Shown: piece by piece, positions 1 through 31,874 of the stretch
Layout of the letters: each line of letters begins with the position of its first letter
Numbering within the stretch: position 1 is the first letter of the stretch
Virus record (IMG/VR): IMGVR_UViG_3300035126_000208
Location: 1-31,874 of that record
Reading direction: 5' to 3' (one strand)
From: a virus
DNA length: 31,874 nt
The notes under the pieces: model-generated
Seen by the model: the letters and a program-made list of their open reading frames with translations, nothing else
What the model was told of the DNA's origin: nothing
The model's database searches: none
Program-made: the position numbers and the translations under genes

Positions 1-13
1 TCGGCATTGCGTT
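1..13. other. Fold-back artefact at left end
   Basis: Bases 1-20 are the exact reverse complement of bases 63-82 (and of 31798-31817). Bases 14-20 also belong to the true sequence, because CATCTTC occurs there naturally and its complement GAAGATG lies at 63-69. The first 13 bases do not match what precedes the same sequence at 31736-31748. This is what a template-switch (fold-back) chimera through a 7-base inverted repeat would leave, so these 13 bases are probably not part of the genome. Confidence 0.75.
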
Positions 14-139
14 CATCTTCTGCAAAAAACTTGACCAATCAGGCATGGTTGGCGGTGGCAAAGAAGATGAACGCAATGCCGATGAGTTAAACCAAACCCG
101 GCTTGACCGCATCCGCAAAATATCAGGCAAGGATAACCC
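14..139. repeat. Left copy of 126-base terminal direct repeat
   Basis: Identical to 31749-31874, base for base. It lies inside an open reading frame that continues through the junction, so the window represents a circle or circularly permuted molecule of 31735 bases (14-31748). The length is also what a k-mer assembler leaves at the ends of a circular contig, so it need not be a biological terminal repeat. Confidence 0.9.
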
Positions 140-539
140 AACCATTTTAGATTATGGGTGTGGCACTGGTTTGATGGTTACATTCATGCATGATGCTGGA
201 CTTGACTGTGATGGTTATGACCCTTATAACGGATATTATGCCGATGTTTTATCCCTTAAAAAGGACTATGATGTAATTGTGCTGACCGAGGTAATCGAAC
301 ACCTGACAGCACCATTTGCCGAGTTGGCCGAAATAAAAGAGTTCTGCCACCCCGGTAGTAATATAATGATTGAAACTTCCTTTGCCGATTGGCTGACAGA
401 AGCAGACGAATACATTGAGCCAAAGGTAGGGCATTGCACAATTTTCAGTCATGCCGGGCTTGACTATTTGATGGCGCAGTTTGGTTTTGTTCCTGACAAT
501 CACATCAACAGAAACGTACGCATCTATGCTGTGGGTTAA
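14..539 (+). CDS. SAM-dependent methyltransferase, 3' part (gene continues from 31657)
   Basis: Class I (Rossmann-fold) methyltransferase. The frame is open from the repeat boundary and joins the 5' part at 31657-31874; joined, the protein is 205 residues starting MSKTKSPITG. The SAM-binding motif I is visible as ILDYGCGTGL, followed by an acidic residue after the second strand (DGYDPY) and the motif DVIVLTEVIEHL typical of the Methyltransf_23/11 group. A first ATG inside the visible part (45) would remove the N-terminal region, so it is not taken as the start. It sits between two glycosyltransferase genes, which suggests a small molecule or glycan substrate, but the substrate is unknown. The 3' end overlaps the next gene by 14 bases if that gene starts at 526. 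Confidence 0.85.
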
Positions 540-945
540 ACTCATAGATATTCACCCCAACCCGAATAACCCTCGGACAATCAATGCGGATAAGTTCGCC
601 AAATTGAAGCGTTCTTTAATTGAGTTTCCCGAAATGCTCACAGCCCGGCCATTGGTTTGCGTTACTTCCGACTTTGGGGGTTACACAATCCTTGGCGGTA
701 ACATGAGATACAAGGCACTTTGCGACATCGGGGCGGCAGAAATCCCAATCATATTAGCAGACGAGTGGACAGCTAAACAGCGTGATGAATTTCTAATCAA
801 AGACAACGTATCATTCGGAGAGTGGAACTGGGATGAATTGGCAAACGAATGGGATGCAGAGGAACTAATCTCATGGGGCATTGACCTACCCGAAATAAAA
901 GAAGAACCCGAAGAAAAAGAAATGTGTCCAACTTGTGGAAAATAG
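526..945 (+). CDS. ParB-like N-terminal domain protein
   Basis: Protein of 139 residues opening with the ParB/sulfiredoxin-fold signature: IDIHPNPNNPRTI near residues 7-19, then GGNMRYKAL, the equivalent of the G-x-x-R box in ParB proteins. The start at 526 is preferred over an ATG at 481 because the ParB fold begins right there and the overlap with the methyltransferase falls to 14 bases. The tail region ('WDAEELISWGIDLPEI', then an acidic stretch and a terminal CPTCGK) resembles the linker seen in phage DNA-modification methylases that carry a ParB domain; here no methylase domain follows. In phages such proteins often lie beside the terminase. Role unknown; a nuclease or a DNA-binding adaptor are possible. 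Confidence 0.75.
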   Translation: MLWVKLIDIHPNPNNPRTINADKFAKLKRSLIEFPEMLTARPLVCVTSDFGGYTILGGNMRYKALCDIGAAEIPIILADEWTAKQRDEFLIKDNVSFGEWNWDELANEWDAEELISWGIDLPEIKEEPEEKEMCPTCGK

Positions 946-963
946 TGAACAAATAGTGAAGAT

Positions 964-1326
964 ATGGCAAACGAACAAAATTTAACACCATTCAAAAAAG
1001 GCGAGGTTGCCAACCCCAACGGCAGACCAAAAAAGTACGTGACTCTACTGAAAGAGCAGGGCTACAAACTTGCCGAAATAAACGACACCATTCAGGCGAT
1101 GTTGTCAATGGACTTGGATGAACTGAAAGAAGTATGGCAGAACCCCAAAGCAACGGTGCTTGAAAAGACCATTGCCAATGCCATGCGGAAGTCATTGGAA
1201 AAAGGCAGTCTGTACTCCATTGAAACTTTGCTTTCAAGGGTTTACGGCAAACCAAAGGAAACGGCAGATGTAAACCAAACGGTCACAGGCGAAATCAAAA
1301 TAACTTTAAATCTCGATGGGCAATAA
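964..1326 (+). CDS. DUF5681-like protein, candidate terminase small subunit
   Basis: Protein of 120 residues. The N-terminus has 'FKKGEVANPNGRPKKY', the signature of DUF5681 proteins, which commonly sit just upstream of phage large terminase genes. The middle is helical and the C-terminus ends in a polar tail. Position (four genes before the large terminase, same strand) and size fit a DNA-recognising small terminase subunit, but no helix-turn-helix is obvious, so the role is inferred from family and context. It ends 11 bases inside the next gene. Confidence 0.6.
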   Translation: MANEQNLTPFKKGEVANPNGRPKKYVTLLKEQGYKLAEINDTIQAMLSMDLDELKEVWQNPKATVLEKTIANAMRKSLEKGSLYSIETLLSRVYGKPKETADVNQTVTGEIKITLNLDGQ

Positions 1327-1507
1327 ACAGACAGCAGTTGAATGGTTGCTTAAAAACCTGAAAGAAAGTTTATCTATTGAACAGGCAACTGCGGTAATAA
1401 ACAAAGCCAAAGAAATGGAACGGCAACAGATAATGGATGCGGTCAACGCCACCATGATTGACGATGACCTGAACGCATACGAATATTTTACAGAAACATA
1501 CGAATGA
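1316..1507 (+). CDS. Small protein, paralogue of 3871-4089
   Basis: Protein of 63 residues, start GNKQTAVEWLLKNL after the initiator Met. The segment NKQTAVEWL is nearly repeated by the product of 3871-4089 (NKQTAVEFL), and both share 'AKEME' followed by a glutamine/isoleucine-rich helix and an acidic, aromatic C-terminus (YEYFTETYE against NYYNKTYGG). No known domain. It overlaps both neighbours (11 bases upstream, ATGA downstream), indicating translational coupling. Confidence 0.65.
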   Translation: MGNKQTAVEWLLKNLKESLSIEQATAVINKAKEMERQQIMDAVNATMIDDDLNAYEYFTETYE

Positions 1508-1641
1508 AATATACAGCACAGCGCAGACGGCTGAAACGCACGAAAGAAAGGCGGGAAATCAAACTACGGGTTGCCTGTCTTAAAATCAAGTCACCCGAAA
1601 TCAGGCGGCTATTTGCAGAAATAAAGGAGATGATGAAATGA
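1504..1641 (+). CDS. Small basic protein (45 residues)
   Basis: ATG at 1504 overlaps the previous stop as ATGA, and its own stop (1639-1641) overlaps the ATG of the glycosyltransferase the same way, so it fills the gap exactly. The product (MKYTAQRRRLKRTKERR at the start, 'KIKSPEIRRLF' later) is strongly basic, with about a third Lys and Arg, which would suit nucleic-acid binding. No recognisable family. The perfect stop-start coupling on both sides is the main evidence that it is real. An AAGGAG lies inside its 3' end, well placed as a Shine-Dalgarno for the next gene. Confidence 0.6.
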   Translation: MKYTAQRRRLKRTKERREIKLRVACLKIKSPEIRRLFAEIKEMMK

Positions 1642-2696
1642 AAGTATTAGCCCTATGGGAAGGCATGGGTGGAGTTGAATACCACCGCCTATACACACCA
1701 CTAAAACGATTGCAGATTGATTACCCTGATGACATCACGGTCAGCATATCCCAAAACTTTGAACGCAATGGAATACCGCATTTATCTAACTACGACCTTG
1801 TCATCTTCAACAGATGGCTGGGAGAGAACCACTACGAAATCCTGCACTACCTTGCAAAGAACAATATCAAATACATCGTGGACATTGACGACTATTGGGT
1901 ATTGCCAAAACACCACCCGACATATAAGTACTTTCGGGAGCATAAGCTGAAACAGCAGATCATCGATGGCATCCGCTATGCCGATGGTGTGACCACGACC
2001 ACAGACTATTTGGCTGGTAAGATAGCCAAGTACAACAGCAACGTGCAGGTTCTGCCCAACGCACTTGACCTGACAGATGACCAATGGCTTTCAACCCCAC
2101 AGGAACGAGAATACTTCACCTTTGGCTGGGTGGGTGGACTTACCCACAGCAATGACATCATGATACTATCGGAAGCCATTGAACGCATCTGCAACGAGCA
2201 TGACAATGTCCGCTTTGTTTTGTGCGGATGGATGGCCAACAACTACATTTGGGATAGCATCCTGTACAAGTTCAACGGCAATAACCCGGTTCTACGACCA
2301 CAGGTATTGGTCAGCCATGCACAGCAGCCCAACGAATACGGCAATTTCTACCGCCTGTTTGACTGCGCACTTGCACCGCTTGAACAAAACGAATGGAATA
2401 GCTGCAAATCCGAACTGAAAATAATCGAAGCGGCTGCGTATGGATTGCCCGTTATCGCATCGGGAGTTGAACCATACCTACAACACCTGAATAATGCCGG
2501 GGTAAAGTTCTGCCTGAACACACCAGATGAATGGTACAAGGCAATGAAACAGGCAATGGAAAGCCAACCGATTGCAACCTATTCACGAGGGGAAGCCAAT
2601 AAAATTTACTGCAATCAACACCACAACCTTGAAGCCATAAATAAAGACAGATTGGATTTTTATAAATGCACATTAGTTACACCCGGCCATTCGTAA
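1638..2696 (+). CDS. Glycosyltransferase, GT4-like (group 1)
   Basis: Protein of 352 residues with a GT-B layout. Residues 1-20 (KVLALWEGMGGVEYHRLYTP) carry the glycine-rich acceptor-side loop, 'VDIDDYW' is near 81-87, the inter-domain start is FGWVGGLTHSND at 162-173, and the nucleotide-sugar binding region around 252-276 includes 'CKSELKIIEAAAYGLPVIAS' with the E-x7-E type arrangement of family GT4. AAGGAG at 1625-1630 precedes the start. It ends 31 bases inside the large terminase. The donor and acceptor cannot be told. With the GT9-like gene at 30909 and the methyltransferase between them, it forms a modification cluster. Confidence 0.85.
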   Translation: MKVLALWEGMGGVEYHRLYTPLKRLQIDYPDDITVSISQNFERNGIPHLSNYDLVIFNRWLGENHYEILHYLAKNNIKYIVDIDDYWVLPKHHPTYKYFREHKLKQQIIDGIRYADGVTTTTDYLAGKIAKYNSNVQVLPNALDLTDDQWLSTPQEREYFTFGWVGGLTHSNDIMILSEAIERICNEHDNVRFVLCGWMANNYIWDSILYKFNGNNPVLRPQVLVSHAQQPNEYGNFYRLFDCALAPLEQNEWNSCKSELKIIEAAAYGLPVIASGVEPYLQHLNNAGVKFCLNTPDEWYKAMKQAMESQPIATYSRGEANKIYCNQHHNLEAINKDRLDFYKCTLVTPGHS

Positions 2697-3853
2697 CGGA
2701 TTACCAACGGGCCATACTTGACAGCCCTGATAGGTACACCGTCACCGCTGCTGCCACGAAAGTTGGTAAGACAGCAAGTCATATTATTTGGCTGTTTGAA
2801 CAGGCATTGAAGCTAAAAGAAAATCAGTCCGTGTGGTGGGTTGCACCTGTGTATCAACAGGCGGAGATTGCATTCAGGCGTATGCGTAACCAAGTGACCG
2901 TGCGTGACTTTTTTAAGGTCAATGAAAGTAAGTTGCGTTTAACCCTACCAACCGGGGGGATAATTGAATTTAAGTCAGCAGACAAGCCCGACAACCTTTA
3001 TGGTGATGATGTCTATGCAGCCGTGTTTGATGAGTTCACACGGGCGAGAGAAGATGCGTGGTATGCCCTGCGTTCTACCCTGACCAAAACAGAAGGCAAG
3101 GCAAAGCTAATCGGTAACGTGAAAGGCAAAAAGAACTGGGGATATAAGCTATCCGAACGGGCAAGGATGGGCGAACCGAACTACGGGTTTTTCAAGATTA
3201 CCGCTTATGACGCAGTCAATGCAGGTGTCCTGAAACTTGAAGAAGTGGAACAGGCCAAACGTGACTTGCCGCAGCACATATTTTCCGAGCTGTATCTTGC
3301 CGAGCCAACCGAAGATGGTAGCAACCCGTTTGGATTGTCGTATATTTCGCAGTGCATTGCCCCGATTTCCACCGCCAATACTGAATGGTTTGGTATAGAT
3401 TTGGCGAAGTATAGCGATTACACGGTAATCATTGGCCTTGACTCCGAATACCGGGTCTGCTATTTTGACCGCTTTCAAAAGGACTGGGCGCAGACAGAAC
3501 AGCATATCATCAGGGTGGTAGGCAACACCCCTGCGGCAATCGATAGCACGGGCGTGGGTGATCCTATTGTGGAGAAGATACAACGGCATTGCCCACGTTC
3601 TGTTGGGGTCAAGTTCACATCGGTATCAAAGCAACAAATGATGGAGCAGTTGACAGCCGATGTTCACGCTGGGCTGATTAAATTCCCAGAAGGCATAATT
3701 GCAGACGAGATGCGGAATTTTGAATTTGAACACACGGCAACGGGATTGCGTTATTCTGCACCATCAGGGTTGCACGATGACGCTGTATGTGCGTTGGCAC
3801 TTGCCCGTTATTGCAGCCAAAAGAATAAGAAAGGGGTATTTGTCATTGTTTAA
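2666..3853 (+). CDS. terL: Terminase large subunit
   Basis: ATPase-nuclease motor that packages DNA into the prohead. The 395 residues are on the short side for the family. ATPase part: variant Walker A ATKVGKT at 30-36, the 'WWVAPVYQQAE' strand-helix at 57-67, and Walker B AAVFDEF with Asp122 and catalytic Glu123. Nuclease part (RNase H fold): GIDLA with Asp245, AIDSTG with Asp293, and HDDA with Asp371/372. All key residues are present. The start at 2666 gives a 31-base overlap with the glycosyltransferase; the conserved region begins almost at once, so a later start is unlikely. Confidence 0.93.
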   Translation: MHISYTRPFVTDYQRAILDSPDRYTVTAAATKVGKTASHIIWLFEQALKLKENQSVWWVAPVYQQAEIAFRRMRNQVTVRDFFKVNESKLRLTLPTGGIIEFKSADKPDNLYGDDVYAAVFDEFTRAREDAWYALRSTLTKTEGKAKLIGNVKGKKNWGYKLSERARMGEPNYGFFKITAYDAVNAGVLKLEEVEQAKRDLPQHIFSELYLAEPTEDGSNPFGLSYISQCIAPISTANTEWFGIDLAKYSDYTVIIGLDSEYRVCYFDRFQKDWAQTEQHIIRVVGNTPAAIDSTGVGDPIVEKIQRHCPRSVGVKFTSVSKQQMMEQLTADVHAGLIKFPEGIIADEMRNFEFEHTATGLRYSAPSGLHDDAVCALALARYCSQKNKKGVFVIV

Positions 3854-3866
3854 TTTTGTATATTTG
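3839..3866 (+). promoter_or_regulatory. Bacteroidota-type promoter before 3871
   Basis: TTTG at 3839-3842 and TATATTTG at 3859-3866, spaced 16 bases (shorter than the 19 of the other promoters here). The -7 element is perfect. Only TAGC separates it from the ATG at 3871, so a transcript starting at the usual distance would be leaderless or nearly so. Confidence 0.6.
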
Positions 3867-3870
3867 TAGC

Positions 3871-4089
3871 ATGGAAAACAAACAAACAGCAGTAGAATTT
3901 TTGGAAGAAAAATACAGACCAAAGGGCTATATTACGGCAGAAGAATTTGCACAAGCCAAAGAAATGGAGAAGGAGCAGATTGAAAATGCTTATCAAGCGG
4001 GGCAAGACAATGTAGATTATACTGCATCTTTTGTTGACGAAAATGGATTAGAAAATTACTACAACAAAACATACGGAGGTAACAAATGA
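3871..4089 (+). CDS. Small acidic protein, paralogue of 1316-1507
   Basis: Protein of 72 residues. The start at 3871 (MENKQTAVEF) is chosen over an upstream ATG at 3856 because the latter lies inside the -35 to -7 interval of a clear promoter, and because MENKQTAVEF aligns with the start of the 1316-1507 product. Helical, acidic, ending NKTYGGNK. No known domain. It overlaps the next gene by 4 bases; GGAGG just before that overlap acts as the Shine-Dalgarno for the next gene. Confidence 0.65.
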   Translation: MENKQTAVEFLEEKYRPKGYITAEEFAQAKEMEKEQIENAYQAGQDNVDYTASFVDENGLENYYNKTYGGNK

Positions 4090-4679
4090 AATTACCAAAA
4101 AATTGGAACCAAATAAGCATAGCACAGTTCCAAGAATTGCAGCTATTGACCGAGCCGAGTTTTGACAATCAAATCAAAACATTGTCCATTTTATCAGGAA
4201 AAAAACTGGACGAAATTGAGGAAATGCGGATTGTGGACATCACGGCTGCACTATCAAAACTTGCATTTATGGCAGAGTTACCCACCGCAAAAAACGTGGG
4301 TAGCTTCCGCATCGGAAACACCCTGTATAAATTCGCAGCCAATCAGCATCACTTACAAGCCCACCAATTCATCATGGTGCAGGACTTGTTTGCCGAAAAG
4401 GATAAGTGGGTGCAGAACTTGCACATGATCATGGCGGCCCTGTGCGTTCCTTATCGGATATTCCCACCCAAGCGCAAGGAAGTCAAGACAGATGACTTTG
4501 AAAAGATTGCAGCGCAGTTCCGGGACCGAATGCCGATTTCGTTTGCATACGCTTACACGCTTTTTTTTTCTCTATGCTTGCCGGAATTACTCGAAGCTAC
4601 CCAAGTATATTTAGAGCAGGAAGTGGAGAAGTTGAAGAAGATAGCAGGCGAAAAGACAGGCCCGCCATCAGTTGGCTGA
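4086..4679 (+). CDS. Phage protein, possible tail assembly chaperone (first frame)
   Basis: Protein of 197 residues, start MKLPKNWNQISIAQFQEL. Mostly helical with a C-terminal amphipathic helix (LEQEVEKLKKIAGEK). No domain recognised. The pattern of a moderate-size helical protein followed at once by a small ORF in the -1 frame (4682-4885, open back through a run of nine T at 4561-4569), lying before tail genes, resembles tail assembly chaperone pairs such as lambda G/GT. That is inference from arrangement only. GGAGG at 4076-4080 is a good ribosome binding site. Confidence 0.6.
   Translation: MKLPKNWNQISIAQFQELQLLTEPSFDNQIKTLSILSGKKLDEIEEMRIVDITAALSKLAFMAELPTAKNVGSFRIGNTLYKFAANQHHLQAHQFIMVQDLFAEKDKWVQNLHMIMAALCVPYRIFPPKRKEVKTDDFEKIAAQFRDRMPISFAYAYTLFFSLCLPELLEATQVYLEQEVEKLKKIAGEKTGPPSVG
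4561..4569 (+). other. T9 run, possible -1 frameshift site
   Basis: Nine T in frame as CTT TTT TTT TCT; the heptamer T TTT TTT at 4562-4568 fits the X XXY YYZ rule. A -1 slip here enters the frame of the 4682-4885 gene, which is open from before this run to its stop at 4885. No stem-loop was worked out downstream, and the zero-frame sequence after the run still looks coding for another 110 bases, which argues for weak or no use. Confidence 0.25.
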
Positions 4680-4681
4680 AA

Positions 4682-4885
4682 ATGGTGGACAACATCGCAG
4701 GGGGTGACCGAACAAAGTGGGATTTCTTTTTGAATATGCCGCTTGTTGAGTTCTTAAACGCGGTAAGTTTTCAAACCGAAAAGGATAGGGCAAGGACAGA
4801 ACGGCTGAACACCGCAGCACAGTCGGCAAAATCTGCCAAAGATAGCACAGTTTACAAGATTGCTTTATTGCAGGAAATGTTGTAA
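4682..4885 (+). CDS. Small phage protein, possible second half of chaperone pair
   Basis: ATG at 4682 lies two bases after the previous stop (TGA at 4677-4679). The product has 67 residues, MVDNIAGGDRTKWDFFLNMP at the start and a Gln/Lys/Ala-rich helical end. The same frame is open upstream to before 4561, so a longer form could start at 4574 or be made by -1 frameshifting from the preceding gene. The upstream extension is rich in Arg and Ser and looks like a shadow of the other frame, so a plain restart at 4682 is preferred. No family recognised. Confidence 0.55.
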   Translation: MVDNIAGGDRTKWDFFLNMPLVEFLNAVSFQTEKDRARTERLNTAAQSAKSAKDSTVYKIALLQEML

Positions 4886-4898
4886 CTTTGAAATAAAA

Positions 4899-4982
4899 AT
4901 GAAAAAAGTATATTGGTTTTTTTGGTGGATATATAATTATCCCGAAATAGTTTTTATGAAAATTAAATCGTATTTCAAATAA
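4899..4982 (+). CDS. Possible 27-residue aromatic membrane peptide
   Basis: ATG at 4899, TAA at 4980. The product begins MKKVYWFFWWIYNYPE and continues with a hydrophobic stretch and a basic end (KIKSYFK). The positive-hydrophobic-positive layout suggests a membrane peptide, but aromatic content this high can also arise by chance in AT-rich DNA. It ends right before the first tRNA-like element. No ribosome binding site was seen. Confidence 0.3.
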   Translation: MKKVYWFFWWIYNYPEIVFMKIKSYFK

Positions 4983-4984
4983 AC

Positions 4985-5124
4985 AGTCAGGTGGCGGAAT
5001 GGTAAACGCTAAAATAAGTGCAGTTCTTTATAATGAATTAAAAACTTACTCTAAACGTAATGGTGAGAGAGATTTATAAAATGAAGCACTTAATAATTTT
5101 ACAGGTTCGAGTCCTGTCCTGACT
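4985..5124 (+). ncRNA. tRNA-Leu-like element with oversized middle
   Basis: Acceptor stem AGTCAGG (4985-4991) pairs perfectly with CCTGACT (5118-5124); TG at positions 8-9; D arm GCG / GAATGGTAAA / CGC (4994-5009) as in tRNA-Leu; T arm ACAGG / TTCGAGT / CCTGT (5101-5117) perfect. Between D and T arms there are about 90 bases (5011-5100) where a type II tRNA has about 30. That middle holds a 7-base stem TAAGTGC (5015-5021) / GCACTTA (5086-5092) and an inner TTAC / TCTAAAC / GTAA hairpin (5047-5060) whose loop could show anticodon TAA. No CCA is encoded. It could be a functional but odd tRNA, an interrupted or decayed one, or a tRNA mimic processed by RNase P. Confidence 0.5.
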
Positions 5125-5125
5125 A

Positions 5126-5213
5126 CAACCGTTGGTGTAACCGTGAATGAATAGCGGCAAAGGGTAACATCTCACCACTGGTGAGGATAGGAGTTCGAAC
5201 CCCCTACGGATGA
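5126..5213 (+). ncRNA. Second tRNA-like element, degenerate D arm
   Basis: Two bases after the first element. T loop TTCGAAC (5194-5200) on a stem AGGAG / CCCCT with one mismatch; acceptor CAACCGT (5126-5132) pairs with ACGGATG (5206-5212) with one mismatch; a long type II variable arm CTCACC / ACT / GGTGAG (5171-5185) is perfect. A possible anticodon arm (5141-5157, CCGT...GCGG, loop with TGA) leaves only about six bases for the D arm. It may be a diverged tRNA-Ser-like gene or a remnant. Confidence is moderate that it is tRNA-derived, low that it is charged. Confidence 0.35.
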
Positions 5214-5248
5214 AGCCCCGGCCATTGTGTCGGGGTTTCTACTTTTTT
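5212..5248 (+). terminator. Rho-independent terminator after the tRNA-like pair
   Basis: Stem GAAGCCCCG (5212-5220) with CGGGGTTTC (5231-5239), one G-U pair, loop of ten, followed by TACTTTTTTT. It closes the transcript that carries the small genes and the tRNA-like elements. Confidence 0.8.
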
Positions 5249-5259
5249 TCAAAAATAAA

Positions 5260-5290
5260 TTTGCATATTAGATATAAAGTTGTATATTTG
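5260..5290 (+). promoter_or_regulatory. Bacteroidota-type promoter for the tail gene block
   Basis: TTTG at 5260-5263, 19 bases, TATATTTG at 5283-5290: a full match to the host-type promoter. Expected start near 5295, giving a leader of about 95 bases that contains the strong hairpin at 5340-5380 before the GTG start at 5391. Confidence 0.8.
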
Positions 5291-5339
5291 TAGTGCGATG
5301 GCATAACTTTATGTAAAATGTATTGTCTAACATATCCAT

Positions 5340-5384
5340 GTAGAAAACCCCACCCCTTGTCATCGCAAGGGGTTTTCTACTTTT
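5340..5384 (+). terminator. Strong hairpin plus T-run directly before 5391 (attenuator-like)
   Basis: GTAGAAAACCCC (5340-5351) is perfectly complementary to GGGGTTTTCTAC (5369-5380), 12 of 12. An alternative inner stem CCCCTTG (5353-5359) / CAAGGGG (5366-5372) competes for the G tract. TTTT follows, then ATAGAT and the GTG start. Lying between a promoter and its first gene, it could act as an attenuator, as the end of read-through from upstream, or as a processing site. Confidence 0.7.
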
Positions 5385-5390
5385 ATAGAT

Positions 5391-5975
5391 GTGAACATTA
5401 CCAAAGCGCAACTGGATGCAATCAACAAAGGGTTGCTGGACAAGTTCGGGATACCCGACAGCCCGATGCCTAATTCATTACTTGCTGACCTTGTTTTGGG
5501 TGTGGCTCAAAGAATTATTGACGCCATCCGTGAGGACATGGAGCGAAAGGAATTGAAGTCCACAGGCAACCTGATTGCAGAAACGGGTGTGGGTGATTTT
5601 ATTGAAACACCAAGCGGTGTGACCGTGCCGATTATGATGTCAAAATACTATTTGTATGTTGACCAAGGCGTTAGGCCAAAATTACCACCACCAATTAAGC
5701 CGCTTGAAGATTGGATAAGAAACAAACGAACCGTGTATGCAAAGGTCAAGCCAAAGGAAGGACAGACAATGGAACAAGCAGTTAAGTCTTTTGCTATTGC
5801 CATTTCCAAAAAAATACACAGCAAAGGTACTATTGAAAGATTTGGTTACAAGGGTGCTAACTTTATTGACGATGTGCTGACTCCTGCCAATATTGATGCT
5901 ATCGCACAGCATTTGGGAGATGCCTTGGGTAAACCCATAACCGCATACGTTACAAGTGAGATTGCCACTACATAG
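5391..5975 (+). CDS. Probable head-tail connector or tail completion protein (HK97 gp10-like)
   Basis: Protein of 194 residues, GTG start (an overlapping ATG at 5389 runs straight into a stop). The region 'YYLYVDQGVRPKLPPPIKPL' followed by 'LEDWIRNKR' and, near the end, 'FIDDVLTPANIDAIAQHL' has the look of small tail-completion proteins of the HK97-gp10 type. The first gene of the tail block, behind a promoter and a leader hairpin. The assignment rests on general resemblance and position; a plain virion protein is the alternative. Confidence 0.65.
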   Translation: MNITKAQLDAINKGLLDKFGIPDSPMPNSLLADLVLGVAQRIIDAIREDMERKELKSTGNLIAETGVGDFIETPSGVTVPIMMSKYYLYVDQGVRPKLPPPIKPLEDWIRNKRTVYAKVKPKEGQTMEQAVKSFAIAISKKIHSKGTIERFGYKGANFIDDVLTPANIDAIAQHLGDALGKPITAYVTSEIATT

Positions 5976-5997
5976 GTAGGCGAAAACCTACTTTTTT
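5976..5997 (+). promoter_or_regulatory. Hairpin plus CCTACTTTTTT before 6003
   Basis: GTAGG (5976-5980), loop CGAAAA, CCTAC (5987-5991), then six T and AGGTA before the ATG. It fits a small intrinsic terminator, yet it sits five bases from a start codon. One of the recurrent CTACTTTTATA-like sites. Confidence 0.55.
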
Positions 5998-6002
5998 AGG
6001 TA

Positions 6003-7199
6003 ATGGCAATCACTATCAATACCGAGCCGAATGATGTCGCCCCGGTTTATTCGGATATCAGTTATGTGGTCACTTCGACCAACTACGCACAGGCAAATTT
6101 CAAGTTTATTGCGGTTATAAAAAACGCATCAGGCACGACCATTGCCAAATTGAAAGCACCGATATTCTACGGAACTACCGACAAGGGTGTGTTTAACATC
6201 AGCCGGATCCTGCAAAATTATGTGACCTACGATTTTACACAGGGACTGACCGCAATTAGCAAGTGCAATAACAGCTACCTTGCATATTCAGTTGAATTTG
6301 GCGAGGAATATGGCGGCACTGAATACCTGAACCTTGCATCCGACACGGGTAAATATGTGTGGAATGGCCTGTTTAATCTGTACGGTAGTGAAACATCAGC
6401 GACATACACATTCAATGTCACCCCAAGTACAGCAAAATTCCTTACCCGTGTCCGCACTCGCAGAGTAACCCGTGAGCAATACGATTACCTACACTTTTTG
6501 AATTTGGGTTCAAGTATTGAGCCATGCGTAAAAGCATATAATGCAGCAGGTACATTGACCGCCACAAGCTATTTGAAATTGCCGTGGACACCAAGTAGCA
6601 GTGACACATCACAATTCATGGTTAGATTTGGTGCAGGTGTTGTTCAGTTAAACGCACTCACAGCAGGGGAGTTGACATCGGGTACACCCGGCAGCGTTGT
6701 GCCTGTTGGCACGTCATATTACACCATACAATTCACCCAGACCATTGGTGGCAATTTCAGTGAGGTGTACCGCTTTGATGTGGTGGAAGAATGCAGCAAA
6801 TATGTGCCGCAATACCTTTACTTCCTGAACCCGTTGGGCGGCTTTGAAAGTGTGCGTTGCAGCATGGCATCACGTGATAAATACAGCGTGAGCAGAAAGC
6901 AGTTTAAACGCAATAACTACACGCTGACAGGCAACACATTTGCGTATGACAAAACAAAGCATGGGATGACTTCGTATGCAACCGAAAAGACAAAGCAAGT
7001 GGTGCTGAACACAAACTGGCTGAATGAAGTTGAGTTCGAATGGCTGCAAGATTTGATTGCTTCGCCTGTGGTTTTCTTGGGTGACATTCCTGTCAATATC
7101 ACAGACACCAATTATGAGGTGTTTGATTACATTGATGGCCCCAACAACCTACAAATTACCGTTGAATATACAGAACCTGAAAGGTTGCAGAACGCATGA
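6003..7199 (+). CDS. Tail or baseplate structural protein
   Basis: Protein of 398 residues, beta-rich, start MAITINTEPNDVAPVYSDIS. The stretch 'YLYFLNPLGGFESVRC' near residue 270 recalls tail proteins of Bacteroidota siphoviruses, which form a pair with a larger following protein, as here (ATGA overlap with 7196). No enzymatic motif. It most likely belongs to the distal tail or baseplate, since it lies between a tail-completion-like gene and the tape measure, but its exact place in the virion cannot be told. Confidence 0.65.
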   Translation: MAITINTEPNDVAPVYSDISYVVTSTNYAQANFKFIAVIKNASGTTIAKLKAPIFYGTTDKGVFNISRILQNYVTYDFTQGLTAISKCNNSYLAYSVEFGEEYGGTEYLNLASDTGKYVWNGLFNLYGSETSATYTFNVTPSTAKFLTRVRTRRVTREQYDYLHFLNLGSSIEPCVKAYNAAGTLTATSYLKLPWTPSSSDTSQFMVRFGAGVVQLNALTAGELTSGTPGSVVPVGTSYYTIQFTQTIGGNFSEVYRFDVVEECSKYVPQYLYFLNPLGGFESVRCSMASRDKYSVSRKQFKRNNYTLTGNTFAYDKTKHGMTSYATEKTKQVVLNTNWLNEVEFEWLQDLIASPVVFLGDIPVNITDTNYEVFDYIDGPNNLQITVEYTEPERLQNA

Positions 7200-9994
7200 A
7201 CAACGTAAGATTAGTATGCGGTGGGTACAGCGTTGACCTACCCACCGATTTTGGAATACAGATAAATAAAAGCATTGCCGACATTCGGGAGCCCGAAAGC
7301 AGATCATCGGATTGGACAAAAACATTCACCTTGCCGGGTACAAAGACCAACAACAAGCTATTCACCCACTTGTTTGATTTAAACCTTTCCATCCGCAACA
7401 CCACATCCACAAATTTCAGCCCTGATTTCAACCCAAACCTGAAAGCCGATGCGCTGCTTACCGTTGATGAAGTCACACAGATAGAAGGTTTTATCCGTTT
7501 GCTGTCAATTAAGGTGAATGATTTAAACCAAATTGAGTACGAATGCTCTATGCACGGGCAGTTGGCTGACCTTACCGCCAAGATTGCGGACAGCAAATTG
7601 AGTGATTTGGACTTTACGGAGTACAATCACATCATGAGTGATACCAACATTTTCAATTCGTGGGACACTTCGATAATCAAAAACAGCAGCGGATATGTGA
7701 ATTTTAGCGGTGGCGCACCTATTGGTGAGGGCTATGTGTACACTTGGTTAGACAATGGCAGATACCCTGATTATAGCACATTCCAAACCGATGACATGAG
7801 TGTGTGTCTGTATGCCAAAAATATTGTAGATAAGATTTTCAGCGGTGCTGGGTACACATATACAAGCGGTTCGTTTTTCAATACAACGCAATTTAGAAGA
7901 TTGGTAGTGCCTTGCCCTACTCAATTCCCGGTATTACCCGAAGCCGAAATACAATCACGGCAATTCCTTGTTCAAAAGTCATCAGGGCAAACCATAACCA
8001 TTCCGCAAAAGATTACATTCCAAACGGAGATAACTGACCCTTCAAACCAATTCAATACGACAACCAGTGAGTTCACGGTTGGCAAGACAGGGCAGTATGA
8101 CTTGTTTATTTACAATAAATCTACACTTGCGGTAACATTCAGCAGTTTTTATCCTGCTGGTACAAGCATATTTTTCAACTGCATATATTCTATTTATGTT
8201 AATGGTATTAGGATTGCGGTAAGAAATGGACAAAGCCAAACAGAAACAACAAAAACAGGAACATATAACATAACATTTGACGAAACAATTATGGTCGCAG
8301 AAGCGGCTAAATTAAATTCAGGTGATGTGGTTTCTATTTTGTTGGATAATATACAAGTAAGCGAACCGCCATTCCCTTCATCAAAATTAATAGCATCAGC
8401 AAATTCAGTAAGTAGTTATTCTTTTATACAAAATAGTGGGACTAAATTTTACAATCAAATTGTTGATGAAGTTGGATATGGCAACACATTAGATTTTAGC
8501 GGATTTTTCAGCGAAGAAACAAAACAAGCGGAATTTTTAAGATGGATTTTCAGGATGTTCAATCTCTATGTTGAGCCAACTGAAATAGACAAGAACCTTG
8601 TCATTCTGCCACGTGAGGAATTTTACACCAACACGGTAAAAGATTGGACAAAGAAAAGGGATTTGTCACAACCACTTGACATCATTCCAATGGGTGAACT
8701 TGAAGCAGGTAAATATATCTTCACCCATCAAGAGGGTGATGACGAAGGCAACAAAGAATACAAATCCGATTACAATCGAATATACGGTGACAGGCAGATA
8801 TTTATTGAAAATGATTTTGTCAAAGATGAAAAGAAAATTGAAACAGGATTTGGTGCTTCTATTTTAAACTCATTTCCCAAGGATGACAAAACACTAACCT
8901 ATATTGACAATGGCGACAACCTAAATTTCAACACTGGTAAAATCAGGATATTGCAATATGCCGCCTTGTCTTGCAATCCTTATTTAGTTTTTAATGGCAA
9001 AGTAAGAGTGCTTGGTGGTACATCTACCAACAAAACAAAATATCCATACACAGGGCATTTGGACAATCCAAAAACACCTACATCGGATATTAACTATGGT
9101 ATGCCGAGATTTATAGGTATTCCAGCAGGTACAGAAATGACCAACAATAATTTGTTCAATGCTTACTGGTCAAAGTATATGTCCGAAATTATAGACAAGG
9201 ACAGCAAGATAGTAAGAGGCCATTTCTACCTGACTCCTGCCGACATGGAAAAGCTGTCATTCCGTGACCTTTACTTTTTCGATGGCAATTACTTCCGGCT
9301 GAATAAGATTGAGGACTACGACCCGATTAACCCATCGGTCAACATCTGTGAGTTTCTGTTCCTTAAAGCAGGGCCGACATTCACGGCAACGACAGGAAGC
9401 GTGGGCGGTGGTGGAAGCCAAGGCAATGACAATGTAAAAGATGAAAAAGACCCCGAAGGCGGCAAGACAACGAATAAAGTAATAAGTCAGCGTGGCTTCA
9501 ATATAGGTCAATACAATGATGCCGGGGATGGCATAATGGTAGGGAATATCCTTTCAAACTTTGGAAACAGAAACGCTGCCTTTGCAACCAGCGGAGTGAC
9601 TTTCATTTGCGATGATAGCATTGTAATTGGACAAGCACCACCATCAGGTTACGCAGGATGCAACGAAGTGTGGATGCAAGGGCAGTTGATTACAAACAAC
9701 AATTTTGGCAGCAATCGTTTTGTATTTCCGACAGCCAACTACACGGCTGAAATGGACAAGGACATCATTATCTTTTCAGCAGCTGGTAATGGAACAATCA
9801 CATTGCCCCCGGTTGGCACATCAACATCCAAAGCGTTTTGGGTGGTAAAAGCAGAATCGGGTGGAACATTACGCATAGAAGCACAAAGTGGGGAATACAT
9901 AGATGGAAGTGACCATTACAACATCAACAACCAATGGGGTACAGCATATTTGGTATGCAACGGGTCAAGGTGGTACGCATTAACAAACAAATAA
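7196..9994 (+). CDS. Large tail protein with C-terminal binding-type domain
   Basis: Protein of 932 residues, the largest in the window. The start MNNVRLVCGGYSVDLPTDFG overlaps the previous stop by 4 bases. The N-terminal and central parts are beta-rich; a Gly-rich linker (GSVGGGGSQGNDN, about residue 740) separates a C-terminal part of roughly 190 residues with aromatic and Asn-rich short strands ending 'GSRWYALTNK', the style of receptor- or glycan-binding tips. The DNA at about 8100-9100 is visibly more AT-rich than its surroundings. Role inferred: tail tip or central fibre. No catalytic residues recognised. Confidence 0.7.
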   Translation: MNNVRLVCGGYSVDLPTDFGIQINKSIADIREPESRSSDWTKTFTLPGTKTNNKLFTHLFDLNLSIRNTTSTNFSPDFNPNLKADALLTVDEVTQIEGFIRLLSIKVNDLNQIEYECSMHGQLADLTAKIADSKLSDLDFTEYNHIMSDTNIFNSWDTSIIKNSSGYVNFSGGAPIGEGYVYTWLDNGRYPDYSTFQTDDMSVCLYAKNIVDKIFSGAGYTYTSGSFFNTTQFRRLVVPCPTQFPVLPEAEIQSRQFLVQKSSGQTITIPQKITFQTEITDPSNQFNTTTSEFTVGKTGQYDLFIYNKSTLAVTFSSFYPAGTSIFFNCIYSIYVNGIRIAVRNGQSQTETTKTGTYNITFDETIMVAEAAKLNSGDVVSILLDNIQVSEPPFPSSKLIASANSVSSYSFIQNSGTKFYNQIVDEVGYGNTLDFSGFFSEETKQAEFLRWIFRMFNLYVEPTEIDKNLVILPREEFYTNTVKDWTKKRDLSQPLDIIPMGELEAGKYIFTHQEGDDEGNKEYKSDYNRIYGDRQIFIENDFVKDEKKIETGFGASILNSFPKDDKTLTYIDNGDNLNFNTGKIRILQYAALSCNPYLVFNGKVRVLGGTSTNKTKYPYTGHLDNPKTPTSDINYGMPRFIGIPAGTEMTNNNLFNAYWSKYMSEIIDKDSKIVRGHFYLTPADMEKLSFRDLYFFDGNYFRLNKIEDYDPINPSVNICEFLFLKAGPTFTATTGSVGGGGSQGNDNVKDEKDPEGGKTTNKVISQRGFNIGQYNDAGDGIMVGNILSNFGNRNAAFATSGVTFICDDSIVIGQAPPSGYAGCNEVWMQGQLITNNNFGSNRFVFPTANYTAEMDKDIIIFSAAGNGTITLPPVGTSTSKAFWVVKAESGGTLRIEAQSGEYIDGSDHYNINNQWGTAYLVCNGSRWYALTNK

Positions 9995-9995
9995 A

Positions 9996-12005
9996 ATGGC
10001 AGAAACAATAGTTGGAATAAAACTTAACGCATCGGTAAGCGGTGCGGAACAGGTTAAAAAGTTAAAAGAAGAAATCAAGGCAGCCGAAGCCGAAGCCAAA
10101 AAGATTGCAAAAGAATTTGGCGAAAGCAGCAAGGAAGCAGAGGCAGCAGCCGAAAAGGTAAGCAAATTAGCGCAAGGGCTTGACAGCTTCAAGTCTATAA
10201 AAACCCAAATCAGGGAAGCTACTCAGGAAGCAATAAGGTTAGCGCAGCAGTTTGGTGAATTTTCACCCGAAGCTGTTGCCGCTGCCAAAAGAGTTGCAGA
10301 ACTCAAAGACCAAATGGGAGATTTTCAACAGCGTGTTGCAGGTTTAAACCCTGATAAATTTGAAGCTGTTGCAACAGTTGCACAAGGTTTGGCGGGTGGT
10401 ATTTCTGCCGTTACTGGTGCAATGGCTTTATTTGGTGCTGAAAGCGAAGATGTGCAGAAAACAATGATGCAAGTGCAGGGTGCTATGGCATTTGCACAGG
10501 GTATTCAGCAGCTTTTAAATATGCAGAACGCATTAGGTGCGGTGGCTACAATGATACGCACAAATGTTGTGACTGCATTTACAACTTTGAAAGGTGCAAT
10601 GGCTGCCACAGGTATTGGTCTTTTGGTAGTCGCTATTGCAAGTGCAATTCAGTACCTAAATGATTTAGGTTCAGAAGCAGAAAAGGCAGCTGAAAGGTCA
10701 AAAGAAGCACTTGATTTCATTGATAGGGTTTCACAGGCAAACCAAAAAACAATGGAAATATTGATTGAAAAAAGAAAGCTTGAAGGTTATAGTGAAAAAG
10801 TACTACATGACACCCGTATAAATTTCATGAACCAGCGTGTTAAAATGTTAGAAGAAGAACTCAAAAAAGATTTGGGCAATTTGGATGTTGAACGTAGATT
10901 AACCGAAGCAAGAGAAGATGTAATAATTGAGGAATTAAAATTTAGAAACAAAAATCGTGATGAAGAATTGCGAAAAAATAAGGAAGCCAATGAAAAACGC
11001 ATTGAACAAGAAAAAGACAGACAGCAAAAGTTAAAAGAGCAACGGGAAAAAGAAGCTGCTGATGCACTTGAAAGACGTGCCACATTATTGGCGTTGGAAC
11101 AAGACACACTTGCACAACAGATTGCCGCTGCAAATGCTGCATTTGATACACGTGTAAAAGGTTACAAAGAAAAGAATTTTACCGAAGCAGAAATTCTAAA
11201 ACTACGTAATGCTGAAATCAAAAAAATAACTGATGATTTCAATGCGAAACAAAAGGCAGACCAAGAAAAGGCAGCAACAGAAGAAAAAGCACGAAAAGAA
11301 AAGGAAGCAGCCGATGCAATAAAGGCAACCGATGACTACTACAAAAAACAGCAGGTTGCACTTGTCGGCAACAACGAAGCACTCGCACAACTTGAAGTTG
11401 AGAGATTACAAGCCCAAATAAATAATGCAAAGCAATTTGGTCAAAGCACCGTTGATTTGGAATTGCAACTTGCCCAAAAGAAAAAGGAAATTTACGATGC
11501 TGATAAAAAGGCAAAAGAGGATAGCGAAAAGGCAAAGCAGGAAGCACAAATGGCAACATTAAATGAAGCCGCAAATGCTATTGGTGCGCTTGGTGGTATC
11601 TTAAAAGAGGGAAGCGATGCAGCAAAGGCAGCAGCACTTTTGGATATTGCAATCAAAACAGGTGTAGGTTTTGCACAAGGTTTGGATATTGCTCAAAAAG
11701 GTGCAGCAGCAACAGGCCCAGCAGCCCCATACGCATTCCCAATATTTTACGCACAACAAGTCGCAGCAGTATTGGGCGCGATGTCACGTGCAAAAGCTAT
11801 TTTGAAAGGTGGTTCAGGGGGAAGCGGTGGCGGTGGCGGAATGGGTGCGGTAGGTGCTGCTCCTTCACCAATGACTCCACTCACAGGCGGTGCGCTACCC
11901 GAAGAAGGGCAGTTTGGTGACATGGGCAGGGTGTATGTTCTTGAAGGTGACATCACCAAAACGCAGACAAGAGTCCGCAGGTTAAGAAATACAAGTGTCG
12001 TTTAA
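9996..12005 (+). CDS. Tail tape measure protein
   Basis: Protein of 669 residues. The N-terminus has long Ala/Glu/Lys coiled coil (residues about 10-100); hydrophobic helices follow at about 127-145 (AQGLAGGISAVTGAMALF) and 200-222 (MAATGIGLLVVAIASAI); a very long charged coiled coil runs from about 235 to 520; a second hydrophobic helical stretch and a Gly-rich segment (near 605-620) precede the end. This is the usual tape measure plan, and the length would set a tail of roughly 100 nm by the common 1.5 Angstrom per residue rule. It begins two bases after the previous gene. Confidence 0.85.
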   Translation: MAETIVGIKLNASVSGAEQVKKLKEEIKAAEAEAKKIAKEFGESSKEAEAAAEKVSKLAQGLDSFKSIKTQIREATQEAIRLAQQFGEFSPEAVAAAKRVAELKDQMGDFQQRVAGLNPDKFEAVATVAQGLAGGISAVTGAMALFGAESEDVQKTMMQVQGAMAFAQGIQQLLNMQNALGAVATMIRTNVVTAFTTLKGAMAATGIGLLVVAIASAIQYLNDLGSEAEKAAERSKEALDFIDRVSQANQKTMEILIEKRKLEGYSEKVLHDTRINFMNQRVKMLEEELKKDLGNLDVERRLTEAREDVIIEELKFRNKNRDEELRKNKEANEKRIEQEKDRQQKLKEQREKEAADALERRATLLALEQDTLAQQIAAANAAFDTRVKGYKEKNFTEAEILKLRNAEIKKITDDFNAKQKADQEKAATEEKARKEKEAADAIKATDDYYKKQQVALVGNNEALAQLEVERLQAQINNAKQFGQSTVDLELQLAQKKKEIYDADKKAKEDSEKAKQEAQMATLNEAANAIGALGGILKEGSDAAKAAALLDIAIKTGVGFAQGLDIAQKGAAATGPAAPYAFPIFYAQQVAAVLGAMSRAKAILKGGSGGSGGGGGMGAVGAAPSPMTPLTGGALPEEGQFGDMGRVYVLEGDITKTQTRVRRLRNTSVV

Positions 12006-12007
12006 AC

Positions 12008-12016
12008 CTACTTTTA
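12008..12016 (+). promoter_or_regulatory. CTACTTTTA motif before 12022
   Basis: CCTACTTTTATAATT directly precedes the ATG at 12022. A weak inverted repeat AGGTT (11979-11983) / AACCT (12005-12009) spans the tape measure stop. Same motif and same distance from the start codon as at 5377, 5988 and 22684. Confidence 0.5.
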
Positions 12017-12021
12017 TAATT

Positions 12022-13029
12022 ATGGAATTACCAGTGTACAAAATTGTGGTCAATGACGATGACGAAACAGGGGTTGAGTTTGTTTCTCTCGTTGACCGCC
12101 CAGCCATACAAAAAGACTTCATGCTGTTCAAAGACCAATTTGTTGATCCGACAGCAAACGAAACAGAAGATGAATTTATCAGCCGTTGCATCCCGGTAAT
12201 GATTGGCGAAGGCATGGAGCAAGACCAAGCCGCTGCCGTTTGTTATTCCAAATGGGAAAGCAGACAGAAATTTGAAAGCTATGATGACTATCCCGAAGCG
12301 GCCAAAGAAAATGCAAAGGTTGCACTCCGTTGGGCAGAAGAAAACGGATGGGGTGACTGCGGAACAGCGGTGGGTAAAATCAGGGCTAATCAGTTGGCAA
12401 ATGGTGAAGCCATCACCCGTGACACAATTGCAAGGATGGCAGGGTTTGAAAGGCACAGGCAAAACAGCGACAAGGAATTAGGTGACGGATGTGGCCGCCT
12501 GATGTGGTTGGCTTGGGGTGGTGATGAGGGCATTGAATGGGCAAGTCGCAAATTACAGCAGATAGATATGAGACAGGCATACTCGGTTCAGTCCGAAGAA
12601 AAGCGCATCGTGACAGGCCCGGCAATGTTAGCCGATTTACCCATTTACCGCTACGATGACATCAGGGGTGAGTACTACGTGACCTTTGATGCCGACACCA
12701 TTTGGAAGATAGCAAAGAAATTTGTCCGCAATGATGCCTATAAAGCAGTCAATACCGACCATGCCAACCCCGTGAAAGAGGGTGTCCACATGATTGAGTC
12801 ATACTTCATTGATCGCAAACGTGGTGTGATGCCACCTACCGGGTATGAAGATGCAAAGGATGGCTCGTGGTTCCTGACCTATTTAATAGACAATGAGGAA
12901 ATTTGGGCGAAAGTTAAGGATGGCGAGTGGAAAGGATTTTCAGTTGAGGGATTGTTTGACATGGAAGAACAGGATGAAGTCCTTGAAATGATGCGTGAAA
13001 TTACCGCCATGCTGAAAAATTTTGCATAG
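12022..13029 (+). CDS. Prohead serine protease, XkdF-like, with inserted domain
   Basis: Protein of 335 residues. The start at 12022 (MELPVYKIVV) is preferred over 11995, because the longer form would begin inside the tape measure and place the CTACTTTTA motif inside the gene. The N-terminus 'GVEFVSLVDRPAIQ' is typical of phage proteases that share a module with MuF proteins; residues 50-80 hold 'EDEFISRCIPVMIGEGMEQD', and 88-182 a separate helical module (YDDYPEAAKENAK ... WLAWGGDEGIEWA). The protease part (about 198-312) is XkdF-like, with His247 in NTDHANP and Ser307 in KGFSVEG as the likely catalytic pair. It should cleave scaffold and capsid during maturation; scaffold and capsid genes follow directly. 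Confidence 0.82.
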   Translation: MELPVYKIVVNDDDETGVEFVSLVDRPAIQKDFMLFKDQFVDPTANETEDEFISRCIPVMIGEGMEQDQAAAVCYSKWESRQKFESYDDYPEAAKENAKVALRWAEENGWGDCGTAVGKIRANQLANGEAITRDTIARMAGFERHRQNSDKELGDGCGRLMWLAWGGDEGIEWASRKLQQIDMRQAYSVQSEEKRIVTGPAMLADLPIYRYDDIRGEYYVTFDADTIWKIAKKFVRNDAYKAVNTDHANPVKEGVHMIESYFIDRKRGVMPPTGYEDAKDGSWFLTYLIDNEEIWAKVKDGEWKGFSVEGLFDMEEQDEVLEMMREITAMLKNFA

Positions 13030-13030
13030 G

Positions 13031-13052
13031 TTAAAATCAATCTACCTTTTAA
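13031..13052 (+). promoter_or_regulatory. Hairpin with CTACCTTTT motif before 13058
   Basis: TTAAAA (13031-13036) pairs with TTTTAA (13047-13052), loop TCAATCTACC; AGGT/ACCT offers an alternative. TTTG at 13021-13024 lies 18 bases before TACCTTTT, so a promoter reading is also possible. The ATG follows after GATAT. Confidence 0.45.
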
Positions 13053-13057
13053 GATAT

Positions 13058-13624
13058 ATGGAATTTAAATCAGAATTAGCCGAAATGAAGTTATCTCTTG
13101 CCGCATTCATGGCAGAGGTAAAGCAGCGTTTCAGCGAAGCTCCTGCCGAGATTGCGTTTGGTGAGTTGACTTTGGTTGACGGAACTATCGTGGTTTTCGA
13201 TGGCGAGGAACTTGCAGCCGGAATGCTCCTGAATGTTAAAGGCGAAGAAGGTATCGTACCCGCACCTGATGGAGTGCATGAAACTACCACTGGTCTTTTG
13301 GTAACTACCAAAGATGGTGTAGTTGAAATGATTGAAACCAAAGAAGAAACTCCCGTTGAGGAAGTTGAGGTTGAAAATCAGTTTGCATCCGTTGAGCAGT
13401 TCGACGCACTCCGTGCCGCTAACGAAGAACTGGCAGCAAAGATTGCCACACTTGAAACTGCACTTGTAAACATCCTTGGCAAAGTTGAAGAAACTTTCAG
13501 CGTGTTTGAAAAGTTCGCAGCCACCACACCTGAACCCACAAAAAAACCATTTGGGTCAGTAAAGAAAAACGAAGAAACTTTTAATGGTTTTGTTTCAGCA
13601 ATCAAAAAACTCAATAACAAATAA
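13058..13624 (+). CDS. Scaffold-like protein
   Basis: Protein of 188 residues starting MEFKSELAEMKLSLAAFMAE; an upstream in-frame ATG at 13022 is rejected because it overlaps the protease end and the hairpin. It is acidic, with a helical start, a small beta region (residues 35-90), a Glu/Val linker, a coiled coil (about 107-155: FASVEQFDALRAANEELAAK) and a basic C-terminal tail (FNGFVSAIKKLNNK). Size, charge pattern and place between protease and capsid gene fit a scaffold; capsid binding by the basic tail is inferred from other scaffolds. Confidence 0.7.
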   Translation: MEFKSELAEMKLSLAAFMAEVKQRFSEAPAEIAFGELTLVDGTIVVFDGEELAAGMLLNVKGEEGIVPAPDGVHETTTGLLVTTKDGVVEMIETKEETPVEEVEVENQFASVEQFDALRAANEELAAKIATLETALVNILGKVEETFSVFEKFAATTPEPTKKPFGSVKKNEETFNGFVSAIKKLNNK

Positions 13625-13629
13625 ATAAA

Positions 13630-14577
13630 ATGGCATTTGACGTAACAGGTCTATCGAATTACACCAAGGAAGAATCATTGCAGCTCCTGACCAAAGCTAT
13701 GTTCACCGCTAAAACTGCATCTTTGTTGCAGTCTGCTGGTCAAGTTCTTCCTAACATTAAATCCGCTGAAATACTGCCTCTGCTGTACAGCGATGTTTAC
13801 TTCCAAAGCGACAGCTGCTCTTATCAGTCAAGTGGCAACACTACCCTGTCTAAGCGCACACTGACCGTTGGAAAAGTTAAGGTACAAGAGACTCTTTGCC
13901 CCAAAGACCTTGAAACCAAATACACACAGAAAGCTCTTGCCGCTGGTGAAGCTATCGACATGGGTGTATTCACAGAGCAAATTGGAAACGAAAAAGCTGC
14001 CAAAATTGCCGAAGCTATCGAAACTGCTATTTGGCAGGGTGATACTACTGGCGGAACTGGAAACAATGCTTACTGGGATGGTTTCTTGACTATTCTTGAT
14101 GATCTCGGTTTCGGCGGTGCTGGTGACCCTATTCGCGGTAACGTTGGTGGTGCTTATTCTTCTATCACTGCATCTAACATCGACGACATCATCACTACCA
14201 TTTACAGCGTTATCCCTGCTGAACTGCTTGGAAAACCTGACCTGATGATTGCTATGGGTACAGATACCTTCCGCCTGTATCGTCAGTGGCTGGTAACTGC
14301 TAATCTGTTCCACTACCCTGCAAACGAAATCGCAGAGATGGAAATCGTTGACCCTATCACTGGCATCAAGATTTACGGTCTGCATGGCATGAACGGAACG
14401 AACAAAATCGTTGCTGGTCTGTGGTCTAACTTCTTCTTGGGTACAGACCTTTTCGATGAGCAAAGTGAGTATTCCTTCATTTTCAATCCATTTGAGCGGA
14501 GAGTTCAATTCCACGCGGCCTTCAAATACGGGGTACAGCTGGCGTACTGCGACCAAATCGTGTATTTTAAACTCTAA
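13630..14577 (+). CDS. Major capsid protein (HK97-like fold)
   Basis: Protein of 315 residues. N-terminal helix, then the region 'ILPLLYSDVYFQSDSCSYQS' and 'KVKVQETLCPKDLETKY' (likely P-domain entry), and a C-terminal 'YGLHGMNGTNKIVAGLWSNF' / 'RVQFHAAFKYGVQLAYCDQI' typical of the last strands of HK97-type capsid proteins. Codon choice differs from its neighbours, with many GCT, CTG and GAC codons, as expected for the most abundant protein. It stands between scaffold and a strong terminator. No decoration domain is seen. Confidence 0.8.
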   Translation: MAFDVTGLSNYTKEESLQLLTKAMFTAKTASLLQSAGQVLPNIKSAEILPLLYSDVYFQSDSCSYQSSGNTTLSKRTLTVGKVKVQETLCPKDLETKYTQKALAAGEAIDMGVFTEQIGNEKAAKIAEAIETAIWQGDTTGGTGNNAYWDGFLTILDDLGFGGAGDPIRGNVGGAYSSITASNIDDIITTIYSVIPAELLGKPDLMIAMGTDTFRLYRQWLVTANLFHYPANEIAEMEIVDPITGIKIYGLHGMNGTNKIVAGLWSNFFLGTDLFDEQSEYSFIFNPFERRVQFHAAFKYGVQLAYCDQIVYFKL

Positions 14578-14607
14578 TATATCAATAAGTTAGAGAAAGT
14601 TTAACCC

Positions 14608-14643
14608 GGGGGGTGGGGAAAAACCCTACCCCCCTTTAATTTA
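14608..14643 (+). terminator. Very GC-rich hairpin after the capsid gene
   Basis: Stem 14608-14618 (G6 T G4) with 14624-14634 (CCC T A C6), one G-T pair, loop AAAAA, followed by TTTAATTT. It lies 30 bases after the capsid stop and 12 bases before the next start. Probably a strong or partial terminator or a 3' stabiliser of the capsid mRNA. Confidence 0.8.
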
Positions 14644-14654
14644 AAAAAAATAAT

Positions 14655-15167
14655 ATGGCATGTCAATTAACTTCGGGTTTTACCCTTGACTGTAAGACGG
14701 CTGCAGCCGGTATCAAAAATATTTGGCTCGTGGAATTCGATGCTAAATCTACTCTCACCAAATCATCAGGCGAAGTTTCTGCCCACACTTTGAGTGGTGG
14801 CAAAAGCTACTTCAAATATGAATTGGAAAAGGAAACCGGGTCTATGACTTGGCGCACAATTCCTTCTACCGAAAACGGAACTGTGTTTTACGAAGCTGAC
14901 TTGGTAGCTCGTCTGCACAAAGTTACCACCGCACAGCGCAACGAGATTAAACTCCTTGCTCAAAACAGAATGTTAGCCATTGCCCTTGATGCAAGTGGTG
15001 ACTACTGGCTGCTGGGTGCTGACTATGGCGTTCAGTTGCAGCAGAGTGAAACCAACTTCGGACAGGCGTTCGGTGACTTCAAAGGTCATGTATTAAATTT
15101 TCTCCACAAAGAGACAGATTTACCTTTGAAAGTTCAGGCCGCTGTTGTAACTTCGCTGGGTCTTTGA
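14655..15167 (+). CDS. Virion structural protein, possible major tail (tube) protein
   Basis: Protein of 170 residues, start MACQLTSGFTLDCKTAAAGI. This N-terminal pattern (short Cys-containing strand, then GIKNIWLVEFD) belongs to a group of structural proteins found after the capsid gene in Bacteroidota phages. Codon use resembles that of the capsid gene (many GCT and GAC), suggesting high expression, and the gene sits alone between two terminators. A tail tube role is inferred from size, expected abundance and beta-rich sequence. A capsid decoration protein is the alternative. Confidence 0.6.
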   Translation: MACQLTSGFTLDCKTAAAGIKNIWLVEFDAKSTLTKSSGEVSAHTLSGGKSYFKYELEKETGSMTWRTIPSTENGTVFYEADLVARLHKVTTAQRNEIKLLAQNRMLAIALDASGDYWLLGADYGVQLQQSETNFGQAFGDFKGHVLNFLHKETDLPLKVQAAVVTSLGL

Positions 15168-15193
15168 TTTTTTCATAGTGTTTTCATGCAAAG

Positions 15194-15219
15194 AAGGTCG
15201 GGTTTTCCCGGCCTTTTTT
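15194..15219 (+). terminator. Rho-independent terminator
   Basis: AAGGTCGGG (15194-15202), loop TTTT, CCCGGCCTT (15207-15215), then a T run to 15219. Nine pairs with one G-T. A clean terminator after the 14655 gene. Confidence 0.88.
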
Positions 15220-15235
15220 GTTTAACATGAAACCG

Positions 15236-15254
15236 ACCTACTTATATAGGTAGG
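15236..15254 (+). promoter_or_regulatory. Palindromic CCTACTTATATAGG motif before 15255
   Basis: ACCTA (15236-15240) / TAGGT (15247-15251) with loop CTTATA, or CCTAC / GTAGG in another register. TTTG at 15217-15220 lies 18 bases before TACTTATA, so it may be a promoter; a new transcription start is needed here because a terminator ends only 17 bases upstream. Confidence 0.5.
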
Positions 15255-15632
15255 ATGCTGTACATAACCAAAGCAGGAACACCCGAATTGATAATCACAG
15301 GCAGAGAAAAGGTGACGGTTTCTCCCGTGTATTATCTGTTGGTGTTTGAGTCCGAAATGTCGCAGGAACAAAAGGCATTTATTGTAACCGATACCAGCAC
15401 AGCACCCAACAGATACCAACTTTTTTCATTTGTAGAGGGCAGCAGCGCATCAAAAACATTGGCCGTAGGTACGCATTACTGGGCTTTATACGCACAAACT
15501 TCCCCCACCAATACCAATCCATTACTTGCATCACAAGAAATTGACCGGGGATTGGCCTATGTTACCGCATCGCATACCGCATTTAACGACCACGAGGTCA
15601 ATACAACCATTAAGCAGCACCATATAGGATGA
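15255..15632 (+). CDS. Virion-associated protein of unknown role
   Basis: Protein of 125 residues, beta-rich, start MLYITKAGTPELIITGREKV. Repeated short strands (YYLLVFESEM, YQLFSFVEG, HYWALYAQT) suggest an immunoglobulin-like or beta-sandwich adaptor. It lies downstream of a terminator and before the portal, overlapping it by ATGA. No enzymatic motif. A neck or fibre-attachment protein is possible, but I do not recognise a named family. Confidence 0.6.
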   Translation: MLYITKAGTPELIITGREKVTVSPVYYLLVFESEMSQEQKAFIVTDTSTAPNRYQLFSFVEGSSASKTLAVGTHYWALYAQTSPTNTNPLLASQEIDRGLAYVTASHTAFNDHEVNTTIKQHHIG

Positions 15633-17380
15633 GTTTCGATTTACTACGCATAAATTTTACCGAGTCAAAGTTGCCTAAATTCAAGGAAAACAAGAATAAA
15701 GGCATCGTGACCTATGGGGAAAAGAACGATTTTCCTGATACGTTACTTGAATTTTACAACAGAAGCCCAAAACACGGGGCTATTGTAAGGCAAAAAGCCC
15801 GTTTTGTGGCAGGTGAAGAAACACTTGTGGATGGCAACCCCAGCGCAGTTAAGGTAATTGACTACGTTAACCCATACGAGGGGATTCAAGAGTTCAAAAA
15901 TAAGTTAGCTCTCGATTACGAATTGTTCAACGGCTTTGCATACGAGGTACACTACAACAAAGTAGGGCAGATTTCTGCACTTTACCACGTAGATTTCAGC
16001 AACGTGCGCACACTTGACCATGATGTGTATATGTATGCAGAAGATTGGAAAAAAGCCAAGCAAGAGGACATCAATCATTATGCACCTTTTAACCCGAAAA
16101 AGGCCCAACCAATGGAAGTGCAGTTGTACTACTTCCGAGAATATGCACCTTCGTTGGGTGTTTATCCGTTGCCCCCATATCAGCATTGTTTGCAGTATAT
16201 TGAAATCGATGTTGAGATAGCCAACTTCCACAATAACAACATCCGCAACGGGTTTGCCAACGGAACGCTGGTTCAGTTGTTCAAAGGACAACCTACCGAA
16301 GAAATTGCCTTTAACTTTGAGAGGAAGTTCAAGCAGAAAACAACCGGCACGGACAACGCAGGTGGTGTGCTTATTCAGTTCAATGAGATGAACGAAAAGT
16401 CGGCAGAGATTGCACACCTGCAACCTTCCGACATGGACAAGCAATTCCTGCAACTTAACGAAACGGTACAGGATGAAATCTTTATCGGCCACAACTTCCC
16501 GAAAATTCTGCTCGGTTATGCAACAGAAGGCGCACTTGGTCAGCGTAATGAAATGATTGAAGCGTATGAGTTGTTCCATAAGTCATACGTTAACAAACGT
16601 CAAGTAAAAGTTGACACTTGCCTACAACATACACTTGAAAGCGTTTATCCCGGCATCGAGTTAACCACCAAAGACAGCGATTTTCTCGGAGTTGATTACG
16701 TTGCATTGTATCAATTTGGCATTGTAAGCCGTGAGGAAGCACGTGAAGCACTCGGATTGCAAAACACAACCATTCAGGCGCAAAAGTTTGACGGTCACAC
16801 TTGCGAATTTCACAAATGGTCGGATAATGACTTGTCAGTTTTTGCCAAATTTGGGGCCGATGAAAGCGAATTTGAGGAAGTGAAACTCACCTTTGAACTG
16901 ACCACAAAAGAAAAGCGTGTGTTGGCTGTTGTAAATTCCGATGAAAAAGCCACATTGAAAGACATTTCTATCGCCACCAAAATAGGCGAAGAAGAAGTCA
17001 TCAAGATTTTGAAAACTTTGCAGGACAGCGGTAAGATAAATTGGACAAACAATGCAATCAAAATTACCGACATTGGCCGGGGTGAGATTGCAGACACCGA
17101 ACTGCCCAAGTTGGAACTGCGTTACAAGTACGATTTAGACCCTGATGCGTTGCCGTTGCAACCCGGTGGTGAAAGCCGTGAGTTTTGTGTGCAAATGCTT
17201 AAAATGGAAAAGCTCTATACTCGTGATGAAATAGACCAGATGAGTGCAATTTTAGGTTATAGCGTATGGCTTCGCAGGGGTGGATGGTACACCGTTCCAA
17301 ATACTGACCCACCGTTGCACATTCCGCATTGCAGACACGAATGGAAACAAAGAATAGTAAGGAGAAGAAACAATGGCTAA
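15629..17380 (+). CDS. Portal protein fused to winged-helix and MuF-like C-terminal regions
   Basis: Protein of 583 residues. Residues 1-400 look like a portal: GIVTYGEKNDFPDTLLEFYN, 'PKHGAIVRQKARFVAGEE', and the wing/crown part with 'KILLGYATEGALGQRNEM' near 290-307. Residues 424-485 form a winged-helix-like unit (KRVLAVVNSDEKATLKDISI, EEEVIKILKTLQDSGKI). Residues 490-580 resemble the C-terminal domain of Mu F-type minor head proteins: SREFCVQMLK, LYTRDEIDQMSAILGY, VWLRRGGWYT and the probable zinc-binding PHCRHEW. So one polypeptide may serve as portal and internal head protein. Unusually, it lies after the capsid gene instead of next to the terminase. It overlaps both neighbours. Confidence 0.8.
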   Translation: MSFDLLRINFTESKLPKFKENKNKGIVTYGEKNDFPDTLLEFYNRSPKHGAIVRQKARFVAGEETLVDGNPSAVKVIDYVNPYEGIQEFKNKLALDYELFNGFAYEVHYNKVGQISALYHVDFSNVRTLDHDVYMYAEDWKKAKQEDINHYAPFNPKKAQPMEVQLYYFREYAPSLGVYPLPPYQHCLQYIEIDVEIANFHNNNIRNGFANGTLVQLFKGQPTEEIAFNFERKFKQKTTGTDNAGGVLIQFNEMNEKSAEIAHLQPSDMDKQFLQLNETVQDEIFIGHNFPKILLGYATEGALGQRNEMIEAYELFHKSYVNKRQVKVDTCLQHTLESVYPGIELTTKDSDFLGVDYVALYQFGIVSREEAREALGLQNTTIQAQKFDGHTCEFHKWSDNDLSVFAKFGADESEFEEVKLTFELTTKEKRVLAVVNSDEKATLKDISIATKIGEEEVIKILKTLQDSGKINWTNNAIKITDIGRGEIADTELPKLELRYKYDLDPDALPLQPGGESREFCVQMLKMEKLYTRDEIDQMSAILGYSVWLRRGGWYTVPNTDPPLHIPHCRHEWKQRIVRRRNNG

Positions 17381-17924
17381 TTTCGCATATTTCGTAAGTG
17401 AGCAGGATGTAAAGAAGAACACCCCTATTGACGAAAACGTTGATAGCAAGTTGCTTCAAACTGCCATGCGCACAGCACAGGATGTTTATATCCGTGATAT
17501 TTTGGGAAGCACCCTATACGACAAGATTTGTGATGACATCAACGGGGCTGGGCTTGGTGGTAATTACCTGACATTGGTCAATAAATACGTTGCACCTTGC
17601 CTGTACCATTACGTGATTTTGGACTCAATGCTGCCATTGACCTACAAAATGATGAACAAGTCAGCGGCAAGTCGTGGCGCAGAAAATGCAAATGCGGTGG
17701 ATGTTGACCAACTTCGCATGATTGAGCAGCGTTACCAAAATAAAGCCGAATACTACGCTGAAAGATTGCGTTTGTATCTTGCCGAAAATGATACACTTTT
17801 CCCAGAATATCAAAACCCTGCGAGTGGTCTTGACGTGATCAACCCGCAGAACCAATATTTATTTGGTGGGTTTTATCTGGGTGAAGATGATGATTACAAA
17901 TTCCTGCGTGGATTTTTCTCATGA
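17373..17924 (+). CDS. Head completion or adaptor-like protein
   Basis: Protein of 183 residues, start MANFAYFVSEQDVKKNTPID, mostly helical, with an acidic, aromatic C-terminus (GGFYLGEDDDYKFLRGFF). The pattern 'LLQTAMRTAQDVYIRDILGS' recalls the helical head-tail adaptor (DUF6712-like) proteins that follow portals in Bacteroidota phages. It overlaps the portal by 8 bases. Role inferred from position directly after the portal. Confidence 0.62.
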   Translation: MANFAYFVSEQDVKKNTPIDENVDSKLLQTAMRTAQDVYIRDILGSTLYDKICDDINGAGLGGNYLTLVNKYVAPCLYHYVILDSMLPLTYKMMNKSAASRGAENANAVDVDQLRMIEQRYQNKAEYYAERLRLYLAENDTLFPEYQNPASGLDVINPQNQYLFGGFYLGEDDDYKFLRGFFS

Positions 17925-17969
17925 ATAAAGTAAGACAGAAAAACGAAAACAAACTGAAACTCTATCTCA

Positions 17970-18434
17970 ATGGTAACAATCAACCAACTACTGGAAGCTC
18001 TGGAAACTGCGGGAAACAACCACAAGCAGATAAAGGCAACCATCGTAAATATTGAACCCAATATCAATACAAGCGGTGAGCAGCTTTATCCACTTATGCG
18101 GATTTTTCCTGATGGAAGTCAGGTGACCGTTGACAAAGTGATTTATCGATTTGCGGTTGCCATTGCTGACAGGCACAGAGAAGATTTTACCGATGCAGTA
18201 GAACGCATCAGCGATATGCACACAGTGATGTTGGACATTTACTCAATGCTGCGTTATGTGTACCGAAACAACATAGCAGGAACATGGGTAATCAACGACA
18301 GCATTACACCCTTTTATGACGCCCAAACGGACATCGTTAGCGGAGTTGCAGCCGTTATAGAATATCATTGTCCAAATTTGAGAGATTACTGCGACACACC
18401 AAATAACAATTTAACATTCCCAACAATAGAATAA
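17970..18434 (+). CDS. Virion-associated protein, possible head-tail joining
   Basis: Protein of 154 residues, start MVTINQLLEALETAGNNHKQ. Mixed alpha/beta; 'EQLYPLMRIFPDGSQVTVDK' then 'YRFAVAIADRHREDFTDAVE' and an all-helical middle. Size and order (portal, adaptor, this) suggest a tail terminator or neck protein, without a clear family match. It starts 46 bases after the previous stop; a 44-codon frame starting by ATGA at 17921 overlaps its first third and is not preferred. Confidence 0.58.
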   Translation: MVTINQLLEALETAGNNHKQIKATIVNIEPNINTSGEQLYPLMRIFPDGSQVTVDKVIYRFAVAIADRHREDFTDAVERISDMHTVMLDIYSMLRYVYRNNIAGTWVINDSITPFYDAQTDIVSGVAAVIEYHCPNLRDYCDTPNNNLTFPTIE

Positions 18435-18435
18435 A

Positions 18436-18705
18436 ATGAGTACAGCAACAGAATTTATGAGTGGTTTCACGGGCTGCAAAGTCCTTTCAGGAACAGGCGC
18501 AAATACCGGCCGTTGGCAGGGTTTTGTAGTTAACGCAGATGCGGTTGTTTCCGCTGCCCTTGACAAAAATGCGGCAAGTGTAATGACAACCCTTGGACTG
18601 ACAGGTGTAACCCTGAAACAAGGCACGTTTATCTCCTTGCCCGAAGGTGACTATTTCAGCAGCATCACACTGACAAGCGGAAGCATCGTAGCGTATAACG
18701 TATGA
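18436..18705 (+). CDS. Small virion protein of unknown role
   Basis: Protein of 89 residues, start MSTATEFMSGFTGCKVLSGT, rich in Gly, Ser, Thr and Val, with beta-strand-like 'GVTLKQGTFISLPEGDYFSS'. It precedes the fibre-like gene and overlaps it by ATGA. Such short, beta-rich proteins before fibre genes may be decoration or fibre-attachment proteins; this is a guess from context only. Confidence 0.55.
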   Translation: MSTATEFMSGFTGCKVLSGTGANTGRWQGFVVNADAVVSAALDKNAASVMTTLGLTGVTLKQGTFISLPEGDYFSSITLTSGSIVAYNV

Positions 18706-19520
18706 TAAGAATAGGTGTTCGGTCATTTGTAGCAGGTGGCGGCAATGATGCCGATGCACAGGCCTTTATTGATGCCGCTGCAATAACTGATGTAACACAG
18801 CAGTCGGCCATCAATACATTGGTACTGGACTTGAAAAATTATGGCATTTGGACAAAAATGAAAGCCATTTATCCTTTCGTTGGTGGTACAGCATCCACTC
18901 ACAAATGGAACTTGAAAGACCCCCGTGATTTGAATGCTGCGTTTAGGTTGGTGTTTAGTGGTGGAGGTACGCACAGCTCAACCGGATGGCTTCCAAACGG
19001 AACAAATGGTTTTGCAAATACTTTTTTTAATATATCAAATAATTTTATTAGTACAAGCAATGCTTCAATGGGTTGTTATTTAAGAACTGACACAAGCACT
19101 TCTTCTGTTGATATTGGAGCAGGTAATACAACTGAAGCCAAAAATGGAATTTTAATTTATTCTTCATTTAATGGAAGTACACTTTTTTCATGTGCATTTT
19201 CAAATACATTTATATCACCAGCTCCAACAAATAATGACTCGCGTGGTTTTTATTCAGTTGTAAGAGATGGAGGAGTTCAACGAATACATAAAAGAGGTGA
19301 TATTACTATCAATTTAAGTAAAACAGAAGCAAGTGCTGGTTTATCATCGTTAAATATTTATATTGGTGGCGGAAACCCAATAGGTGGTTCTGGTAGTTAT
19401 TTATATTCAGATAGAGAACAAGCATTTGCATTTATTGGTGATATAATAACACAAACTGAAATAGACAACCTTTACACCGCAGTACAAGCATATCAAACCA
19501 CTTTATCTCGTAACGTATGA
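18702..19520 (+). CDS. Probable receptor-binding tail fibre (lectin-like)
   Basis: Protein of 272 residues. N-terminal part (1-100) with 'LDLKNYGIWTKMKAIYPFVG' and 'HKWNLKDPRDLNAAFRLVFS', an attachment-type module; then about 150 residues rich in Ser, Asn, Thr and Gly with short strands, ending 'REQAFAFIGDIITQTEIDNL', consistent with a concanavalin/LamG-like jelly-roll. The DNA from about 19020 to 19460 is markedly more AT-rich than both ends of the gene, which suggests that the binding domain has been exchanged. It precedes a small gene and the lysis cassette, a usual place for fibre genes. Confidence 0.7.
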   Translation: MIRIGVRSFVAGGGNDADAQAFIDAAAITDVTQQSAINTLVLDLKNYGIWTKMKAIYPFVGGTASTHKWNLKDPRDLNAAFRLVFSGGGTHSSTGWLPNGTNGFANTFFNISNNFISTSNASMGCYLRTDTSTSSVDIGAGNTTEAKNGILIYSSFNGSTLFSCAFSNTFISPAPTNNDSRGFYSVVRDGGVQRIHKRGDITINLSKTEASAGLSSLNIYIGGGNPIGGSGSYLYSDREQAFAFIGDIITQTEIDNLYTAVQAYQTTLSRNV

Positions 19521-19771
19521 TTACCATAAAAGACATAACACCGGAACAATACAGCACCTACGTTGGTGTGCTGACAATCGAAGACAAAGACAGCTTAATT
19601 GGTCAATGGTATATGGCCGATAGCTATTTCAACCCTATCCAAGATGCTGACGACAAGTGGGTGATTTCGGTTGAGGAGATTTCCCAGTGCGTAAACCCTG
19701 ATTTTATGTGGGTGAAAGATTTGCCGCTTATCCCGTTTGTACCAAAACCATCACCGCCCTTTCCCGGATGA
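19517..19771 (+). CDS. Small protein downstream of fibre
   Basis: Protein of 84 residues, start MITIKDITPEQYSTYVGVLT, ending in a Pro-rich tail (VPKPSPPFPG). It overlaps the fibre gene and the next gene by ATGA on both sides. The compact alpha/beta pattern and location after a fibre suggest a fibre-assembly helper, but no family was recognised. Confidence 0.55.
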   Translation: MITIKDITPEQYSTYVGVLTIEDKDSLIGQWYMADSYFNPIQDADDKWVISVEEISQCVNPDFMWVKDLPLIPFVPKPSPPFPG

Positions 19772-19926
19772 AAAACGAAACTGAAACAATCGTAGGTAGT
19801 TGGCTGTTATGGTTGGCTGGGGCTGCTGCAAAGTTGCTTCCGTTAATTCAATTCCTATCTTTCACCGCTGCCCTTGTTTTATCCTGCATAGGCATCTATA
19901 AATTTTTCAAGTATGGCAAAAAGTAA
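19768..19926 (+). CDS. Holin-like small membrane protein
   Basis: Start at 19768 (MKNETETIVGSWLLWLAGAA), chosen because it couples by ATGA with the previous gene; an upstream ATG at 19708 would read through that gene. The product has 52 residues with two likely membrane helices (about 9-26 and 29-47) and a basic end (YKFFKYGKK). Size, topology and position just before spanin-like and endolysin-like genes suggest a holin, which would form membrane holes to release or activate the endolysin. No sequence family was identified. Confidence 0.6.
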   Translation: MKNETETIVGSWLLWLAGAAAKLLPLIQFLSFTAALVLSCIGIYKFFKYGKK

Positions 19927-19938
19927 GGAGATAGTAAA

Positions 19939-20217
19939 ATGGCAACCGAAAAGCAAACGGAAGTTGGGCAGACACACGAAGTCAGCCAACAAACACAATT
20001 CAGCAAAACCATACCGAGGACAAGGAAGATGAAACTTAAAGGATATTTCAAACCAACCCCAAAGCGTTTCAGGGTTTTGGGCGACAGCATTGCGGCTGCA
20101 TCTTTGTTCGTTGCCGGGTTAAACCTTGACCACCCCAAGTTGATGCTCATTTCAGGTGTATGCGGTGCTGTCGGAAAGTTCGTGACCAATTTCTTTGCGG
20201 AGGATGAAACGAAGTGA
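19939..20217 (+). CDS. Small membrane protein of lysis cassette
   Basis: Protein of 92 residues with a soluble, Gln/Thr-rich, basic N-terminus and two hydrophobic segments near the end (GDSIAAASLFVAGL and 'LMLISGVCGAVGKFVTNFF'), then an acidic tail. Preceded by AAGGAG at a good distance. Proteins with the pattern 'PTPKRFRVLGDSIAAASLF' occur in Bacteroidota phage lysis regions. It may be the holin in place of, or together with, 19768-19926. Confidence 0.6.
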   Translation: MATEKQTEVGQTHEVSQQTQFSKTIPRTRKMKLKGYFKPTPKRFRVLGDSIAAASLFVAGLNLDHPKLMLISGVCGAVGKFVTNFFAEDETK

Positions 20218-20710
20218 TTGGCTTTTTGTGCTTTGTGGTGTACTTGCTATTGTGCTTGTCTTTGGGCATTGCCCGACACAACAAAAACCACAGGCAGACA
20301 CAGGACTGGTAGATAGTTTAAATGCCGAAATTGACAGCATCAAAAATGAGTATGCTGCGCTGCTGATCAACCGCCCTGAAAAAGTTAAACGCATCCGTGA
20401 AATTAGGACAAAATATGTCCATGACACCCTGACCATTACCGAGCTTCAACAGGACACGATAAAACTTGCCGCCCTGATTGATGAAAATCAACTTTGCTGG
20501 GAAATAATATCCGATGATAGCGTGGTAATTTACAGCCAAGAGCAAGTCATAAAATTACAGGATAGTGCGATAACGCATTTACAAGCCATTACAGCCACTC
20601 AAAATGAGCAGTTAATACAATGTGCCACAGACAACAATAAAATGCGTAGGAAACGAAATGCGTGGCGAAATATCGCAATCTTATCATCATTATTATTCAT
20701 AGCCAAATGA
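20204..20710 (+). CDS. Spanin-like membrane protein
   Basis: Protein of 168 residues starting MKRSDWLFVLCGVLAIVLVF (chosen over 20195, three codons earlier). An N-terminal signal-anchor helix is followed by a long periplasmic coiled coil (residues 30-145) and a second hydrophobic stretch at the very end. A Cys follows the first helix (VFGHC), but the preceding His spoils a lipobox. An inner-membrane spanin (Rz-like) fits the topology, and it precedes the endolysin with an ATGA overlap. No separate outer-membrane lipoprotein was found. Confidence 0.55.
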   Translation: MKRSDWLFVLCGVLAIVLVFGHCPTQQKPQADTGLVDSLNAEIDSIKNEYAALLINRPEKVKRIREIRTKYVHDTLTITELQQDTIKLAALIDENQLCWEIISDDSVVIYSQEQVIKLQDSAITHLQAITATQNEQLIQCATDNNKMRRKRNAWRNIAILSSLLFIAK

Positions 20711-21336
20711 AAGCACTGCAAGAACTACTGAACAAAAATGGGGCAAACCTGAAACCTGATGGCGTTATCGGCCCGAAAACAACCGAAGCACTGGCCAACT
20801 ACATAGCCAATGAGCTGAAAAAACGCAAATGGTTACCCCAATATCATGGTATTGTATGGCTTCGCACGGATGATAAGCTGACAAATAAGTTCGAAGATTA
20901 CTGCGTTGTGTACAAATACGGGCAGATTGTCTACGTTTGCCATGCTTCCACCACCGCTGGTGACTTTTATGTCTACAATCCCCTCACCGTTGGTGGGATA
21001 AATGGCACAGCTGTGGCTACTGAACAGCAGGTTGTTGGTTCACACCGCTTTGTAACGGGTGCAAAATGGTCAAATTTGTGGCTTGGTGCGCCTTATTTTC
21101 AGCAGATTTTGCCTATAACCATTTACCGGGATGGTACAAAAGACAGACAACTTGACCAAAAAGTAACGCAATTCGGGTTATTTGGGATAAACTTCCACCG
21201 TGCCGGGCTGGGTGACTGGGTGAATAAGTGGTCAGCAGGGTGTCAGGTTGTACCTGATAAGCATTGGTTCGAGATTGTGAAGCGATTTAATCAGGGGCAG
21301 ACCATTGATTTTACCCTATTTTGCACATTCGGATAA
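20707..21336 (+). CDS. Endolysin candidate: peptidoglycan-binding plus YkuD-like catalytic domain
   Basis: Protein of 209 residues; start 20707 couples by ATGA with the spanin-like gene (an upstream ATG at 20662 is inside it). Residues 1-35 (LQELLNKNGANLKPDGVIGP, then KTTEALANYI) are a PG_binding_1-type repeat. The C-terminal domain shows INFHRAG with His164 and WSAGCQV with Cys179, the His...Ser-x-Gly-Cys arrangement of the L,D-transpeptidase (YkuD) fold. In a lysis cassette this would most likely be a cysteine-dependent peptidoglycan peptidase acting on cell-wall cross-links. Last plus-strand gene before the convergent terminator. Confidence 0.72.
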   Translation: MKALQELLNKNGANLKPDGVIGPKTTEALANYIANELKKRKWLPQYHGIVWLRTDDKLTNKFEDYCVVYKYGQIVYVCHASTTAGDFYVYNPLTVGGINGTAVATEQQVVGSHRFVTGAKWSNLWLGAPYFQQILPITIYRDGTKDRQLDQKVTQFGLFGINFHRAGLGDWVNKWSAGCQVVPDKHWFEIVKRFNQGQTIDFTLFCTFG

Positions 21337-21352
21337 GCAAAATTTGCGAAAA

Positions 21353-21385
21353 TTGCTCATTGCATTGAGCAAAATTACTCAATGC
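21353..21385. terminator. Convergent terminator with two exclusive hairpins
   Basis: TTGCTCA (21353-21359) / TGAGCAA (21366-21372) and GCATTGAG (21362-21369) / CTCAATGC (21378-21385) are both perfect but share TGAG and cannot form together. They lie in the 61-base gap between the converging plus and minus gene blocks. Each strand could use a different one. Confidence 0.6.
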
Positions 21386-21397
21386 TTTGCGTAAAAA

Positions 21398-21661
21398 CTA
21401 TCTGTGGACATCCACCAAATTGATAAGATGCTCTATTGAAAACTTGACAATGTAAGTCAACTCACCGCACACGATAATGGTCAGCGGCTTTTTTGGTGTG
21501 CTTCGGTTGTCAGGCATCATGCAATCAATTTTGTACAAACAGACAGGAAATGTCGGCTCTTGATACAAATCAACTTCGGAAGGTGCAATACCCATTTCAT
21601 AAAGCGCATCTTCCATTTCATCCCCTGCAATGACTTCAAGGCAAAGCGGTGTGTGAAACAT
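21398..21661 (-). CDS. Hypothetical protein, end of early operon
   Basis: Protein of 87 residues, start MFHTPLCLEVIAGDEMEDAL, acidic N-terminal half, beta-like C-terminal half (LTIIVCGELTYIVKFSIEHL). It overlaps the end of the phosphoesterase gene by one base, so it is translated from the same message. No domain recognised. It is the last gene on the minus strand before the convergent terminator. Confidence 0.6.
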   Translation of the reverse strand: MFHTPLCLEVIAGDEMEDALYEMGIAPSEVDLYQEPTFPVCLYKIDCMMPDNRSTPKKPLTIIVCGELTYIVKFSIEHLINLVDVHR

Positions 21662-22668
21662 CAGTAAACCCTCCCTTCAATTATGCGGTAGTTTTCTACG
21701 TGGAAGTTTCTATTTGGAAGCACGGTCACGATAGCACCCCCATGATTTTGTTTGATGTAGCCATAGGGGTTGTATTCGGGTGTAAGTGTACAATGACACC
21801 CGGTGGAGAAACAAACAATCTCATCGCCTTTCAAGTTGTTTTCGTGGTGGCTTGATGTCTGGTGGTGATGGCCGATAAGCAGCGAAGATTTTGCCCTCAT
21901 AAATGCACCCCTTGCCGGGTTAACCGGAGCCATGATTGACTTTTGAAATTCGTGGCCATGCAGAATGTCAAGTTTCCCGGCTTTTATTCTTTCCCTGAAC
22001 ACTACTTTGATGTCGTACTTTTTCAAGTGCAGTTGTTCTTCCAAAGTTATGCCATCCAAATCTTCAATGGCACGGGCATTGCTTAACAAATAATGGCGCA
22101 TCCTTTCCTCGTGATTGCCAAATTTATACCAAATGGGCAGGGTTGGAAACTCCTCACGCAGCAACTGGAAGAAACTGCGTGTCATTATCAATTCCTCACG
22201 GATGCTCGGGCGTTTGGTTTCCTGTAAAAAGCGGCTCACCATGTACATATCAATAATGTCACCATTCAGCACAATCCCTGTGATGCCTTTTTCTTTTCCG
22301 TATTCCAACGATGCTTGGATTGCAAGTGGGTCATGTTCAGGGAAGTGAATATCCGACATGACCAAATACTTTCCTGATGGCAGCACCACATCCTTTCGGA
22401 CTGGTAGCTTTGTGTAAAGGCCAAACTTTTTCAGGCCTTCTTCGATTGTTGATTTTCCGGGCATATTTTCAGTGTGTTTTTTACCATACTTTTGGTCGCC
22501 AAGTGAGTTAGTGCATTTACGTATTGTGTTACGCACAGCGTTAACGCTTGGCCATACACCGGGATTTTGTTCGTAAATGAGTTTGGAGAGTGTTTGTTTT
22601 GGGAGCATCAGCTGCCCATCCATCATGTGTTGCTGCATGATAGATTTGACGATTTCAATTTTAGTCAT
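21661..22668 (-). CDS. Calcineurin-like metallophosphoesterase with N-terminal helical domain
   Basis: Protein of 335 residues. All five metallophosphoesterase motifs are present: Asp106 and His108 in SDIHFPEHD, Gly136-Asp137 in NGDIID, GNHE at 184-187, His237/His239 in HGHE, and GHHH at 266-269. These would bind two metal ions and cut phosphoesters; the substrate (DNA, RNA ends or nucleotides) is unknown. The first 70 residues form a separate, partly basic helical region (NAVRNTIRKC) that may bind DNA. It is preceded by a hairpin and CTACTTTTATAG 4 bases before TAG-ATG. In this operon a role in DNA metabolism is likely. Confidence 0.85.
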   Translation of the reverse strand: MTKIEIVKSIMQQHMMDGQLMLPKQTLSKLIYEQNPGVWPSVNAVRNTIRKCTNSLGDQKYGKKHTENMPGKSTIEEGLKKFGLYTKLPVRKDVVLPSGKYLVMSDIHFPEHDPLAIQASLEYGKEKGITGIVLNGDIIDMYMVSRFLQETKRPSIREELIMTRSFFQLLREEFPTLPIWYKFGNHEERMRHYLLSNARAIEDLDGITLEEQLHLKKYDIKVVFRERIKAGKLDILHGHEFQKSIMAPVNPARGAFMRAKSSLLIGHHHQTSSHHENNLKGDEIVCFSTGCHCTLTPEYNPYGYIKQNHGGAIVTVLPNRNFHVENYRIIEGRVY

Positions 22669-22673
22669 CTATC

Positions 22674-22705
22674 TATAAAAGTAGTTAGCCCCTGCGATTG
22701 CTAAC
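22674..22705 (-). promoter_or_regulatory. Hairpin plus CTACTTTTATAG before 22668
   Basis: On the minus strand GTTAGC (22705-22700), a ten-base loop and GCTAAC (22689-22684), followed by TACTTTTATAGATAG and the ATG at 22668. It is the same signal as at 5377-5388, on the other strand and in the early operon. The stem overlaps the stop codon of the small gene upstream. Confidence 0.5.
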
Positions 22706-22771
22706 ATCGACTAATAAATCAATCAATGCAAGAACCACAGGGGCAATATACAACATTAAACCAAGCGTCAT
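22685..22771 (-). CDS. 28-residue single-span membrane peptide
   Basis: ATG at 22771-22769 follows the previous stop TAG directly (TAGATG); TAA at 22687-22685. The product starts MTLGLMLYIAPVVLALIDLL, one hydrophobic helix, with a charged end (DVSNRRG). It fits exactly between two genes and has the same length and start (MTL) as the membrane peptide at 30627-30713. No family known. Confidence 0.5.
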   Translation of the reverse strand: MTLGLMLYIAPVVLALIDLLVDVSNRRG

Positions 22772-22954
22772 CTAATTTGTCAGGGCTGTGCCGTTTAATT
22801 CATCCTGCCACACCCTTATTTTGAACCACTCATCTACGCTTGGAATGTCATCAGGCATTTGGCTGTAATCGTATGGCAGTGCTTCAATGATTTCATCATC
22901 GCAAGGTGGCTGCCAATTTTCTATTGACTTCGGGGTTTCACGTTTATTCAGCAT
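22772..22954 (-). CDS. Hypothetical acidic protein
   Basis: Protein of 60 residues, start MLNKRETPKSIENWQPPCDD, acidic and aromatic (YDYSQMPDDIPSVDEWFKIR). No domain recognised. It starts 11 bases inside the 3' end of the upstream gene, as part of the tightly packed minus-strand operon. Confidence 0.55.
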   Translation of the reverse strand: MLNKRETPKSIENWQPPCDDEIIEALPYDYSQMPDDIPSVDEWFKIRVWQDELNGTALTN

Positions 22955-23348
22955 GGCTAATCTCCTTCAATGCAATGGTGTCACTTCCTGCCACATACAC
23001 AGCAGGTTGAATGATATCCCCATCATCGGTAACAGGCAACACCCCTTTTTCTTCCGACTTGTATGCCCATTTGGCCATATCTTCAACGGATGCAAGTTGA
23101 TTTTTTACCACAACCCATTCATCCAAATGGTCAAACTTCCAGCGACCTGCACCGGAACGGCATTGGATTTCAAAGCCCATGTGCTGAAATGTCTTGCCGT
23201 ACATCTGTGCTTCGTTTATGGCTTGGGATTGTATCTGCTCCTTTGCCGCTTTGATTTGCTTTTCAAGGCGAGTGAGGTGGCAGAACGCATCCAAAGCGGA
23301 TGCGTTGCCTTCCTCAACATCAAACATCAATTTAACTACATCCATCAT
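22944..23348 (-). CDS. Hypothetical protein coupled to the Rad52-like gene
   Basis: Protein of 134 residues. The N-terminal third is helical (ALDAFCHLTRLEKQIKAAKE), the rest mixed with 'CRSGAGRWKFDHLDEWV'. ATGA overlap with the Rad52-like gene suggests joint expression and perhaps a partner role in recombination. No catalytic motif; function unknown. Confidence 0.6.
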   Translation of the reverse strand: MMDVVKLMFDVEEGNASALDAFCHLTRLEKQIKAAKEQIQSQAINEAQMYGKTFQHMGFEIQCRSGAGRWKFDHLDEWVVVKNQLASVEDMAKWAYKSEEKGVLPVTDDGDIIQPAVYVAGSDTIALKEISHAE

Positions 23349-23806
23349 GGCTTCAAAATTATTACCTCTTTGAAGTTACCGAGATTTACCCACTCAACCA
23401 GCTTGGTCAGTTTGTCCTGCGCCCAATCGGGTATATACTTGTCGTTGCATTCAATGAATACTTTTGGGTAATCATACAGGCATCGGCCCAAACCAAACTG
23501 CACAGCAGCCCTTTTCATTGCATCCGAGATACCGCCCTTTTCAGGTTCGATATTTGTCTTTGATGCACCATCTTCCCGGTAGATAAATTGACCATCCAAA
23601 TACACGGTCAGGCGGCAAATAAAACCGTTTGTTATCTCCCTGAACTCGGATTTCCAATTTGTAGGGCCGAAGGCAGCGTCAAAGCGTTGCATTACACAGC
23701 GATTGTTGATGTACGGCACGACAATCATTTTGCCTGTGCTGGTGACTGATTGCACCCGCCATTCAATCTCGTTTGGCTGAATAGGTGCGGTTAGTGTTTC
23801 ATTCAT
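23345..23806 (-). CDS. Rad52/22-family single-strand annealing protein
   Basis: Protein of 153 residues. It shows the family core: 'RFDAAFGPTNWKSEF' (41-55), 'CRLTVYLDGQFIYREDGAS' (64-82), and 'GGISDAMKRAAVQFGLGRCL' (91-110), then YDYP. This DNA-binding core anneals complementary single strands and would serve phage recombination and repair of replication forks, together with the SSB-like protein (24900-25166). It is short, lacking the C-terminal regions of cellular Rad52, as usual in phages. Confidence 0.85.
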   Translation of the reverse strand: MNETLTAPIQPNEIEWRVQSVTSTGKMIVVPYINNRCVMQRFDAAFGPTNWKSEFREITNGFICRLTVYLDGQFIYREDGASKTNIEPEKGGISDAMKRAAVQFGLGRCLYDYPKVFIECNDKYIPDWAQDKLTKLVEWVNLGNFKEVIILKP

Positions 23807-23847
23807 TGTCCTTGGAATATTAAAGTGTTTGTCTTGATTTTGCCTTG

Positions 23848-24072
23848 TTATTTTAAATTGTCCGTGTGGATTGTGCCGAAAATCCTGATTAAGGTCGGCA
23901 GAATTTCAGTAGGGATGCTGACGCATTTGCGGCCATCTTGACCGGGTGCGAATTCCTGAATGAAATAAATGGTGTTGCTGTCATCTTCCCAGTCAATGTT
24001 GTAGGTGACATCATCGTGTTCAAATTTGGCAGAGTAGCTGCCTGTGTGTGTGACTTTTATTTGTGTTTCCAT
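23848..24072 (-). CDS. Hypothetical small beta-rich protein
   Basis: Protein of 74 residues, start METQIKVTHTGSYSAKFEHD, mostly beta strands and acidic loops (YNIDWEDDSNTIYF). It has its own full promoter directly upstream (24077-24106) with only CCAC between TATATTTG and ATG, so a leaderless message is expected. No family recognised. Confidence 0.6.
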   Translation of the reverse strand: METQIKVTHTGSYSAKFEHDDVTYNIDWEDDSNTIYFIQEFAPGQDGRKCVSIPTEILPTLIRIFGTIHTDNLK

Positions 24073-24076
24073 GTGG

Positions 24077-24106
24077 CAAATATAATATACTTTTTTATAT
24101 TTTCAA
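24077..24106 (-). promoter_or_regulatory. Bacteroidota-type promoter before 24072
   Basis: On the minus strand TTG (24106-24104), 19 bases, TATATTTG (24084-24077), CCAC, ATG. Perfect match and spacing. It lies partly inside the 3' end of the upstream gene. Confidence 0.85.
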
Positions 24107-24277
24107 AATTTCTGCAATTTTTTTTATCAGGTCATCCGATATCGGTTCAGCTTGAAATCCTTTTTTCCGATATTTTTTGAGTGTCTTTTCAAGTTCGTCA
24201 TCAGGCACCGGCTCAAATGACATCATCTGGTCTTTCCAATACACCACCGTTTTATATCCCCGTGTTTCAGTTGACAT
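24095..24277 (-). CDS. Hypothetical small protein
   Basis: Protein of 60 residues, start MSTETRGYKTVVYWKDQMMS, charged and helical at the end ('DDLIKKIAEILKI'). It overlaps the previous gene in the operon by 11 bases. No domain recognised. Confidence 0.5.
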   Translation of the reverse strand: MSTETRGYKTVVYWKDQMMSFEPVPDDELEKTLKKYRKKGFQAEPISDDLIKKIAEILKI

Positions 24278-24461
24278 TCACAATATCAAAGGCGGTGTCA
24301 ATTACCTGCTGCTCCTTTTTGCTTTTATACTTGCTTGGATTGTTCAGGGCTTTTATTACGGTGGCATAACTTGCCACACCTTTACAGGCATCAACAACCT
24401 GCATTTTCATCCCTTTACGTGCGTGTTCAATAAAGTGTTTTCTTTTATCCTCGTGTGTCAT
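24267..24461 (-). CDS. Small protein, possible helix-turn-helix
   Basis: The start at 24461 (MTHEDKRKHFIEHARKGMKM) couples by ATGA to the upstream gene and is preferred over 24494. The product has 64 residues; the segment 'MQVVDACKGVASYATVIKAL' looks like a small DNA-binding helix-turn-helix followed by a basic stretch (NNPSKYKSKKEQQ). It could be a transcriptional regulator of the operon. Weak evidence only. Confidence 0.55.
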   Translation of the reverse strand: MTHEDKRKHFIEHARKGMKMQVVDACKGVASYATVIKALNNPSKYKSKKEQQVIDTAFDIVNVN

Positions 24462-24655
24462 AAATTTTCTATTTCTTGTTTTACTTCTAACCAATTAAGA
24501 TTAGATGGTAACATTGGAATTGAAGCAATTATCTCATCAACTGCAATCAATGCACATTGTTTAGCCTCCATCCAATTTAATGATTGACCATCTTGATGCA
24601 ATCCCAATCGATAATATTTTCGTATTAGTTCTTGTGCTTTTTCTTTTGGTGTCAT
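24458..24655 (-). CDS. Hypothetical small helical protein
   Basis: Protein of 65 residues: MTPKEKAQELIRKYYRLG at the start, then 'EAKQCALIAVDEIIASI' and 'WLEVKQEIENL'. Proteins of this pattern are frequent in Bacteroidota phages and mobile elements, without known function. It is coupled to both neighbours by ATGA overlaps. Its AT-rich codons differ a little from the surrounding genes. Confidence 0.6.
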   Translation of the reverse strand: MTPKEKAQELIRKYYRLGLHQDGQSLNWMEAKQCALIAVDEIIASIPMLPSNLNWLEVKQEIENL

Positions 24656-24903
24656 TTCGTTGCAATTTTAAGTAAAATTAGGTAGCCGATAAGGTCATTG
24701 AGCGTATCTTCATCCGGGGCTTCAAGCCCGGTTGTTTTGATGCGGCTCAATTTGTCATCAATGCGGACAAGTAGCTGCTCTGTGGTGGATGCCTTGCTGA
24801 AAACTCGCACCGGTTCCAGTGCAGAGTTTCCATACTTGGCATTCTTTTCCACCAACATTGAACAGATTTGGTCACAGGTTTCAATGATTTTGTTCTGCAT
24901 CAA
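24652..24903 (-). CDS. DUF1599-like (nucleotide modification associated) protein
   Basis: Protein of 83 residues. 'EKNAKYGNSALEPVRVFSKA' and 'EQLLVRIDDKLSRIKTTG' followed by 'EDTLNDLIGYLILLKIA' match the helical DUF1599 pattern, a small MazG-like family tied to phage nucleotide metabolism. Acidic residues in the second and third helices could bind a metal and nucleotide. Enzyme activity is not shown. It overlaps the SSB-like gene by ATGA. Confidence 0.6.
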   Translation of the reverse strand: MMQNKIIETCDQICSMLVEKNAKYGNSALEPVRVFSKASTTEQLLVRIDDKLSRIKTTGLEAPDEDTLNDLIGYLILLKIATK

Positions 24904-25166
24904 AATGGTAGGTCATCGGTTGCACTTACTTTCGGCTCGGATGTTACATTTTTGTAACTTACATTTTTAGCACCCCCAACATAGGTTGCAGGTTTCTTCG
25001 CTTCCCGTTCTTCTTTGGTTTGCGACAGGGCAATGTAGTGTGTTTCGCCGAATTTTCCTTCGGTCTTTCTTTCAGCACATACCAGTTTGATGTACTTCTT
25101 TCCGTTCTTTCCGGTTGTGATTGCCTCACTGGGCAGGTCACTTAAACATATATCGAGTATTAACAT
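24900..25166 (-). CDS. SSB-like DNA-binding protein
   Basis: Protein of 88 residues. It begins MLILDICLSDLPSEAITTGK, with a short OB-like set of strands, and ends DDLPF, the acidic-hydrophobic tip that bacterial single-strand binding proteins use to recruit partners (usual form DDxPF). It is much shorter than cellular SSB, so the OB fold would be minimal. It has its own perfect promoter upstream with CACC before ATG. Confidence 0.62.
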   Translation of the reverse strand: MLILDICLSDLPSEAITTGKNGKKYIKLVCAERKTEGKFGETHYIALSQTKEEREAKKPATYVGGAKNVSYKNVTSEPKVSATDDLPF

Positions 25167-25170
25167 GGTG

Positions 25171-25200
25171 CAAATATAGTAAATTAAATCTGTTCTGCAA
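25171..25200 (-). promoter_or_regulatory. Bacteroidota-type promoter before 25166
   Basis: TTG (25200-25198), 19 bases, TATATTTG (25178-25171), CACC, ATG. Perfect. The upstream half lies inside the end of the DnaA-like gene. Confidence 0.85.
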
Positions 25201-25639
25201 ATTCTTCAAACTTATTTTTAACCGTTTCAAGGTTCCGGGCATAGCGTTTGTCGTAACTCATCAGGTTATCAACAACCCGGCAGCTATTTATCACAGTGCT
25301 ATGGTCACGGCCACCGCATATTTGCCCGATTTTCTGCAACGATAACGAAGTTTTATGCCGCAAAATCCAAATGAATATTTGCCGCAATTCCAATACCTCA
25401 CGTTTACGGGCTTTCACCTTGATAAATTCGGGCTGATAGTACGGAAATACCGACCTGATTGCAAGGTGTGTGGCCTTGACATGCTCATCATCTTTGTCAA
25501 TGTCCTGTACTTTTAGCACGGTTTCAAGTTCCCTGATGCGGATTTGCTGGTGTCTGATTACTTCTTTCATGCGGTCAATTTCACTTTGGCGAAATGTTGT
25601 CCGGCTGTTGTGCTGTGGTGCTTTGATTTTTATTCTCAT
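25184..25639 (-). CDS. Stand-alone DnaA domain IV-like protein
   Basis: Protein of 151 residues. Residues 80-125 match the DNA-binding domain of the initiator DnaA: basic helix 'RKREVLELRQIFIWILRHKT', then SLSLQKIGQIC and the signature GGRDHSTVINSC (109-120; DnaA consensus GGRDHTTVxHA). The AAA+ ATPase domain is absent; the first 60 residues are a charged coiled coil (IRHQQIRIRELETVLKVQ). It should bind DnaA boxes; a perfect one lies at 29008. It may start phage replication, recruit host factors, or compete with host DnaA. It overlaps the dcm gene by 59 bases; a shorter start at 25570 is possible. Confidence 0.8.
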   Translation of the reverse strand: MRIKIKAPQHNSRTTFRQSEIDRMKEVIRHQQIRIRELETVLKVQDIDKDDEHVKATHLAIRSVFPYYQPEFIKVKARKREVLELRQIFIWILRHKTSLSLQKIGQICGGRDHSTVINSCRVVDNLMSYDKRYARNLETVKNKFEEFAEQI

Positions 25640-26495
25640 GTTCTATTATTTTAAAAAGTTCGTATGCTATTTGTGGCACGATTGCGTTGCCATAACCCTT
25701 AATGCTTTCGTTTCGCCACTTTGGAAAGGTAATTCCGTCCAGTTTGGTGGGAAGCCCATCATCTCCGCCACAAATCGGGGATTGAGTTGGGAAGTTTTGC
25801 CAGTTCCTTCTGCTTTCGATATTACGCTGCAAAGGTCGCTGTTTCCTTGCCATGTTTCTGTTGGTTGTCTGCCCTTCCAATCGTTTGTCATTGGTGTTGG
25901 TAGCATTCCCATTGCCATTGCCCTGTTCAGCGTTACCGAGTGCATTGATCCTTCCTTCACTTGCGTTGATTTCATTGTTGCAGTTGCATTGGTTTGATCC
26001 ATCACGGTTGGAGTAGGCAAGAAACCAACATCTATCTCTTCGGTGCGGTGCGTTTTTGGCCGCAGCTGGAATAATAAACGGTTGAACTTCGTACCCTTCA
26101 TTTTCCAAGTCAAGGCACACCTGCTCGAAAACCAATCCGCCATCAATATTTGTGATACCAAAGACATTTTCTGCGATGACCCATCTGGGTTTAATCTCTT
26201 GTATTGCTCTAAGCATTTCGCCCCACAAGTAGCGTTGATCATTTGTTCCTTTTCGCTTTCCTGCGAGTGAAAATGGCTGACATGGAAAGCCACCGGAAAT
26301 AACATCAATTGTTCCTTCATATTTTTTGAAATCAGTTTTACATATATCAACGTGGCTGTCTGCTTCCGGCCAGTAGTATTCCAATACCTTTCGTGGAAAC
26401 TCCATCCATTCACAATGGAATACGTTTTCCCATCCCATCCATTCGGATGCAAGGTCAAAACCGCCAATGCCTGAAAATAAACTGCCGTGTCTCAT
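25581..26495 (-). CDS. dcm: DNA (cytosine-5) methyltransferase
   Basis: Protein of 304 residues with the ordered C5-methylase motifs: FSGIGGFD (7-14, SAM binding), GGFPCQPFS with catalytic Cys72, ENV (109-111), APHRRDR (149-155), a short target-recognition region rich in Asn, Arg and Gln (165-230), and YGNAIVPQ (268-275, motif X). No restriction enzyme gene is beside it, so it most likely protects phage DNA from host restriction. A second frame on the same strand stays open for 801 bases inside the gene. Promoter TATATTTG with CACT before ATG. Confidence 0.9.
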   Translation of the reverse strand: MRHGSLFSGIGGFDLASEWMGWENVFHCEWMEFPRKVLEYYWPEADSHVDICKTDFKKYEGTIDVISGGFPCQPFSLAGKRKGTNDQRYLWGEMLRAIQEIKPRWVIAENVFGITNIDGGLVFEQVCLDLENEGYEVQPFIIPAAAKNAPHRRDRCWFLAYSNRDGSNQCNCNNEINASEGRINALGNAEQGNGNGNATNTNDKRLEGQTTNRNMARKQRPLQRNIESRRNWQNFPTQSPICGGDDGLPTKLDGITFPKWRNESIKGYGNAIVPQIAYELFKIIEHENKNQSTTAQQPDNISPK

Positions 26496-26499
26496 AGTG

Positions 26500-26507
26500 C
26501 AAATATA
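26500..26507 (-). promoter_or_regulatory. Promoter -7 element before dcm
   Basis: TATATTTG on the minus strand (26507-26500), CACT, then ATG at 26495. At 19 bases upstream there is TTT/TTC but no TTG, so only the -7 part is convincing. It sits in the 28-base gap after the helicase gene. Confidence 0.55.
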
Positions 26508-26523
26508 GTTTAATTATTTATAT

Positions 26524-27759
26524 TTAGAAAATATATTCAACTGTTTTACCCATAAAATTGCATTGCAGCGTTCCTGTCATCCCGTTACGGCACTTGCTGA
26601 TAATGAGTTCAGCATCTTCAAGTTCAGGTGGGTTGCCACCTGACTTCTGGGCTTCATAGTAATCGGGCCGATATGGGAATAAAACCGTGTCTGCATCCTG
26701 TTCAATGGCTCCGCTTTCCCGAAGGTTTGCCAACTTCGGGCGGCTGTTGCCTTCCTCTGTACCCCTGTTGAGTTGCGACAATGGCATTACGGTACATCCG
26801 CATTCTTTGGCAATCAGTTTGCATTGCCGGGATATGTTGGCGATTTCCTGCTCCCGATTTTTACCGCCTGTGGATTTGACCAACTGCATATAATCAATTA
26901 TTACCAGTGTTGGTTTTATTTTCATTGTTTTTATTCGGGTTTTGATTTGAGCTATGTCGAGCATAGTGCTGTCCTCAATTTGAAATTTGTAGTCAATCAG
27001 CAGTAATTCACGTGCAATGTTTTCCAATTCAAATTCATTCACATCAGCGTTTCGTACTTTTAGGTTGTCCACCCGGCCCAAAGATGAAAGTATGCGGTCA
27101 GCAAGTTGTTCTTTGCTCATCTCCATGCTGAACATTATAACCCTGCCACCCAGTTTTGCATGGGCAATCCCGATGCTGACTGCGAATGCCGTCTTACCCA
27201 TACCGGGCCGACCTGCAACTACCACATTTTCACCGGCAACAAAACCGCCAATATACTTGTCAAGTTTGGTAAAGCCAGTTGGCAATCCAATGGTTTTGAT
27301 TTCGGACTTGCTTCGTTTCTCCAAGTTGTCGAAGCGGTCACCGAGTAGAGTAATTAGGTCAATGGCTTGGCCGTTTTCGTTCAGTTGTATTTCATCAATA
27401 GTTTTTTGAACTTCCGACATGGACTGCATTATTTCACTTCCGTTTGTCAGGTCATTGACAATTTTTGTCAAGTCAATAGTCAGGGTTTTGCGGATGTATT
27501 CCTGATGCAACATTGAAACCAACCGGGTAATGCTTTCACCTGTGTAGTAGTTGTTCAGCCCTGCGATGTCCATTGCCATGTCACGGTGCTTCATTACAAC
27601 AGCCACGTTGTCAATATGCTCGTTGTTAAGGTACATTGCCTGAATGGTCAAACACAGAGTGCGATATTTGGGTACGGTGAACCATTCGCTGCGTACGGTT
27701 GCGGTGAGGTCAAGCTGCTTACCTTGCAGCCATGTTCCAAGAATTTGTTGCTCTATCAT
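26524..27759 (-). CDS. dnaB: DnaB-like replicative helicase
   Basis: Protein of 411 residues. The N-terminal helical domain (1-110) and linker precede a RecA-type motor: 'IGLPTGFTKLDKYIGGFVAG' (157-176), Walker A AGRPGMGKT (182-190), 'SMEMSKEQLADRIL' (211-224), Walker B VIIDYMQLV (286-294), LSQLNR (327-332) and the arginine-finger region 'LRESGAIEQDAD' (346-357). It would unwind DNA at the fork as a hexamer. It is coupled by ATGA to the upstream DUF1376-like gene, which may load it. Confidence 0.92.
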   Translation of the reverse strand: MIEQQILGTWLQGKQLDLTATVRSEWFTVPKYRTLCLTIQAMYLNNEHIDNVAVVMKHRDMAMDIAGLNNYYTGESITRLVSMLHQEYIRKTLTIDLTKIVNDLTNGSEIMQSMSEVQKTIDEIQLNENGQAIDLITLLGDRFDNLEKRSKSEIKTIGLPTGFTKLDKYIGGFVAGENVVVAGRPGMGKTAFAVSIGIAHAKLGGRVIMFSMEMSKEQLADRILSSLGRVDNLKVRNADVNEFELENIARELLLIDYKFQIEDSTMLDIAQIKTRIKTMKIKPTLVIIDYMQLVKSTGGKNREQEIANISRQCKLIAKECGCTVMPLSQLNRGTEEGNSRPKLANLRESGAIEQDADTVLFPYRPDYYEAQKSGGNPPELEDAELIISKCRNGMTGTLQCNFMGKTVEYIF

Positions 27760-28352
27760 TCTAAATATTTTATGGCCTTCGCCTGTTCGATTTCAATTGG
27801 TTTCAAAAATGGGATGGTATTTGAAAGTTTGGTTTTCCAGTTCTTAATCTTTTTTCCGTGACCATCCACCCACCCGGCTTCCACCCATTGATTGTATTTT
27901 GCTTCAATAGGGTAACGATAACCGGGTTTCAGTCCTTTCATCCCGTATTCGCAAAATTCTTCGAGTGTGGGTATTGTATTTGTATTTCTTTTTTTATTTA
28001 CAATTACATTTTCATTTTCATTTTCCATATGTACAACATATGTTTTAGATATGTTATTCATATCTTTTTTGGTTCTGTTGTTTCTCCTGCTTTCGGAATA
28101 TGCCTTACGTTTTTCAACTTCCGCAGACAATCTTTCATTCAGGTAGTTACCATTTTCATCCTTTACAAACTTTGAAAATATATCTTCATCATATGTGCCA
28201 CATATCTGTAACATATCTTTTTCAGTCAGTATGCCTTTTTGGTGTTGTAGGCATAGCAGTGTAATGTATTTTCCTTTTTGTTCCATAGTCAAAAGCATTG
28301 TTCCGGTCAGGAAGTCGCTGGAATAAAAAAGGAATGCTGGGTCTTTGCTCAT
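27756..28352 (-). CDS. DUF1376-like replication protein, candidate helicase loader
   Basis: Protein of 198 residues. Residues 4-45 (DPAFLFYSSDFLTGTMLLTM, then EQKGKYITLLCLQHQKG) are the DUF1376-type winged-helix start seen in phage replication initiators; the middle is basic and Asn-rich (SESRRNNRTKKDMNN); the C-terminal 60 residues hold 'YNQWVEAGWVDGHGKKIKNW', as in DnaD/O-like proteins that contact helicase. Location directly before the helicase supports an initiator or loader role. Confidence 0.75.
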   Translation of the reverse strand: MSKDPAFLFYSSDFLTGTMLLTMEQKGKYITLLCLQHQKGILTEKDMLQICGTYDEDIFSKFVKDENGNYLNERLSAEVEKRKAYSESRRNNRTKKDMNNISKTYVVHMENENENVIVNKKRNTNTIPTLEEFCEYGMKGLKPGYRYPIEAKYNQWVEAGWVDGHGKKIKNWKTKLSNTIPFLKPIEIEQAKAIKYLE

Positions 28353-28558
28353 TGTTTTTGTCCTTTCAAGGTTAATTTTTTACACTGGTTGTAATAGATG
28401 ATTTGCAGGTCAAGTTTCATCCAAAGGTACTCACATTGTAATAACGTGATGACCTGGTTTTCTCGCCTGTAATTTTCATACTCTTTGCGCAGTTCTAACT
28501 CTGCGATTTGCTCGTCACAATATGCGACTGGTAATGGTGTGGGTTTGTAAATATTCAT
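28349..28558 (-). CDS. Small protein behind structured leader
   Basis: Start at 28558 (MNIYKPTPLPVAYCDEQIAE), 69 residues, helical and charged (LELRKEYENYRRENQ). An in-frame ATG at 28696 would add 46 residues, but that stretch encodes the hairpin 28565-28630 and looks non-coding, and a promoter-like sequence lies at 28694-28725; the shorter form is therefore chosen. First gene of the replication operon; no family recognised. Confidence 0.55.
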   Translation of the reverse strand: MNIYKPTPLPVAYCDEQIAELELRKEYENYRRENQVITLLQCEYLWMKLDLQIIYYNQCKKLTLKGQKQ

Positions 28559-28630
28559 AAAAAAAACACCCACACTTTCAAGAGTTGAACCCGGCCCCAA
28601 GATAGCCGCCTCTTTACTTGCGTGGGTGTT
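28559..28630 (-). ncRNA. Structured leader with terminator-like hairpin
   Basis: On the minus strand AACACCCAC (28630-28622) pairs with GTGGGTGTT (28573-28565), nine of nine, with a nested AAGAG/CTCTT stem (28584-28580 with 28614-28610 in plus coordinates) and a GC-rich loop; a run of eight T (28566-28559) follows and the ATG comes at once. Together with the promoter-like site at 28694-28725 this makes a leader of about 130 bases that may attenuate the replication operon. No known riboswitch class was recognised. Confidence 0.55.
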
Positions 28631-28693
28631 GATTATATTTTTTCTCATTTGCTTGGTTTTCGGCAGGGGGTTCAGTCCTGTTATTCCGATATG

Positions 28694-28725
28694 CAATTAT
28701 ATAACAAAGATTTTAGATTTCCAAA
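28694..28725 (-). promoter_or_regulatory. Possible promoter of the replication operon
   Basis: TTTG (28725-28722), 20 bases, TATAATTG (28701-28694). One mismatch to TAnnTTTG and spacing one longer than the best sites here. Expected transcript start near 28689. Confidence 0.4.
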
Positions 28726-28944
28726 TTATTCGTTACAATATTGTTGATTTTCGTGGTAATCTATGTCGCTTTGCTCGTCACGTTCCCATTCAATCGTCTG
28801 GGTAATGTACCACGACCATCCTTTTTCCCATTCTTTGAAGTCATCGGAGTTCAGTTCAAAAGGATTTTCGCCTTCGGTTTCGTAGTAATTAAACTGCTGA
28901 CTGGCTATCCAGCCCATTTCAAAAGGTGTTTTTGTGTTTTCCAT
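28726..28944 (-). CDS. Hypothetical acidic protein at head of minus strand block
   Basis: Protein of 72 residues, start MENTKTPFEMGWIASQQFNY, very acidic and aromatic (WEKGWSWYITQTIEWERDEQ). The first minus-strand gene next to the candidate origin, behind a perfect promoter. An early function such as host takeover or DNA mimicry would suit the strong negative charge, but this is speculation; no family recognised. Confidence 0.6.
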   Translation of the reverse strand: MENTKTPFEMGWIASQQFNYYETEGENPFELNSDDFKEWEKGWSWYITQTIEWERDEQSDIDYHENQQYCNE

Positions 28945-28948
28945 GCTG

Positions 28949-28978
28949 CAAATGTAATATACTTTTCTATACTTGCAA
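28949..28978 (-). promoter_or_regulatory. Bacteroidota-type promoter before 28944
   Basis: TTG (28978-28976), 19 bases, TACATTTG (28956-28949), CAGC, ATG. Perfect spacing. It faces away from the promoter at 29076-29105. Confidence 0.85.
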
Positions 28979-29075
28979 TACTTTTTGTTAAATTATTTGT
29001 GTTAAAGTTATCCACAATTTAATAAAATAGACCTTTTACGAATAAACTTTGTGCTGTGAAGAAGCATAAATTATT
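28979..29075. other. Candidate replication origin with DnaA box
   Basis: AT-rich divergent gap between the minus and plus blocks. TTATCCACA at 29008-29016 is a perfect DnaA box. TGTTAAA occurs twice (28986-28992 and 29000-29006), 14 bases apart, just before the box. The phage encodes a DnaA domain IV protein. No further perfect box was found; a near match TTATCCACT lies at about 18086-18094 inside a gene. Confidence 0.55.
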
Positions 29076-29105
29076 TTGAAAATACATACAAATACATTAT
29101 ATTTG
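29076..29105 (+). promoter_or_regulatory. Bacteroidota-type promoter before 29109
   Basis: TTG at 29076-29078 (within TTTTG), 19 bases, TATATTTG at 29098-29105, AAT, ATG. Perfect spacing. A direct repeat AATACAT (29081, 29091) lies in the spacer. Confidence 0.85.
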
Positions 29106-29108
29106 AAT

Positions 29109-29621
29109 ATGCAACATAATAAAAATGTAAAATACAATCTCCTGTTTGACATTGACGGATATGAAGGTTTGTATTCAATCGACAATCAGGGAAAAGTGTA
29201 TTCTTGGAAAAGTCAAAAGTATTTGAAACCAATTAAACAAAATACAGGGTATCATACTGTAAGTCTACATAAAGATAAAAAAATAAAAATACATTTAATC
29301 CATAGACTTGTTGCACAAACGTTTTTAGAAAACCCATTACACAAAAAACAAGTAAACCATAAAGATTTGAATAAAACTAACAATTCTGTTTTTAATTTAG
29401 AATGGGTTACTTGTGGTGAAAACATAAAACATTCAATAGAAAATGGACAAAGACTTGGAGAAAAAAATGGTAATTCTAAATTGACACCAAACCAAATTAT
29501 TGAAATTAGAGAAAAATATAAATTTAGAAAATGCACATATAAAAATTTAGCAAAAGAATATGGTGTAAGAGAAAATTATATTGGCCGAATAGTAAATAAA
29601 GCAGTTTGGAAGCATGTATGA
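29109..29621 (+). CDS. HNH homing-type endonuclease (NUMOD4-HNH)
   Basis: The start at 29109 is set by the promoter just upstream; the in-frame ATG at 29076 lies inside it. The product has 170 residues: an N-terminal NUMOD4-like part 'DGYEGLYSIDNQGKVYSW' (17-33), then the HNH core with His65 (IHRLVAQTFLENP), QVNHKDLNKTNN (81-92) and NLEWVT (96-101) followed by ENIKHS, and a C-terminal DNA-binding helix-turn-helix (YKNLAKEYGVRENYIGRIV). The DNA is far more AT-rich than its neighbours, as expected for a mobile, free-standing homing nuclease. It ends by ATGA overlap with the next HNH gene. Confidence 0.85.
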   Translation: MQHNKNVKYNLLFDIDGYEGLYSIDNQGKVYSWKSQKYLKPIKQNTGYHTVSLHKDKKIKIHLIHRLVAQTFLENPLHKKQVNHKDLNKTNNSVFNLEWVTCGENIKHSIENGQRLGEKNGNSKLTPNQIIEIREKYKFRKCTYKNLAKEYGVRENYIGRIVNKAVWKHV

Positions 29622-29887
29622 AAAAACACGTTAAAACATATCTTGACCATTTCGGCTATGACAAAAGCGATTTCATTCCTTGTGAGGTATGTGGCGCACA
29701 AGCTGTGGACATTCACCACATCGAAGCACGTGGCATGGGTGGAAGCAAACACGCTGATGTGATTGAAAACCTGATGGCGTTATGTAGAAAAGACCATGCC
29801 CGGTATGGGGATAACAAGTCATTCAAAGATTGGCTCAAAAAAGTTCACGCACTTAAACTTGAACAAGCGCACCGAGATACTGATTGA
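29618..29887 (+). CDS. Short HNH endonuclease
   Basis: The start at 29618 couples by ATGA with the previous gene. 89 residues: zinc-type CxxC (Cys22, Cys25), HHIEARGMGG with His33-His34, Asn51 (ENLMALC) and Cys56 with His60 (CRKDH), a complete HNH signature with a structural zinc. It is much shorter than packaging HNH nucleases beside terminases, and base composition is normal for the phage, unlike the preceding homing nuclease. It may have a role in DNA processing; target unknown. Confidence 0.78.
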   Translation: MKKHVKTYLDHFGYDKSDFIPCEVCGAQAVDIHHIEARGMGGSKHADVIENLMALCRKDHARYGDNKSFKDWLKKVHALKLEQAHRDTD

Positions 29888-30392
29888 ACTTGCCAACTCC
29901 AAGTGGCTGCCTGACTTCTGCAATAAAATTGGAAGCCATGTCGCTGCCGACCTACAACAACACTTGCTTCTAATCTGCTGTGAAATGGATGCCGACCGCC
30001 TGATACAACTGCACGAAAGCAATGGACTTGTTTATTACCTTGTCAGGGTGGGATGCAATGCGGTAAACGGCAATCGTTACACAAAGTTCTACCGGGACTT
30101 CCTTCGCACCACAGAAACCTTGCCCGAAAATTACGATGAGGAAGCAGAGGACTATGACGAAACTCACATCAGGCGCAAACAGGAAGCCGTGGAGTCTGTC
30201 AATTTCAAAGAGGTGGCTAATCATTTCAACCGGAGTGAGTGGTATGTGGTTAAACTTTGGCAGCTATGGGAAGACAAACAAAGCATGGCAATGATAGCCC
30301 GTGACACCAAAATAAACTACCGAGAGATAAGCCAAATAATCAACGCAATCAAAACACAAATCAAAGAAAAATATAATGAATACGATGACTGA
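29859..30392 (+). CDS. RNA polymerase sigma factor-like protein
   Basis: Predicted with a TTG start at 29859 (177 residues); an ATG at 29796 would overlap the HNH gene by 92 bases and adds residues that look non-coding. The first half (LPDFCNKIGSHVAADLQQHL) is helical, like sigma region 2; an acidic linker (ENYDEEAEDYDE) follows; the C-terminal part (VKLWQLWEDKQSMAMIARDT then KINYREISQIINAIKTQI) resembles the region 4 helix-turn-helix. If it is a sigma factor it could direct transcription of late genes, perhaps from the CTACTTTTATA sites. The match is weak by eye. Confidence 0.55.
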   Translation: MNKRTEILIELANSKWLPDFCNKIGSHVAADLQQHLLLICCEMDADRLIQLHESNGLVYYLVRVGCNAVNGNRYTKFYRDFLRTTETLPENYDEEAEDYDETHIRRKQEAVESVNFKEVANHFNRSEWYVVKLWQLWEDKQSMAMIARDTKINYREISQIINAIKTQIKEKYNEYDD

Positions 30393-30630
30393 CATTTTGG
30401 GAGTGGCGGCACTTTGTGTCCTGCTATCCCGGTACTTCTTTCCCCCGATGATTTCATTTGTCTATGCCTTGGACAGCCGTTACCGCAAGACAATCAAACC
30501 ATTTGAGTGTGGTTTCTGCCTATCGTGGTGGACCGGGCTGGTATGGTTTACCTTTCAATTTGGATTGTATGGTATAATTTATGGTGCATTATGTGCTATC
30601 TTTGGGGCGTTAATTGACCGATATCTATGA
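30376..30630 (+). CDS. Small membrane protein (DUF1360-like)
   Basis: Protein of 84 residues; ATG at 30376 or 30385. Two or three hydrophobic helices ('ILGVAALCVLLSRYF', 'WWTGLVWFTFQFGLYGIIYG', 'ALCAIFGALI') and the conserved-looking loop KPFECGFCLSWW, the CxxC type seen in DUF1360 membrane proteins. It lies in a chain of coupled small genes. Function unknown; the pair of cysteines could be redox active or bind a metal. Confidence 0.65.
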   Translation: MNTMTDILGVAALCVLLSRYFFPPMISFVYALDSRYRKTIKPFECGFCLSWWTGLVWFTFQFGLYGIIYGALCAIFGALIDRYL

Positions 30631-30713
30631 CACTAATTGAAATAGCAGGGATTGGAATTGCACTTGGTGTGCTTTTACCCTTTTTGTGTTACTACATAAT
30701 GACCAAAATATGA
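30627..30713 (+). CDS. 28-residue single-span membrane peptide
   Basis: ATG overlaps the previous stop (ATGA at 30627-30630), and its own TGA overlaps the next ATG (30710-30713). The product starts MTLIEIAGIGIALGVLLPF and is one membrane helix with a short basic end (TKI). Coupling on both sides argues that it is translated. Same length and opening as the peptide at 22685-22771. Confidence 0.55.
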   Translation: MTLIEIAGIGIALGVLLPFLCYYIMTKI

Positions 30714-30916
30714 CACCTGAACAGCGCAGTCTTTGCCTTGACCTGAAACCGCACATTGACCGGATAAACAAGACCGGCACCTACTCACTTGAAGCTGGGT
30801 ATTATGCCAAATTAAACGAAGTTCACAGGCAGTTGTACGGACAGCCGTTCCCGGCGTGTAGGTCATGTATGTTTGATGCACTAAAAAAACTATATCGGGA
30901 GGCCTTAAATGGTTAG
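30710..30916 (+). CDS. Hypothetical small protein with CxxC
   Basis: The start at 30710 (MTPEQRSLCLDLKPHIDRIN) couples by ATGA; an upstream ATG at 30686 lies in the previous gene. 68 residues, helical, with 'FPACRSCMFDALKKLYREAL' near the end; the CxxC could bind zinc. It overlaps the glycosyltransferase by 8 bases and carries GGGAGG just before that start. Confidence 0.58.
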   Translation: MTPEQRSLCLDLKPHIDRINKTGTYSLEAGYYAKLNEVHRQLYGQPFPACRSCMFDALKKLYREALNG

Positions 30917-31670
30917 TATAATTCATGGCGGTAACGCAGGGGATTTGATTTATGCACTCCCGGCAATGAGAGCAGCATCCCGGTTGCGTAATGAGAAAGT
31001 GCATCTGTATTTACAGGTAGATGTTCCTGCGCAGTATGGTTTCAATCACCCTATGGGTAAGGTGCAAATGAATTTAAAGATGGCTGAAATGCTTTTGCCA
31101 CTTTTGATGTCTACGGATTTCATAGGCAAATGCACAATCACGGATGAGAATATAAAATGTGATTACAACTTCAACCTATTCCGAAAGTTTCACAATTACA
31201 CAGGCCACATCTCCCAATGGTATTTTCACATTTACCCTGAACTTACCTGCAATTTAGCCGAGCCGATACACTTTGATGTGTGGCAATTAGGCAATCACCA
31301 AATCATTTTGAACCGCACAGCTCGTTATCACAATCCGACATTTGATTATTCCATCCTTCGCAGGTATCAGGATAAGATAAAATTTGTAGGGCTTGCCGAT
31401 GAATACCGCATCATTTCGGCCAAGCTGCCCGACATTTCTCACATCGAAGTAAAAGACTTTGTGGAGCTGTGCGGCATAATCAAGGGCTGTGAGTTATTTG
31501 TCGGCAACCAATCAATGGCCTACGCAATATCCGAAGTCATGAAGCATCCGAGAGTAGTTGAAATTTGCCCGACTGCGCACAACGTAATTCCAACGGGTGA
31601 CAACGGGTTTGGTGCATGGACAATTATGAACCTGACACAAATATTGAAATCAAAATATGAGCAAAACTAA
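30909..31670 (+). CDS. Glycosyltransferase, GT9/heptosyltransferase-like
   Basis: Protein of 253 residues. N-terminal GGNAGDLIYALPAM (7-20) is the glycine-rich acceptor loop of the ADP-heptosyltransferase family (usual form GxxGDxxxxxPxxxxL). Near the end 'FVGNQSMAYAISEVMKHPRV' and 'EICPTAHNV' match its nucleotide-sugar site. It is shorter than cellular members (about 350), lacking part of the middle. It overlaps the methyltransferase gene by 14 bases. Together with the GT4-like enzyme it suggests glycosylation of a phage or host component. Confidence 0.72.
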   Translation: MVSIIHGGNAGDLIYALPAMRAASRLRNEKVHLYLQVDVPAQYGFNHPMGKVQMNLKMAEMLLPLLMSTDFIGKCTITDENIKCDYNFNLFRKFHNYTGHISQWYFHIYPELTCNLAEPIHFDVWQLGNHQIILNRTARYHNPTFDYSILRRYQDKIKFVGLADEYRIISAKLPDISHIEVKDFVELCGIIKGCELFVGNQSMAYAISEVMKHPRVVEICPTAHNVIPTGDNGFGAWTIMNLTQILKSKYEQN

Positions 31671-31874
31671 ATCACCTATCACGGGTAAGGTAGCCAAAAA
31701 GGCATTTATCAAAGGTGGGGTGCAATACTACACTGACGAATTGAATAACATCTTCTGCAAAAAACTTGACCAATCAGGCATGGTTGGCGGTGGCAAAGAA
31801 GATGAACGCAATGCCGATGAGTTAAACCAAACCCGGCTTGACCGCATCCGCAAAATATCAGGCAAGGATAACCC
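31657..31874 (+). CDS. SAM-dependent methyltransferase, 5' part (continues at 14-539)
   Basis: ATG at 31657 overlaps the end of the GT9-like gene. It encodes the first 72 residues (MSKTKSPITGKVAKKAFIKG...), basic, then 'GVQYYTDELNNIF' and the region shared with the left end. The frame is open to the last base and continues in the left copy of the repeat to the stop at 539. See the 3' part for motifs. Confidence 0.85.
   Translation, partial: MSKTKSPITGKVAKKAFIKGGVQYYTDELNNIFCKKLDQSGMVGGGKEDERNADELNQTRLDRIRKISGKDN
31749..31874. repeat. Right copy of 126-base terminal direct repeat
   Basis: Identical to 14-139. See the left copy. Confidence 0.9.

What the first reader, a model, noticed from the sequence alone, without database searches (positions are those of the whole stretch)
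5340..22705. Recurrent hairpin plus CTACTTTTATA signal directly before start codons
A core like [CT]CTACTTTTATA sits 3-8 bases before the start codon of 5391, 6003, 12022, 15255 (variant ACTTATA), 13058 (variant ACCTTTT) and, on the minus strand, 22668. At most of these sites an inverted repeat ends in or just before the CTAC, with T-rich sequence after it. The sites lie in virion genes and one early gene, on both strands. Three (5378, 13043, 15239) have TTG or TTTG exactly 18 bases upstream. Readings: a phage-specific promoter variant giving leaderless mRNAs, tiny terminators closing the upstream gene, or an RNA processing/translation signal. I know of no described element of this form.
Basis: partly seen in the sequence, partly recalled or inferred. 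Interest (0 to 1): 0.7.

Follow-up and report, generated by a model that had tools for sequence, protein, structure and literature searches.

The report
Phage-own late promoters at start codons
A family of uncultured viruses of Bacteroidota bacteria appears to switch on its virion genes with a short DNA signal placed right before the start codon and read by a polymerase-steering (sigma) protein that the virus itself encodes, and signal and protein seem to change together between lineages.

Summary
The motif is real. Six genes (5391, 6003, 12022, 13058, 15255, and 22668 on the minus strand) carry an 8-base box (TACTTTTA or a variant) 5-8 bases before the start codon. Relatives keep the position but change the letters in concert: TACTTTTA, TACTATTC or TACATTTA. 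In 130 of 130 relative loci with two or more boxed genes, all boxes are of one type. The hairpin is not the conserved part: a stem with 3 or more G-C pairs touches the box in 20 of 206 boxed upstream sequences; terminators lie just upstream at three of the six genes, regularly at 15255 (42 of 49) and 5391 (11 of 13), and in 7 of 18 at 22668. Best reading: late promoters giving leaderless or 1-4-nt-leader mRNAs. The likely reader is a phage-encoded, ECF-like sigma factor (29859-30392, +), found in 14 of 18 records compared. Its fold resembles sigma factors, and its region-2 half tracks the box type in the one informative outlier. Several early genes use host-type promoters (TAnnTTTG) with like geometry. 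Cultured phage P12024L has a sigma-70 gene and its own box (CGTTAAT) directly before ATG. No RNA ends were seen; the mechanism is inferred. Works like phiEco32 sigma gp36.

The parts
5378..5385 (+). late box TACTTTTA, 5 nt before GTG of gene 5391
   Evidence: box in 28 of 49 relative loci at this gene; most of the others have a tRNA-like 3' end there
5989..5996 (+). late box TACTTTTT, 6 nt before ATG of gene 6003
   Evidence: 53 of 54 relative loci
12009..12016 (+). late box TACTTTTA, 5 nt before ATG of gene 12022 (protease)
   Evidence: 114 of 117 relative loci
13043..13050 (+). late box TACCTTTT, 7 nt before ATG of gene 13058
   Evidence: 112 of 135 relative loci; absent in the clade C ones
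15239..15246 (+). late box TACTTATA, 8 nt before ATG of gene 15255 (next gene is the portal)
   Evidence: 116 of 118 relative loci
22676..22683 (-). late box TACTTTTA, 7 nt before ATG of metallophosphoesterase gene 22668-21661
   Evidence: 30 of 31 relative loci, also before a different phosphoesterase-like gene without BLAST match
29859..30392 (+). phage sigma-factor-like gene (TTG start inferred from relatives; longest ORF starts at 29796); candidate reader of the late boxes
29076..29105 (+). host-type promoter TTG-N19-TATATTTG, ATG 3 nt after; about 750 bases upstream of the sigma-like gene on the same strand, with an HNH ORF (and a second ORF) between
15191..15219 (+). intrinsic terminator upstream of the 15255 box
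   Evidence: terminator-like hairpin at this place in 42 of 49 distinct relatives, 0.4 expected; covariation in 18 selected sequences
5340..5380 (+). terminator-like hairpin whose T-tract is the 5378 box
   Evidence: 11 of 13 relatives have one here
5975..5991 (+). small hairpin GTAGG/CCTAC ending in the 5989 box; kept in a minority of relatives
28949..28956 (-). host-type early promoter box TACATTTG, 4 nt before ATG 28944, TTG 19 upstream
26500..26507 (-). host-type early promoter box TATATTTG, 4 nt before ATG 26495, no TTG at 16-21
25171..25178 (-). host-type early promoter box TATATTTG, 4 nt before ATG 25166, TTG 19 upstream
24077..24084 (-). host-type early promoter box TATATTTG, 4 nt before ATG 24072, TTG 19 upstream

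Best explanation
The boxes are late promoters of a Bacteroidota phage. Host RNA polymerase with the host primary sigma factor first reads TTTG / TAnnTTTG promoters placed so that transcription starts at the ATG of several early genes; one such promoter lies upstream of a phage-encoded, ECF-like sigma factor (29859-30392). That sigma factor then directs the host core enzyme to the short -7-like box (TACTTTTA here) before 5391, 6003, 12022, 13058, 15255 and 22668; transcription starts about 5 nt after the box, so these mRNAs are leaderless or have leaders of 1-4 nt. Terminators just upstream of the box at 5391, 15255 and (in part of the relatives) 22668 stop upstream transcripts, so those units depend on their own box. 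Shown by sequence: position, strand, conservation, concerted letter change, terminators, presence and predicted fold of the sigma-like protein. Inferred: that the box is transcribed from, the start point, that this protein reads it, and the early/late timing.
For: Position and strand fixed at six genes. Box at 453 of 504 gene-by-locus cases over 159 loci (overlapping loci included); one type per locus in 130 of 130 loci with two or more boxes, against a shuffled mean of 67.7 and maximum of 81. Enrichment before starts for the record's own type: for example WIN A 6/22 p 9e-9, G001 B 5/12 p 2e-8, G003 C 5/7 p 1e-10. The phosphoesterase gene is replaced in relatives by one without BLAST match while the box stays. 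Terminator-like hairpins within 62 nt upstream of the box: 11 of 13 (5391), 42 of 49 (15255), 7 of 18 (22668), with 0.2-0.4 expected. Sigma-like gene in 14 of 18 records, the 4 without being short or cut. Fold: Foldseek PDB ranks 1-21 are all sigma factors or sigma-position chains of transcription initiation complexes for the window protein, and ranks 1-10 for the clade C protein; viral library best E 4e-7 (uncharacterised), first named sigma factor E 4.2e-4. TIGR02937 sigma70-ECF E 1.8e-6 and 5.2e-6 for the two clade B proteins over nearly the whole model, above the proven phiEco32 gp36 (27.7 and 26.2 against 23.3 bits). Covariation: outlier record G021 has A-type boxes, and the region-2 half of its sigma is 44-49% like A/A2 but 30-35% like B, C and C2, while its C-terminal half shows no preference. 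Early boxes have the host consensus and end 4 nt before ATG; the host start point is known (PMC6847099, passages).
Against: No RNA data. Foldseek PDB E-values are weak (best 0.07 and 0.055), TM-scores are about 0.2-0.3, and helical bundles match easily. The window's own sigma-like protein hits no sigma model in Pfam, PHROGs or NCBIfam; TIGR02937 hits of relatives are below the curated cut-off; other weak hits compete (HTH_Cbp1 in 6 of 14 members, best 0.0033; a transposase PHROG in 4, best 0.00057, against a sigma PHROG in 6, best 0.013; HTH_60 0.0044). The region-2 covariation rests on one record and tests of p 0.016-0.052. 51 of 504 cases have no box, mainly 13058 in clade C, 5391 in A2 relatives, and the distant L084 and L158. 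No terminator upstream of the box at 6003, 12022 or 13058 (0 of 28, 53, 45). A host-type promoter with TTG was found within 1.5 kb upstream of the sigma-like gene in only 5 of 14 records. Clade A and C boxes differ from the host consensus mainly in lacking G-5, so a host-sigma promoter with a phage helper is not excluded. Profile comparison with phiEco32 gp36 and P12024L gp35 gave nothing (probability 3).
Confidence: 0.74

Rival explanations
1. Late promoters read by the host primary sigma factor helped or altered by another phage protein (for example the DnaA-domain-IV protein 25184-25639 or a small HTH-like protein), the box being a weakened host -7 element.
For: Clade A and C boxes keep T-12, A-11, T-8, T-7, T-6 of the host element in most sites and lack G-5 (host positions from PMC6847099); the DnaA-like protein is also found in 15 of 18 records.
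Against: Clade B box (TACTATTC) also loses T-8; C at -10 is fixed in nearly all late boxes but not in the host-type ones; a phage sigma-like gene is present and its region-2 half tracks box type.
Confidence: 0.15
2. Tiny intrinsic terminators that close the upstream gene, the box being their T-tract.
For: Terminator-like hairpins upstream of the box at 5391 (11 of 13), 15255 (42 of 49) and 22668 (7 of 18); 5340-5380 is a good terminator.
Against: None at 6003 (0 of 28), 12022 (0 of 53) and 13058 (0 of 45); at 15255 the terminator has its own T-run about 20 nt before the box; the box letters, not stems, are kept; the clade B box has a broken T-run.
Confidence: 0.03
3. RNA processing or translation-initiation signal in a longer mRNA (a phage nuclease or the ribosome reads CUACUUUUAUA just before AUG).
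For: Near-fixed distance to the start codon; same strand as the gene.
Against: Terminators just upstream at three of six genes would leave little RNA to process; letters change in concert between relatives; early genes place known promoter boxes at nearly the same distance.
Confidence: 0.06
4. Operators (stoperator-like sites) bound by a phage repressor rather than promoters.
For: Short asymmetric sites near gene starts with lineage-specific sequence would fit such a system (recalled from mycobacteriophage L5, no call).
Against: 5-8 nt distance to the start codon, on the coding strand in all six cases including the minus-strand gene; no repressor identified.
Confidence: 0.02

Closest known systems
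phiEco32-like phages: sigma gp36 (phiEco32, single element tAATGTAtA) and sigma gp47 (7-11, GTAAtg-16-aCTA)
   Same: Phage-encoded sigma factor, short phage-specific promoter element before late genes, start 6-8 bp after the element in phiEco32, host promoters for early genes, and different promoter letters at similar genome places in relatives with diverged sigma (PMC8948821 and PMC4331800, passages).
   Different: Different host phylum and no detectable sequence link to gp36; boxes sit so close to the start codon that leaderless mRNAs are expected; three box types within one family of tailed phages; terminators abut some boxes; no RNA evidence here.
Host primary sigma (sigma-ABfr) promoters of Bacteroidota, TTTG / TAnnTTTG
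   Same: Overall -7 position and, in clades A and C, most of the element; several early genes of this phage use it.
   Different: Late boxes lack G-5, nearly all have C at -10, and mostly no TTG at 17-19 upstream (5 of 98 outside 13058 and 15255).
T4 late promoters (TATAAATA, gp55; recalled, no call)
   Same: One short element at the -10 place without -35, read by a phage sigma-like protein.
   Different: Other letters; no sliding-clamp coupling known here; homology to gp55 not tested.
Nonlabens phage P12024L (cultured)
   Same: Portal relative; sigma-70 region-2 gene gp35 (PF04542 25.2 bits, cut-off 24) about 850 bases before the large terminase gene; CGTTAAT 4-5 nt before ATG at six genes, best-ranked upstream 7-mer, 6 of 13, p 1.4e-9.
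   Different: Other box letters and a recurring ACAAA further upstream; gp35 not alignable to our family; most of the six genes are annotated hypothetical.

Membership tests
phage sigma-factor late-promoter system (phiEco32 / 7-11 type) | phage gene with sigma-70/ECF homology | tested here: met
   TIGR02937 E 1.8e-6 for a clade B member (below curated cut-off, as is proven gp36); blind fold matches to sigma factors for clade A and C members. The window member itself has no sigma profile hit
phage sigma-factor late-promoter system (phiEco32 / 7-11 type) | shared phage-specific element upstream of virion genes | tested here: met
phage sigma-factor late-promoter system (phiEco32 / 7-11 type) | transcription starts 6-9 bp from the element | not testable with these tools
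   needs RNA ends
phage sigma-factor late-promoter system (phiEco32 / 7-11 type) | sigma binds host core and directs transcription from the element | not testable with these tools
   needs in vitro transcription
phage sigma-factor late-promoter system (phiEco32 / 7-11 type) | sequence relation of the sigma to gp36 | tested here: inconclusive
   hhalign probability 3 with a single sequence on one side
host sigma-ABfr promoter (late boxes) | -7 element TAnnTTTG | tested here: not met
   the six window boxes do not end in G, nor do the B and C boxes as listed; clade B also lacks T-8
host sigma-ABfr promoter (early boxes) | TAnnTTTG with TTTG about 19 upstream | tested here: met
   28949, 25171, 24077 (-) and 29098 (+); 26500 (-) lacks the TTG
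intrinsic terminator (the box itself) | GC-rich stem directly before the T-run | tested here: not met
   no G-C-bearing stem (3 or more G-C pairs) touching the box at 12022, 13058, 15255 (0 of 147); present at 5391 (8 of 13), 6003 (9 of 28), 22668 (3 of 18)
intrinsic terminator (15191-15219) | conserved covarying stem plus T-run | tested here: met
   present in 42 of 49 relatives; covariation in 18 selected stem-bearing sequences
leaderless mRNA | 5' end at the start codon | not testable with these tools
   inferred from the host start position relative to the -7 box (PMC6847099)

The most novel reading that the evidence does not exclude
Phages of Bacteroidota commonly carry their own ECF-like sigma factor that makes leaderless late mRNAs from boxes abutting the start codon, in a host group where leaderless mRNAs are a small minority; within one family the sigma's -10-reading domain and all boxes have switched together at least twice, so that a natural series of matched sigma/promoter pairs exists.
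Probability: 0.55. Interest if true: 0.75.

Novelty: new variant of a known kind. Interest (0 to 1): 0.62.

Why it matters
It offers a control scheme for the late genes of a common but hardly studied group of phages, predicts the function of an unannotated conserved gene, and predicts leaderless late (and some early) mRNAs in hosts where only 5.5% of the mapped mRNAs are leaderless (F. psychrophilum, PMC9723704 passage). The three box types with their sigma variants would be matched promoter/sigma pairs that can be tested in Bacteroidota and might serve as tools there.

Tried and rejected
Terminator-only and hairpin readings of the box: rejected. Sigma-70 and terminator consensus scans: counts at chance level over the window (promoters 32 against 30.2 and 41 against 37.8; terminators 19 against 16.8 and 13 against 15.9). 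The DnaA-domain protein as reader: in 15 of 18 records, but that of G021 finds only a C2 partner at 31%; left as rival. Profile comparison with phiEco32 gp36 and P12024L gp35: no signal. Profile search of PDB sequences: TAL-repeat and other unrelated chains, no sigma factor. tblastn of the sigma-like protein (one clade A, one clade C member) against isolated phages: no match. VIA-align Z up to 8.0 for sigma factors: below the level that is safe for helical proteins, not counted as proof. Rfam: nothing at gathering level in the window; three weak matches in 4880-5400, all far below gathering score. Host: three fragmentary genome matches, MAGs labelled bacterium, Flaviramulus sp. and Bacteroidetes bacterium; host genus unknown. 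Literature: searches listed no paper whose title or abstract start describes such boxes or this sigma family in Bacteroidota phages; only open-licence papers are held, listings are capped, and of the papers that name P12024 (19) I read none.

Limits of the counts: box patterns were written after seeing the first alignments and were widened for (CACTTTTA, TACTACTA or TATTATT added); loci overlap and are related, so p-values and the 130 of 130 overstate independence (100 distinct site sets). The 18 sequences were picked by me from those printed and leave out sequences without the same stem (L102 and the C2 ones) or with another stem (L165, L174, L175), so its 98.3% is inflated; one search is the unselected count. 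An unselected alignment of 35 misplaced several stems and was not counted. Hairpins differ slightly between (21 of 173, 50 bases; 20 of 206, 90 bases). In G021 the box words rank only 4th to 6th among upstream 7-mers, and record G026 shows only 2 of 14 (p 0.005). Rows dropped: tblastn hits that did not reach the first 4-6 residues, or with under 50-90 flanking bases, were left out; L001-L005 and L133-L152 were left out. The window itself is not among the relatives counted.


Full report
What the window is. The window is a whole IMG/VR virus record of a tailed phage: large terminase, portal, protease, tape measure. Its portal resembles those of Nonlabens phages P12024L/S (26.6% identity) and many near relatives occur in viral contigs (lists capped at 80). 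The only cellular matches in one scan are three fragments labelled bacterium, Flaviramulus and Bacteroidetes. Together with promoters of the host consensus TAnnTTTG this points to a Bacteroidota host.

The observation. Six genes carry the box: TACTTTTA at 5378, TACTTTTT at 5989, TACTTTTA at 12009, TACCTTTT at 13043, TACTTATA at 15239 and TACTTTTA at 22683-22676 on the minus strand, ending 5, 6, 5, 7, 8 and 7 nt before the start codon. The word alone is only mildly over-represented (16 matches against 9.1 expected); its placement is far from chance (6 of 22, p 9e-9; CTACTTT ranks first among upstream 7-mers seen 3 or more times).

Conservation. In relatives the box stays at the same genes. Three letter types occur: A (TACTTTTA), B (TACTATTC/T, also TATTATTC) and C (TACATTTA). 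Each record is enriched before starts for one type: A in the 8 A/A2 records (weakly, 2 of 14, in G026), B in 3 of 3, C in 6 of 6, and A in the outlier X_G021 (3 of 11); the other two types give 0 or 1 match per record. Over 159 loci a box is found at 453 of 504 gene cases; all 130 loci with two or more boxes are of one type, against a mean of 67.7 and a maximum of 81 when types are shuffled among loci within each gene. Related loci are not independent, but a set of dispersed sites that changes letters together is the mark of a trans-acting reader. The phosphoesterase gene is swapped in some relatives for another phosphoesterase-like gene (my reading of its motifs) without BLAST match, while the box before it stays.

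The hairpins. They are a second thing. Stems of 5 pairs with 3 or more G-C pairs and loops of 3-12 nt that touch the box are found in 8 of 13 (5391), 9 of 28 (6003), 0 of 53 (12022), 0 of 45 (13058), 0 of 49 (15255) and 3 of 18 (MPE, 22668) distinct boxed sequences, together 20 of 206; stems of any composition are near chance, 120 of 206 against about 92 expected. Terminator-like hairpins (6 or more pairs, 4 or more G-C, then T-rich) within 62 nt upstream of the box are found in 11 of 13 at 5391, 42 of 49 at 15255 and 7 of 18 at MPE, with 0.2-0.4 expected, and in none of 126 at the other three genes. At 15255 the terminator (15191-15219) has its own T-run and its stem covaries: 31 both-side changes against 9.7 in shuffles, in 18 stem-bearing sequences that I picked. 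A terminator followed at once by a box and a start codon makes sense if the box is the promoter of the next unit; this argument covers three of the six genes.

Geometry. In Flavobacterium johnsoniae the -7 element lies at T-12 to G-5 (PMC6847099, passages). Four minus-strand early genes (28944, 26495, 25166, 24072) have TAnnTTTG ending exactly 4 nt before ATG, so that +1 would be the A of ATG; three of them have TTG 19 upstream. Set in the same register, the late boxes give leaders of 1-4 nt. Late boxes mostly lack TTG at 17-19 upstream (5 of 98 outside 13058 and 15255, where it is constant).

No sigma factor or polymerase was named by Pfam or PHROGs in the window proteins scanned. Comparing records showed a conserved unannotated protein, 29859-30392 (+), in 14 of 18 records; the others are short or cut. 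Its model is helical in two parts (mean pLDDT 78.7, pTM 0.44). Foldseek against PDB lists sigma factors, or the sigma-position chains of initiation complexes, at ranks 1-21 for the clade A protein and 1-10 for the clade C protein, with weak E-values (best 0.07 and 0.055); the viral library gives E 4e-7 to an uncharacterised phage protein and named phage sigma factors from E 4.2e-4. TIGR02937 (sigma-70 family) matches the two clade B members with E 1.8e-6 and 5.2e-6 over nearly the whole model, above the proven phiEco32 gp36 in the same test (27.7 and 26.2 against 23.3 bits), though below the curated cut-off; 5 of 14 members match at E up to 1. The window member itself has no sigma profile hit, and some members have equally weak or better hits to other HTH families.

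Covariation. The record G021 (locus L186) has mosaic virion genes: those from 15255 to 17970 are closest to clade C or C2 (for example portal 67.5% against 59-61% to A/A2), others to A, A2 or B. Yet its boxes are of type A, also before the C-like 15255 gene. Its sigma-like protein is 48-49% identical to clade A and 44-46% to A2 in the N-terminal half (region 2, the -10 reader) against 34% to B, 34-35% to C and 30% to C2; the C-terminal half shows no preference (A 37-38, B 38, C 33, C2 43%). Discordant columns are 19:8 (against C), 22:8 (C2) and 20:8 (B) in favour of A (p 0.052, 0.016, 0.036), and 12:8, 9:13 and 8:8 in the C-terminal half. This is one record and a modest effect, but it falls in the predicted domain.

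Cascade. A host-type promoter (TTG-N19-TATATTTG, 29076-29105) lies about 750 bases upstream of the sigma-like gene on the same strand, so the host enzyme could make the phage sigma, which would then serve the late boxes. Such a promoter was found within 1.5 kb in 5 of 14 records, so this step is weaker.

A cultured parallel. Nonlabens phage P12024L encodes gp35 with Sigma-70 region 2 (25.2 bits, cut-off 24) and has CGTTAAT 4-5 nt before ATG of genes 3031, 5412, 22090, 24771, 26011 and 27612 (a variant at 179), most of them hypothetical, 3031 just before the portal; it is its best-ranked upstream 7-mer (6 of 13, p 1.4e-9), with ACAAA further upstream. So start-codon-abutting boxes in a phage with a sigma gene are not confined to this family, and this one can be tested.

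Known or new. phiEco32 gp36 and 7-11 gp47 are proven phage sigma factors with short promoter elements (tAATGTAtA; GTAAtg-16-aCTA) at similar genome places and different letters (PMC8948821, passages; PMC4331800, passages). The present system works like these. What is new is the host phylum, the unannotated protein family, the leaderless placement, terminators abutting some boxes, and the within-family series of box types. The searches listed nothing that describes it.

What is not shown. No RNA end, no binding, no timing. The step from box to promoter is strongly supported by comparison; the step from promoter to this sigma-like protein is likely but rests on fold, presence and one informative outlier.

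Noticed in passing
4985-5211 (+): Two tRNA-like remnants (T-arm-like sequences GGTTCGAGTCC and GAGTTCGAACCCCC) that ARAGORN does not call; Rfam finds no tRNA at gathering level.
   Followed up: partly
L047, L057, L063, L044, L153 upstream of the 5391 homologue: In these relatives the gene starts directly after a tRNA-like 3' end (for example ...ACCCGGTGCA ATG) with no box; tRNA 3'-end processing might make that mRNA nearly leaderless. ARAGORN calls one tRNA in 9 loci scanned, in L124.
   Followed up: partly
5240-5385 (+): Compared with L034 an inserted stretch: host-type promoter (5283-5290, TTG 19 upstream), then a terminator-like hairpin 5340-5380; looks like a small RNA gene.
   Followed up: no
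21661-22668 (-) and relatives: Two phosphoesterase-like proteins without BLAST match to each other occupy the same place behind the same box in different relatives.
   Followed up: partly
14608-14634 (+): Strong hairpin with a weak T-tract between genes 13630 and 14655, without a box; may set the ratio of the two.
   Followed up: no
25184-25639 (-): Protein with a DnaA C-terminal HTH domain (PF08299) in 15 of 18 records; probable replication initiator or regulator.
   Followed up: no
13022-13050 and 15218-15246 (+): TTG at 17-19 nt upstream of the box is kept in 33 of 33 and 42 of 42 sequences at these two sites only; a -33-like element at two of six promoters is unexplained.
   Followed up: partly
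L295 2750-3031: In P12024L a TATATTTG promoter of a minus-strand gene lies back to back with the late box region of the divergent gene 3031.
   Followed up: no
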